In this document: in pieces, positions 1 through 64,000 of the stretch | Numbering within the stretch: the first letter of the stretch is position 1 | How the letters are laid out: every line of letters starts with the position of its first letter | Origin: Allacma fusca | Taxonomy: Eukaryota; Arthropoda; Collembola; Symphypleona; Sminthuridae | Length of the DNA stretch: 64,000 bases | Direction: 5' to 3' | NCBI GenBank assembly: GCA_947179485.1 | Contig: OX359245.1 | Span: 539,001 to 603,000, forward strand | The notes under the pieces: generated by a model | Databases searched by the model: none | What the model saw: the letters and a program-made list of their open reading frames with translations, nothing else | Told to the model about the DNA's origin: nothing | Program-made: the position numbers and the translations under genes

Positions 1-281
1 GCGAACGAGATCTATAATAATATAAATTGTAAAATAATAATTTGTTTTTTCATAAAATTGTCTATTTAAAGATACTGTTTTGTGATTTAGTATGAAAAAT
101 TAGTAGATCAAATCGAAAAAATAAATAAAGCGAAAATACCGAAAATTCCTGCCCTAGACTGAATATGCCCAAAATGTCCAAAGTGACAAAAAGGTCATCA
201 AATGAAAATGCCCAAAATTCTAGGGCATTTTGGGCAGGCATAATCCCGAAATGCCATGGCACTTTCAATTCTGCAACCCTG
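1..281. mobile_element. Right end of a hAT-like element, cut by the window start
   Basis: From about 120 to 281 the sequence is a degenerate array of the word TGCCCAAAAT and its complement, ending in CTGCAACCCTG. Read inward, that tip is CAGGGTTGCAG, a hAT-like YARNG terminus. The other end lies outside the window, so no target duplication can be checked. No transposase is visible; the 68-residue minus-strand frame across it is a by-product of the word array. Confidence 0.45.
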
Positions 282-2469
282 TATATAGATATGTAGGAAT
301 TTTAAGTGTATACAATTTAATTTCCATTAGGAGTATCCACTAGCTTTAATGGTAACTCAACTATTTATTTTTACAAATATTCTTGTTTCTTATTATGTTT
401 GAACAGTCATGACGTCTTTAAGGCAGAAATAATTAGGTTAGGAATGCGTGAGACAATGTTGCCGCAAATAATACAAAGTTTATTAAAATAATAGACCACC
501 GATGCAGTTTTTTAACTTAACATTTCAATCCTACTGGTGAGTCCATAATTTTTAGACCGGCGCAGTACCTCCTAATATTTAAAATACTTGAATCTTACCC
601 ACGGACAATTACTCGGGGATTTAAATGTGGTCGCCCCCATGGTCTCACGCATGGGTAACACATAAAAGGTCAAATGTCATTCGGAAGTGAGTTCTGTTGA
701 TAATTGTGATAATAAGTTAGGAATATATAACTAATTTAAATAGCACTCTGAATACGCTTGAATTTTATCCATCTAACAATGTCAGCCACGTCTGGCGGAA
801 AATAAACGATGTGACGTTGAAACTTAATGTTTTATCTAATTTTCCTGTCAAAATTTAATAATTATTATAGGGAATTTTCTGCATGGCGGTTATAACATCC
901 ATAATTTATAAAGCTTTAATAAATAATTAAATAATGCTTAACTCATGCCGATTGGGATTCAATATTAAAAAAAATTCTTTTGAGGCCTCAAAGTACTTTC
1001 AAACCTGGAATTTTTGAAAAAAAAAACCTTAATTTGAACTGTCTTGTGCGGGCATTTTTTCTTGGTCAGAAGAAATCATCTCAGACCTGGTTGAGGCCTC
1101 AAAGTACTTTCAAAAAACCGGAATAACGTTGGTCTCACGAGCAGAAACATAGCAGTTAATTTTCCTCTATTAATTCTTTCAGGCATTCAATTTTCACGAA
1201 AAATACAATTAGAAACAATTATTGCTGGAACAATGTATGCACCGCCAAATGAGTTTTTTTTAAATCAAGAGACTAACTTTTGAAACTGCATTCGATAACC
1301 AGGTTCTGCCACATTAATACTAATATCCCGTGGTGAAGCTAAATCATTAAAAATATTTCCTTTCACTGTCAATTCTTGAGTCGACATCTTTTTTGAAGGC
1401 AACAAATATGTAAACTGCTAATTTCACCACCCAGTACATTATGCTTCTTATAATTAACACTTAAAAGCGTCCGGTTGTTTTTAAACGACCAAAATAAAAA
1501 AATATACTTCAGTGAATGTACATATAGCTTTTAATACTCGGGAACTTTTGATATTTCCTTAAAGAATATCGCAAACTTTGTATATGAAATTTAAATGCGG
1601 CGGGAAAAGTCATGCCGGGTTGTTTTAGAATTCAACAGGTTACATAAAATATGGTAGATATCCAATTGAGGCTACTATTTTAATTTTACGTGTAATTAAA
1701 ATGTAAAGTAAACTTTTTGTGGGCATTGATGTCACGCTATATCTATCCTCATCCAATTTTGAAGCATACATATATCCGAAAGACCTGAATTACGATTTTA
1801 TACCAGGAATGACCTGTGTTGGTTGTAGCATATCGGGATTACAAAAGTTGGAGTCTCTTTTATAGCAAATTTTATAGGACTCATTTTTGTTTAATGTCAA
1901 TTCCTTTAGTTTAGTGTCACAAGACACAAATAAAGGTGTCAGATTTTTTTATCCGCATTTATTTTTAAACTTTTATATTATTCTCTAATAGATAAAATTT
2001 TTATTTGTTTTTTTGAGGTTGCTCATCAATTTAAACAATGATCAAACATTTAATAAACGCTGAGGATACCCACATTTATTTACAGGGACCTGAAAGCTCG
2101 AAATTAAAATAAAATTCTTCCTCATATAAATGAACTTTACAGACGTCACTTTAAAATAAAGAAAACTCTGTTTTAAGGTTCAATTTAGAAAAAAATCCCA
2201 GACAACTAAACCTCAAATTTTTCGTAATTACCATGTAACATCTGGAAATTTAAAAAACAGACTTGATGAAAGTAACCTCCAAACGATTGCTACATTTTAG
2301 GGAGTAACTCATAAGGGCATACTTCTTGTAAATATTTGTCCATATTTTCATAAAAGCTTTCACGGACTAATGTTGTCAATCTTGACTGTCGTATTAACCA
2401 TCAATTTACGCAATACCCAGAGGAGAGTGTCACTTTGCCAGCACTTGATGAGTACTCTTATCCACGTGG
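282..2469. repeat. Gene-free tract of old dispersed repeats
   Basis: No gene seen. About 300-500 is a diverged copy of a repeat also present at about 32215-32420, 47230-47465 and 56570-56799 (shared landmarks: a stretch of TTAAGGCAAAAATA type, then a block ending in AAAGTTTATTTGAATA). About 600-1210 is a diverged copy of about 23150-24100; both hold GAGGCCTC followed by a block ending GGTCTCACGAGC. Neither has coding potential. The segment at 1240-2469 shows only short shared words with other relics. Confidence 0.6.
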
Positions 2470-2473
2470 AATG

Positions 2474-2831
2474 TGTTATGTTAGGGAAAGGGGATGAGGG
2501 ATGATTTGTGTGTGTGTGTATCTATGTATGTATGTATAGAAGGGGATAGGGGTGTTGGGGACTCGACTTGGAGTGAGATGGACGTGATCAAATAAATATA
2601 TGGAAAATAGATACAATTTAGAGATTAGATTAAGTTTACTAATTGTGAGCCATCACTGAACTGAGGATTGAACGGCAGGTTCAATCCTCATATGTGTTCT
2701 ATTACATATGTACATACAACGATAATAACATTTTGTTCATATGACACATTCCTTTACAATTATGGAGAGCATCTTCCCATGCTCTCTCTCTTCTATGTAT
2801 ATACATATATATGTACTAGCCGTGCGTAACA
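2474..2831 (-). repeat. 3' LTR
   Basis: 358 bp, apparently identical to 11159-11516. On the plus strand it starts TGTTATGTTAGG and ends CGTGCGTAACA, so the termini form the usual TG...CA inverted pair. It contains a TG/TATG microsatellite (about 2509-2537) and an AT-rich TATATA block near its 5' end in element orientation, which could serve as the promoter. The base 4-mer outside is AATG. Confidence 0.95.
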
Positions 2832-4214
2832 TGCGGGGGGTTTGGAAGAAGCAAGCTCCGGCTTCTTCGTGTGTTTCAATGTACTTGTCCGTGTACTTGC
2901 TTGAGTTGTCTCCCTTGCTGTGACGTCACGCGCGGACTGTTTGAATTTGTTCCTCGTGTCGTCGTAGTACTTTTTCCTACATCTTAAACATTTCATATTT
3001 TCACACTTTGTTTTTTCCATAATTCTAAAACTATTCATCCAAACTACTTCAAAATTTCACAAGTTGGTTCGCATAATGTGTTATATACATACCGGGGGGT
3101 CAAAAAATTTTGGTCCCCAAAATATTCAAGGTTGGAGTGATTTAACCGGACAATTAGTGTTATACTATACTATGTACGCTGAAAAAGTGGAATTCACCTC
3201 AGATAAGATGAACTGTATCAATTATTTACATCATTATATTAAATTATCAGTGTTATATTCTATGTAATATGAACTATGCTATTTATGTGTATACTATGCT
3301 ATAAAGAACGTACGTAAATATTAAAAAGACAAATATTTTTGTGTTGTATTCAGGAACAATGGGGATTTGGAGGGGGAATGAAAATCTTCGCAAGGTGATC
3401 AGTCTTGTTCGGAAATTCGAAAATGGGAAATTGTGTATGGCCATACGGGAGGGTTAACAATTATCGTTCCTTTCACATTTTGTATATTATATTATCATGT
3501 TATAATTATTAATGGAAACTAGATATGTATTTATGTATATATGTGTAGAACATGTAATGACTTAAGGATATATAAGTATTATGATGTGAAAAATGATTAC
3601 GAACGTACGAACGTATTGTAGTAGAACCCTTAATATTAATACGTGTTATCCTATGTATTTTCAGAATCCGGTGTCTGGAATTCTGGATTAAGGTGCTATC
3701 ATCGGCCATCGTGTTAATTGGTCCAACTCATCGTGTTTCTTGTTGGCTACGCCGGAGCAACACTGCATTTTATATTGTAAGCATGTAAATTAACTAAAAT
3801 AAATAAGAGAACAAATATTAGAATCATGTTTATATATGCAATTAATTAATTAATTAATGATTATGTCGGATTCTAATTGATTTGTTCAACGTGAGTCCAT
3901 ACAGGAAGAAAACATCGAAGCCATCTTTAGGAAAACAACTTCAAGATAGAAGACCTCAAAGAGATTTTTTAGTTGTGAACCGGTCCAATGTGAACCGGTA
4001 GGCTAGGGCATACAGGGTGTGGGTTGGCCTTGGCACCCAACGCTACATCCAGGTCAATTTGGGCGCGTAGGTGTGACTGGTTAGAGGGGAAATAGCGAAA
4101 CTATTTTATTATTTCTTAAATTATATCAGAATATTTTACAAAGCTTATTTTAGAGTCACACAGGGGAATTGACCGAGGCTGTTCTTGGTCAGGACTGAGA
4201 CAGAACTAATATAT
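2832..4214 (-). other. 3' noncoding region of the LTR element
   Basis: Between the pol stop and the 3' LTR lie 1383 bp without a convincing ORF; the short frames at 2793-3038, 3064-3267 and 3509-3709 have no recognisable domain. An envelope gene would normally sit here in errantiviruses, and none is visible. The bases next to the LTR (2832-2841) are G-rich on the plus strand, so C-rich in element orientation, where a polypurine tract is expected. A short ATTA tandem run lies near 3840-3858. The stretch may be a long 3' UTR or a captured repeat. Confidence 0.7.
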
Positions 4215-7200
4215 TTAAGAAACTAGGGAAAAATTAAACAGATTCTCAACGGTTTTGATGTGGGCTCTCGTGGACCGCCTGAATTCGGAGTCAACTCGGG
4301 TGTCAAGATCAGAACCAAGCATTCGTTGTGTGTCCTCCTGTAGTAATTGGTGTTGAGTTCGTCGTTTTCTTTTAGTAGGTATTTCTACTTCCATCTGTGG
4401 TTTCATTAGTGCGTCTCTGGAGGATTGTGTTCGCGTTTGTTCAACCTGTACCATCTGTTGTTGTGGTAGAACCTTAGTGTTTTTGTCAATGGGAGTCCAC
4501 ACCTGAGTAGTCGGTAACTTGGTATCCGTCTGTGGGAACGGAGAGGTGAACGTTTGAGGAACCTCGGGTTCCAGATAAGGCATTTCCTGATCCTCGGGCA
4601 AATCTGTATTGGCTGGCGCGAATATTTCTGTATCATGGTGTTGTAGTATTTCTGGATTTAGTGGTTCCGTTAAAAATGTTTTTTCCGTAAAACACGAAAG
4701 TCGTTGATAGTAGGGCTTCAACCTACTCACATGGATTGTATAAGTCCGTAGTTGGTCTCCTTCCCTAGCACGAACGGTATAGTTAACGGGAGAATTTTTT
4801 TCAATAACTGCAAATGGTCCTTTGTATCTGGGGAGTAGTTTCGTACTTACTCCTGCTTGTATAGTACGTGATTCAATAAGAACTAGGTCACCGATATTGA
4901 ATTCCACTATCCTCTTTGATTTATTAACTCTCTCGGCGTATTTATTTCGTTGAATTTCAATGATTTCTTTAGCTCGTTTCCAGTTTCGAGCTATGTCCGC
5001 GACAGTTCTGTCTTGTATATCCGTTAGCGGCATTGTATTTGTTATGGGGTCTCGTGCATTGTACCCATGCAAAAGAAAAAATGGTGTGTAACCGTGGGAT
5101 GTTTGTATCGTTGTATTAATGCTATATACTAGGGATGGTACTGCTTTGGTCCAATCTCCTCTGGTATCCTGTTGGTACATTGCTATAGAATCACCTAGTG
5201 TCTGGTGAGCTCTTTCGATAGCTCCTTGAGTTTGGGGTCGAAAGGCTGTAGAGTAAGCCATTTCAAATGAAAATACTGTAGAGAGTTCCTGCAATACTTG
5301 GTTTTTGAATTCGGTTCCTAAATCTGATTGAATTATTTCGGGCATTGAATAATTCGCCATTATCTTGTTCAAGATGAACGTTGCTATTGTTTTTGCGTCA
5401 TTTTGAGTAACTACTTCGGCTATTAAGAATTTAGTTAAATAACATATCGCTGTTATTATATATCTCGGGCGGCCTTCGGGGTTAGTTAGTGGTCCTTGTA
5501 CATCTATCTGAATCCGTTGGAAAGGTTGCGTGGGAACTGGAATGAATTGAAATTCTCCAGCTTCTTTCTGCCGCGGTGACTTCCTTTGCTGGCATATGTC
5601 ACAAGTTCTGATGTAGTTTTGAATATCTTTCCACATCGTGCTCCAGTAAAAATTTTCCTGTACCTTGTTGAGGGTTTTTGAGTAACCAAAGTGAGCAAAT
5701 TTGTTGTGGTGTTGCTTCAGTATGTCTGGAATTAACGCCTTTGGCACAACTATACTTATATTAGTCCCGGAAAAATTCGTGAAACGACACAGTATTCCAT
5801 TTTGTATGCAGTAGGTTTTTCTAAGTTGAGCTGCAGTTGGTAGTTTATTTATGATCTCTCGGAGTTCTGGGTCTTTGTCCTGTTCTTCGCGGAATTTATT
5901 ATTGCCGATTGCATTTATGGCTAGGTTTGCCTCTTCATCTGTCGCTTCAAATGTAGGGTCTTCGAATGGATTACGTGATAAACAATCGGCTACAAAATGG
6001 GTTTTTCCCTTCACGTATTCGATAGTGATGTCGTACTCCATGAGCAGGAGATTCATTCGCTGGAGTTTAGGAGATATGTCATCACGTGTCTTCATTAAAT
6101 AACATAGTGAATGATGATCGGTTCTGACCGTAAATGGGATTCCTAAAAGGTATTCTCGAAGTTTCTGAACTCCCCAAGTGATAGCCATGAGTTCTAGCAG
6201 TCTTATGTGATAATTCTTCTCTTGTTTGTTGAGTCGTCTGCTGATGTAGAGCACCGGATGTTCTTTTCCATCGTCTCCCACCTGAGCTAAGTATGCTCCG
6301 ATACCGTATGTGCTTGCGTCCGAATACAGGAATGTTGTTCTTGTCGGATCGTAATGAGCCAATATAGGCTGCGTAGTTAACTGATTCTTTAAATATTCGA
6401 AACTATGCTGGCAGTCAGTTGTCCAGTTGAAAGGGATGTCTTTCTTGGTGAGGTCGATAATTGGAGCTGCAATCATACTATAGTTTTTAATAAACTTACG
6501 AAAAAATCCTGTCATACCTAGGAAGGATTGGGCTCCCTGTACCGTAGTAGGGGGCTGCATTTTTTGCATGGCTATGAGATTATCTGGATGGGGTTGGATT
6601 CCTTCTGCTGTTACTGTGTAACCCAATAGGCTGATCTTTTCGAATGCAAATGAACATTTTCCAGGCTGAAACTTCATATTGTACTGTTGAAAACGGGTAA
6701 ATAGTTTCCTTAGCTTGTCGAGATGTTCATGTATTGTTTTTGACATAATTAGTATGTCGTCTACGTATGCGAGGGCTGTCTCGTACTTCAGGTCGGCTAG
6801 AATTAAGTCAATTACTCGACAGAAATGAGAGGGTGCACATACGGCTCCGAAAGGCATGCGTTTAAATTGAAACTGTCCGTCTCTTGTTATAAAGGATAGT
6901 TTTTCTCTGGATTCAGGCTCGACGGGTATTTGGTGAAAGCCACTGAACAAATCCAAAGTGGAGAAATACTTGTGACCCCTAAGTCGTCGTAGAATTTCAT
7001 CAATATGAGGTAGTGGCCAATGTTGAACCTTCGTGATTTTGTTGAGGGACCTGAGGTCCACTACAACTCCGGCTTTTCTTATACCTTGATCATTGGGTTT
7101 TTTCATTACTACTATTACCGGCGATGTGTAGGGTGAAGTTGAAGGTTCTATGATGTCGTTAGTGAGCATCTGTTTCACCTCATCATTGATGAGTTTATCT

Positions 7201-8642
7201 TGGGCTGCCGCTGTTCTGTATGGTCTATGACGGACTATTTTTCCTTCTTCTGTTTCGACCTTGAAAGGCAGTACAGTACATTCACCTATTTCGTTGGGTG
7301 TGAAGGCAAAAGATGACCTAAATTCTTTCAGTAGCTGTCTTATTTTGGCTTTGTCATCACTCGTGAGCGTAGGGTTGACTTTAATAGTGTTAATTTCTTC
7401 ATCTACTTTTGTGGAGTTGCTGTGGATTGCGTTTATGGTATGGGATGATGCGACCATTTCCGTTTCTTGTAATTGTTCCATAGTTCCAATTCCTAGTCCG
7501 TGTGGTAAGGTGACATCAGTGTTTCTTGGGTTGGTAATTAACATTTTTGTTGACTCAGGATGGGTTATAGAGTGTGGAATGAGTAGTCCGTACTGCTGAT
7601 GCAGTGCATCATGAGCTTCGAAGTATGCTGTTGAGTTGAAATTATTTCTTGCTGTAATTGAAATATAGGCATGGGATCGTGCAGGAATGTTTTGCACTCC
7701 ATCGACTCGGATAACTATTTTGGGAGAGTTAGCACATACTGTAAATGTGTTCTGGCATGATTGTATGTTCGGATTGCTTACTTGCACTCTTCTAGTTGTA
7801 ATTTGCATTGACCGTTGGTATGGAATTCTCTTATTAATTTTCTTTCGACCTGGATGAGTTGATGCTGGGATAAATACTTCCGATGAGTCATCTGAATGAC
7901 GCTCATTATCCGATGATGCTTCAGATTCTGTAGGCTTGACCTCCTTTGGTGTTACGTGTATTTGAAAGATAGATGATTGATCATATTCGGAATTTGGTGT
8001 GTGTTGTAATTCGGTTTGGGTTGCAACATGTTTCGGTAGGATTGGGAAATCACATATTTGCCTAATGTCCTCACTAGGTTCGATAAACTTGTATATCATC
8101 TCTACATACCCCATGAATTTATTGTATATGTAATTCTTGTCGGTATTAATGGTAAATCCTCCTTTAGAGTATAGGAAATCTGTGCCAATTATGGCTTTTA
8201 GTGCTAAACCTGGTGCTAAAATGAAAGGGTGTAGGAAAGTGCAATTGTTGAGTTTAATTTTGATGAGTGCCATGCCGGCATTTTCCATTCTATTTCCTGA
8301 TGCATCGATGAGTGTGGTTGTACATGGTAACTTTTTTGAATTTGGAGGTACTAACAATGGGTTAATAAGGCTTGCTGCCGCACCTGTGTCGATGAGACAT
8401 GTAGTTCTATGGTTGCCAATTGTAACATAAATTTTTAAGGAACATGTAACAGAGTTGATGTAGCATTCATTTTGGTCCTTTATAATCGTGATGGAGGGAA
8501 TGTAGGCTGTCTTGTGAGTGGATGGGTTTAATTGTTGCTGTCGTATTCTTGTATCTGGGCTTGATTCGGTGGTGGCCCCATAAGCATAGGTAGGTTCCGC
8601 GGGGGGGCCTGGTCCGCGTTCCTGTTCCAGTTTAAAGCTGGG
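4215..8642 (-). CDS. pol: Pol: retropepsin, reverse transcriptase, RNase H, integrase
   Basis: Open frame expressed as Gag-Pol after a -1 shift; it has no credible start codon of its own (open from 8642, overlapping gag by 115 bp). Order of domains, by plus-strand position: retropepsin with catalytic DTG at 8382-8390 (context LIDTGAAAS); reverse transcriptase with YVDD at 6756-6767; RNase H with first Asp in SDAS at 6318-6320 and TDHHS following; integrase with an HHCC zinc-binding region, then a D,D35E triad at 5502-5504, 5322-5324 and 5214-5216; then a GPF motif (PRYKGPF) and an LKPYY block. A 130-residue Ser/Thr/Gln-rich tail follows. No chromodomain is visible. All catalytic residues are intact, with no stop or frameshift, which fits the identical LTRs. 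It would copy the element RNA into DNA and insert it. Confidence 0.95.
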   Translation of the reverse strand, partial: PSFKLEQERGPGPPAEPTYAYGATTESSPDTRIRQQQLNPSTHKTAYIPSITIIKDQNECYINSVTCSLKIYVTIGNHRTTCLIDTGAAASLINPLLVPPNSKKLPCTTTLIDASGNRMENAGMALIKIKLNNCTFLHPFILAPGLALKAIIGTDFLYSKGGFTINTDKNYIYNKFMGYVEMIYKFIEPSEDIRQICDFPILPKHVATQTELQHTPNSEYDQSSIFQIHVTPKEVKPTESEASSDNERHSDDSSEVFIPASTHPGRKKINKRIPYQRSMQITTRRVQVSNPNIQSCQNTFTVCANSPKIVIRVDGVQNIPARSHAYISITARNNFNSTAYFEAHDALHQQYGLLIPHSITHPESTKMLITNPRNTDVTLPHGLGIGTMEQLQETEMVASSHTINAIHSNSTKVDEEINTIKVNPTLTSDDKAKIRQLLKEFRSSFAFTPNEIGECTVLPFKVETEEGKIVRHRPYRTAAAQDKLINDEVKQMLTNDIIEPSTSPYTSPVIVVMKKPNDQGIRKAGVVVDLRSLNKITKVQHWPLPHIDEILRRLRGHKYFSTLDLFSGFHQIPVEPESREKLSFITRDGQFQFKRMPFGAVCAPSHFCRVIDLILADLKYETALAYVDDILIMSKTIHEHLDKLRKLFTRFQQYNMKFQPGKCSFAFEKISLLGYTVTAEGIQPHPDNLIAMQKMQPPTTVQGAQSFLGMTGFFRKFIKNYSMIAAPIIDLTKKDIPFNWTTDCQHSFEYLKNQLTTQPILAHYDPTRTTFLYSDASTYGIGAYLAQVGDDGKEHPVLYISRRLNKQEKNYHIRLLELMAITWGVQKLREYLLGIPFTVRTDHHSLCYLMKTRDDISPKLQRMNLLLMEYDITIEYVKGKTHFVADCLSRNPFEDPTFEATDEEANLAINAIGNNKFREEQDKDPELREIINKLPTAAQLRKTYCIQNGILCRFTNFSGTNISIVVPKALIPDILKQHHNKFAHFGYSKTLNKVQENFYWSTMWKDIQNYIRTCDICQQRKSPRQKEAGEFQFIPVPTQPFQRIQIDVQGPLTNPEGRPRYIITAICYLTKFLIAEVVTQNDAKTIATFILNKIMANYSMPEIIQSDLGTEFKNQVLQELSTVFSFEMAYSTAFRPQTQGAIERAHQTLGDSIAMYQQDTRGDWTKAVPSLVYSINTTIQTSHGYTPFFLLHGYNARDPITNTMPLTDIQDRTVADIARNWKRAKEIIEIQRNKYAERVNKSKRIVEFNIGDLVLIESRTIQAGVSTKLLPRYKGPFAVIEKNSPVNYTVRAREGDQLRTYTIHVSRLKPYYQRLSCFTEKTFLTEPLNPEILQHHDTEIFAPANTDLPEDQEMPYLEPEVPQTFTSPFPQTDTKLPTTQVWTPIDKNTKVLPQQQMVQVEQTRTQSSRDALMKPQMEVEIPTKRKRRTQHQLLQEDTQRMLGSDLDTRVDSEFRRSTRAHIKTVENLFNFSLVS

Positions 8643-10699
8643 TTACTTTGTGGGAAGTGTCTCGGATTTCTGGGTTGAAAGTTTCTTTGCTGCTGGAATT
8701 CCATGTAGTGCATAGGCACGGGTTGTCTGCATACTGCTGCTTGATGTCCTTGCCTCTGGCATCGCTGACATGTATTGAATTGTCGTGCTTGCAGCCGGCA
8801 ATCTTTCGCTCGGTGTCCGGGTTTTTTGCAGAAATAGCAGGTTCCGGAAAATCTTCTCTCTTCAATGCACTCTTGTGTGTGTTGTGGAAACTGCCCTATA
8901 TTCTGTTGTTGAAATGTCACTCTTTTTGCTGGTCGGGGGCTGAATCCTTGTTGATTCATGGCCATCACAGTTGTCTGATTGTGCTGTTGAGCAAAGGCTT
9001 CCATTAGGGTATCCAATTTTTTGGACAGTTGATAGACTTCTTGGTCCACTGCGTTTATCGTCGTCGGCTGCTGCCGGCGGGCAGATCTTGCCTCATATGT
9101 TTGGAGGGCTGTAAGCAATTGCTTGAACGTCGTAATTTCCTCTTGCCAATTTCGTAGGAAATTAAAGGCGGCATCATCAAGTCTTCCCTTGATATGTAGA
9201 ACTGCTTGGTCTTGAGGTAAATTACCCCATTCTTCTTTTGCTGCCGCTTTGACGCGGAGTGCAAAGAGGCTGGGCTTTTCGTTGGGTAATTGACACATTG
9301 ATAGGGCATCTAATAATTTCCCTTGTGTGTCGGGCACATCTCGCGGCATTTCTTTTATGATGGTATCTTGGAATTGTTTGTATGTGTGGTAGTGGTTGGC
9401 GGGCACACTATTATAGTGTTTGATGTAGTCGCTTGCTGTCTTACATGCATCTGCTAGTTGCCGCTTGGCAAAAATCTTTTTTGTCTCATCTTCTTCTTGT
9501 GTATTCAGAAAAAATTCCTCACATTTTTCGAAGAAATTCCTTAGACTCTCTGTTGAGACTTCGGATGGTTTTAGTGTTGGTTTCTCAAACAAAAATGTTC
9601 TGTTGGAAATCATTCTTCTGCCTGTGTGATTCTCCAGTCGATAATGTACCGGTTGTGGGGGAATAAGCTGGGTTTGGTCTTCCTCGAATATATCGGGGAT
9701 AGAAAAGACGGAACCCACCGGGCTATTGTCAGGGCTTGATGAATGTATTGTTGTAGCCGCACTGTTAGGATCTGTGCTAGATTGTTGAGAGTTGCGTCGT
9801 AAAAAGCGGTTAACGGATTCAGTGCTGGTGGCCCTGTCAAACTCTCTTACTAAATCTTCGTAGTTTGCCCTATGCTCGGTTTGTATGAGTAAGTTCGCAA
9901 CCCGTCTAAGTACCTGCCCGAAAACTGCGCTGTCTGAAAATGCGTGATTATCGGACGTTCTATTTTGTGTCAACTCCAATTCTTGGAGTATATCTAAGTA
10001 GTAATCGTAATTCAGCAACGTATATCCGGTACCGTCGGCGTCATCAAGATTAGTTACCCGTTGTGCGTAGTCGTCCACCAAAATGCGGATTAAGTGCGCA
10101 GGGTTTACGCGTGGATCGGGTGACGGGATTCTATGCTGATAGTTATGATTAGGGTTTGAAAAATTATTGCTTACAGTATATGTGGTAGTATCCTCATCCT
10201 GCGATTGGATTTGTTCCTGGGACCCGTTCCTGGGTGTACTGGCATATGTTGGTTGTATATTATCTCTGACTGGTGTAATTGGCCTGGAGTCCTCCGATGT
10301 ACTATAGTCATGGGTTGAGATTCGAAGGCGGATGCTATCGGCGTCGTCCTCACTGATACCGTTGTTCTGCACCGGTGGGTTAATTGCAGGCGTAGTCGCT
10401 CTTGGTATTTTTACTAACACGGTGAACTCTTCCCGGCGGATGCGTTCTGGTTGTTGTTCACTATTGGCATATCTCAAGAGTTTACTCTGGTAAACTTTGT
10501 GAAATTTGTAGAGGTGTATTGCTCGTTCCACTGAATGGTGTGGGAATGTTTCTCTAGCGGCTATTTGGTCTGCCGGTGTAAATTCTCCTGTCCTGGCCTC
10601 CTCACAAGTGACTAAAATATAGTTTGTGTCTAGATACCTAACATAATCACTTCCGCGCGGGGGTTGAACGCACCGTAGTAACTTAATTGTATTGGACAT
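8528..10699 (-). CDS. gag: Gag with two CCHC zinc knuckles
   Basis: 723-residue structural protein. The N-terminal ~340 residues are polar and rich in Asn, Ser, Thr and Gln, longer than in most Ty3/Gypsy Gags. A capsid-like helical region follows at about 370-560 (it contains a YKQFQDTIIKEMP stretch and an NFLRNWQEEITTFKQLL stretch). Two retroviral zinc knuckles lie near the C-terminus: C-x2-C-x4-H-x4-C at residues 621-634 and again at 644-657, which bind element RNA in this family. The ATG at 10699 is the first in the frame and follows ORF0 by 56 bp. The stop at 8528-8530 lies downstream of the frameshift site, so ribosomes that do not slip make Gag alone. Confidence is high from the knuckles and context, although the N-terminal half has no recognisable domain. 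Confidence 0.93.
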   Translation of the reverse strand: MSNTIKLLRCVQPPRGSDYVRYLDTNYILVTCEEARTGEFTPADQIAARETFPHHSVERAIHLYKFHKVYQSKLLRYANSEQQPERIRREEFTVLVKIPRATTPAINPPVQNNGISEDDADSIRLRISTHDYSTSEDSRPITPVRDNIQPTYASTPRNGSQEQIQSQDEDTTTYTVSNNFSNPNHNYQHRIPSPDPRVNPAHLIRILVDDYAQRVTNLDDADGTGYTLLNYDYYLDILQELELTQNRTSDNHAFSDSAVFGQVLRRVANLLIQTEHRANYEDLVREFDRATSTESVNRFLRRNSQQSSTDPNSAATTIHSSSPDNSPVGSVFSIPDIFEEDQTQLIPPQPVHYRLENHTGRRMISNRTFLFEKPTLKPSEVSTESLRNFFEKCEEFFLNTQEEDETKKIFAKRQLADACKTASDYIKHYNSVPANHYHTYKQFQDTIIKEMPRDVPDTQGKLLDALSMCQLPNEKPSLFALRVKAAAKEEWGNLPQDQAVLHIKGRLDDAAFNFLRNWQEEITTFKQLLTALQTYEARSARRQQPTTINAVDQEVYQLSKKLDTLMEAFAQQHNQTTVMAMNQQGFSPRPAKRVTFQQQNIGQFPQHTQECIEERRFSGTCYFCKKPGHRAKDCRLQARQFNTCQRCQRQGHQAAVCRQPVPMHYMEFQQQRNFQPRNPRHFPQSNPALNWNRNADQAPPRNLPMLMGPPPNQAQIQEYDSNN
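8574..8636 (-). promoter_or_regulatory. -1 ribosomal frameshift signal, gag to pol
   Basis: In the gag frame the minus strand reads GCT TTA AAC, so the heptamer T TTA AAC (8636 to 8630) is in the exact phase needed for a -1 slip, and the pol frame opens just six bases upstream of it. Eleven bases downstream a possible H-type pseudoknot begins: stem 1 CGCGG (8618-8614) with CCGCG (8602-8598); its loop GGCCCC (8609-8604) can pair with GGGGCC at 8579-8574. U UUA AAC is a well-known strong slippery heptamer in other viruses. The shift itself is inferred, not shown. Confidence 0.82.
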
Positions 10700-10755
10700 T
10701 TAGTTTATAATATAAATTATAACTTTCCACTGTTATTGTCACTTAAAATTGTTGT

Positions 10756-11073
10756 TTACTGGCTTGTATGTAGCGTAGCACTTGGAATATCATCGTCAAC
10801 ACCGAAGTTGTCGTAGTAGGTTACCACAAACTCTCGAAAACCTGTATACGTAGGTGTGATGTGGTTCTGTGTCACTATTTCCCAATAATTCTTTAATATT
10901 GTGTCGAATTCTATATACCTAGATAAACGTCTATGTAGGTAGTCTATTGGGTTTGTAGTCGCAGGTTTCTTTGCTAGGGATAATTCTAATATTTTAACGT
11001 AGCTTTCGAGCTTCGCTGATAATTCTTGTTCGGGTATATTATATTTGTCGATGAACGATAACTGAGTTGTCAT
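10756..11073 (-). CDS. ORF0: small extra ORF ahead of gag
   Basis: 105-residue ORF from ATG at 11073 to TAA at 10756, starting 68 bp inside the element after the primer site and ending 56 bp before the gag ATG. It is in a different frame from gag, so it is not a simple N-terminal extension. The protein is soluble-looking and mostly helical by eye (LSFIDKYNIPEQELSAKLES, then KNYWEIVTQ), with no Cys pairs, signal peptide or membrane segment. I do not recognise it. It is intact in an element that otherwise looks functional, which argues it is kept. It could be a real accessory product, a split-off part of Gag, or an upstream ORF tuning gag translation. Confidence 0.6.
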   Translation of the reverse strand: MTTQLSFIDKYNIPEQELSAKLESYVKILELSLAKKPATTNPIDYLHRRLSRYIEFDTILKNYWEIVTQNHITPTYTGFREFVVTYYDNFGVDDDIPSATLHTSQ

Positions 11074-11140
11074 TTTGACATATTGTATATTTTAATATAA
11101 CTTTTGTAAAAAATTTAATACGTCCGAACTGAGAAGTTCG

Positions 11141-11158
11141 GGAACCCCAGCTCCACCA
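11141..11158 (-). other. tRNA primer binding site
   Basis: Directly at the inner edge of the 5' LTR the minus strand reads TGGTGGAGCTGGGGTTCC. Its complement ends in CCA and looks like the acceptor stem and T-arm side of a tRNA 3' end (GAACCCCAGCTCCACCA). There is no gap between LTR and primer site. I cannot say which tRNA is used. Confidence 0.88.
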
Positions 11159-11516
11159 TGTTATGTTAGGGAAAGGGGATGAGGGATGATTTGTGTGTGT
11201 GTGTATCTATGTATGTATGTATAGAAGGGGATAGGGGTGTTGGGGACTCGACTTGGAGTGAGATGGACGTGATCAAATAAATATATGGAAAATAGATACA
11301 ATTTAGAGATTAGATTAAGTTTACTAATTGTGAGCCATCACTGAACTGAGGATTGAACGGCAGGTTCAATCCTCATATGTGTTCTATTACATATGTACAT
11401 ACAACGATAATAACATTTTGTTCATATGACACATTCCTTTACAATTATGGAGAGCATCTTCCCATGCTCTCTCTCTTCTATGTATATACATATATATGTA
11501 CTAGCCGTGCGTAACA
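11159..11516 (-). repeat. 5' LTR
   Basis: Twin of 2474-2831, with no difference found by eye over 358 bp. It abuts the primer site on the inside and the AATG target duplication (11517-11520) on the outside. It should carry the element promoter; an AT-rich TATATA block lies about 20-45 bp from its 5' end in element orientation. Confidence 0.95.
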
Positions 11517-11520
11517 AATG

Positions 11521-13386
11521 TTTAACGGAATATCTATTATATGAAGGGCTACTTTAGGGTCAAACATGCTGATAGTGGCGTGAAAGTCATAAATATTTTG
11601 TAAAACATTTTAGCGTCAAACAATTACATAATTCCCTAATTGTAAGACAATAATGCAGGCAGGCAGTGGCTACAAAAAAATTTAAAATTCAAGCATTTGA
11701 AAACTATCTTTGGAAGTTAATGCATGCATTAAATTGTAAAACACAGCTTGACCATTTTCGTGGGAACACAAAATACAAGGTATACTATTAATGAAGCGTT
11801 CGTGGTCTCTGGAACTGTTTTAGATTTTTGTCCGTAGGAATTTGTACCAATGAAACGTTTACACTGACATTAAGACACTACTGGAAATTGTATATTCGAC
11901 AAAATAAAGTTAAACTAAAGTATTGTTTTCAAAATTTGTGTAATTACGCAATCAAAGAAACAATCCTGACACAAATAAAGGCGAAACTGGTAAAACATAA
12001 TATTCGGTTGTGTCCAAACTTTCCTTCATATTTTTAAGGTGCATGTTATTAATAAATTAAATTAAAATATTAACTTTATCACATGATATTAATCAAATGA
12101 GGCAATGACGACTTTAGAATTACGATTTTTATTTATTAAGATTCACTTAAGCTTGAATTTTAGTCTAACTAATTCAATATCTTTTGTTTTCACGTGTTCT
12201 GAAAATTGTAATAGTATTTAAGGTAATTATTAACAAACTTAAAATCAACAAACTTTTATCTCGAAAAGATCAAATAATCTTGCTCATTGAAGTAAATACT
12301 ATTGACGGAAACTGTTACAACATGTAGCCCATGGACAGCACTAATTGGAAGTCACAGGGACACGAAATCTATTATTTTCAAAATGCGAATTTCTTAATTG
12401 TTTTGCTTCTCGCAGAAAATATTCATCTCAAGAAGATCTCGCAGAAAATCTTCTCAAAATCTTCGCAAATTCATTTTTGTTTAATGTCAGTTCCCGAAGT
12501 CACAAATAACTGTTTCAGAAACTAAAGTTTTAGGCAAAGTTATTTTTTAGCCGTATTAATTTTAAAACTCCCATTCTCCTGACCCAGACAGGCTTTGCAA
12601 AGTGTGTAATATTTCATGCAAAACATACCCAACGGCAATCTACATCCATATCGCCTTCCCATTCCCCCGCAGATGGCTTCGAAGCCATCACAATAGTTAG
12701 TTACTTAATAAGAATATTAAATCTGGAAATTACGATTCTGTACCAAATATTTTCAAATGGAGGAGTTGTCGGAGATTGAAAAAATTGCAACTGTATCTTT
12801 TAACATATACATGTTCTGAAAAACATTTAACGTGGCGTGAATACTATAAATTAAAAATCGTAAATTGGAATCGGTTGGCCGACAGCTCAATGAGCGAAGC
12901 GATGGGAGTCTTTTCTCAGTTCTCAGAAACTAAAATATTTCAACTGGTTTGCATACACGTATGCTGAAATGTTTCAGTGAAGTTTAAATCCCATTCCTAG
13001 TTTGTAATACATCTCTATTTTTCAAATTTTCGAAAACTGAAAAATTCCAAGTGGTTTACACAAATACTTATTCAGTTAAACATGCAAGGGAAATTTTAAT
13101 TATATTTTTATTATTATTTAAATTATGTATTTTTCAAAATTTCTCGAAATATGGAAAAATTCGAAATTACAAATGGTTTGCATATCTACATGGTCAGGAG
13201 GCTGTGTTGGGGAATTTTTTCCAGCTTATAATTAGCTCAGTGGTATTGAAGTCTTTGTGTCGACGAGTTCGAAACCAAGAACGCTCCAGGATTCCGTTTG
13301 TTGAAACGTTTCCTATAATTTTTGGAAAACTGGGAAATTCAAAGTGGTGGTTTGATAATTTATGAGGTCAAAGCATGGTTGCCCTA
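11521..13386. repeat. Old dispersed repeats, no gene
   Basis: No gene seen. About 12330-13020 shares long diverged blocks with 14590-15060 and 15600-16010 (landmarks CATTTTTGTTTAATGTCA and AATCTGGAAATTACGATTCT). About 13040-13385 is a copy of a second family also at 18930-19560 and, inverted, at 55830-56100. A recurring core of the form GTGGCGTGAAAGTC or GTGGCGTGAATAC appears at 11576 and 12833. Confidence 0.6.
13233..13276 (+). other. tRNA-like pol III A-box and B-box pair inside a repeat
   Basis: TAGCTCAGTGG at 13233-13243 fits the A-box pattern TRGYNNARNGG, and GAGTTCGAAACC at 13265-13276 fits the B-box pattern GGTTCGANNCC closely. Their spacing is short for a tRNA. The copies at about 19240-19290 and, inverted, at about 56060-56095 keep the same layout in weaker form. 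This could mark a tRNA-derived SINE head, or be chance in an AT-rich repeat. Confidence 0.35.
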
Positions 13387-13387
13387 G

Positions 13388-13472
13388 TCTAGTCAGACTT
13401 GACTAGAAAAGTTTAGACTTGACATGACTGGGAAGCAAAATGCATGTAAAAGACTTGACTTGACTACGCATG
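13388..13472. repeat. Left arm of a degraded GACTTGACT-word element
   Basis: Degenerate array of GACTTGACTAG starting near GGTTGCCCTAGTCTAGTCAG. The matching arm lies at 17133-17218 on the far side of the inserted CGGAAC element, and the duplicated GTGTTAAT shows the two were once continuous. The tips do not pair cleanly (GGGCAAC at about 17160 is the best partner), and I found no convincing outer target duplication. Confidence 0.45.
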
Positions 13473-13480
13473 GTGTTAAT

Positions 13481-13968
13481 TAGAGCTTCCTTCGGGTTTC
13501 CGATATCCCGAAGTTCCGTGTTCGGAAACGGAACGGAACAATTTCGGAACATTCTTTTTGATTCCGTCATTGAATCGGGGAAAACCGGAACATGAGCACT
13601 TGTACCGATAATATCGGGACCGGGACGGTTCAGAGCATCGGTACGAAAAATGTCCCATATAATTTATTTCACCGGAAAGCGGAATTGTTCTGTTCCGTTC
13701 CGAACCGATCCCGGTACAATTTCTGAAGTGTCGCGTCATCGTTCAACTAGAATGGAAACACATTTCTTATCGCTCTGGCTTGTAAGCAGTTTTTTTCCAA
13801 AATAACGAAATTGGATGAACACAGTTAGATTTAATTTACGCAAATGCTTATCTGTAATACGAGTATCGTTTTCCATGAAAATCAACAGAATAACTAATTT
13901 TGTTTAATAAACATGGGCATGGGCGATTTTTCTTGAAACAAAAATTCTGAAATCGAAATTATTAGCAG
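13481..13968. repeat. First copy of the internal 488-bp duplication
   Basis: Matches 16145-16632 over the full 488 bp with only a handful of base changes seen (for example CCGATATCCC against CCGAAATCCC). It carries the true left tip and left target duplication of the CGGAAC element but stops mid-element at AATTATTAGCAG. Confidence 0.88.
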
Positions 13969-16144
13969 TTATATTATAAGTTACTGATTGCATATATAAT
14001 TAAGAAATTGACTTGCCCGAATACAGGAATTACTATTCTAAAGCTTAACGACAGTATTTATTGAGATGTTAACAGTTCTATGTCTTAATACTTTCTGTTT
14101 CTAGAGTTAGTCGTCATTACATCTTAACCAGATCAATGTACTAAAACATTCAATAAGCTTGCTATAGTATATGCTACATTTCATAATACTTTCATTACAA
14201 TTATTACTATCTATGAAAGTAATATTCAATACTTTTCCTATTTTCAAATATCTTATAAATGACAAAAATAGCTAAATAAAATAATTCCACTTTCTTGAAA
14301 TAAAATTATCCGTGTGGATTTTTTCCTTGAAATTTTTAAGATAAAAGTTATCAAAAAATTAATTCAATGTATATAGATAATTGTCGTGCAAGATGATTAA
14401 AGTTGCACTAAGAATCAACAGAACTTAAGCGAACACCTTTTAAAAATACCTTACATCAAAACAAAAAGGGTGGCCATAATTATTTTTCCCCCTCTAACCC
14501 ACACACACGGGTATTGCCAGAAACTATTTGAAGCCCCAGTTTGTAGCAGAATTATTTCAGCATTGTCTGCAAACATCATTGCCCTGGGGTAATGGTGAAA
14601 TTCACAGGGACAAGAAATGTAGGTTATTTTCAAACTGAGAATGTCGAAAAATTTTTGTTTCTTGTAGAAAATGTTTTAAGCAATTTTTTAAAACTTCTAC
14701 AGGCTTTCTGAGCTACGTTGAGAAAATTATTGACAGGAGTGGTAAACATACAAAGCAAGGTTGACGACATTGATGCAAGAGCGAACGTTACAAAGAAGTG
14801 GAAAGAACAACTGTAAACATAAAAATTTTTATGGAAATTTCATAAATAAGTAACAATAATCCCGGATAATTTTTTGAAAAGTTGTGTCTCCAGCAGATTT
14901 TATACGATTCATTCTTGCTTAACCTGAATTCCTGAAGTTACAAATAACGGCGTCAGAAACTACAAACTTTATAAACTAAAAGTTTTATTAAAACCCCCAC
15001 TCTCCTGACCCAGATAGACTTTACAGAGTAGATGTAATGGTGATGAAGCTTAATTTTTTAAATAAATTTACTGTTTTATTTCATGCTGGTTTTATAATTA
15101 TTACATACATAAGTAACTTTTAAGTCATTTCCGGAAAAAAAGGAAATCCGTGGCTGGAGATTTTAGAACTACTTTCCCGCAAATAGTAGATACTGATGTA
15201 TTTATTTATTTTATTTTTTTATTACCTGTCTTCCCCAATGTATTAAATTCCCTTCAAGCTGAATTTTTTATTCGGGCATCCTTGAGTTAACTTTCTATTT
15301 TTCTGCTTTTTTCAATATAAAAAAGTGTAAACTTAACAGGTTGAGATAACTTAGAGGGGAAAAATGCATTCAGTGGCGTGAAAACACAAACATTTAAAAA
15401 CGCTCGTAACACATAAAAGCTAGCTGACTTTGTAAACAAAATGTGCAACTCCCTTCTAAATTTGTATAATTATTTATAAAGTAAACTTTGAATTCAAAAT
15501 TTTAGACAATTTATTTAGCAGGAACACCAAAAAATATCTGCAGAGCAAAAATATATGATTGAAAATTTTTATAGAAATTCTATAAATAAGTAATAATATT
15601 CCCAGACAAGTTTTTTTGAAAAGCTGTGACTGCAACAAAGTTTATTTTTCATTTTTGTTTAATGTCAATTCTCGAAATCGTAAATAACGGTCTTAGAAGC
15701 GAAAAAAGTGAGGCAAAGTTTTGTTACTCTCCTGACCCAGCTATGCTTTACAGAGTATGTAATATTTCAGACACAACATATCCAATGGTGCTGGGGACTT
15801 CCCCCCCCCCCCCCGAAGATGGCTTTGAAGGCATCACAATAATTGGATATTTATATGCGTATATTAAATCTGGAAATTACGATTCTGTTCCAAATACTTT
15901 CAAATGGAGAAGTTCCCCAGTTTTCACCAATTTGCAGCTAAATGTCTTAACTTATAATCAGTCCTAGAAAACATTTCAAGTGGCGTGAATGCTATAAATT
16001 TAAAACATATTGCCAGATTTAATATTCCACATTTTGTATTATTTTATTAATTTGTAATTTAATTATATAGTAAAACCTTTATCCAATATTTACATAATTG
16101 CTCATTTTTATTCTGCATTGCTGGTAGAAGTTGAGTCTTCAAAT
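13969..16144. repeat. 2.2-kb filler between the duplicated ends
   Basis: No gene seen. It holds relics of the same dispersed family found at 12330-13020 (copies at about 14590-15060 and 15600-16010) and a run of 14 C at 15801-15814, where the related copy at 12665 has only a short C run. Its edges have no terminal inverted repeat or target duplication that I can see. Confidence 0.55.
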
Positions 16145-16632
16145 TAGAGCTTCCTTCGGGTTTCCGAAATCCCGAAGTTCCGTGTTCGGAAACGGAACGG
16201 AACAATTTCGGAACATTCTTTTTGATTCCGTCATTGAATCGGGGAAAACCGGAACATGAGCACTTGTACCGATAATATCGGGACCGGGACGGTTCAGAGC
16301 ATCGGTACGAAAAATGTCCCATATAATTTATTTCACCGGAAAGCGGAATTGTTCTGTTCCGTTCCGAACCGATCCCGGTACAATTTCTGAAGTGTCGCGT
16401 CATCGTTCAACTAGAATGGAAACACATTTCTTATCGCTCTGGCTTGTAAGCAGTTTTTTTCCAAAATAACGAAATTGGATGAACACAGTTAGATTTAATT
16501 TACGCAAATGCTTATATGTAATGCGAGTATCGTTTTCCATGAAAATCAACAGAATAACTAATTTTGTTTAATAAACATGGGCATGGGCGATTTTTCTTGA
16601 AATAAAAATTCTGAAATCGAAATTATTAGCAG
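16145..16632. repeat. Second copy of the 488-bp segment, continuous with the right half
   Basis: Starts at the same TAGAGCTTCC tip but is flanked on the left by CTTCAAAT, which does not match the right-hand GTGTTAAT. It continues without a break into the right half (16633-17124), so this copy plus the right half forms one whole element of about 980 bp. Confidence 0.88.
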
Positions 16633-17132
16633 CAATGAAGCAAGCTTGCAGGAAAATAACATTGTTAGGCCATTGAAGTCCACACGCTACACACATTTAT
16701 TGCTAAAAAATAATTAATAATAATTTTATAATACTGCACAGTAGTTCTTTTTATGTGGCCTAATTATTATTAAATATTATTTTATATAATTAAATAATAG
16801 CATTCCCTAGCATCCAATCTATTAAAAGTATATCATGTATATTAAGTTTTCAGTAATTTGTACACGCGTTTCATGTATATGTTGTGAAAAATTCCGGGAT
16901 ATTTCGCAACGGAACGGGTTCGGAACGGAAAAACTAGCGTAATACGGAACGGAACACAACCTGTAACGGAAAATATACTTTACTCCTTTGTTCCGAACGG
17001 TGTCAGTTCAAATGTTCCGATGTCCCGACAGCCGGAACGGAACCGGGAACAATATTATTTGTAGGTTTCGGAACGGAACGGAATTTCCTACGGAACAAAA
17101 ATGTTGAACACGTTGGAAGCTCTAGTGTTAAT

Positions 17133-17218
17133 ATTATAAAACTTGACTAGATTAGACTCGGGCAACTTTCGAAATCACATGACTTGACTAGACTTGACTT
17201 GCATGACTTCTTGTAAAA
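17133..17218. repeat. Right arm of the GACTTGACT-word element
   Basis: Array of ACTTGACTAG and GACTTGACTTG variants, resuming directly after the GTGTTAAT duplication. Partner of 13388-13472. Confidence 0.45.
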
Positions 17219-18201
17219 GCTAGTCAGGACATAATTACTTGAGGCTCCCTCGTGTAGCTGAAAATCAAAGCTATCTAGTAAGCCAGGGTGAAATTGCATC
17301 GTCAGTATAGTTTAGTATGCTTAAGTACACGGTTTCGTTTCGAAGGATCAGAACATGAAATTGTCCACTGAGCCATGTAAAAATGTTTAATAGAATTAAA
17401 TTAGTTATAATTTTTTCTTCTTTAACATTGCATTTGATTATAATGAAAGCTAGGATACATTTCCCTTCCCACATAATTTCTATATTTAAAAGTTGTATTT
17501 TTTACAAAACAGTTTTTATTAATTCCTTTTAAACTGCAACTAAAATTAAAAATTACTATTGCAAAGTTAGTCTTTCTTGGAAACATTTGATGCCATAACA
17601 CTACACGTGTTAATTTATATTTGTACCTCGTTTGGCGCAAGTAAACATGAGCCAGGGGACGATTTTTTGTAAATCTCCCTGGAAAATCATTTCTAAATTT
17701 ACATGCTGAATCGTATGTCCCTGCATCACAGCTGAGCAAAATATTCACAAACACTAAATCCTACATATTTTTAATTCTAACGTAGAGCCTACATATTAGC
17801 CTATATAGATCACTGCCGAGATTTAACCCAACCTGCATATATAATTTCAAAGTATTGTTCTACCTACAATCGGCATACATCTTTGTCGGAATCGAATCAT
17901 ACCTGCAAACTAAAATGAACTTTAAAAATTAACAATGCAGAATTGGCAATGAAAATGCATGTTCAAGTCACCTTAAAATTAAAAAAAGTTTAATTATTAA
18001 AATTTGCTTTCGAAACGTTTTAGATATGGTTTATCAATTTTTGATATGTGCAACTCATTAAAATTCAATTTATGCTTCGTGATTTATAATTCACTATATA
18101 ATTTATACCATCAATTTACACATCGATTCTCATGTCGAATCAACTTTTCACTTTGCACGATAACATGTTATTTCGGATGGCACCAAAACTTAATTGCGTC
18201 A
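17219..18201. other. Gene-free stretch
   Basis: Nothing recognised. The short minus-strand frames at 17271-17754 have no domain, no consistent splice context and AT-driven composition. Confidence 0.5.
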
Positions 18202-18209
18202 ATGCAAAC

Positions 18210-18581
18210 TAGTGGTCGGAACGATTCAATTCAATTCAGATATTTTCGATTCAATTCAATTAGTTATGTGGACTAAATCGTTAAGCGTTTTGCGATTCGG
18301 TCCAGTATAAAAGCAATTCAATTCAATTCGGTTTTACTCTATGAATTAAACTGAATTGAAAATCGTTTGTTTTTTGCGGGAAGACAAATTACGCGCGCAG
18401 CGCCAGCTACCACATGTAAATGTGTTTTTTTCATTCATTTAGAAATACATGAATTAATAATTATTTAATCGTTCGGTTCGGTTCAATATGTAAACCGAAT
18501 CGAAAAAACTACGATGCGAATTGAATTGAATGGAATTGAACCGACAAATTTCGGTTCTGGACTGAATTAGTCCGACCACTA
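18210..18581. mobile_element. hAT-like element with GAATT-word arms
   Basis: 372 bp. Tips TAGTGGTCGGA and TCCGACCACTA are perfect inverted repeats matching YARNG; target duplication ATGCAAAC at 18202-18209 and 18582-18589. Arms are arrays of ATTCAATTC on the left and GAATTGAATT on the right, around a short unique centre that includes a GC-rich CGCGCGCAGCGCC stretch (about 18392-18404). Non-coding. Confidence 0.88.
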
Positions 18582-18589
18582 ATGCAAAC

Positions 18590-21500
18590 GAATTGAAATT
18601 ATTTGCACTTCATCAAGTAAACATCTAGATGAGGTTTTAATTCAGCACCTTCAAGGTTCGAACATGAATACCGACGTTGTAACGCTTTTGTCTAACTTTT
18701 GTTTTATATATACATAATAATTATTCTCATCAAACATAAATTGCAGAATCTGTTTCCCCGAAATATGTCAGCTACATAATATTGTCGACAAAATATTTGA
18801 AAATTTGAGCATAGCCTACAATTTTATCTACTTGCGGGCATACATGTATGGTATGCTCCCAGCTTTGCCCTGCAGTTATGACTTCGACGACAGTCAAGGG
18901 AAGGTGCAAGACAAATTTGAAGAGTAAATAGCGGAAAACTGGGAAATTTGAAGTGGTAGTTAGATCATGGAAGAGGTCAGGGGAACGTGTAAACCAAATT
19001 TGAAGCGTGAATATCGATTTTGATTATTTTGAAAGTTTTTTGAAATTTCGGAAATTGGAAATTTGAAGTGGTTTGAACATATACAGATACGTGGTTAGGT
19101 AAATGTGCAAGCCAAATTTAAAGCCTTCTTTTAATGAAATTTTTCAAAATTTTTCAAAATGTAGAAAAATGAAAAAATTCGAAGTTGTTTGCACATCTAC
19201 ATCGTCAGGAGTTTGTGTTGGGCAAATTTTTTTCACCTATAGGCTTAATGGTATAGAAGCCTTTGTGTCCACAAGGTCAAAACCGAGATCGCTCCAGGAT
19301 TCCGTTTGTTGGCAAGTTTCCCAAAATTTTTGGAATTTTGGAAAACTGGGAAATTCCAAGTAGTTTTTTAATCATTCATGGGGTTAATGCAAACTAAATT
19401 TGAAGCGTAAATATCGATTTAATTTTTTTTTAAATTGGGATATTTAAAGTGGTTTGCACATCCTATGTACGTGTCGGGGGGTTGTGGTGCCGAAATTGGT
19501 TTTCAGGTAAGTTGAATAACATTGAAGCCTTCGTGTCCACAAGGTCAGAACCGAAATCATTCTATTATATCTCATAAAAAAATTCCTTATTTATTATATC
19601 AGAGTAGAGCATTAGAGTTAACAGGAACACCACAATGCATAGACTTTCTCATTTTTTAGGAAGAAATAATACCAGAGCAGGCGAGGATTGCATGGTACAG
19701 TTTTGAAGAAAACGATTTACAGTTTATTTAAATATTCGGAATTTTTTCAAAATTTTAGAACTGAAGCATTTGAACATTTGTGTATATTATTTAATTTTTT
19801 TTTCTGATCTCTAAATATTTAAAAATACTGGAATCTTGGCTGGCAACATGCCCGTGGAAAATCACTCCGTAATATAAATGTGCTTCGAAATCCAGAATTT
19901 TTTAAATAATTTTGTTTAAATGTACAGAAATTTTGAATAAAACTAGCATAAATTGCAGTATTATTTAATGTTGACAGTGACCTTTAACACACTCTCGTTG
20001 ACAGCCAATCTTTGAGTTTAAAAATCTATGCTTACACTGTATTTAATTGGATTTAAAATGAAATTTACTTTAAACTTTTCACATCAAAAGTAACACTTAA
20101 TTAAAATTGTAGGGCTTTACATTTTTAGAGCTCATTTTATTAAATTTTAAAAATTATGACAGTTAGGAACTATTACTGTAATAATTACTAACTTCCCGTC
20201 TAATTCAAAGTAGAGGTGTCAGTTGTCAGTCCTTTTTTAATTCCAGGAAAATATTTTTGAGATAAAATAAATAAAAATGTTTTACATGTAATTTCCGAGG
20301 CACAGCAGTAATAATTGCGAACAAATTTTGAAACATCTGAAAATAAATTTACTGGGAAATGGGAAACTAAATTAATATTTTAAATCCCATTCTATGGGCC
20401 GGACTGGAGACAAAGGTTTTACAGAACCCTGTAATAACACTGGCGGGAAATTTTAAAAACATTTAAAGTCATTCATTGACCTTTCCGTTACGATATTCGT
20501 CTGTGCAGATGTATCCCGATGTTGAAACTATTTAAACTGAAATACTTTCTGCTCAAGTTTAAAAACCAACTGACAATGAGTACATTTTCAAACAAGTTGT
20601 TTAAACATGTTACAGTGTCAAGCTTTATTCAAATTCTAAACCATATTATTTATAAGTGTGTGTTTCGCGCTGATTGGACTCACTTTACGTGACCTTTTTT
20701 CGGATTTTAAATTCCATAATTTTTGTTACTTCTCACAGAAATGTTTTTAAAGGGGTATCTGCAAAAATAATACTTTAAAAAATAAAATACATCATTTAAT
20801 ATTATTTATTAATATTATAAGGTGATGTCGGTACTTTTAAAATTCAACACGTTGGATCAAATATGGTAGATATCAATTTGATCCAACAAATTGAAATGTA
20901 CGGGCTATTAAAATGTAAATAAAAATTTTTGTAAGCATTGACTTCACGCCATATTTTGACTCATTTAATTTTGAAATCTGTATCCGACAGACCTGAATTA
21001 TGTTTAAATAATATGAATGGCCTGAAATGTCTGTTACAATATTTCAGTCTCCTCTTATTTACCATGTGATTATCTAATATCATTTTAATTAAAATTTTTG
21101 GATCTATTTGAAGGATTTGATTTGTACCATAAATATATAAAAACTATTTATTCTTCTAAAAACGTCTAATTACTGCTGGAATCAAACGGGAACTGTGACA
21201 ATTATTAATTTATATGGAATGAAATGAAATTTTATATGGCCTTTAACATTTCTAGCCTATGTTGGTGCATAGGATTGACCTATCAAGCGTTGGATACATC
21301 ATTTTCTACCAATTCTTTTTTCGAACTTCCAAATTGTTGTATCAATCAGTGCACAACGGATCAATTCAGTAAAACAAGGTACTATTGTAAAAATTGTTTA
21401 AATCGGCGTGAAAGCCCTAAATTTTAAACAAAGGTGTAATTGAATGATTTTCCCCGCAAAGTTTATTCATGGTTTTGTTTTACTATTTTAATTCTATTTT

Positions 21501-24500
21501 AAATATATTTTGGTATTACGAATTAAAATAATAAACCTATGTTTTCGAAATCGAATTATTTTTAAATATCCAGTTTTGACAATTCTACAAATCCAAATTT
21601 AATTTTTCGCGCATTATATCGATCTTTTTAAAAATGCTTTAATTTTAATTTCTGTAATGTCAAAACACTGCAATAAGATATAAATTTTGAAAAATTCTGA
21701 GGGAAATTTTGCAGGAAGTTGGAGTCAAAAATTATAATTAAATGAAAGTAAATACTCTTAAACATTTAAAAATCGTCGGAGTGGATTCGAACTAAATTTG
21801 TAGCTGATCAGCTAATCATTTAAATAGATACTAGTTCAATTTTCAAAAATTTATTTAACGTACTTAAACTCACACTGTGCCAGAATCATTTAGAGGAATA
21901 ACATTTTCATGTATCGGTTGATTTTTAGCATTCCAGTAGTAGCGTTCAAATATTTCTAAAAGTAATTGACATATTTAAGAAAAGCTTTCTCTACGTCCTC
22001 TCAAACACTAGATTAAAATCTGTTCCTCAACTTTAATTGCATTATTAAATAAAATTGTGCACTAAAATTTTAAATGCTAACTGGTTGCATTCAAGCAGAA
22101 ATATGAAACTAAATTAGTTAATTTTTTAAAATTCAAACGTACAGTGTTCCTAATGTTTGTTATTGCAGTTTTAAGCTCCTTGTTGTAATTCCCATTATGA
22201 GCGGAGGATGGTTCATCAAATACTTAAAAGTACCACAATTTTCGACTTAGCAGCATAATATTACACTCAAAAGGATATTCATAAAATTGTCTACAATTAT
22301 TATTCTATTGCTTCAAAATATTTTCAGAGATCATGAACCAACTAGGAAAAAATACAAGATCACAAACTCCTCCTCCTCCATCCCATCGTAAGTGCTTGTT
22401 GGTTATGACCACAGTTTTCAATCTATGTATAATGTTATTAAAATACCAATACAATAAATGGCTCAATGTTTTTTTGTTGAAATAATATTTGCTGGAACTC
22501 GTTCATTTTGAATTTTAATTAAGCAGTTCAAGTTGGTTAAGAATTTAAAATAAAATCGTTTCTAACATTAAATTTGAAACTTCTGTTTACTAAATTTGAA
22601 ATTTTTCTAGTTTTATTTCAAAAAATCCTGTATAACAAATTAAAAGTTTCATAATATCTGTTATTGTACAATATGCATGACATGTTAATTCTTTCAACCG
22701 GCGTGAGAGTTTTTAATTTTGAAGAAATGTTCCTTCCTTACTTTATTTTTCGAGTGCTCTCTTGTCAATTCCTTTTTAATCGGGTTTCAAATTAAAGCTC
22801 ACAATTCAATTGAGGAAAACACCCTCAATTTTTAGAAAATTTACTGCAATACGCGTATGCGGGTCTAATGTCTTGTCCCTTTCCAAAGCTTCTCATTGTA
22901 TATGGTCTCGACCTGCGGCAACGAACATTGTATGATGCAAAACCTCGTTACAGAAAATAGTACAATGGTAATACATCATATGAAGCGTTTTAATTCTGCC
23001 CCTAAAATAATTCTATAAATTGTGAAAATGTATTTATACGTTATACGTTATTATAGGCATGTGCATAATAAACATCTTTACTAATAATTAAAAAAAGTAA
23101 AATAAATTGACCGTTATGTAGTCACATCATATTGTCCGATGCTTAGTCACAATGTAAAAACATTCTCCTATATAATCCTATAGCATATGCCAATAGTCAT
23201 ACTCGGAGGTGAGACGGAAGCCGCTATAAGTTCATTTTTTAAAGTATTCTTTCCTAATAAATACTCCAAACCGAGGGTCACGTTTGAGTAACACCCAAAA
23301 GGTAAAAAGTAAGTAAGTTAAGGTCAGATGTCAATCGGATTTGGGCTATGCCGATAATTTTAACAGTAATGTACGATTATATAAATAATTTAAGTTTCAA
23401 ACAAAACGTACCCCAATTGCATCTGCTAATACGACCGCGTTCTTTACGTGGAAAATAAACGATATGGCGTTGAAAAAAATTGTTTTAGCTAGTTTTCCTG
23501 CCGAAATTGTATAACTATTATTATAGACAATTTTCTGCATACCGAGTTCAGTATATCCATTCTCATAGAAGGGCACAAAGTGATAGAAAAGTAATATATG
23601 GGATAGAGTAACTAATATGTCAAACACAAATTCACAATTTCAAAACAATTATTTTAAATAGGGACAAATTATAACTCCCATTATAAGATCCCAGTTTAAT
23701 TCCTGTGCGGATAAATATGTCTAAATGGAAAATTAAAGGTGTGCAGGATACCTGTTGGCTGGTATTCTAAGATAATTTATAAAAGTTTTGTACTGCGCTG
23801 TACCTGTTGACTGCGCCACCTGGTGGTGACGTACATACTGTATAGTCAGAGCATTTTGTGTTTATAATACCTGATTTATTTTCCTGATATTAAATAAATG
23901 AGAAATTTCTCTGTAAAATCAAATGTTTGGAATGTAGCTGCTCTTAAATAATTTAAACAAATTTAATTCATGTCGATTTGGATTTAATATTTCGAAAAAA
24001 AAACATATTTTGAGGCCTCGAAATACTTTCAAAAATCCGTAATAACATTGGTCTCACGAGCCACATAGCAGTTGATCTCAGCTCAACGAAAAACATTTAT
24101 CTTTTCTACAGGATAAAGTAATGTCAAACGAAATTTCGGCGGGATTTTTAAATGCACCCCTTTTTTTACAAACATTTCAAGAATATTGTCTGCAAGAAAG
24201 GAATCATTTGCGATTTGGACCCACTCACGAGAAATTGTTTTGCGATGTAGTTTCAAAAATATATTTATATTTTTGAGTGACTTGAGACTCGAAAAATTCC
24301 AGTAACTTCTCCGTGAGGTGTAAAAAGAGGCTCAATTGATTTAAAACGTAAGATCTTTTCGACCGATATTTCGGAGGGGCATTTAAATTCATCCGCTTGT
24401 TTATACCAAAATTCTTTTTGGTCAAGAATTCTCAGAATTTGTCACACTCAGGGTACTTGTGGCTAATTAAGAGCTTATTTTCAAGAAAAATTGCAAAATA

Positions 24501-24798
24501 ACAAAAATTATGTCGCAGATCAATTTTGGCGGGATATTCTAAAATGTGAACGTCTCGACAAATATTCCCATAATCTGAACGATTTTAAGGTAAAAAATAA
24601 AGCCCCTTCTCAGGGACTGTAAATTTGTTTCTAATACTGTGACTGTACATGTCAAACTCTTAACCTGCCATTTCTTGGGGCAACGTGAGGTTTATTTCGC
24701 ATATAATTAATTGAAAAACAGTCGAAATTGCCACAAATTCCCGGCTGAATTTTGGTGGGATATTCAAATACATGGACAAAAGTAGTAATAATTCATCG
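18590..24798. repeat. Long gene-free tract of ancient repeats
   Basis: No gene seen. About 18930-19560 copies the family at 13040-13385. About 20030-20110 resembles 63880-63960. About 20820-21000 resembles 1630-1760. About 23150-24100 is the partner of 600-1210 (shared GAGGCCTC and GGTCTCACGAGC blocks). The recurrent GGCGTGAAAG-type core appears at 21408 and, as GGCGTGAGAG, at 22700. All are heavily diverged and non-coding. Confidence 0.55.
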
Positions 24799-24871
24799 AT
24801 CAACTATTACCTGTGGACATCCCATAAGGAAGAGTTACCTTCCCCAGGGGGTTGCACAGGTAATAGTTGAT
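24799..24871. repeat. 17-bp perfect inverted repeat (hairpin)
   Basis: ATCAACTATTACCTGTG at 24799-24815 is the exact complement of CACAGGTAATAGTTGAT at 24855-24871, with a 39-base spacer. The core ACAGGTAA recurs at about 24919 (GCAGGTAATAGT) and 24951 (ACAGGTAACA), so the region is also a loose tandem. Role unknown. Confidence 0.7.
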
Positions 24872-26033
24872 ACGGCATATAGTTGTTTCACACAGGGCTC
24901 TCAACTCTGGGATTCGTGCAGGTAATAGTGTCAGAGCACCCCATGCTACACAGGTAACATCAAGCATATGTCGGGTTCTCTTACAGAAAGTATGGTTAAA
25001 AATTATTTACCATCAGAAACTTCTCAGGCTCACTTAAGGCAGTGTAAATTCTCTTGCGAGTATTCTGAGTAATCATCTCCCACAGAAACTCCACATAATC
25101 AAATATGAATACTTACAGCAAATAATAGTATTATTTTACCAGAATCGAACCCAGATTAAATAGTGGTCTGCAAGCAAGACACACTGACACTACTAATCTT
25201 GTAGAAATATTTACTTTGGTGTACGGATGATCTTTTAAAGGATATTAGCGTACATATACAACTTAATCCCTGTAATCCTTAGAAAATCTACTGTTTGGAT
25301 ACTCAACATATATGAAAGTAACTTACTTTTAATTCTTCCGGGATTCCTGGTAAATTAATGAAAATTACGAATAAAAACTTATTAAGCTTTCCCGTCACCA
25401 GGAAAATCAGCATTCTTAAGTAAGACTGGCAATAACAAAATTTAAAAATAATATATCTTGAGTAGCACCAAAATTAGTACTGTTGCTGTCATGACTACGG
25501 TCATCGCTAGCATTCATCATATCTTCATTCCTTTGACAATACTTGGAATAATTACACATTTCCTTCAGATTATCATTACTTTTATGAAAGAGAAGACCTT
25601 GCTTGAAACCAAATTCTTTGAAACATAAATTGTATTAACATTTGTACTTACCAAACTGTGTTGCTCTTTGAAATGATAAAAATGACAGTTTTGGACCTTA
25701 GTGATCTTACATAATTCACAAAGGCTTTCCCCGTTCGATGTGATCCTCCTTAAAATGAACTTCTAAATTATCCACTTGTTTATTTGAACAGAGAAGACAG
25801 ACAATAGTTCCATTTTGAATTTACTTGATGCTGTGGGAGTGTAAGCTCTTGCGACTCGAAGGTTAATAATAATAATGTTTCACATTTTAGGTCAAAACTT
25901 ACACATTCTAAGATCCTGGAAAATGAGTAGTATTAGTATTACATGAAAAGTTTTGATTGTCTCTCACAATTTATAATTAATCCCATATGTAAATTCTCTT
26001 AAAAATAAGAAACGAATATGTTTCTAGTAGTTA
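24872..26033. other. Gene-free stretch
   Basis: No ORF or repeat recognised beyond the loose AGGTAATAGT copies near its left edge. It lies 3' of the candidate gene on the minus strand and may include its 3' UTR, but I could not identify a poly(A) signal with confidence. Confidence 0.4.
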
Positions 26034-26125
26034 TTATATTTTATTCTTTCTAGGAACAGCTGGAACAAGTTCAACATAATTTTGATTATCCATGCCAACC
26101 AAAATTGAATCCAAGGGACGTCTCA
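26034..26125 (-). CDS. Exon candidate 4: short basic tail
   Basis: After a pyrimidine-rich acceptor, two bases complete the split codon from block 3, then 29 residues starting RRPLDSILVG and ending PRKNKI before TAA. The intron from 26126 to 26350 is 225 bp. A basic, tyrosine-containing tail would fit the cytoplasmic end of a type I protein. Confidence 0.4.
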
Positions 26126-28238
26126 CTGGAAAATACGAAACAAACACAATTATGAGCATGCGTAGGATAAATACAGGGAAACATAAAATTAGGACAAGGG
26201 TACTTACATTTTTCCAGTAAAAATTACCAGCCAAGCAAAACAAAAACAGAACTTACCCCAAAGCTGCAATTTAACATAGCTCGCATGTTAGAAATAAGCA
26301 TGTTAGTTACCAACCCCAAAAGCAAATAGAATCAACTAAGAATTAGTTACCTGATATAATGCCGATGTACCAAGAAGTAGACTCCGGAGGACCTGTAGGT
26401 TTCTCAGTCACATGTCTACACTCTCCTTGCTCAAGACCAGGAATATTACAGGTTTGACCTGGATGTACCTCAATTACTATGAAGCGACCCAACTTAACAG
26501 CAGAATCTACACATATCGCCGCATTCCTGTATGTCTGTCCCCATATGCAATTAAAGGAGCACTCCAAGCAACAGGTTAATGTGGAACAATTATTTGCATG
26601 GAACAAAAATAAGTTAATAACCAGATGTGTAAAATCAAAGGAAACAAACAACTTGCCCATTTTGAAGACCTTGAGAACTAAGTTGTTGATGAGAGGCCTC
26701 ACTGAATAGACATATAATTTCAACGTGGCCGGGTATAATGCAGAGGTGGGCAATGTGTTACTGATGGTATACTATGTTTGCACCTGAAATAATGATGCTG
26801 TCATGATTTCGTTTTACAAAACGATTAAGGGTTCAAATGGAAGATTGAAGCTTGTCTTTATTTCAATACCTCAAACAGTACATGAAAAATAATAAAGTTG
26901 GTTGAAGTATAAATGGAAGAATGGTTTTGTCTTCATTTAACTTAAGAAATCTTAGTTGTTAGGAATGCATGAAAAGTTTATTGTAGAAGTGAATTTAATA
27001 AGTGAATAAAAAACATTTTCCTAGCTAAAATTTTGGTAATATACGAAAGAAGAACCTTGGAAGTCAAATTCAAAACTAATAACAAGTGAACATTCAAATA
27101 TTTAAAACTTGAAATTTTGGACAAACTGAAATTAAAATCCTACATCTAGTGACAATTGAAGCGTTTCTAACTTGAAATTTACTACAAAAATTAGATAAAG
27201 GGAAGCTAAACTCATAACTACTGACAACTGAAGTGTAAAATGGATAAAATGTCTAGCCCCCGGAATTTAATAATTATCGAACAAGAATTACGTAACAATT
27301 TGGACATTTTTGGTAAGTACATTTTAAGTATTCAACAAGGCAAGCAAACATTTACGTGGTTTTTTGAAAAAAGCAAAGGGATTTCCAGCATTATACCGTA
27401 GTAAACCCTCGCTTGTTTTCTTTATATCAGTCAGCTTCTTTATGAGTACGTAAGAGCGGTACAGGGTACGCCAGAGTTTTTCTCCTTACTCTAAAAGCAA
27501 ACAAATGAATTCAGCATAGCTGTATGGAATATACACGCATGAAAATGCTAACCTGTAAGACGTGTAGACACAACAGTCGTTGCGTCCGTCTGGTCCTTTG
27601 TCTCACTTGTCTCCGGCTCATAATTACTCAACTTAGCAAAATATGAATGAGGGGTTGTATCCTCTGATGTTGCAAGGACCGAAGCGTCTTCCCTTTTTGT
27701 GTTCAAGTAAATTTGTCTCTCCGTGGAAAAGATTGAAGGTGTTGTATGTTCAGTTTCCGTAGGTTGAAAGTCTCTTGTAAGGGTCTCTGTAGAAAAGATG
27801 GTGCTCACTTGCGTAACTTTCTCAGTTTGAATGATACTTGTAACAATATCAGTAGGAAGGACAGGGTTCACGGTTGTAATTTTCTCAGGATGATTGACAG
27901 TATGGACATTTTTGATTGAGTTGACTGAAAAGCAAAATATTAAAAATATAATGTCTACCTAATATACTTCAAATAAACCTATACTTTTAATAATTACTAA
28001 AATTGCGCTGTAAAAAAAATAAAAAAATAATTTTGAACCTCCGGATGACATTTGTTAACTGTAAGCATTCGTTTTCACTTTTCGCTGCAAATTGAGTAAT
28101 TTCACCAATTTTACCACCACAGAACGCAAGTTTCTGAACAGAAATAATAAAATTATCTCCAGCGTGAACACACTTTTCACAAATATTTTGACCACTGACC
28201 ATAGTCAGGATGAGCAGTGTAAACAGTAGAATATACAT
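26034..28238 (-). CDS. Candidate spliced gene: small secreted or type I membrane protein
   Basis: Four exon-like blocks read on the minus strand. Block 1 (28238 to about 28039) opens with ATG and a clear signal peptide (MYILLFTLLILTMVSG), followed by a Cys-containing segment. Block 2 (27924-27553) is a Ser/Thr/Glu-rich, mucin-like stretch after an acceptor TTTGCTTTTCAG, ending at a CAG|GT donor. Block 3 (ending 26351) has a second Cys segment and a TSWYIGIIS stretch that could start a membrane helix, ending at CAG|GTAACT. Block 4 (26125-26034) follows ATTTTCCAG and ends in TAA. The 3-4 junction is phase-consistent; the 1-2 junction is not with the best-looking donor, so boundaries are uncertain. 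I do not recognise the family. It is the only host-like gene candidate here, and transcript data could overturn it. Confidence 0.42.
26351..26560 (-). CDS. Exon candidate 3: second Cys segment and membrane-proximal region
   Basis: Right edge is approximate because several AG acceptors are possible. It reads CVDSA...FIVIEV....TC......EC...T, closely matching the Cys pattern of block 1, then a Pro/Thr-rich piece (EKPTGPPESTS) and WYIGIIS before a strong GTAACT donor at 26350. Confidence 0.4.
27553..27924 (-). CDS. Exon candidate 2: Ser/Thr-rich linker
   Basis: 372 nt open throughout, with two bases before the first full codon. The product is rich in Thr, Ser and Glu, with repeated IFSTE and ST-rich words (VSTIFSTET, PSIFSTER), typical of a glycosylated extracellular stalk. 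Good acceptor and donor; ends in phase 1. Confidence 0.42.
28039..28238 (-). CDS. Exon candidate 1: signal peptide and Cys segment
   Basis: About 16 hydrophobic residues after the ATG at 28238 end in VSGQ, a plausible signal-peptidase site. The mature part has CEKC, then a CVHAG...FII..V...FC...EC pattern. AG|GT at 28039/28038 is the nearest good donor but leaves phase 2, while block 2 needs phase 1; an upstream A|GTGAAA in the same block would fit the phase but is a weaker donor. Confidence 0.4.
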
Positions 28239-29390
28239 GTTTGTATGATTTGAAACGAAAGAATGGATCGAATATCCCTTGCTAGTCTTGTTTTTAACTA
28301 TTTTCTGTCCATCCGTACTTGCTAAATACAAGCAAGCATGAAAGTGCTTGCGCTATTTATTTCCCGTTATTATTGTCTAAAGTGCTGAAACAAAGACAAG
28401 ACAAATTTAGACGGACTTGAAAGTTGATCTCTATTGATTACCATGATGTTGATCAAGTTTTAAGTTGCTAATGCCCGACAGTGGTACTATATACATACGT
28501 AGTACATATATCACGGGGTTCGTTGTAAAAAAAAGATGTTTTGCTGAGCTCACGAGGTCACCGAGCTAATTATTTAAAGACAGTTTAGCATGTATTAGAC
28601 CAATTACCTTGTAATGACCTGGAAGAGGAAACTGTGTACATAAAACGTCTTGATGTTATAAGCCTGGGGTTTTTAGTGGAGACTACACTTTATTACCAGA
28701 TTTTGAGCTGTCACTCTTTTGACGTTGTGGTAAACGGGAGGGCGAATTAAAGAGATTATAAAACCGAGCTGGTTTATAAATGAGCTTAACTTCACTGGAA
28801 TTGGAATGTTTTTTCTTATTCTTCCTCTAAACGATATTGTGTGAAAACATCAGGTTCTCGATGAGTTTTAGATAATTTCATCATTTCTGGGTGTTTTGTT
28901 TTCCAATAATTGTAAGACATTGCGTGTACAAGAGTATTTTGTAGATACCTGAAATAATTTACTGTAGTTTTGCAGTTAGTTACGTAATGAAAGTGAATAG
29001 TACATCTGTCACAATTTATGACTAACTGGAACTTCAAAATTGAAGTACTCATTTGTCAAATATTTGTTTTTCAACAGTCACAATATCCTGTTCATTTACA
29101 ATGTACTGGGAATAACACACGGTGTCAGTCATTTATATTTAATAATTCATCTATTGAGAGGATGGCTTTATTTACACCTGGTTGTCCTTCTAAATTTGTT
29201 AAAATTCAGTGTAATTATTACACCTATTTTGTAAAGCGTATCCTCATTAAAAAACGGAAAGAGTGCGGATTTCTTATTTTATACTTTTAATTCAGCATAT
29301 CTGCTGGCATCTGGTGTAGTTAGCTCATTTCCAGGTAATTACGAATGCTTTATTGTATTAGATTCCTCACTTTTTCCTGCCTTTTTCCTT
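28239..29390. other. Gene-free stretch upstream of the candidate gene
   Basis: No gene or repeat recognised. TATATA-like words occur near 28485-28510, which could suit a minus-strand promoter but are common in this AT-rich DNA. The frames at 28816-29052 and 29018-29290 overlap on opposite strands and look like chance. Confidence 0.4.
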
Positions 29391-31190
29391 TAAAGGAGTT
29401 GGGGTCATCTATCTAACCTTGGAAAGGTATATGTATGTCGCATATAAACGCAATTTTTTTATACATTCTTACAGTAGTACAATGTGAGAATCTCGCCATC
29501 TATGGTGACTTCATAAATTATTCAAACTTTCTTTTGCAGCTGTAATTAGCACCATTGACTGGATGTTGCAAACAGCTAGTTCGTGAGATTTGAGAAAATT
29601 TTCTAATTAAAAATACTTTTAAATAAAACCTATGTATACGTCCTTCTGCTTGTCAAGTTACGTTTTCCGTCCCACATGTCCCCAATACCTCACTTCACCC
29701 CTTTGTGAATTTGTTTATATGAAGAGGTAAGGTGCAAACAGACGTAAGTTGATTTCCAAAATTTTGCACGTGAATTTGTTTTATTGTAAAATATATTTGT
29801 TACATTATAAAATTATTGACCGAATGAGTGACCCACCTCAAAGTACCTTTGACATATAGGATTTTACTCATGCATTAGCACAAGTACCTGATGATTTTTG
29901 CTTTTCGCTTGTTCACAGTAGAAGTCATTATTAATCTTCCATTTTTATTATGGTTATTACCAGTGCTCGGCACGGGTACGAAAAATCGGTACCCATACCC
30001 GTATCCGTACCCGAAGTGCGGGTATCGCATTATCTAGTATCTATACCCGTACCCACACCCGAGTATCCGGGTACAAATTTTTCATACCCGTACCCGCAAT
30101 GTAATCTCAAATCATGTGCCTGTACCCGCATTGTACCCGTACCCGAAAAATACTCGAAAATTGTACCCATACTCAGGTATCTCAGTGTCGTACCCGTACT
30201 CGTATTCGGGTGCTCTGTATCCAGATTTCTCTAAATGTAGTACCTAGTACGTTACGTATAATAATGTATGACACCTTAGTGTATAATTCTGACTAGCTAG
30301 AGCGGTATTTGATATTGTATATTTTCATTGAAGAGTAGAAAAACTAGAAACGTCTTTGATTAGAAATAAAATTAACTTGCATACTTGCAGATTCATCAAT
30401 ATATTACCAACCGTACAAAATTTCGATGAATTCTATTTTCCACTTCTATTTTGTTATTATTCCTCGTTTTTGTTTATTTGTTTATACTTCCTAAAACACG
30501 TTTCCCAAAATGAATATATTTTAGCTACACAGCCTAAAATACATTTACTGTATGTTGTAATGTTAAAAGGGTATTAACACTAAGCAATAAGTAATCAGAA
30601 ACACGAAAGTTTCCAACGTATGGGCACGATTGCATAAAAATTCATCAAAACGTCTCAATTCTCAACGTATTCAAATACTCGGGTAAAATTGTCGTGGGTA
30701 CGAGTAAATGACACTATTATACCCGTACCCGGTGGGTATATACCCATTTTGAAATCCTTGTACCCGTACCCATACCCGTATCCGTACCCGAAATTTTGTG
30801 CCGACCAACGTGTACCCGGATAGTACCCGAAATTTATCGGGTGCACAAAATCGATACCCGGGTAGTACCCATACCCGTACCCGTACCTGTTTACCCGAGT
30901 ATTACCCATACCCGTCCCGAGCACTGGTTATTACCGATGGCTAATAGCAAAATCTCGATGATAAAAACAAGATAAACAAAGCCGATTAATTGATGTCAAT
31001 TAATAATTTTTTCGCAAGCGAGAACAGTTCTGAATAATAAAGCACTATGTGGCATTACACTATGCCTATGTACAAATACACATGACGTCATATACAGTCA
31101 GTCAGACTTCGTTGTGACAACGAATGATCATCCATCAGTCAGTCGTAATTTGTCAGATTTTGGGATAACGTCCTTTGTGGCACATCCCTT
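29391..31190 (-). mobile_element. Partial Harbinger-like element, older copy
   Basis: Reverse-complement relative of 58437-59068. Shared blocks include a GGTCACTCATTCGGTCAATAA-type segment (here inverted near 29815-29840) and, near 31085-31180, TGACGTCAT and GACTGACTG words followed by TTTGTGGCACATCCC. It ends TTTGTGGCACATCCC|TTA, consistent with a PIF/Harbinger TWA target. The left end appears truncated at 29391. A GTACCCG hAT-like element is inserted in it at 29961-30926. Confidence 0.6.
29961..30926. mobile_element. hAT-like element with GTACCCG-word arms
   Basis: 966 bp. Tips CAGTGCTCGG and CCGAGCACTG are perfect inverted repeats matching YARNG; target duplication GTTATTAC at 29953-29960 and 30927-30934. 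Each arm is about 270 bp of degenerate TACCCG and GTACCC repeats. The ~430-bp AT-rich centre is unique and non-coding. Same tip family as 40551-46271. Confidence 0.92.
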
Positions 31191-31195
31191 AGAGG

Positions 31196-33204
31196 TCTAA
31201 TGTCGTTTGGAAGTGCGTTCCGTCAACTCGAACAATTATTTAGGATTATGTTACTAATTTAAATTGAAAATCAGATAATGTGTTAGAATCTATGCCAAAG
31301 ACCTGAAGCCTAGGCGGAAAGTAAAATATATGGCGTTGAAACTAAATATTGTAGCGAATTTTGCTGTCAAACTAAATTTTTTATTATATGAAGTGAATTT
31401 ACTTTATGGCGGTTTTCTCGTAGATAGCTTTCCCTTTATAATGGCACAGTTAAATTTTCCCTAGGATTGCATTTACATTACAGAGTAGAAAAAATTCCGT
31501 GGCATCTTCATACATTGACAAGAAATATACGGAACTTGTGGAGATGTTATGTCAACTCCGGCCTAAAAATACATTCAGTGGCATGATATTAGACTGCAAT
31601 GAATGTTCATAAAACTAGCGACAATTGTACTGCTTCAAAATATTTTTACGGGCAGGATAATCTCCAGAAAAAATGGGAGAACCAACAATTCTCCTCCTCA
31701 GTTTCATTCCTTCCTGTAAATACTTTAGTTTCGTTCTTTATCATGCCTAGTGAATCAACCAGGCTCAAAATTATGTATCTACCATTATAGTAGGCGGTTG
31801 TAGTGCAAAAATATATTTAGTGGCGTCAAAACACAAACTTTAAAAGAATTTGCAACATGTGAAGCCATAGGATTTTGTATACAGAATTCGCAACTCCCAT
31901 CTATATATTTCTAAAATAAAACGTGGAATTCGATATTTTGGACAATTAAATTTGCTCGGAACAAAAAAATTATCTGCAGAGTAAACATACGGTTACTAAA
32001 ACGGTTTGCTGTAGTTCTAACTCTCTACTCTTTGAGCTAAAATTGGGGTAGAATGGTGACTAAAGGAGTTGTTAGAATCCTGCTGAATAATTCATACCGC
32101 CAATGTCAAATTTCATAATGTTTTGAGCGATTAATGCAAGACCCCTAGTCCAAGTAGGAACCAAGCGGTAATAACGATACACCCTGTATCTATTTTTTTT
32201 TAAATATATGGGTTGGATTTTTAAGCGTCCAAAATTTAATTTCCAATAGGATTAGTCGCTGCCGCTAGTGGTAGTTCAATTATTTATTTGCCCAAATCTT
32301 TTAGTTAGTATTATGCTTGCATAAATAGTAAAGGCACCTTTTAAGGCAAAAATAATACCACATGAGGTTAGATATAATGACACAGCGTTGTCGCAAATAA
32401 TCTAAAGTTTATTTGAATAATACAAAACCGATACAATTTTCAGGACTTGAATCATAAATTGTAATATTAAATTGCTTAAATTTGATGCAGAGATTGAACT
32501 CTAACCCATACTCATGTAGTCTACTCCATCTATGTCACAACTAGGGTGACTGTAACTCATGGAATTTATTTTCCCAGATTTTTAGCATTTTAAATTTACT
32601 TCAGCAATGTAAATTCCAGCCTTTCTAAAACTTGTACATAAATAATTACTAAACACTGTTGTTTATTGATTCGGAAAAATTATTAGTTGGGGTACTTCGA
32701 TTTTTAATTCGGATCAAAGCAGTGCTTGATTTGCTAATCAATTCCAAGTCCAGACAAATTGAAATACGCCACTGCTATAATCAAAAATCTAGGACGAAAT
32801 TTAGTTTAGCTTAACTTGAACGTATGTATAGGAAAGTTAGCACATAAAATCTATTATGTTAGTTTATTCCGACTAATTGTATTTCTTAAATTTAAAATTC
32901 AAAAATATTGTGAAGCTGCTATGTATCCATCTGTACCCAATATTGGTGTTTTTACCAATGAGCATCACTAACTGGGAAATATTTAATTTCTTAGGTTTTT
33001 GGGATACAATATACGTACAAGTTTACAAATCTTTAAAAAAAGTTTCCCACACTTAAAAATGCTGGCTTGACCTTCGTGAATTTCGACAGTCGCAGGAGTC
33101 AAGTCCTTTAATTATATGTTGTGGCGCTCATTAAACAAAATTCCATCAATGAAAGCATATCAAGTGGCGTACAAGCTAAATTTTGTACAATATTTTTAAC
33201 ATGC
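31196..33204. repeat. Old dispersed repeats, no gene
   Basis: About 31400-31540 is related to 50485-50620 (shared GGCACAGTTAAATTTTCCC-type block). About 31790-32000 is related to 50890-51080. About 32215-32420 is related to 300-500 and 47230-47465. In order these suggest one long ancestral repeat of at least 2 kb. Non-coding. Confidence 0.6.
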
Positions 33205-33290
33205 AATGTTGGGTACAGATACGGGTATGGGAACGAATACGGCAGAATACCTATTTGAGTCGATTCCATCAGGTACATGTACGATTGCTT
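33205..33290. repeat. Fragment of GTACCCG-type word array
   Basis: Short degenerate run of ATACGGGTATGGG words (about 33205-33245) and GGTACATGTACG (about 33270-33283) with no tip or partner arm. Probably a decayed relic of the family at 29961 and 40551. Confidence 0.35.
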
Positions 33291-34137
33291 GAAATACATG
33301 AACCTAATCTTCAAGTACCTTAAATCAGACATGGAAAACGTTATCGGATAGCGTTATTGAAAAACGTTATTAACCGAAAATTTGACCTAACAGTTTTTGA
33401 TAACTACAACGGAAAGCGATGCATAAAAATTCGGTTAAACGAACACAAACGATATAATTACTGGTTTAATTAAAACCGGAAACAATAACAGAAACGGAAA
33501 AAATACGGGTATTTTCCGTTTTTAAGCAACTGTAAAATCGAACAGTATGCTATCTCCTGATCGCCAACTAAAACCAATGTCACAGCACATTATATAAGAC
33601 ATGAGTGCATAGATGTAGTGTTTCGGGTATAGATACACTCGAGTAAACCTTATTGTTTTCCCTTCTAAACAAAGTCCTGCTTCAATTTTTAGTTTCCAAC
33701 ACCTTATTAAAACTATTAATTAGAACCTTGTTAAAATTGTTAGAATCATTTAAATATATTTTGGTTTATATTTATTGTTAGCCCAATCAAAGCATTTATT
33801 CTGGCAAGAGAAACATTACATTTAGCGTTCAGTCTTTCAAGATAAAAAGATCAGTACAGTTTTTCAACACTTTGAAGTCCGAAATGAGGATCAAAGATCT
33901 CGATATTTAGTGGAAGTTTGTGATTCAATAGTTCGGGTAAAACCAAAATTTTATAGCGAATTTATAAAAATGCACATATTATTCAAAAAAAGTGTATTGT
34001 TCGAGTTATGAAAATATTCTGCGGAAAAAATCAAATTGGTGTTAAATTTGATTGGTGAACTAGCAATGGTCCTGCTCAGAGCTTCTGTCGGGGACGGGGA
34101 CGGGACACTGGACGGACCGGGACGGGACGTCCCCGGG

Positions 34138-35073
34138 TAAGGTTCTCAACGGATCGGATATATCCGAACGGATACGGATCGGATACGGGTACGGATAGGA
34201 TAAAACTGAAGATTATCCGATCCGATATTTATCCGAACGGATCGGTTTTGTTATTCGCATCCGAAAAAAATCCCGGATAGGATCGGATACTACTACATAA
34301 AATATCCGAACGGATCGGATAGCGACCTTTTGTTTTTCGGATAATCCGACAGATATCCGAGGATATCCGCGGATAAACGAATTTTTGAAAACATGATGAC
34401 CACTCTAATAATTTCTATCTGCTGCAATCACCGACAGGACATTAGTTCGACAATTTCTCAAAACGTTTATAATTTTTTCACTTAATGTAGCTTTTGTAGC
34501 AAACCTGAAACCGAACCTTACGAATATAAGCATGCCGTCAAGTATTTATGTTATGACCAGAAATTCAGTCATATTTTGAATTTCAGCTGCTTATTCTAGA
34601 TACCTGTTCTTATAGGCTTCAAATTGTTAAAGGTTACTAATAAGTAAATATTTGAGAATATCTGATAAGCGAAAAACTCTCCATTCTTAAATTATTTATG
34701 TTAAATGTTTTGCCAAGCAAACATATATGCACGGTTTCTTCTGTCATTACAATACGTTATAAACTGACAGAATATTGTATTTAAAACTAAAAGCCAAACT
34801 CTAGGATCAATTTCAACTTTTACAATTGATTCGTGTATCCGCAGATAGGATCGGATATCCGCGGATAGGATCGGATAGCTCCTTATTCGTATCCGACGGG
34901 TTCGGATAGGATAAATACGTCATCCGAAAATTTACGGATAAGCTTCGGATAAGATTATTTTTAATCCGATGGAAGCGGATAGGATCGGATACGCTTCAGT
35001 TTTATCGGTAAAAATTCGGATCGGATAGGATACGGATAGGATAAGGGAATTATCCTATCCGTTGAGAACCTTA
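34138..35073. mobile_element. hAT-like element with CGGATA-word arms, third level of the nest
   Basis: 936 bp. Tips TAAGGTTCTCAACGG and CCGTTGAGAACCTTA are perfect 15-bp inverted repeats; target duplication TCCCCGGG at 34130-34137 and 35074-35081, taken from the GGGACG arm it landed in. Arms are arrays of GGATCGGATA and GGATAGGATC. Centre is unique AT-rich sequence without ORFs. Confidence 0.93.
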
Positions 35074-35110
35074 TCCCCGGGGACGAAATAATTGTCCCCA
35101 TGTTGTATTT

Positions 35111-35274
35111 GGGACGGGTCGGGGACAAAAAAAAATTTCCCCATTATATTCGGGACGGGACGGGGACAGAAAAAAGTTTCCCCATTATATTCGGGACGGG
35201 ACGGGGACAAAAAAAATTGTCCCCATTATATTCGGGACGGGACGGGGACAGAAAAAAATTTCCCCATTATTTTC
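35111..35274. repeat. Tandem repeat, four units of exactly 41 bp
   Basis: Units begin GGGACGGG at 35111, 35152, 35193 and 35234 (a partial fifth at 35275). Each is GGGACGGG(A/T)CGGGGACA, an A-rich run, a TCCCC block and ATTATATTC. It lies inside the left arm of the GGGACG element. The reading frames across it are low-complexity artefacts. Confidence 0.9.
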
Positions 35275-35821
35275 GGGACGGGATATGCTTTTTGGCCGTG
35301 TATATAACGGGACGGGACGAGCAAGCAAAGCAGAACAAGGATAACCTGTTCCTAATCGCATTCACCATAGCAATCAGTGCACTGGAGAATGCACAAATGA
35401 TATGCTCTTGATGATGGTAATGTACACTGTTGTGGTCCGGTTTCAGAATCAACGTTTAGTAATTCGTAATCCATTGCTTCCTTTTAGCATTACATCTTTG
35501 GGCGAATTCAGTATTTCCTTTTTCTTTAGGATTCGTTTAAATTTTGATTTTTTAGCTACGTAATCAAACCAGAATTTTAAGTACTTGTTGAAGTTTTAAA
35601 GAAATTAGTGCGAAATGCAACTTCTTTAGCCCCTTGTTTGGTTCGGCAACAGCAATGTCCCATAGAATTTTTAAAAGAGCATTTTTGAAATAATTAGGTA
35701 ATTAAAGAACTGTTGATTATTCGTTAAATAACTAAACATGGAAATGACAGATAAGAATGTACGTTGGTGGCGACATTTCCAGCAAGGAGCCCGTTTATAA
35801 ACTATTTAAACAGCAGTTTGA

Positions 35822-35967
35822 ATTATACGGTTCAGTTCGATTCAAATACTGAATCGAACTGTTCAGTTCAACAGCTGAACTGAAATGTGTTTATAATGAA
35901 TCAAACTGAACTGAACTGAACCGAATCGGAATTTTTCGGTTTTGAACTGAACTGGTCCGAGTACTGG
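35822..35967. repeat. Fragment with TTCAGTTCGA-word array
   Basis: Array of GTTCAGTTCGA and GAACTGAACTGAAC ending at CCGAGTACTGG. The right tip, read inward as CAGTACTCGG, resembles CAGTGCTCGG of the GTACCCG family. No matching left tip or target duplication was found, so it is probably truncated. It sits inside the GGGACG element. Confidence 0.5.
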
Positions 35968-36863
35968 TTGAAATATAACCGTAATTTAGGCTGCCTTAAG
36001 GAGGAATCTTGGAAATACGATTCTATAAATGTGTTTTTATGTTTTTGGTACAAATATTTCTTGTACGAATTTTTCCTTATGTTCCGATTTTCGGTATTAG
36101 AATGTCGACTACTGTTTTTAGTAATTATCGGGACGGGACAGGAATTTTGTTCACATGTCCCGACTTTCGGGACGGGACCGGGGACAACGTTTATTAAAAA
36201 TTTTGGGGACGGGACGGGGACAACGTTTTGTCCCCATGTCCCGAGTATCGGGACGGGACCTGGGACAGCTTTTTTTAACATTTTTGGGGACGGGACGGGG
36301 ACACGGCTTTTGTCACCGTGTCCCGATTGTCGGGACGGGACTGGCGACAAATGTTTTGAAAAAATATCGGGACGGGGACGGGACAGGAATTTTGTCCCCA
36401 ACAGAAGCTCTGGTCCTGCTTCGTTGAAAGATGTAGCTAGAGTAAATATTTTTCTCCCGTAGACTAACGTCAGTTTTGAATTTCTATTCGTAGCCCTGTC
36501 ATTTGTTCTCTCTGAAAGACAAAGCAGAACGAAGGACGAAGTTCTGTACGCAGTGCTGTTCCTCCGAATGAATGGATACTGAATATAAGGCGAAAAATTG
36601 TTTTATATGATTTTTTTAGTATGTACATATTAGGTGTTACACAGTTATAGGAAAACGTTAACAAAGTTAAATATGGCCAAAGATAAATGAGCTGTGAATA
36701 CCGTTATTAACTGTTTAACGGAAATAATTTTCTGCAAAGACCGTTTTAACCAAAAACTGTATTTCGAAAAACCGAAAACAAAAACAACAAAAAACAAATT
36801 CCCAAAAACGTATGACCAGCAAACGAAAACCATATTTTTCGGTTTTCCAAGTCTGCCTTAAAT

Positions 36864-38193
36864 ATTTGTGTACTTCTATGAAAACGTAAAATCAGGAAAG
36901 CAGCGTACTCTACAACATGCGTTGTTGAGTACAACACAAATTTATTATGTCATGAACCCCATTTGATATTTCACCATCCGTGCAGCCTCCTTTTTTTAAG
37001 GAGGCGTAGCAAAGTTAATGTACCGTGTACCCGGATTTACTAGTTTGTTTGGAAATATTAACTTTCGATATTTTAGAAAATACCAGTTTTTGATTTCACC
37101 TATACCTGGATGAGATATGAATATATTTTAAGTGGTTTCAAATTGAGAGCAGCTTCTAGTTACATTGTAACTTTCTCAGTTATTTCTTTTTCTGGACATT
37201 TTTAAAATCTCTTGAAGATCCATCCATAATGAGGTTGTGAGGTTAATTATAAATGAGTGAGGCACAATCAGGTTTTTCATATTCTGTTAAATGTGGCACA
37301 ATCTCAAATAAACATACACAATGACAATATGCTTGCAATCCTTTTCTCGAGTGAATTGACTGGCGCTCGATCTCTAATGGCGGATGCCATATGCATTATA
37401 TGCATCTGAGCGAAATAAAAATATTTATCTTGGTGTTAAAATTCTAAATTGCTACGAAACTGTTTGCTAGACTTTTTTACATTTTACAGCCGCATTTTTA
37501 ATTTTCATTTAACATTAAAGCAAGATTGTAAAAGTAACGCGGTGTAACTGGATTGGAATTATTTCCGGGTATCGAATGCCCATTGAATTCTGTCATATTT
37601 AAATGATAAATTAAATAATTTTTAAAAATACTTTTTAGTATTTCCTAGTTTACACCAACGCTACAAACGGAAGGTTGATTTAATTGCAAGTGTATAAACG
37701 TTTTGAACGCATTTATGTTTGCATACAATCATTTCTGACTTTTTAAAATTTATTTTCTCCCAGTTACTCAAAAAGTCTTTAGGGAGAGGGGTTTTCGTAA
37801 GAATTTTGTCGAACAAATCAAATTTTTCTAATGTATCACTAAGTTTTCAAGATTATATATGTACCTATTTTTATTTAATCAAACTATAGTTATCTTACAC
37901 TATAGAAACACGAAATTTACATTGTTTTCGCCCATTCAATCATACACTCTGAAAATAAGGTTTGCAAAAAATTAATCCGGTGTCATATTTTCGAATGGAT
38001 GGAGCCAGGACACCATACAAGGAATTTAGACCAACAATCTCAAGTAATCATTAGTAGATTGTTTCGGCATATAATGCACCTGCGGTAACGATAGAAATCA
38101 CAAATTCAAGTTCCATCTGTTCACTTATGCATATTTTAAGCTCAAATAATGAATGACAAGTGAATTGCCAAATTTATGACGAAACCTTGATTT
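36864..38193. repeat. Gene-free stretch with one relic
   Basis: About 37008-37145 is a diverged copy of 53189-53325 (both contain CCCGGATTTAC and AGTTTGTTTGGAAATATTAA). Nothing else recognised. Confidence 0.5.
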
Positions 38194-38208
38194 GATTTAC
38201 AATGAATT

Positions 38209-39008
38209 TACGTTACGAATTTCCCGTAACACAGCAAATTACATCGTTAGAGTCGAAACTGGAAGGAGCAAGGTCAGATACAGAATAATTTCGGATTTAC
38301 TTACCTTTTGGTTAAAAATACTTCTAATGGATAATTGTCGTATAGTTAAGATATAGTACAATAGGTTATTAGAGTTACACAAGGCTAACATGCTTAGTGC
38401 TAAATATAACTGGATGAAAACGCTGGAAGATATTCTCGCATATTACGGACATGCTGATGTTTTTCATCGCCAGTGTCCTCTTTATTTATGGGGAAATATT
38501 TGTAAAATTCTAAAATCAATTTCCGAGAAAGATCAAGATGCTGACCTGCACAGGATTCTCAGTTCTTCATCTAATACTTTAAACAAATTAATATACAGTC
38601 CAATGAATGTGAAACCTTATTTGAACATACATATAATTTTGGATACAAAAGGCTTATAGCCCAAATGGGAACATCTAGCCATAGATTGATGTACAGAAAA
38701 CACAATGTTACGTTTGATATGTTACCATGTCGATCATGCGGATCTCCATATGTGAATAGTCTAAACCACTTCTTATTTACGTGTAAAGAATATGTAGATG
38801 TAAGACAGAAATATGCACAAACTATGACGAATACTGACATCATAAAAACACTTCGGGCGCTAGGTGTGGGCGACCCCACCTACGTTGTAAAATTTTGTCA
38901 ATTTACTCTTGCTTGTATCAGAAAGTATACCGCTTTTTCACTTAATCACGATGGGTAAGTCCCAAGTGAACAAATAAACTGGTCCTTGATTGACCGCTTG
39001 ATGAAGAT
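38209..39008 (+). pseudogene. 5'-truncated LINE with a frameshifted ORF2 C-terminus
   Basis: An 800-bp non-LTR retrotransposon tail flanked by a 15-bp target duplication GATTTACAATGAATT at 38194-38208 and 39009-39023. Two overlapping frames (38357-38659 and about 38590-38958) encode pieces of the LINE ORF2 C-terminus, joined by a frameshift somewhere in 38590-38655. The second carries the C-terminal zinc-finger-like motif C-x2-C-x8-H-x4-C (CRSCGSPYVNSLNHFLFTC) that follows the reverse transcriptase in many arthropod LINEs. No reverse transcriptase core remains. Truncation at the 5' end and long target duplications are standard for target-primed reverse transcription. The 3' end is not poly(A) but ends TTGATTGACCGCTTGATGAA, resembling that of the ORF1-only element at 47791. 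Confidence 0.8.
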
Positions 39009-39023
39009 GATTTACAATGAATT

Positions 39024-40542
39024 ATCAAAACTTCCCTACAACGTATCCATTGCATTTCTTAAAACAAGGAAGACAATTTGCTCGAAAAATACATTTTTTG
39101 AATTCCCATGGTCCCACCTGTAAGAACTATAAGACAAAGCTTGAAAATTTAGTTAGCTCAATAATTGGTTTGCGAATTCTAATTTTACAAATTGGATTGA
39201 CTATTTGTTTCAACTTTAACAATCAGGTTTTAAGGCTTAAAAAGCTCATTCTTATATCACGCTTCAACTTTCAAATTATAATGGACTTTTTTCCCAGTAC
39301 ATATTTGAATATATTGGGATTGGAATTTGTATTTTGTAAAACAAAAACAGTCGAAATCGGATTGATATTCTTATTTGCTAATAGTATTCGTATGCTTTAT
39401 GCAATCATATTTGATGAAAATTTCTCATAAGCTGCTGAATATCAATGATTTTGATAGGATTTGTTTTCGGAGGTCATTTCCGGGTGATTGGTTAAGAGTG
39501 AGTAACTCAACTCTCAGAAAATTACAATTATTTTAATTCATTTATTGAGCTTAAGCTTTAAATCGAATCCAATATTTCAAATATCCAATTTTTAACGAAA
39601 TTATTTTCAGATGGCGTACTGATTATTTTTAATATTATATCAGAGTACAGAAACGTAAGCAGATATCGGATCCTGATTTTTTGATACATGAAAACAGCTC
39701 TAGCAGGGACTCAACTATTGTGCCTCACGTGCTGCAATCTGATAAATATTTAAACCGGCGTGGAAGTAAAAACTTTTCAAAAGTATTTGCTTTTCGACCT
39801 TATTTTTCCAATGTTTTTTTGACACTTATTTTATATTAATTGGGTTCATATTGGAGGGTGAGTGCAAATCAAGGTACAGTTTTTACAAGTTGTAATTGTT
39901 TTTGTAGCAAATTCAACGGGCTTCATAACGAGCACAATAGGAGATCATTGTGTCAAGCATTTTAGACACAGGAGGCAAAAGAGTGAAGTAATATTTATCC
40001 GCAGAATGATAAATCAGCTTTATATTACTTTGGGGAAAAAAATTAAGTAAATGAATATTAATCTTTTCCATGCTTCATTATTTATTGTATTTAATGTAAC
40101 AACACACATGTATGTACATAACACATGCATACATATTTGTGCAATTTTTGCAACCGCAAAAGGCAGTACTGGCAAATAAGTCCAGGAACTCATCTTTAGC
40201 TAAATGTCGTCCATGCGAACCTTAAGATTTCTAAAGCGGTAGTGAAGCTCTGAATATTGAAAAAACAATTCTTTCACAATAAACTTTATCCACATGGGTT
40301 CCTCAATTTTAATTGGAGTTGAAATGAAGCTGACGCTCAAGTTTTCAGTTCTAAGTAATTGAGTTTCAAATTGTATAGTTCATGATTTTAAAATTTTGAT
40401 TAAATAAACTACAATTATTATCCATTGCACTAATTGTTAGCTTTCCCCAATAATTCCAAAAGAGGTGACGGGTGACTAATCAAATATTTATTTTATTTAG
40501 TATCTCGAATAGAAATTAATTTGACAAAAAGGGGTTCTCTGC
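39024..40542. repeat. Gene-free tract of relics
   Basis: About 39150-39220 resembles 52640-52710 (both contain TTAGCTCAATAA and ATTTGTTTCAACTT). GGCGTGGAAG, a variant of the recurrent core, is at 39756. The 137-residue frame at 39017-39430 lies wholly in these relics and has no domain. Confidence 0.5.
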
Positions 40543-40832
40543 GTTGAAAGCAGTGCTCGGACTGGGTACGGGTAATACTCGAGTAAATGGGTACGGGTAC
40601 AGGTATGGGTACTACTCGGGTACAGAAGGTGCGTACTCGCAAATACGCGGGTACTACCCGGGTACTCTGGATTTTAGACAATAAAGTGGGTAAAGGTACG
40701 GGTACGGGTATGGGTACTTATTCAATGGCAATCGGGTAGTACCCAGTAGACACGGGTATCACTATGTAAAATACCTGTACCCGTGCATGCTGTACCCGAG
40801 TATTTTTGGGTACTTCAAGTATTCCTACTGGG

Positions 40833-41776
40833 CAGAGCTATGCAAAATACGTCGTCTAAGATTACAAAATACAAAATAAAATACCTGAAGTAAAATATAG
40901 CAAATACAAAATACAATGTAAAATACCTCAGGGTACATTACTAAAATACAAATAAAAATACAATACATGGTCGGTAATTTAAAACACTCAAATACAAAAT
41001 ACTGTATTTTAAATACAATACTTTTCTTAAAATACCCAAATAATGCTCACTATTCTCAGTTTATGGGACTCAAACAGCTTTAAAAATCAATATTTTAAAA
41101 ATTAATTGGATAACTAATCACTTCAAGGACGGCATATAAGGCTGGTGCAGTAACAGCCAATTCAACTTTTGTTGAATTTGTCAGTCCATTAATTATAATT
41201 ATTACGTTGACTAACGATAATCAGTTATTTTGATTGTTTATTAAGTAATGTAGATTATTATGATATTTTTAGCATCTGAGTTAGTATCTGAAAATTAAAT
41301 TGAGTGCCTTCCTCGGATCTTAAATATTGTTGTTAAAGAGGCAAAGTGGGCTAAGTGATGTACAAAAGCACAGAAGAGCATAGTATAATATTTTGCATTT
41401 TCAGTGATGATATGTAATACTGGATATGGAGAACCTTAACAAGTTTGATGTATCCAGTAAAAAGGATTCATTCCATCGTATGCTATTGCATTGCTAAAAT
41501 GGAATTCTCACAGATATTGAACATCATGCAACTACAAACAATGTCAAAGTTGTAATCATGCTGGTGAAAAGTATTTTGAGCCGAATACTTTATTTGAAAT
41601 ACATTTTCCAGGCCCTTGAAAGTAAGCAAATACAAAATACTTTTGCACTTACAGACCCTTGAAATACTAAGTACAAAATACTCGCCCACTGCTTGCTAAC
41701 TTTAAAATACAAAATACTTTGTGGTCTGAAAATACGTATTTTAAAATACTGTATTTGAAAATACTGCATAGCTCTG
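40833..41776. mobile_element. hAT-like element with AAAATAC-word arms
   Basis: 944 bp. Tips CAGAGCTATGCA and TGCATAGCTCTG are paired; target duplication CTACTGGG at 40825-40832 and 41777-41784. Arms are ACAAAATACAAAATAC arrays on the left and the same word inverted and direct on the right. Inserted in the left arm of the GTACCCG element. Confidence 0.92.
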
Positions 41777-42067
41777 CTACTGGGATGGATTACTATAGCC
41801 AAGACGTGGAGTTTGTCGTTAACCCACTTTGCTCGTATCAGTAAAAGACCCACGAGGCTTCGTTGCCTTTCTGATTACTGGTGGGTGTTGCATTTTAACG
41901 CTTTAATGATTCCTCATGAGTAGAGAATCAGTCAGATAGTATATTTTTCGACTAATACAGTGGAGCTTATCAAAGAAGAATTCAAGGGACAGGTTTATCA
42001 GATTAACTTTAATTAGCTTCATTGAAAGCGTAACATTAAAATTATTTTAGGACGTACTATGAGATAA

Positions 42068-43833
42068 CCCGCATGGAAATTGGCAGCACAATTGTGCTCA
42101 AACTAATCCCGAAAGAAAAATGTGTGCACAATTATGCACAGACAGAGTTTATAAATTTTCATGTGCACAAATGTGAACAAATTCTAAAAACATAGTTGAA
42201 CACATTAAGATGAGCACAATGCCATTGTGCTGAATTTTTAAGACCTACTAAAGATAAGTATATTCACGCAATTCTGATTGAATTAAGATGTTTTGAAACC
42301 GAACTAATTGTTTAAAATCTCAGTTAATTTCAAAACTTTCTGCCTTATCGGATATATGTAACAGTTACTTATAAAATTCATTATTCCAACATTTGTTTAA
42401 CGTTGCCCATTTCCCCAGATACTAATAAATGAGTTTCTTAGGGATATTAACATATTTTCAAACGATTGCCACAATTGCTTTATCCTTTTTGATTCACCTC
42501 ATCCTGGGTATTTTCGGACTTCCGACTCCCGAGGAAAAAATTGAATGTACAATAAAGGCGGCAATTTAATTGTAAAAATGGAAACAACGTGACTAAAATA
42601 AATAATAAAAAATTTTAAACATGGGTGAAGAGGCAATATGGTCAAGATGCCTATTCGATCAAAAACAACAGGCGGTTTACATGCAGTTTCACTAAATACC
42701 AAATTGTCTGATCCCTTCAACTTTGTAAATGTAATTTTGTCTGCGGAGATCATTTTGCTTTTTCTCGAAAACGCATCTAGACAACTTTGCCTCTTCACCG
42801 ACACCACGTGACGTGCAAGCCACAGTTCTGCCTAATATGAGCGGCGGCGCACAATTACCACCATATGCTTCCAGTGTGCGGTGTAACAGCGGAGAGCTAA
42901 ATCATGCCAGCTTGTACAGCCACCAAATATAATGTTAGCGGGAGTAGAATTTAGAAGGAAATAACGGACACGGGATGGGACTGGGACGGCGGTGTTGGTG
43001 TACGACTAATTAACTAAATTGGGGAGTAAAATACTTAATTATTGTTTTTTACGCTTACTGTAACCTTAAGTTTTTGTTAAATTAGAGTTGAGTTTACAAC
43101 TCTTGAGGCATAACATAATTGTGTATGTGCAGTGTGTAAGTAATGCAGTGAAAAGCGTTTAACTTATGTGTGTAAGTACTTAAATTGTATGTGCTGTGAA
43201 GCTTACACTGCCAGCTGTAAATATAACTATTCAAATGTTGTTAATTTGTCATTTTTGAATACTTGACAACACTATAACACCGATCATTTAAATGTTTGTT
43301 TTGCAGTTGGTGTTCCCTGAAATTATAAACCATCACTAAAATGCTACTTTTGTCTTTTTCTTATATAGGGATATATGCACCAAAGAAGGAATTGCGCCCA
43401 GGAGACAACCCTGTAGCATTGATAGAAGCCATCCCTTTTGAAGAAATTCGTGGCCTGCATCAAACAACTTAAATAAGTATTTAAATTATATTTTGGTTAA
43501 CTCCTAAGGGACAAATAATGTATCTAGAAGTTAAACCTATTAAAGAATATATTTTTTCCAGAAATTACAGAACAAAAGATTTTGTTAGAAATAATTTAAT
43601 TTCATTCTTTTATTCAGCATTTGCATTTTTACTAGTTAAGAATGTCAGAAAACAAAATTGACAGTAAAGACAATAATTTTGTGCATCTAGTTTTCTGAAC
43701 CTTGGTTTGTGCTCAAACGTTGCGCACAAACTTCAGTGCACAATTAATTGTTCACTGTACTTTGTGCACAAAAGTGGTCCTGTTTTGAACAGGGAATTTT
43801 GTGCACAATTGTGAACAGCGATTTCCATGCGGG
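42068..43833. mobile_element. Element with CCCGCATGGAAAT termini, superfamily unclear
   Basis: 1766 bp bounded by CCCGCATGGAAAT and ATTTCCATGCGGG, a perfect 13-bp inverted repeat. Subterminal regions are arrays of GCACAATTGTGCAC and related words (42085-42235 and 43685-43815), like the hAT-like set. Unlike those, the tip does not fit YARNG and the flanks (TGAGATAA, AAGTTGTG) show no 8-bp duplication. The centre may include a spliced coding exon (43369-43472). Confidence 0.65.
43369..43472 (+). CDS. Possible terminal coding exon
   Basis: A strong acceptor (TTTTGTCTTTTTCTTATATAG) is followed by 104 nt open in one frame, ending in TAA at 43470-43472. The 33 codons have protein-like, non-AT-biased composition (IYAPKKELRPGDN, then IEAIPFEEIRGLHQTT). 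An ATTAAA lies at about 43541. I do not recognise the peptide and found no upstream exon. It could be the last exon of a transposon gene carried by the CCCGCATGG element, or a host exon picked up by it. Confidence 0.3.
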
Positions 43834-43889
43834 AAGTTGTGAATAATTATGCATTTGTTAGCTTCAGATCCGTTTCTTATTGTTACAAT

Positions 43890-45158
43890 CAGGGATGGAA
43901 ATGGATTATTAATCCGGGATTAAATTAATCCCGGATTACACATTTATAAAAAATAATTAATCCCAATCCCAATCCAAGTGTTGGGGACACTTGAATATAC
44001 TCCTTAATCCTCAATCCCGGTTCAAGGCTTTCATTTTAATCTATTAGTTTAATCCAATTATTTACATGGCGACGAATTAATCCCCAATCCGAATCCAAAA
44101 CTTGGTGAATTATTTGGTCAATCCTAATCCCAAAATCCACTGCTGTCAGTAGTGTGGATTGGATTATATCTCCTGCTATGTCATTGCTACACTTTGCTCA
44201 CGTTTTTCAACATCTAGCGGTTTCATAATGAACATGTAGCTTGTGTTTGTTGACATGTTACAATTCCAAGGCTGGCGATTTCAAACAGGAATCATGCCGT
44301 TATAGTTTGTAGAAACATAAATCTGAGAAAAGAATGTGGAAGCATAGTAGGAGCTTTAAGTTTTTTGTATTACTTACGGACTAAAAAAATTTCTTTAAGT
44401 TTGCCTCAAATATGTGCATATTTTGATTACTAGTATTTCAGCTGTTTAATATAATAACTTAAATGTGTATCATAAATATGCAGGTTGGAATTGCGATTTG
44501 GCCTATATCTTCCTATTTTAAGCAAACTATTCCTGGTTCCACTCCATCCACAATAATTTACTGCGTACTAATGTCTTTGAATAAATAGGACCAACCTTGT
44601 AATTTAAACCAACTATTAGGATATTTGCGTCATCGCATTATCCCAATATGAATTACCGAATTTATGGTGTATATTTTAAGAAATGTTGACCCGTAAACCT
44701 CATTTAAATAAGATTTAAATTGGTCTACAGTATGTAGTAATCCATTAGAGATTTTTTGATTTTGTTCATCAATCCTTAATATCTGCATCTTTATTGGAAA
44801 TCCAATGAAAATTGTATTCATCAAACCTCTAATCGAATCCAAACGTTTGGAGTTTTCCCGTCAATCCCTTAATCCAATCCAGGTGATCGGAAATTTTTCC
44901 CTCAATCCCTTAATCCAATCCAGGTGATGAGAGATTTTTGCTTTAATCCTTTAATCCAATCCAGGTGATCGGAATTTTTTGCTTTAATCCGTTAATCCAA
45001 TTCAGGTGAATGGAATTTTTACCTTTAATCCGTTAATCCAATCCAAGTGATCGGAAATTTTTGCTTTAATCCGTTAATCCAATCCAAGTGATCGAAAGTT
45101 TTCACTTCAATCCATTAATCCAATCCTGCAGGTAGTCTTTGTAAATTTCCCATCCCTG
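43890..45158. mobile_element. hAT-like element with TTAATCC-word arms
   Basis: 1269 bp. Tips CAGGGATGGAAAT and ATTTCCCATCCCTG pair with one extra base; target duplication GTTACAAT at 43882-43889 and 45159-45166. Left arm is TTAATCCCAATCC words. The right arm ends with six 41-bp units (44871-45116). Unique centre about 44160-44820. Non-coding. Confidence 0.92.
44871..45116. repeat. Tandem repeat, six units of exactly 41 bp
   Basis: AATCCAATCC (one copy AATCCAATTC) starts at 44871, 44912, 44953, 44994, 45035, 45076 and 45117, a constant 41-bp step. Each unit continues AGGTGATCGGAATTTTTGC or similar, then TTTAATCCGTT. It lies in the right arm of the TTAATCC element. Confidence 0.9.
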
Positions 45159-46279
45159 GTTACAATATACAAGTATCCAGGGTTGGCCATTTGAAAATTC
45201 CAAGGGCATTAACAGTAATTTGGTCATTTATTGAAATAAATGTTTAAGACATTTTAGAAATCCATGAAATTTTGAACAGTATCATTCTTGTATGTATGTA
45301 ATATTTATATTTCAATCAATTTGAGTATTGTTGATAATTGTGATGTTAAAAGCGAAGGCGTCTGTGCTTGGCTTATAAAGCTTTCATGAGGCTGCATTTG
45401 AGTCTAATTGAGTCTAACTTGGTCTAAAATTGCCCTCCAGACACCACAAATGTGAGAAAAAGTTTACCAATTTTTGTTTTGTAAACCTATACAAAATTAG
45501 TACTCAATCTTGCTCCTATGTTTACGCCCTGAGACCACAATATTTGACCTGCAAAAATTATGATCAACTAAAATTATCCATAATACTTTCTAAATGCTGT
45601 TCAAATATATTGTTTTGTAATTAAAGTTGTGTTAAAAGATTTTCGAGAAAAACATTTAGCCAGGAGAAATTTTTTTAGATGCTGTGAAAGTCGTAAAGCA
45701 AGTTTTTGATTATGGAGAGTTTGGTATATTAAATAATTCGTCCCAACTTGGTATCCTTACACCATACAATAATTGTTCGGTAACCAATTCACTAAAATGT
45801 ATTTCAATGCATTCATCTGGCTATCATTAGCATTTGAATTTCTTCATTGTTTATTAAATATTTTCCATAAGTGATTTTAAATGATTTTTTAAACAACTTG
45901 AAATAGGATGCCCTTAATTCTTAGGGAAAATGCCGAAATCTTAACAAATTGGAAATTTTTGGTATTTTCAAAAGGACATGTAAATATCGTCGAGCATTTA
46001 ATCAGCAAACCCTGCAGTACCCGAGTAATACCCGGGTACAAGCAATGGATACTCGGGTACGGGTACAATTTTTGGGTACATTACGGGTATTTTGGGAACG
46101 GGTAAATTGTGGGTACAGGTACTACATTTTTGTTTCACGTATGGGTACGGGTACTAAAAAAATTTACCCGGGTACTCGGGTATGGGTACGGATATAGGTA
46201 CAGCATTTCGAAGTATCCGATAAGTGGGTACGGGTACGGGTACACGGTTTCTGTACCCAGTCCGAGCACTGGTTGAAAG

Positions 46280-46754
46280 CATTATATGGGTTGAAGGGTT
46301 TGGAAAATTCCAGCATAAAATGATTAGCTTATTGTTAGACGTTTAAATGGAAAAATCTCCTTCAATTCAATTTATTTTTTTTAAATATAACTAATTCCCA
46401 CTGGATTAAGCGTGCACTCATAACGTAAAGCATAAAACTTTGGAATTTTCAACTAAAATGCAAAAATACAATTTGACCATTTCCTTGTTGCTCACAAATG
46501 AAATCACACTCGGATTTACAATGAACGGTAATACCGTTCAGCTCAAATTTACAGCCGGAGAGTTGGAATTGCAGGGATTATTATGGCAAAATCTCCCTCA
46601 ATTTTAAATACATGTATTTAACCACGAATTGGTAATCTGAACTATAATAATTATAGTTCAGATTACCAATTCGTATTATTTTTAATTTAATTTTTTATTC
46701 GTTCAATTATTCAAAAGAAAAGATACCGGAGAATTGGAAAATTGATTTAGGAGG
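46280..46754. other. Gene-free spacer with a perfect palindrome
   Basis: No gene. The only structure seen is the long palindrome at 46624-46674. Confidence 0.5.
46624..46674. repeat. Perfect palindrome, 25-bp arms, 1-base spacer
   Basis: The arm starting ACGAATTGGTAATCTGAAC is matched exactly by its complement ending GTTCAGATTACCAATTCGT. Such near-zero-spacer palindromes can extrude as cruciforms and are unstable, so an intact one is probably young. It is not a transcription terminator in any obvious gene context. Confidence 0.9.
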
Positions 46755-47465
46755 CATTGAGCTTAGGTGAAAACGAATTCGCCCCTCGAAACTCCTGACC
46801 ATGTAGATTTGCAAGACACTTCGAAATTTTCGATATTTCGAGAATCGATCGGATTTTGATACAAAATATACAATAATCCCTTCCGTTTATTTCTGAAGGA
46901 AAACATTGAATTTTATATTTCAGACAATTTATTTAGCAGGGAACATAAAAACGCATCTGCATAATAAAAATACGGCTAATACTGTAAATTGGTTTGCTGC
47001 AATTCTTTCAGAATTCAGGTTTGTCGGCATTTAAACTAAAATTGGGGTAGAAGGGTAATTTCCGAAAGTAAGTCCAAAACCTGCTGAATACTTCATCACG
47101 TTATTGTTAGGGTAAAATTGCAAAATGATTTTAAAAGAATAATGAGACACACCTGGCCCAAGTAAGAACCAAACCTGTAATATTTTTGAGTTACCTTATA
47201 TTTAAATATTTTGTAATATATATATATAAGTAGGATTTTTAAGTAGACAAATTTTTTTTTCTATTAGTAGTAACCACTGGCTTCGATGATAGCTCAATTT
47301 TTTGTTTTACAAACGTTTTAGTTAGTTTATGTTTGCATGAATTTTAAAGGCGTATTTTAAGGCAAAAATATTACCGCAGGAGATTAGAAACCACCAAACA
47401 ATGTTGCCTCACATCATTAAAGTTTATTTGAATATTATAAAAAGAATAAAATTTTCAGGATTTAT
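46755..47465. repeat. 711-bp repeat, copy 1
   Basis: Almost identical to 56087-56799 in the same orientation; visible differences are two extra bases in a TA run there and a few substitutions (CCGCAGG against CCACAGG, CATTAAAG against CAGTAAAG). Edges: CATTGAGCTTAGG on the left, CAGGATTTAT on the right. Its parts also match older relics at about 300-500 and 32215-32420. Non-coding. Confidence 0.93.
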
Positions 47466-47773
47466 ATTTCTACATACACATGACCAGACATGTGTAACCT
47501 CGTGTAGGTTTCCCATAAGCGACGTCCCGTGACGACCCGGTGACGTCACACAAGTGTCCCCTCGGGGTATTTCTGTGTTTTCTGTGAAATACTGTGTTTA
47601 AGGCAAAACCGACGACACGAATGGGTTCCATATCATACCAGGAGCTTAAATTAATTTTTAGGGCCCATTCGGGTAACCGGATACCAGGCCTAGGTTAGCA
47701 TGTTTAAATGACGATTACTGCCGTTTCTGTTGGCCAATCAGGACCAAACAAAATGCAAACCCACTTATTGCTT
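47466..47773. other. Gene-free spacer
   Basis: Less AT-rich than its surroundings, with several CG and GACGTC words (about 47520-47560: GCGACGTCCCGTGACGACC and GTGACGTCAC). No ORF or repeat partner was recognised. Confidence 0.4.
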
Positions 47774-47790
47774 ATAGTATGTTGCTTTAC

Positions 47791-49742
47791 AATCAATCAA
47801 TCAAGGCCAACCAAGGGCCAATTTATTGCATTCTCGGGCCTAACCCATAATGCATTTCTTTAGATACATAACATTTTGTTAATACAATCTATTAAATAGA
47901 ACATTATAGATCTTAAAGTATCCACATTACAATTAATTACAAATCGCAGCATTTAAATCATATCTCTTTTAATTTCATAGACGAATTACATATCACGTAG
48001 GAATGATAGGCCATATAGCCAGCATAGCGTTTCATTAGATATCATACATTTACCTTTTTAGATGAATATATCGCAGCCAAGTCTTAACTAGGCGTACATA
48101 AATGACTTCAAGATTATAAAAATACTAATGCGGCATGCTGGAGGGAACAACAACACAATCGCAATCTTTGAGAAACCCAACTAGGCTCCCACTTGGTCTA
48201 CTTTTGTTACACGGCTTGGTGACAGAAAGTATTTATACATCATGTTGTTAACGACATTTTAACATTGAAAATCATCCCTTATAAAGGTTCCATTAAAGCA
48301 AAGCAAAAAAAAAAATTTTTTTATGAGAATATGAAAACTAAGTTATTTCCATTTAGATTTGTAATATTTGAAAAAACCATGAGTTCCAGAAGATTAATTT
48401 TGAGTTTGTTACTCCCCTATCTCATTTACATGTGTGCGACGGTTGAGAAGATAGTTCAGTAGGGGCCCCTGGTTTCTTTTGCGGCAACCATTCCGAGCAT
48501 ATCCTTACTACTTGCCTTCCATCGGATTCGTAGAAAAATGTGTCCCCACTAGTGGGGTCGCTGATTCCAAGATATCGCCATGACTTCAAGCGCATTGTTT
48601 TGTTCGACGAGTCTACTGTCTTGGAACCCCATTCGTACAAGTGCTGTTTTATCCGTCGTTGCTCAAATGTCAGGTCCGGTTTAATTGCAAGCTTCGATTT
48701 ATTTAATTTAGAAACATTTTTCCATATTAGACCGCAATCATATTTGGAGCGAAACTTACATACAATAGAACAACTTCCATCCCTCCAGGGAATAGGGAAT
48801 ACATTCTCGACCCGAGTATTTACGCCTGTTACACGTAGAAGTTCGGAGATAATGCTGTCAACGTCTTCCTTCTTTGGCCGCACAGGTAGATTAGTTCCAG
48901 TTATAATAATTCCTCTCGCATTGTCCGGGTTCTTCATTTCCAACATGTCATTTTTCAAGTGAACAAGCTCAGTGTTCAGGCTGGCGGAGTTATCAGCAAC
49001 CGCCCGTTCAAGTATTTCCATTCTTACGTTCTGATTGTCAAATGAATTTGTTAGGGACTGGATATTCTCCTTTACAGTTGCAGATTCTTTGATTAATATG
49101 GCCAGAGAAGCGTTGGTTTTCTTTGAGCTCTCCTGTATATCCTTCTGTAGATCCTTTATGGTTTTCATGATCATTCCAGGGTCGTCCGCTTCGCCCTTTA
49201 ATTTGACAGCTTCTCCTCTATCACCTCTCCTCAGTACTCTTCCTTCACGGGCCGTTCGGGATAAAGATGAACTATCGTCCGTGTCCGCGATTATCGGGTC
49301 ACCTTTTAAATTCAGAGGTTTGGTAGTATTGTGTGGCTTTTTATTGTTCATATCAGTCATGATTTGAGTGCAAGATGTGGATATATTATATACAAAAACT
49401 TGCCTTAGCCTTAGCCCGGTTTACACCTCAAACTTTTGCACTTTTTGCCAACGAATAATTAGTACGAGTACCCTGGTGTAACCGGGCAGTTGCAGGTCCA
49501 GCGGTTGAGGTAGAAGGAATTACTTGTACAAAATATTACTACTCTTAAATATTGCCGCACCCTAACTATGTACATGAAAGCAGTTATGTGGGGGAAATAT
49601 GGCGGAAACTGAGAAACTGTGAGAGCTGCTCGTGTTTTGTCTTGAAGTACCTTATTTGAATGTCAATACTTGGAGTTATCTTAAGAGATAAGGGAGCAAC
49701 CTTTTTTTCGTGTTGCTTCTTTCAGTGTCAATCTGGAACTCA
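47791..49742 (-). mobile_element. ORF1-only retroposon (half-LINE)
   Basis: 1952-bp insertion flanked by a 17-bp target duplication ATAGTATGTTGCTTTAC (47774-47790 and 49743-49759), the signature of target-primed reverse transcription. On the minus strand it has a 382-bp leader, one 312-codon ORF (49360-48422), a ~630-bp 3' region and a short tail CTTGATTGATTGATT instead of poly(A). There is no reverse transcriptase or endonuclease. The last ~55 bp resemble the end of the truncated LINE at 38209-39008. The layout parallels mammalian HAL1 half-LINEs, inferred here to be mobilised in trans. Confidence 0.85.
48422..49360 (-). CDS. LINE ORF1-like RNA-binding protein
   Basis: 312 residues, ATG at 49360, TGA at 48422. 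A basic, low-complexity N-terminus (1-60) is followed by a coiled coil at about 62-143 with regular heptads (IKDLQKDIQESSKK and ILERAVADNSASLN regions). Next is an RRM-like segment at about 149-207, opening GIIITGTNLP and containing GSCSIVCKFRSK. The C-terminal domain has a KSKLAIKPDLTFEQRRIK stretch, resembling the end of L1 ORF1p and of baculovirus FP-like proteins. This order is that of LINE ORF1 chaperones, which form trimers on their own RNA. The frame is intact, so the insertion is fairly recent or the protein is kept. The assignment is by pattern, not by alignment. Confidence 0.75.
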   Translation of the reverse strand: MTDMNNKKPHNTTKPLNLKGDPIIADTDDSSSLSRTAREGRVLRRGDRGEAVKLKGEADDPGMIMKTIKDLQKDIQESSKKTNASLAILIKESATVKENIQSLTNSFDNQNVRMEILERAVADNSASLNTELVHLKNDMLEMKNPDNARGIIITGTNLPVRPKKEDVDSIISELLRVTGVNTRVENVFPIPWRDGSCSIVCKFRSKYDCGLIWKNVSKLNKSKLAIKPDLTFEQRRIKQHLYEWGSKTVDSSNKTMRLKSWRYLGISDPTSGDTFFYESDGRQVVRICSEWLPQKKPGAPTELSSQPSHTCK

Positions 49743-49791
49743 ATAGTATGTTGCTTTACTATTAATGTAAATATCCGGCGGGTACTGGAAC

Positions 49792-50040
49792 CGGGTTATA
49801 CAATACCCGATATTCACAAATATTAAATAGCTCGTGATTTTCACTGGAGCAGTATGTTTTAATGCTTGTTAGGCGCCAGGTTATCTTCGTGCTAATGACG
49901 TCCGGGCATTTCACTCGGGTAATGCAATACACGATATTCAAAAATATTACAGAACTTATGATTTTCACTGGAACAATATTTTTTAATGCTTGTTAGGCGT
50001 CAGGTTATCTTCGGGCTAATGACGTCCGGGCATTTCACTT
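49792..50040. repeat. Tandem duplication, two units of 124 bp
   Basis: CGGGTTATACAATACCCGAT at 49792 recurs as CGGGTAATGCAATACACGAT at 49916, and TCCGGGCATTTCACT at 49901 recurs at 50025, giving a 124-bp period. The units differ by roughly 10 percent. No ORF. Confidence 0.9.
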
Positions 50041-50337
50041 CGCACTTTTTTTTGAAATGGAGGGAGGAATTCCACCAACACACTTGCAATTTTATTTTAT
50101 TGAAATATGAAAGTGCAGTATGTTGTGTCAAATAAAAACACCTTACGAGTGTCCTGCTTAAAGTTACCAATAAATAACGCCATATTCTTCTAGCGGTGCA
50201 ATTTAATACTTCTCTGGGATCTTAACAGAGGTGCAGTGTGTACCCTCTGTACCTCGGGGTTTACCGCCCGGCTAAACCACCTGTGAAATTTGTCGAATAT
50301 TCAAAACCCATCTTTTAGCCTTGTATAATTCAATCGT
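50041..50337. other. Gene-free spacer
   Basis: Nothing recognised. It contains a GC-richer patch around 50221-50285 (CCTCTGTACCTCGGGGTTTA) without coding potential. Confidence 0.4.
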
Positions 50338-50465
50338 TCCGACGTCCGTCGGCGTCGGCCAACTTGTGCGAAACGTCGGTTGTCGGACGTCGGCTAAGTT
50401 GAAGATGGAGCCGACGTACGACGTCTGACTTGTCCCGACGTTCGTCGGGCGCCGGCTTACTTGAG
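50338..50465. repeat. GTCGGC-word array, element fragment
   Basis: Degenerate array of GACGTCGGC and CCGACGTC words in both orientations, from TTCCGACGTCCGTCGGCGTC to CGGGCGCCGGCTTAC, much richer in GC than its surroundings. It looks like a small member or decayed relic of the word-arm elements, but no tips or target duplication were found. Confidence 0.5.
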
Positions 50466-50479
50466 GTTTCCCACTAAGT

Positions 50480-53400
50480 TCTTATTATAGTAAATTTTCT
50501 GCATGGTGGTTTCCACTTAGATAGCCTTCCCTTTATACTGGCTCAGTTAAATTTTCCCTAGGAATATATTCAATTTACAGAGTAGAAAAATATAGTGGCA
50601 TTTCCATGTATTGGCAAGTATTTTGGACAGAAGCAAGTGCTTAATTATTTAACTAGTATTCCTGTTTCCCATCATGAAATTTTTCTGATTAAATATTTTA
50701 AGTCATTTCCAGCAAAAAAATTAAATTCCTGGTGGGAGATTTTAAAACTAATTTCTTGCTGTCGTTACTCCGCAGCGTCTGTCTGCAAAATAATATTCAA
50801 TTGCTTTTATGTGATGTTCCTTCGACGGAAATTTCTGATTTTTTTTTGTCAATCAACTCATGCTACTAGATTTATCTTTGGCACGTCCAGCCTGTTGTAA
50901 CAGAAAAATACATTTAGTGGCGTCAAAACATACTTTTTGAAACAGTTTTACAACACGTTGAAGCAATCCAATTTTGTATAACAAATGCTCAACTCCATTA
51001 TATCTATGTTTCTGAAGTAAAACTTGGAATTCATTATTTTAGGCAATTTATTTGACAGAGAACATAGACAAATATCTGAAGAGCAAAAACACGGTTGCCA
51101 AAACAGTTTGTTGCAATTCTTCAGAATTCGGGCTTGCCGGAATTTTAACTGAAGCTAGAATAGAATGAAAATTTAAAAGAGCAGTTCAAATCCTGCTGAA
51201 TAATTCACCCCTTTAATGTTGCTTTTATTCATACTCTGGTTGTCAGCTCCTGCATCTATGCCATGATTGGGGTGACACTAACTCATGAAATTTGTTTTCC
51301 CAGATTCGAATTTACTTCCGCAATTTAGATTCCAGCCTTTCAAAAACATTCAAAACGGGTAAACAGTAAATCCCGAATATCCCGTCTGAAGCTTTACGTT
51401 TGTCGATGTAGTCTTTAATTTTGTTACTGTTTTGCACCGACGTCCGTAAATACCGTCCTTAAAATTCTACTACTGCGTTTGTAACTTGAGCTAAGAAATA
51501 TTTGAACTGGCGTCGAATCTCGAAGTTTAACATACGATTCTTACTTATTGAAATTGATACTCAAATTCTGACATCAAAATTGCTCACTGTTATTTTAAAT
51601 TGTAAAGCTGAAGAAACGAATCCTAAAAATAAGGGAACCCTTCTTATCCTGCATCAAAAAATCAAATGAGCCTATATATATTTGCCTATATTTAAAATTT
51701 GGAGTATTTATTCCTTTCCCGTTTAAAATGATTTTCTCGGTTAGTATTTTTGCACCCTATTTACTACCCAACTCGGATTTTGGAAGAGTCTGCTGAATCC
51801 TATAAGTAAGCCTATTTCCTGGTAAATAGTATATGTGACCATACATATGTGCTCTCAATCATTTCCATGGAATTAGGAAGGCAGGAACCTCTTTGAAATA
51901 TAATATAATCCAAAAATCCGTGGATAGAATTGATTAAATTAAATATTTTTAATAAAACAATTTATTAACAAATATGCGTATATATAATATGCAATATGCG
52001 ATTGGAATAGAGGTAAATGGACCTTTTATCAGGGTGACCCTATGGTGAGGGTTAGGGTAGGAAAAAGGTGTTAAGAAAAGGTGTTGGGAAAGTCTTCTCC
52101 AACAGAATAGGGATTTCGTCTCTTAATTTTATCTTTTTCTAGCTTAATTTTATAACAGTCCGTATAACCGTATGTCATATAGGAAGGCAAAACGTACCAC
52201 CCTTTTTCAGATTCTATGGCAATTACAAAATTTAGGTTATTTTGAGAGGGATTTGAGAGAATACTGTATTTAGCAAAATTTATGTATTCACACATTCTAT
52301 CATACTCTCTGCTAAGAATGCTTAGAAAAAAAAATTGTCGCTTCTCCTATTTGCAATTGAATGCAGCATTGACGTCGTACAAGGGATTTAGTCCCAAAAC
52401 TAATGTCGAATTTAAATGTAGAGTGTTACCAGTGTTTGTTATTGTAATTTCTAGACACTACTGTAATTCGTATTATGAACGGAGGTTGGCTCATAAAATA
52501 TTTACAAGTCAGTTGCATATAGAATAGTCTCGAGCAATTCAGGCTCAATACTGAAAGCAGAAAACACCAAGGATAGAACAGGAGGTTACTCTAATTGTAA
52601 GTTTTGAAATTATATACGTTTTCATACAATTCTATTAAACTAAGTTAGCTCAATAAGTGATTTCAGAATTCTGGTGTTACAAATTGTTTAATTATTTGTT
52701 TCAACTTCTTCAAATCGATGCGGATCCAGGTACTTATTCCACTTACAAGAACAAATACCGTCTCTTTTCTAACAAGGTCAACAATCTGTTTGTTTTATTA
52801 GATGGAGGTAGCTTTTATGACTGTCATGAAATTTTAAAACGTAAAGTGTATGCTTTTTCCCTACCCGATATATACCTTCGGTTGCGGCTGGATTTATTAA
52901 ATACTTCTTAATCCCCGACTACATAATATGTAGATACTTCTTGCTGCTTCATCTAAATTGTCAACCTGTGTTTAAAAGCCTAAACAAAATATCAAGCGAA
53001 ATTGTCAGTGGCACCTTGAAACATTGTAAATTATAGGTTAAAATATCGGCATGTACGATTTAATAATGTATTAAATATTTTCTAAACCAAGATCCACTAA
53101 TAAAATATATGCAGTGGTGTACAAGCTAAATTTTATATAATATTTTTTCGTTGAAAATGGTAAGTAAAATTATATGGTTCTAATTAGGAAGTAACAAAGT
53201 TAACATACCGTGTGCCCGGATTTACCAGTTTGTTTGGAAATATTAACTTGTTCAATTTTAGGAAATAATCATTTCTGATTTCTCCAAGACCGTGATGAGA
53301 TATGAAATTATTTTAAGAGGTAATTGGTTATTAGGTGGTGAATTGTTTTCTTGTGTAAAGAAACATTTTTGGAAATGTTAACCCATCTGGAGTTATTTAC

Positions 53401-56086
53401 TACAGAATTACAGCTATTGCTTCGACAGTATCTTTCCCCAGAAGTTTTAAGTTGTAATGGAAAAGTAACACTGACCTTGTGAGGACACCTTCTGAACTCC
53501 GCCTTAATAACCCATCCAGTGGCGTGAAAGCTCAGGTCGTTCTTAAATTGTATTGGGTGTAGCGTCCATACAACAACTCTGCTTGTTCGTGTGCCCGTGA
53601 TACGTTCAAACAAATTACGGCCAAAATAATGCACCGATTTTGCTCAGATTTTGCCCACCTCCACTTCAGCATAAAATCTTGGAGGAATTCAGTATAGGTT
53701 AAAATCGGTGAGCAGTTTTTGAAAATAGAATTGACTAGATTACCAAAGGTTCTAAGGAGAGAAGTTTGGGTTGAACTGATACACTCTTGGTGAGGTCATA
53801 GAAAGAATTATTACAGATAATCAAGGCTAGCAGCTATCATATCGTCCAAATAATAAAAAGTATATTCTTTCTGTACCAGATTTTTAAATACAGAATTTGT
53901 GGAAATTAACCCAATAAACTTATGCCTGAAGACTGTTCAACAGTTCTGAAAAACATTTAAGGCGGCGTGATTGCTATAAATCTTAAAACATGCGTTACTC
54001 GATTTTAAAAATAATTCGTCACTGGTGCTCGACTTTAGCGAGAGAGTTACTGTCATGAATACATTGAAATTACACTGAAAGACTGAAAATAGTTGCCGCC
54101 TTTCTTGCAACAATATTAGCGACATAATGTTGAAACGCGTCTTTTCCTGTAATCAAAGCGTTCAATCAAAAATTGTGTGACCAGTTCTAATAATTGTAGC
54201 AAAGTTGTCCAGCAAAATGCATATTAACTAAGAGAATTTCAAGACAAGGCTGGCTAACACGCATTTGGTCTATTTAAATAGTTTAATTCACCATTTTAAA
54301 AGCACCATATCGTTGGCTAAATTATTAAAAGTACCATCTTTATTGGAGGTCAAAAATAAAAAGCAAAAGTTACGAAATGAAAATGGTACCTTTTAAAATT
54401 TATCCAGCAATATATAGACTTTATTTATCACAACATTTAGTTATTTTAAAAAACATTTATACCCCGCAACATCAGATTAATTTAAAACAAATTAAACAAT
54501 TCTGAAATTTATTTTCTGTCAACCGACCTACAGTCATCCTAACATTATTTAAAAACAGCTGATCCGATATTGACTCGGAATTATGCTAACGATGCTAACA
54601 TAAATTGGATTAGCTTATTTTTGTGGATGGGTTATAAAACTCCATGTCAGTTTCCATATGATTTTTGTTTATTGTCAGTACAGATAAAGCCACTCCAGCA
54701 ATGAGGTTACTAGAGTTAGATATTTACGAAATGTTGTAACAGTAATAATGTAATATTAAGAGCTTTCTGAAATAGGCTAATCATCAATTAATCATTTCAT
54801 GTTAATATTTCTTAGCTGTTTGGGTATTTTATGTAATAATTCTGTGTAATTACTGTAAAAAATAGAACTTCTAGGGTATCTGTATATAAAATATTATTGT
54901 TGTATTCAAATTATTGTTACCATTAAAATTCATTGCTGCCAGACATCCCATCCGCCTCGGCGGATGGCTTGATTGCTAGTAAATCTTAAAACATGCGTTA
55001 TCTCTTGTTTTTTTTTCAGCTTTTCCAGTCGTTTAAAATAATTGCACAATAAAACCATTATCCGTTATTCATCCCCAACGTTTTGCGAAGTTTGTTGCAT
55101 TTAAAATGAAACCCGTAATTCATGTATCTATACATTTTCAAAAATACGCCTTCATTGTCACTTCCTCAACCGGATTCGTATTTTAAAGGAGAAGGTTCAA
55201 CGGTTTGTGACAGCTAATTTAATAATTCTCTTGAACATTAAATTACCCTTGACAAGGAATTTTTAAATTCTGTCAAATAAACTCATTAGAACTAACAGAA
55301 AATCCGGAATGCATACATTTTATGATATTACTTGTGCACATAATACCTTTTGCAATTAACTCAGGTTGAATCATTTCGATAACCTTTGGAAATGTTAGCA
55401 GTGGCGTCAAATTTAAGGAAAACATTTGCTGCAATATTAGTGACAAACATTTAGGGAATTCACTGAAAAAAAACAGTACCTGAAAATAAAATTATATTTT
55501 TTCATAAATCTGAAATTGATCTGAACTTTAAAACGTAAGGAGCATATTTTGTCCCTACCCAAACCTTGCAAGATTGGATTTATTAAATACATCTTTATCC
55601 CCGACTATTACTATGTATTTGTTGCGGGTTCATCTTAAATTTAACCAGTGAATCCAGCCACTGCCTGCGTCTGTGGATAACCCTGTGGATTTCCCAATAA
55701 CAACATCGACGCAGTCTACTGGCTTCATTCGCTAGTATTATATTATTCGATATAATGGAATGATCTCGGTTCTGACCTTGTGGACACAAAAACGTCCATG
55801 CTATTTAACTAAACTGAAAATCAATTTCGGCAACACAGCCTCCTGACCACGTGGGTGTGCAAACCACTTCAAATTTTCCAATTTTAAGTTATTTTTTTAA
55901 AAATTAGGACAATAATTAAAATTAATACTTAAGCTTCAAATTTGGTTTACAAGTTCCCCTGAGCTTGTGAATGATCTAACAACAACTTCGAATATCCCAG
56001 TTTTCCACAATTCCAAAAATTATAGGAAACTTCTCAACAAACGGAATCCTAGAGCGATCTCTGTTTTGACCCATTGGCTTCTATAC
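50480..56086. repeat. Long gene-free tract of ancient repeats
   Basis: No gene seen. About 50485-50620 pairs with 31400-31540; 50890-51210 with 31800-32040 and 46920-47100; 51500-51600 with 63860-63940; 52640-52710 with 39150-39220; 53189-53325 with 37008-37145; 55830-56086 is an inverted copy of the 13040-13385 family. The GGCGTGAAAG-type core recurs at 50915, 53522, 53962 and 55405. Frames of 60-108 codons here have no domains. Confidence 0.55.
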
Positions 56087-56799
56087 CATTGAGCTTAGGT
56101 GAAAACGAATTCGCCCCTCGAAACTCCTGACCATGTAGATTTGCAAGACACTTCGAAATTTTCGATATTTCGAGAATCGATCGGATTTTGATACAAAATA
56201 TACAATAATCCCTTCCGTTTATTTCTGAAGGAAAACATTGAATTTTATATTTCAGACAATTTATTTAGCAGGGAACATAAAAACGCATCTGCATAATAAA
56301 AATACGGCTAATACTGTAAATTGGTTTGCTGCAATTCTTTCAGAATTCAGGTTTGTCGGCATTTAAACTAAAATTGGGGTAGAAGGGTAATTTCCGAAAG
56401 TAAGTCCAAAACCTGCTGAATACTTCATCACGTTATTGTTAGGGTAAAATTGCAAAATGATTTTAAAAGAATAATGAGACACACCTGGCCCAAGTAAGAA
56501 CCAAACCTGTAATATTTTTGAGTTACCTTATATTTAAATATTTTGTAATATATATATATATAAGTAGGATTTTTAAGTAGACAAATTTTTTTTTCTATTA
56601 GTAGTAACCACTGGCTTCGATGATAGCTCAATTTTTTGTTTTACAAACGTTTTAGTTAGTTTATGTTTGCATGAATTTTAAAGGCGTATTTTAAGGCAAA
56701 AATATTACCACAGGAGATTAGAAACCACCAAACAATGTTGCCTCACATCAGTAAAGTTTATTTGAATATTATAAAAAGAATAAAATTTTCAGGATTTAT
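56087..56799. repeat. 711-bp repeat, copy 2
   Basis: Partner of 46755-47465, 9.3 kb away in the same orientation. The neighbouring sequence on both sides differs from that of copy 1, so this is a repeat copy and not a large segmental duplication. No terminal inverted repeats are obvious. Confidence 0.93.
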
Positions 56800-57035
56800 C
56801 CTTTCCAACATTTCGGTGAGTGTATATTTATTGCTTGAGGTACTTACAAATATTTAAAAATTCTTGAGATTAACAATGAGCAGGTAATATAGGTACAGTT
56901 TGGATAATTACCAGTTCTTCAAATTTGGGTATTTTGACATTGATAGTGAAATTGGAACACGATATGCAATATTAATTTGTTTAATTTTGATGTGGAGACA
57001 GATCTTTAACACATACTCTCGTTGTCTCTTCCATC

Positions 57036-58293
57036 CAGTACTGCGATCGGGTCAAGTAATTTCACTTCATCATGAACTTGAATTGACCAAGAAACTTCAA
57101 GTAATTTTCAAGACACAACTTGAACTTGATAACTCGTGTTCGTGCAATTATTTGACTTGTCAAGTTCAAGTAATCAAGTAACTTTTTTAAAACCCGAACT
57201 TGATCAAGTAGTTAAAGTTCCAAACTTGACTTGAACTTGACTTGACCATGACTTGAACGCGACTTGAACTTGATAATTCAAGTTAAGTATCACAAAAAAT
57301 TAAACATGATCACAATAAGTCGAACTTACATCAGCAAATTATTTCCTTCAGACTGAAAACCAAAACGCTTTCAGAAAAATATTTTACCGCTACTTTTTAT
57401 TTAAAACCATTCGAGGACAGCTTTGAGCGTGTACTGAATACAGTAAAAGTTCGATATAAGGGACTATACAATTTATAAAGGAATTTCCCTCATACAAAAT
57501 GTCTAAAACATTGCGTAAATGAAAGATGGGGTCAAACAAATGCATCCCTGATATCGATGCATTCCTTATAAGGTGAGCCCTTATAACGGACTTTCACTGT
57601 ATATCTGACGAGTTTTACGTACATGGTGTCAAGTTTTATTTAATATTCATATATGCATATACCTATTCGAGTATTACCAGTACTCTTAATTTAATATTTA
57701 ATAAACTAGTATTTACTTATTTATTAAACGCTTTTTGTAAAGAGTCATCCAAGCTGATTTCATACTGGATTTTATCTACACAAGTTGAAACTAATAATTC
57801 TAAGCAACAATATAAATTATCAAGACAATTCTTTCACTTCAAGGAGAGGTCGCTGCAACAACTAACAATGAGCAACTTCTGGTAAACAAGACCTTCATAA
57901 AACGGACTCTGATTTTGAATTTTGTCCTTTGATTTAAGGCATGTGCAAACAATATACCCTGGACACGACATGAAATTGGATTGTCATTTTGAAATTGCTT
58001 CCGTCCTTTATGACATGCGCAATCTAAAACTACTTGAACTTGACCATGAAATCTCAAGTTCATGGTCAAGTTTTTTCTTTCCATTACTTGACCCTGAACT
58101 TGACTTGAATTTCAAGTAAATTTCTCTTACTTGTACTTGAACCTGACTTGTCTTAGAATGTCATGGTCAAGCTGAGTACGTACTTGAACTTGACCCGAAA
58201 GATTCAAGTAAAAAAATTGGCCTACTTGAACTTGACCCGAACTTGAACTTGACTTGAAAACTCAAGTATTACTTGAAATTGTCCGCAGCACTG
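57036..58293. mobile_element. hAT-like element with ACTTGA-word arms
   Basis: 1258 bp. Tips CAGTACTGCG and CGCAGCACTG (one mismatch); target duplication CTTCCATC at 57028-57035 and 58294-58301. Arms are ACTTGAACTTGAC arrays (about 57046-57290 and 58025-58280). The centre carries a small pogo-like element at 57441-57599. Related in word and tip to 62438-63542. Confidence 0.9.
57441..57599. mobile_element. Miniature pogo/Tigger-like element
   Basis: 159 bp bounded by CAGTAAAAGTTCGATATAAGG and, at the right, CCTTATAACGGACTTTCACTG read inward as CAGTGAAAGTCCGTTATAAGG, flanked by TA on both sides. CAGTnnAA tips with a TA target fit the pogo branch of Tc1/mariner. Inserted in the ACTTGA element. 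Non-coding. Confidence 0.7.
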
Positions 58294-58436
58294 CTTCCAT
58301 CTACGCAACAACAGGGGAGACACTAATATTTCGTCAGACATTTCGGAGACACATTTATTTTCCAAGATTTTTAGCATTTTAAATGTACTTTTGCAATGTA
58401 CATTGCAGCCATTCTAAAACTTGTACATCTGCTAAG

Positions 58437-60699
58437 GGATGTGCCACAAATGACGTCATCCAAAAATCTGACAAATTACGACTGACTGACTGGATGATCA
58501 TTCGTCGTCACAACGAAGTCTGACTGACTGTATATGACGTCATGTGTATTCGTACATAGGCATAGTGTAATGCCACATAGTGCTTTATTATTCAGAACTG
58601 TCAAAGGTAATTTGAGGTGGGTCACTCATTCGGTCAATAATTTTATAATGTAACAAATATATTTTACAATAAAAAAAATTCACCTGCAAAATTTTGGAAA
58701 TCTACTTACGACTGTTTGCACCTTACCTCTTCATATAAACAAAATCACAAAGGGGCGAAGTGAGGTATTGGGGTAAACATGTGGGACGGAAAACGTAACT
58801 TGACAGGCAGAAGGACGTATACATAGGTTTTATTTAAAAGCATTTTTAATTAGAAAATTCACTCAAATCTCACGAACTAGCTGTTTGCAACATCCAGTCA
58901 ACGGTGCTAATTGCAGCAGCAAAAGAAAGTTTGAATAAATTATGAAGTCACAATAGATGGCGAGATTCTTACATTATACTACTGTAAGGATGTCTAAAAA
59001 AATGTGCGTTTATATGCGATATACCTATACCTTTCGAAGGTTAGATGGATGACCCCAACTCCTTTAAAATCAATACGTCTGACATTTTAGATAACGTGTC
59101 CACGTGGAAATGTTGAATTATTTAGTGACACTGATTCGGTAGTTATCCTGTTTATAGGCAATTAGCAAGTGTTTATATGTGACCATTTTGATCTCCTTAA
59201 GTAAAAAATCTATTCAAAAGACGTCATTTGTTAGAAGATCGGTTCAGCCGCAAGATGTGAGTAAACCTAACAGAACATATGTACACAAATGCGTATATCC
59301 GACAGATGACGCAATCATTATGTTTTTTGTATCCTTTAGTTTTCAAGATGCATCAATAAATCGGCACACATTTCAAAATAAAATTGTCATAGCACAATTG
59401 AAGTTCACTGTTGCTTAAATTGTGTTGGAATTGTCTGCTTCAAAAAACTCGCATCAGTTACTTTGTCCCGTATATTACTTATACAACTCTGCGACTTGGT
59501 GAATTAGGGATAGTACTAATGATTTCGGATATTTAAACTTACGAATTCGCACGGGATTTTATGGAAGAGTAACAAAGGGCCTGGGTTTCATACGCACAGA
59601 AAAATGACGTCATGTTATGAAGGAGGGACTGACTAGTGTTTCTTGTCAATTGCAAGTTAACCGCAATTACTAATTGAACTTGAAAGTTCGGTTCAATTGC
59701 GGTTATTTTACACCAGGGAATTGCAATTGACGGTGCAAGTGCAATTTGTGTGTACTTAAATTGCAAACACAAAAGCATTAAGTACTTGCAATTACCGGTT
59801 AAGCACAACTGAAATTGCAAGAAATTCAATTGCAATTACAAGTTCTTGCACTGCAAAAAGTTGCAATTTTAAAAATACTTATCAAGTTAATTGCAACTTG
59901 CAACCGTTTCGAATTTGAGCGCAAAATTCTACAAAATGCCTCAATAAGTCATTCCGCTGTTATAACTAATGTACATAATAGACTCGAGTATTGTCTCAAA
60001 AGGCGTAATTACTGTATTGACTGTACAATTTCGTCGGTCAGCGGGAAAATTGATCTAAGGGATTTTTTTATTAGCATCAAAATGTTTCCATTTGCCCAAA
60101 ATTATATAAAAATAGGCCAAATATTTTAAGGATAGCAAAGATATGCTGCACGTTGAAATTTACAATATTTCAGCCTTGGAGGCCTTGAAGGAAGACAATT
60201 TCATTTTTGCATCTCTGTTTCATTATGCATTGCATCTAGATTATTTTATTTAATACACTTTGTTCAATTTCGTGAAACAGCATGTATACCATCTTGCTAC
60301 CAATCAAAAATGCACGGATCATTTTGTCTCTTCACCGACGATTTATACTGTGTATCAGTTAACTTGCAATTAAAAAATTGCAATTGCACTTGCAATTGTA
60401 CTTATCGGTGCAATTACTTCCAAATGTTTTTGCAATTGCCTTACCAACTGCAAGTAACTGATGAACTAATTGCAAGTTCAACTTCGGTTATTTGCATGAT
60501 TAAATTGTCACATTTTAGCAAGTACCAGTTACGGCATTACTAGTACTTGCATTATCAATTTAATTGTAATTGCAAGTTCGGTTGTTCCCAAAACTTGCAC
60601 CGACAGAAACACTAGGACTGACTGAGTATGGCATGTTAAATCAAGCACGAACAATATGATTGACTGACTGAATGCATGACGTCATTTGTGGCATACCCC
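58437..60699. mobile_element. Harbinger-like element, carrying an inserted hAT-like element
   Basis: Ends GGGATGTGCCACAAATGACG and, from the right, GGGGTATGCCACAAATGACG: terminal inverted repeats of about 27 bp starting with G's, flanked by TAA on both sides as in PIF/Harbinger. Inside each end are GACTGACTGA and TGACGTCAT words. It is related to 29391-31190 (inverted). Interrupted at 59634-60614 by a GCAATT-word element. The ORF at 59179-59418 has no transposase or Myb motif. Confidence 0.72.
59634..60614. mobile_element. hAT-like element with GCAATT-word arms
   Basis: 981 bp. Tips TAGTGTTTCT and AGAAACACTA are perfect; target duplication GGACTGAC at 59626-59633 and 60615-60622. Arms are arrays of CAATTGCAAGTT and TTGCAATTGC. 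The centre (about 59930-60350) is AT-rich and non-coding. Confidence 0.92.
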
Positions 60700-60759
60700 T
60701 AAACAATGAATCTCAAATATGCCAAAGGACCTCAGCCAGGGTTGTCAAGTGGCAAGAAA

Positions 60760-60975
60760 TTTCCTGGGGGGTTATTCTCGAACAGAATTTGCGATATCGC
60801 AAGTTACGACTTCGTAAGTACTTACGACAGGTGTCGTACGATGCCTCTACGATTTTAAAATTTTAATATTCTCAAAAACGATCTCAAGTATATCGTAGCT
60901 ACGATCACATTTACGAATCGTAAGCATGTAACGGACGCTCTGATTGGCTGTCAAAATTTTCGAATCTTAAGCCAT
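60760..60975. repeat. TTACGA/TCGTAA-word array, element fragment
   Basis: Starts near GGGGGGTTATTCTCGAACA and continues as degenerate CTTACGA, TCGTAAG and ATCGTAGCTACGATC words in both orientations to about 60940. It resembles the arm of another word-type element; the right tip is not visible and may be lost in the minisatellite or the assembly gap. Confidence 0.45.
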
Positions 60976-61103
60976 CCAATAAGCCATAAAATTCTTCACA
61001 TTTGTCCTTTCTAGCAGTTTCACGTATTGTTTTTCTCTACAAATCAATTTAACGTTTAAGGGGTGAAAATGGCAAAAAATATAAAAACCAATTTATCAGA
61101 GCA

Positions 61104-61613
61104 TCCTCCACTTCCCCTCCACTTCCACTCGTCTTCCCCTCCACTTCCCTTCAAATACATAACGCCTCCACTTTCCCTTCGAATACATAACCCCTCCACT
61201 TCCCCTCCACTTCCCTTCAAATACATAACCCCTCCACTTCCCCTCCACTTCCCTTCAAATACATAACCCCTCCACTTCCATTAAAATACACAACCCCTCC
61301 ACTTCCCCTCCACTTCCCTTCAAATACATAACCCCTCCACTTTCCTTTACATACATAACCCCTCCACTTCCCCTCCACTTCCCTTCAAATACATAACCCC
61401 TCCACTTCCCCTCCACTTCCCTTCAAATACATAACCCCTCCAATTCCCCTCCACTTCCCCTCCACTTCCCTTCAAATACATAACCCCTCCACTTCCCCTC
61501 CACTTCCCCTCCACTTCCCCTCCACTTCCCCTCCACTTCCCTTCAAATACATAACCCCTCCACTTCCCCTCCACTTCCCTTCAAATACATAACCCCTCCA
61601 CTTCCTCTCCACA
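61104..61613. repeat. CTCCACTTCCC minisatellite
   Basis: Tandem array of an 11-bp unit CTCCACTTCCC alternating with a 28-bp unit (the 11-mer plus TTCAAATACATAACCCC), giving higher-order steps of 28 and 39 bp. It runs into the N gap and resumes as TAACCCG at 61814. The Gly/Trp/Lys-rich minus-strand frames across it are artefacts. True length is unknown. Confidence 0.93.
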
Positions 61614-61813
61614 NNNNNNNNNNNNNNNNNNNNNNNNNNNNNNNNNNNNNNNNNNNNNNNNNNNNNNNNNNNNNNNNNNNNNNNNNNNNNNNNNNNNNNN
61701 NNNNNNNNNNNNNNNNNNNNNNNNNNNNNNNNNNNNNNNNNNNNNNNNNNNNNNNNNNNNNNNNNNNNNNNNNNNNNNNNNNNNNNNNNNNNNNNNNNNN
61801 NNNNNNNNNNNNN
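61614..61813. other. Assembly gap (200 N)
   Basis: Exactly 200 N inside the minisatellite. The round length suggests a default gap size and not a measured distance. Confidence 0.98.
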
Positions 61814-61871
61814 TAACCCGAAATAATGTTCATTTTCACTTATTCACTTTTCCAAATGCCTGTTCAACCAT

Positions 61872-62298
61872 TCCTTCTATTGCTCGAACCAATTCAATTC
61901 TGAATTGGAAATTTTCGGTTCAGTTCATTTCAGATTACTAATTTTTCGATTCATTTCCAGATGAAACTGAATCGATTGATTCAGTTCATATTTTTGAATT
62001 AAATTGAATCGTTTTTCTTGAATTAAATTTCAAACAATTCATTCTGCCCCAAACATTTCAGCAACAGATTTACCGTTTACAAGCTCTCCAGATCCTAAAA
62101 GTAACGATCTGTACCCTTAGTTTGACTTCCTTCTGCTGTACGCTTGGAAAATACTGCTGTAGTGTCTGTGTCTAGAAAGCGTATTCTGTAAGTTTATCTG
62201 TGGAAACCGTTGTTTTCGATTCAGTTCAATTCAAAAATTTGAACTGAAATGAATTGAATTAATTTGTACTGAACTGAATTGAACCGTTTTGACCACTC
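61872..62298. repeat. Degraded element with GAATT/TTCAGTT-word arms
   Basis: Inverted arrays of TTCAGTTCATTTC and GAACTGAATTGAAC around a unique centre (about 62035-62215). The right tip GACCACTC read inward is GAGTGGTC, close to TAGTGGTC of the element at 18210; the left end is eroded (TATTGCTCGAACC). No clean target duplication. Confidence 0.5.
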
Positions 62299-62437
62299 CT
62301 TCCGATTCAGATGACACTTTCTAGGGCATGAAATACGTCAGATGACCATATTATGTAATTTTTGACGATCCTACCTTCTTAGAACGATATTAAGATAGGC
62401 CGATATGTCGTGTGAAATATACGAGAATTATCGTAGC

Positions 62438-63542
62438 CAGAGCTGCGCTCAAGTCAAGTAAATCCCAAACTTGACCCTGAACTTGACTTGACCCTGATAT
62501 TCAAGTAGGTTTTTCAGTCAGTCTTGAACTTGACGTTTCATGGTCAGACAATTACTTGAAAATTCAGGGTCAAGTACTCAAGTACTTTTCGCGTAACTTG
62601 AACCTGGTCAAGTATAGCCGGGACAACTCTTGACTTGACTATGACTTGACCATGACCCGAACTTGAACTTGACTTGCATTGTCAAGTATTTTTCAAAATA
62701 GAAATAGTATTCACACTTACAACATTTATTATGATTTTTATTGATGAAACACTAAGTAATTAATCTAATTAAATACTCTTGATGTTTATTACTGCATACC
62801 ACTAATCGACTAAAACGTAGCAAATAACAATACAATAGTCTCTACTAATTGTAAGATAGTCTTTTAGGTGTAAGTAAATCAATTCCCATTGAATTTTGGT
62901 ACTAATAATAACTGCTTGCGCTAACATTAAAGTTTGGGTTGCTTCACTGAAAATCGCCACAGTTCAACGTCCAGAGTACTTTTACTTAAGTAGCTTGACT
63001 CAATAACCATGCGTTTATTTTATGCAACAATACCGTACAACAATTGAACACTTGCTTTCATAAGTGCTACTCGGAAGTTTTTATATTATTATTCTTTCGT
63101 TCACTAGTACGGCCGTGTCTTCCCAAGCGGATCTGGATATATTGAATCGTAACTCGAAAATATGTTGTTTAGACGAATATGCATGGGTACGGAATCTCGG
63201 AGTAACGACAAAGACATTTTGAAAGAAAGCCTATTGAAGTATTTAGCGCCACAATTTCGATATACGTAACGTTTCGTCACTTGAATAAGTACTTGAAATA
63301 CTCATGGTTCATGGTCAAGGATTTACACATTTTTACTTGACCATGAACATGACTTGACTCTCAAGTAGAAATTTTTGTCTTGACCATGATAACTACTTGA
63401 CTTCAAATCTCAGGGTCAAGTAGATAAATAACTTGACCATGCCTTGAATGCTCAAGTATCCATTATATTTTACTTGACCATGACCCGAACTTGACCATGA
63501 CTTGAAATACTCATGGTCTACTTGAACTTGAGCGCAGCTCTG
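62438..63542. mobile_element. hAT-like element with ACTTGA/CATGGTC-word arms
   Basis: 1105 bp. Tips CAGAGCTGCGCTCAAG and CTTGAGCGCAGCTCTG are perfect over 16 bp; target duplication ATCGTAGC at 62430-62437 and 63543-63550. Arms are ACTTGAACTTGACC and TTGACCATGACTTGA arrays. The centre (about 62695-63265) is unique and non-coding. Word is shared with 57036-58293. Confidence 0.93.
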
Positions 63543-63550
63543 ATCGTAGC

Positions 63551-63612
63551 ATATCGTTCCTCCAAATTGGACGATATTAACGATAATATCGTATCGTTAT
63601 ATCGGTATGACC
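63551..63612. repeat. ATATCG-word array, right end of an older element
   Basis: Array of TATCGTATCG and CGATAATATCG words ending ATGACCAACCCTA. Matching words (CCGATATGTCG, GAATTATCGTAG) lie left of the ACTTGA element at about 62385-62437, so that element probably inserted into this one. Its left tip could not be fixed. Confidence 0.4.
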
Positions 63613-63757
63613 AACCCTAATAGGTTGGTATAAAGTGGCCATAATTATTTCTATCCAAATAAATCCACTGTCCAATAAAAACCGGTTGTTAACATTTCTT
63701 GCCACTGGCTTGACCTTTATTGTTGAAAACCTGCTTTTTCCCAACCCTGACCTCTAC

Positions 63758-64000
63758 GTTTGTATAAATTGTTACCAAAATTGTTACTGTTTTACATTAT
63801 CTCCACCAATTTCCTGATCTTTGTCCATTCATTCGAGTTCAACGAAAAAACATTTGAACCGGCGTCGAATAATTGAGTTTAGAATACCATTCTTACACTA
63901 TATTTAATTACATTTAAAATGAAATTTACACTCAAATTTTGTCTTGAAAAAAACTGCGGTGCTTAATTACAAAGCTCATTTTTTTAAATTTTGAGAATAT
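63758..64000. repeat. Relic of an old dispersed repeat
   Basis: About 63850-63960 matches 51500-51600 (ACCGGCGTCGAAT against ACTGGCGTCGAAT) and about 20035-20110 (TACACTATATTTAATTACA-type block). No gene. Confidence 0.5.

Follow-up and report, generated by a model that had tools for sequence, protein, structure and literature searches.

We found that, in most of the array-bearing hAT elements of the collembolan Allacma fusca, the short words that fill the two subterminal arms lie, past the first ~25 bp, mainly on one and the same strand in both arms, with the bulk of the array pointing inward at one end of the element and outward at the other. These opposite array senses suggest that recognition differs between the left and the right end. 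Word arrays and the diversity of their words are already known from Ac/Ds and from work on hAT-derived domains (PMC8097297); relative to the portions of the literature drawn on here, what is new is the same-strand rule.

hAT insertions of the window

The window is a 64,000-nucleotide stretch of contig OX359245.1. Direct checking of its sequence showed that all 12 insertions claimed in an earlier note are flanked by perfect 8-bp target site duplications (TSDs), with paired tips identical at 10-14 of 14 positions; 8-bp TSDs also bound elements holding a hAT domain at loci beyond the window. An unbiased window scan for an 8-bp repeat with an inverted tip gave 18 pairs, against 4, 0, 0, 2 and 1 pairs in five second-order shuffles. 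Eleven of the 18 are claimed elements, and the twelfth, 57036-58293, falls slightly below the tip cut-off of the scan. When YARNG tips were demanded, 10 pairs were left, all of them claimed elements, which bears out the description of the tips as mostly YARNG (10/12); the exceptions are the CAGAC tips of 33326-36855 and the CAGTA left tip of 57036-58293. Our recount of the TSD bases agrees with the earlier one (T at position 2 in 9/12, A at position 7 in 7/12), and across 27 TSDs (the 12 of the window plus 15 perfect ones from other loci) the values are 19/27 and 15/27, or 63% when symmetrised. Ac-type hAT targets prefer nTnnnnAn, and the observed TSDs fit this preference. The TSD of Hermes is 8 bp, as in the Allacma fusca elements. 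The insertions are as follows.

13481-17124, no strand assigned: hAT element; TIR TAGAGCTTCC; TSD GTGTTAAT (13473-13480 / 17125-17132); word CGGAAC
18210-18581, no strand assigned: 372-bp hAT MITE; TIR TAGTGGTCGGA; TSD ATGCAAAC; word TTCAATTC
29961-30926, no strand assigned: hAT element; TIR CAGTGCTCGG; TSD GTTATTAC; word CGGGTAC, outward in the left arm and inward in the right, that is, on the same strand
33326-36855, no strand assigned: hAT-like element hosting two nested insertions (34077-36412, and 34138-35073 within that); TIR CAGACwTGGAAAAC; TSD CCTTAAAT; array weak or absent
34077-36412, plus strand: hAT element nested in 33326-36855; TIR CAGAGCTTCTGT; TSD GTCCTGCT; word CGGGACG, in both arms mainly on the plus strand
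34138-35073, plus strand: hAT MITE nested in 34077-36412; TIR TAAGGTTCTCAACGGAT; TSD TCCCCGGG; word CGGATA, more often on the plus strand in both arms
40551-46271, plus strand: hAT element, 3,492 bp minus nested insertions; TIR CAGTGCTCGGACTG; TSD GTTGAAAG; word CGGGTAC, in both arms mainly on the plus strand
40833-41776, plus strand: hAT element nested in 40551-46271; TIR CAGAGCTATGCA; TSD CTACTGGG; word AAAATAC, in both arms mainly on the plus strand
43890-45158, plus strand: hAT element nested in 40551-46271; TIR CAGGGATGG; TSD GTTACAAT; word TTAATCC, in both arms mainly on the plus strand
57036-58293, plus strand: hAT element; TIR CAGTrCTGCG; TSD CTTCCATC; word ACTTGA, moderate polarity; further copies in L040 (6734-8014) and L035 (1950-3185)
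59634-60614, no strand assigned: hAT element; TIR TAGTGTTTCT; TSD GGACTGAC; word TTGCAATT
62438-63542, plus strand: hAT element; TIR CAGAGCTGCGCTCA; TSD ATCGTAGC; word ACTTGA, moderate polarity; partial copy in L036

The element at 13481-17124 is composite: its left arm occurs twice (13481-13968 and 16145-16632, 99.2%), and it contains a full 980-bp copy at 16145-17124.

The TSDs, the tips, the nTnnnnAn-like targets and an autonomous relative with a dimerisation domain support the earlier assignment of the 12 insertions to the hAT transposons. The window elements are non-autonomous members of many Allacma fusca hAT families and are presumably mobilised in trans by hAT transposases whose genes lie at other places in the genome. 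The autonomous relative of 34138-35073, with which it has tips and words in common, was found at L051:3129-4281 + L024:1-2186. This CGGATA element is bounded by TSD ATTGTACT and carries the hAT dimerisation domain PF05699 (6.8e-16), a PF14372 hAT-like_RNase-H match below the cut-off of 27 (1.1e-3, 19.6 bits) and a zf-BED half-match below the cut-off of 20.6 (E 0.09, 13.3 bits); a PDB sequence search with its transposase up to E 1 gave no match, and no zf-BED was found in the L033 and L050 frames. Another hAT domain (C1:34363991) sits between the tips of a second CGGATA pair, which are separated by 3.3 kb. Autonomous relatives with the same tips, which the earlier note had proposed looking for, were thus found for CGGATA and for none of the other window word families (1/10).

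Word arrays and their strand polarity

Eleven of the 12 window insertions carry arrays of a family-specific word, placed no more than ~300 bp from the tips. In 10 of the 12, the left and right arms have 6-mers in common in direct sense (z 14.8-43.7 against dinucleotide shuffles), whereas in 18210-18581 inverted sharing is the stronger (z 10.6 vs 3.4 direct). Since 33326-36855 has no significant array by the same measure (z 0.6 direct, 2.8 inverted), the claim that arrays occur in every insertion is reduced to 11. That each element has its own word is largely confirmed by a cross-element matrix and fails for two pairs, 29961-30926 with 40551-46271 and 57036-58293 with 62438-63542, each of which has a word in common.

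The earlier note had described the word as reverse-complemented in the opposite arm. This proved wrong for most of them: by k-mer score, 21 of 23 array-bearing elements are direct (three of the 21 near parity) and two slightly mirror. A word scan allowing one mismatch gave 25 of 27 direct (some near-ties), one weakly mirror and one undetermined. The same strand dominates, so these are not foldback or mirror arms, the exception by k-mer score being 18210-18581 (37 vs 73; undecided in the word scan). Near parity by k-mer score are 13481-17124 (direct by word scan), L031:7868-8848 (CGGAAC), 33326-36855, the outer L038 element (GGACCA) and 59634-60614, whose array orientation is unreadable because its word is near-palindromic; L041:3602-5350 leans weakly to mirror in the word scan yet scores 118 vs 94 direct by k-mer. 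Among TSD-bounded elements containing a hAT domain, 8/9 score direct, six of these at 100 or more. As controls, 889 cross-family arm pairs were 45% direct, and the flanks (17 vs 11) also leaned slightly direct (median log2 0.25). By our tally, the layout spans ~13 word families.

The polarity depends on distance from the tip. In the word scan, agreement between arms stands at 56% over the first 25 bp, 82% at 25-50 bp and 64-80% beyond 50 bp, out to ~250 bp. The outermost word is often in equal orientation at both tips, within an extended inverted repeat, and single arms hold many words in both orientations.

Tip-plus-word searches of the assembly, as the earlier note had advised, were run for two families and gave many matches: 821 and 386 for the GGGTAC patterns, 111 and 98 for the CGGATA patterns (overlapping matches included in the CGGATA counts), and none for the reversed patterns in the same genome portions. 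Facing tips combined an inward and an outward arm in 24/25 GGGTAC pairs (first 35.26 Mb of C1) and 59/60 CGGATA pairs (C1 to C10:57.2 Mb), and copies within each family have a common layout.

Comparison with known hAT ends

The words of maize Ac are inverted between the ends, unlike the mostly direct words of the Allacma fusca elements; the same-strand layout would therefore not be universal. Maize Ac/Ds resembles our elements in its 8-bp TSD, short TIR and terminal ~200-bp regions with multiple transposase-binding AAACGG hexamers, and the non-autonomous Ds-l4 elements in their variable filler and modal length of ~1 kb; Ac/Ds differs in using a single word for the whole family (PMC3260210). 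In Hermes, the hAT transposon of Musca domestica, the BED domain binds AAG(T/C) repeats; the outermost repeats align, both in sense, while LE STR2-7 are antisense and RE STR1-5 sense (PMC10368747). Since LE-STR1 and RE-STR1 align in sense, we take the convention of that source to be tip-inward. Read so, Hermes also has inverted tips and short subterminal sites, the inner ones on one element strand (PMC10368747), and inner words on one strand with polarity opposite to that of the tips are what we found in Allacma fusca (21/23 elements; 24/25 and 59/60 pairs). The Hermes sites differ from the dense arrays of Allacma fusca in being sparse 4-mers of one word, 17 and 14 over ~450-bp ends (PMC10368747). 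Given these sources, the statement that no described class resembles the Allacma fusca elements was too strong: Ac/Ds has subterminal arrays of hexamers and includes Ds elements with filler at their centre (PMC3260210), and the subterminal repeats of Hermes are strand-polarised (PMC10368747).

The words bound by hAT-derived BED/Hermes domains are diverse, most of them containing CGG and some being AT-rich, and the four hAT-encoded domains match subterminal regions of their own element (PMC8097297). The words CGGATA, CGGAAC, CGGGTA and CGGGAC and the AT-rich AAAATAC and TTAATCC are of the same kinds, although protein specificity was measured in the hAT-19/CGGBP work and our words are known from DNA alone; our data add many families in one genome and array strand polarity to what the consulted parts of that work cover (PMC8097297). 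It is plausible, and fits the published motifs, that transposase-binding words have diverged family by family.

Interpretation of the layout

We lean towards the view that the words are putative transposase finger sites and that array polarity marks the left and right ends. Each word would be bound by a BED-type zinc finger of the transposase that belongs to its family, and arrays would raise local affinity for the many fingers of an oligomer. By analogy with the asymmetric Hermes model, opposite polarity toward the two tips may let the transpososome tell left from right and synapse the ends in a productive arrangement, and shifts in finger specificity would change the word of a family with the polarity layout retained. 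That same-strand arrays are a general, selected hAT rule, with words free to change and arrays facing the tips in opposite senses for an asymmetric transpososome, is a more tentative proposal.

In favour of such a mechanism, a symmetrised Hermes LE/LE transposon shows no activity and has its ends paired in antiparallel fashion. Three findings from the same source weigh against it: restoring asymmetric BED sites to LE/LE did not rescue transposition, the right end lacks BED contacts in the structure, and activity did not fall dramatically when inner sites of the left end were mutated (PMC10368747). Also on the negative side are the half zf-BED motif, the single autonomous partner, the mirror-leaning 18210-18581, the near-parity elements, the slight lean of the flanks, and the position of the flip, which by eye lies at the gene 5' end in five autonomous elements and at the gene 3' end in the autonomous CGGATA element.

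It is rather unlikely that the layout reflects hairpin avoidance, whereby mirror arms would form long hairpins, costly as dsRNA triggering small-RNA silencing or as DNA foldbacks unstable in replication, and same-strand arrays would be kept with no role in transposase recognition. In the 16 polar elements (of 31) that were folded, predicted inter-arm RNA pairing was -1 to -17 kcal/mol naturally and -15 to -86 kcal/mol with the right arm reversed (16/16), and reversal made total folding energy more negative in 15/16, a contrast partly expected because these elements were picked as polar. The reach of polarity past the first 50 bp also fits, but agreement peaks just behind the tip, and single arms fold on themselves anyway (two arms alone, -54 to -155 kcal/mol) with their words in both orientations.

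A neutral history seems improbable. If each element started as one continuous array between short inverted tips and a centre was later inserted or captured, splitting the array, both arms would be left with one strand without selection. This accounts at once for same-strand arms and the common layout of family copies, and maize has Ds elements that carry filler (PMC3260210). However, ~13 different words have the layout, each of which would need a separate split. The arms have words in common, yet no direct inter-arm alignment exceeds 33 bp in the 16 polar elements, so neither arm is a copy of the other, and in 34077-36412 and 43890-45158 the arms have different higher-order repeats (the right arm of 43890-45158 has its own 41-bp one). 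The arms thus seem to turn over separately with polarity kept.

Mirror-image arrays, in which one arm has the reverse complement of the word in the other to serve a transpososome of twofold symmetry, hold for the tips, often for the outermost word, and for 18210-18581 by k-mer score; as a general statement they are refuted by the k-mer scores and the GGGTAC and CGGATA tip pairing, and are hardly tenable. Some words are short and degenerate, as ordinary microsatellites adjoining unrelated insertions would be, but this explanation is scarcely credible given the many tip-plus-word matches against zero reversed and the regular ~885-bp spacing of CGGATA tips.

In summary, a one-strand layout recurring across word families in one animal offers a testable design rule where Hermes provides one structural case. 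It corrects the intuitive mirror-image picture of the ends, bears on the need of hAT transposons for ends that are long and unlike each other, and gives a practical signature for locating and pairing them, namely a tip with an inward array at one end and with an outward array at the other. The many natural word families could serve as material for reading a BED zinc-finger recognition code and, if the general rule is true, one genome would hold a dozen or more finger-word pairs together with an orientation rule, that is, a readable code.

Insertions and nesting in the window

The window covers bases 539,001-603,000 of contig C1. All twelve insertions claimed by the earlier note were found in place, and in each the 8-bp duplication is exact and the tips are inverted. 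An unbiased scan for duplications with inverted tips gave 18 hits, including 11 of the 12, vs 0-4 hits in five shuffled sequences, and a chance origin of the duplications was rejected; when YARNG tips were required, ten pairs were obtained, every one a claimed insertion. Several insertions are nested: 34138-35073 lies inside 34077-36412, itself inside 33326-36855, and 40551-46271 hosts both 40833-41776 and 43890-45158. Inspection by eye of window frames of at least 75 aa recognised no transposase. The other features annotated are as follows.

Features annotated in the window
13481-17124: candidate composite element of macrotransposon-like build; second copy of the left arm at 16145 (99.2% identical), full 980-bp copy at the right, the whole enclosed by one target-site duplication (TSD)
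4215-10699, - strand: Ty3/gypsy-type retroelement; long open frames, one with protease, RT, RNase H and integrase domains, the other with a zinc knuckle
48425-49420, - strand: 332-aa open frame; no Pfam match, by eye resembling non-LTR ORF1

ACTTGA-like word sequence, read by eye, flanks 13481-17124 on both sides (13400-13472 and 17133-17220), as if it had jumped into an older arm of the ACTTGA family. A GAACTG-word array with a CAGTACTCGG-like tip is present at 35751-36125, inside 34077-36412, and the scan gave no TSD-bounded element there. A long CCTCCACTTCC / CAAATACATAA tandem array (61105-61613) runs into a 200-N gap, and a 124-bp tandem unit occurs twice at 49792-50039 with 88% matches.

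Word arrays and their strand polarity

The earlier note held that every insertion carries arrays of a short, element-specific word, reverse-complemented in the opposite arm. For each element, 6-mers from the 300 bp at either end, with tips removed, were compared and scored against dinucleotide shuffles; the arms matched in direct orientation (words on the same strand) in 10 of the 12 elements (z 14.8-43.7), while 18210-18581 matched better inverted than direct (z 10.6 vs 3.4) and 33326-36855 had no significant array by this comparison (z 0.6 direct, 2.8 inverted). Arrays are thus borne out for 11 of the 12. Their specificity was also confirmed, the 6-mer matches being mostly limited to an element's own arms, with the exceptions of 29961/40551, which have one word and one tip in common, and 57036/62438, which have one word in common and similar tips. 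A copied arm as the origin of the shared words was rejected, the longest direct arm-arm alignment being at most 33 bp in 16 elements.

The claimed reverse complementation is contradicted for most elements by strand counts, which in the left and then the right arm were 12:0 and 12:3 for CGGGAC, 10:3 and 12:2 for GGGTAC, 12:1 and 10:3 for AAATAC, and 7:4 and 11:0 for TAATCC. With the polarity axis defined on one arm and scored on its partner, 29961, 34077, 40551, 40833 and 43890 were strongly direct, and 34138, 57036 and 62438 also showed direct polarity; 18210 was inverted, and 13481, 33326 and 59634 showed no polarity in this test. Within the 30-100 bp zone, read from each tip towards the centre, the words generally face inward in one arm and outward in the opposite arm, and the outermost word often has the same orientation at both ends. 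For this reading and for the following scan the words were picked by us from the data; k-mers in the 6-mer comparison, the test of one arm against its partner and the k-mer score below were picked mechanically. The word scan, with one mismatch allowed, gave 25 direct among 27 elements, one weakly mirror (L041:3602-5350, from a fetched genomic locus) and one without a call; the 25 include near-ties at 18210-18581 (6:5, 3:5), which is mirror by the k-mer tests, and 59634-60614 (10:11, 9:8). Agreement with the direct layout started at 56% (first 25 bp), rose to 82% at 25-50 bp and then lay between 64 and 80% up to about 250 bp.

By k-mer score, with elements of one family counted separately, 21 of 23 array-bearing elements were direct (the remaining two scored 141/145 and 248/272), including three near parity: 13481-17124 (138 v 130), 59634-60614 (213 v 194) and L041 (118 v 94). 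Eight more elements fell below the cut-off of 100 (5 direct, 3 mirror), giving 26 direct v 5 mirror for all 31. As controls, flanks of the same elements gave 17 v 11 (median log2 0.25), and 45% of cross-family arm pairs were direct. The tally by family was 13 v 1 (sign test 0.0018) under our own grouping, which includes the weak families CGGAAC and TGCGAAA.

The assembly (392.7 Mb, 91 contigs) was searched for tips followed by words. For the GGGTAC family (29961-30926 and 40551-46271), tip plus inward word gave 821 matches and tip plus outward word 386, and reversed-pattern controls gave zero. Pairing of facing tips within 8 kb, based on the first 100 matches of each pattern, in the first 35.26 Mb of contig C1 (overlaps merged, leaving 96 inward and 42 outward arms), gave 24 inward-outward pairs, one inward-inward and no outward-outward, against an expectation of 48:42:9% if arm type were independent; the right end of the sole inward-inward pair also pairs with an outward arm. 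For the CGGATA family (34138-35073), the inward and outward patterns gave 111 and 98 matches, with zero in reversed-pattern controls. Across C1 to C10:57.2 Mb, the 100 inward matches listed reduce to 78 distinct arms; these and 87 of the 98 outward arms formed 59 inward-outward pairs, one inward-inward and no outward-outward, with 45 of the 165 arms unpaired. Spacing was mostly about 0.88 kb (MITE). Mirror arms predict inward-inward or outward-outward pairs, so their near-absence speaks against that layout. Since copies within a family share descent and some sit in tandem duplications, each family is one evolutionary event, and the 24/25 and 59/60 are not independent observations. Taken together, strand counts, k-mer scores and facing-tip pairing reject mirror arms as a general rule. 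CGGATA MITEs at C1:9374366-9386864 and C8:8853299-8933752 recur at 5.8-kb and 39.8-kb steps and probably sit inside tandem duplications.

Autonomous partners

Searching the assembly for the hAT dimerisation domain yielded 860 candidates; the 150 scored and listed all exceed the cut-off, and none of these falls within the window. Viral contigs scanned with a hAT alignment gave no relatives. In eight of 20 fetched 9.9-kb hAT regions the domain sits in an element bounded by inverted tips and 8-bp duplications; no element boundary was found in the other 12. The polarity counts take in these eight and the L024/L051 element described next, and exclude the 12 boundary-less regions.

The right arm of 34138-35073 matches locus L024 (86% over 237 bp) directly behind a hAT domain, and an autonomous relative sharing tips and words, the partner sought, was found for the CGGATA family in L024 together with a further 4.3-kb stretch, L051. 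This element (L051:3129-4281 plus L024:1-2186) is 3,339 bp in length, with TIR TAAGGTTCTCAACGGAT, TSD ATTGTACT, two frames (351 and 141 aa) and CGGATA words favouring the + strand in both arms (8:4 and 11:3); Pfam gave PF05699 at 6.8e-16, with an RNase H-like match and half a BED finger both below threshold. Among the CGGATA pairs, two have a wider spacing, 3,267 and 3,287 bp, with a hAT domain between their tips (C1:34363991 and C9:21629981); the autonomous element itself lies at C9:21.627-21.631 Mb.

Eight of nine hAT-domain elements were direct by k-mer score, six of these at 100 or more. L043:3455-7220 has a hAT domain, tip CATAGATGCACA and a perfect TSD, with no word array (k-mer 57/77), indicating that not all hATs of Allacma fusca have arrays. 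By eye, L033, L037, L038, L039 and L050 have tip-nearest words opposed to the inner array on the 5' side of the gene and a uniform orientation on the 3' side, the words of L037, L038 and L039 being alike; the autonomous CGGATA element shows the opposition on the 3' side instead. Three equal-scoring hAT-domain matches on C8 (28181777, 28191590 and 28201403), spaced exactly 9,813 bp, are probably a tandem duplication carrying a transposon.

Possible explanations and relation to known hAT transposons

The best explanation, which we consider on balance probable, is that the words are sites of a transposase finger, that their arrays would provide affinity and that word polarity would mark which end is left and which right. 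In Hermes, AAG(T/C) sites behind the tips are bound by the BED finger, and the octameric transposase carries many such fingers; the outermost sites of the two ends align and are both sense, and the inner ones run antisense in the left end and sense in the right (PMC10368747). Because both outermost sites align and are called sense, we read this convention as running inward from each tip, which would place the inner sites of Hermes on one strand of the element, as in most of the Allacma fusca elements. A Hermes transposon with two left ends (LE/LE) is inactive, and such ends pair antiparallel (PMC10368747). hAT-derived fingers bind varied words, most with CGG and some AT-rich (PMC8097297), a split also seen among the words here.

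Other Hermes results speak against a simple polarity code. In the same study, restored asymmetric sites fail to rescue LE/LE, the structure has no BED contacts at the right end, and mutation of inner left-end sites causes no dramatic drop in activity (PMC10368747). The failed rescue lowers our confidence in the polarity model. That same-strand polarity is a general, selected rule of hAT transposons is a tentative proposition that we hold as possible. The words of maize Ac are presumably inverted between its ends, and we therefore do not claim the layout to be universal.

The chief rival, which we regard as unlikely, is that avoidance of hairpins keeps the arrays on the same strand; in 16 polar elements, predicted inter-arm pairing lies at -1 to -17 kcal/mol for the natural arms and would lie at -15 to -86 kcal/mol with one arm reversed. 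The second rival, a less likely one still, is that a single ancestral array was split neutrally; this would leave arms with words in common, but it is weakened by the lack of any direct alignment above 33 bp between them and by the number of different words. Ordinary microsatellites beside unrelated insertions are rejected as very improbable; the pattern searches covered words with tips.

Ac/Ds already provides arrays of subterminal hexamers and non-autonomous elements whose filler varies (PMC3260210), and the diversity of hAT finger words is likewise known (PMC8097297). A literature search for the polarity rule or for springtail hAT arrays found none described in the texts available, the Hermes paper being closest (PMC10368747). 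Generality beyond Allacma fusca rests on the literature. As far as the literature searched shows, what is new is that about a dozen hAT families in a single animal carry dense, family-specific arrays, and above all the same-strand polarity of these arrays as a rule.
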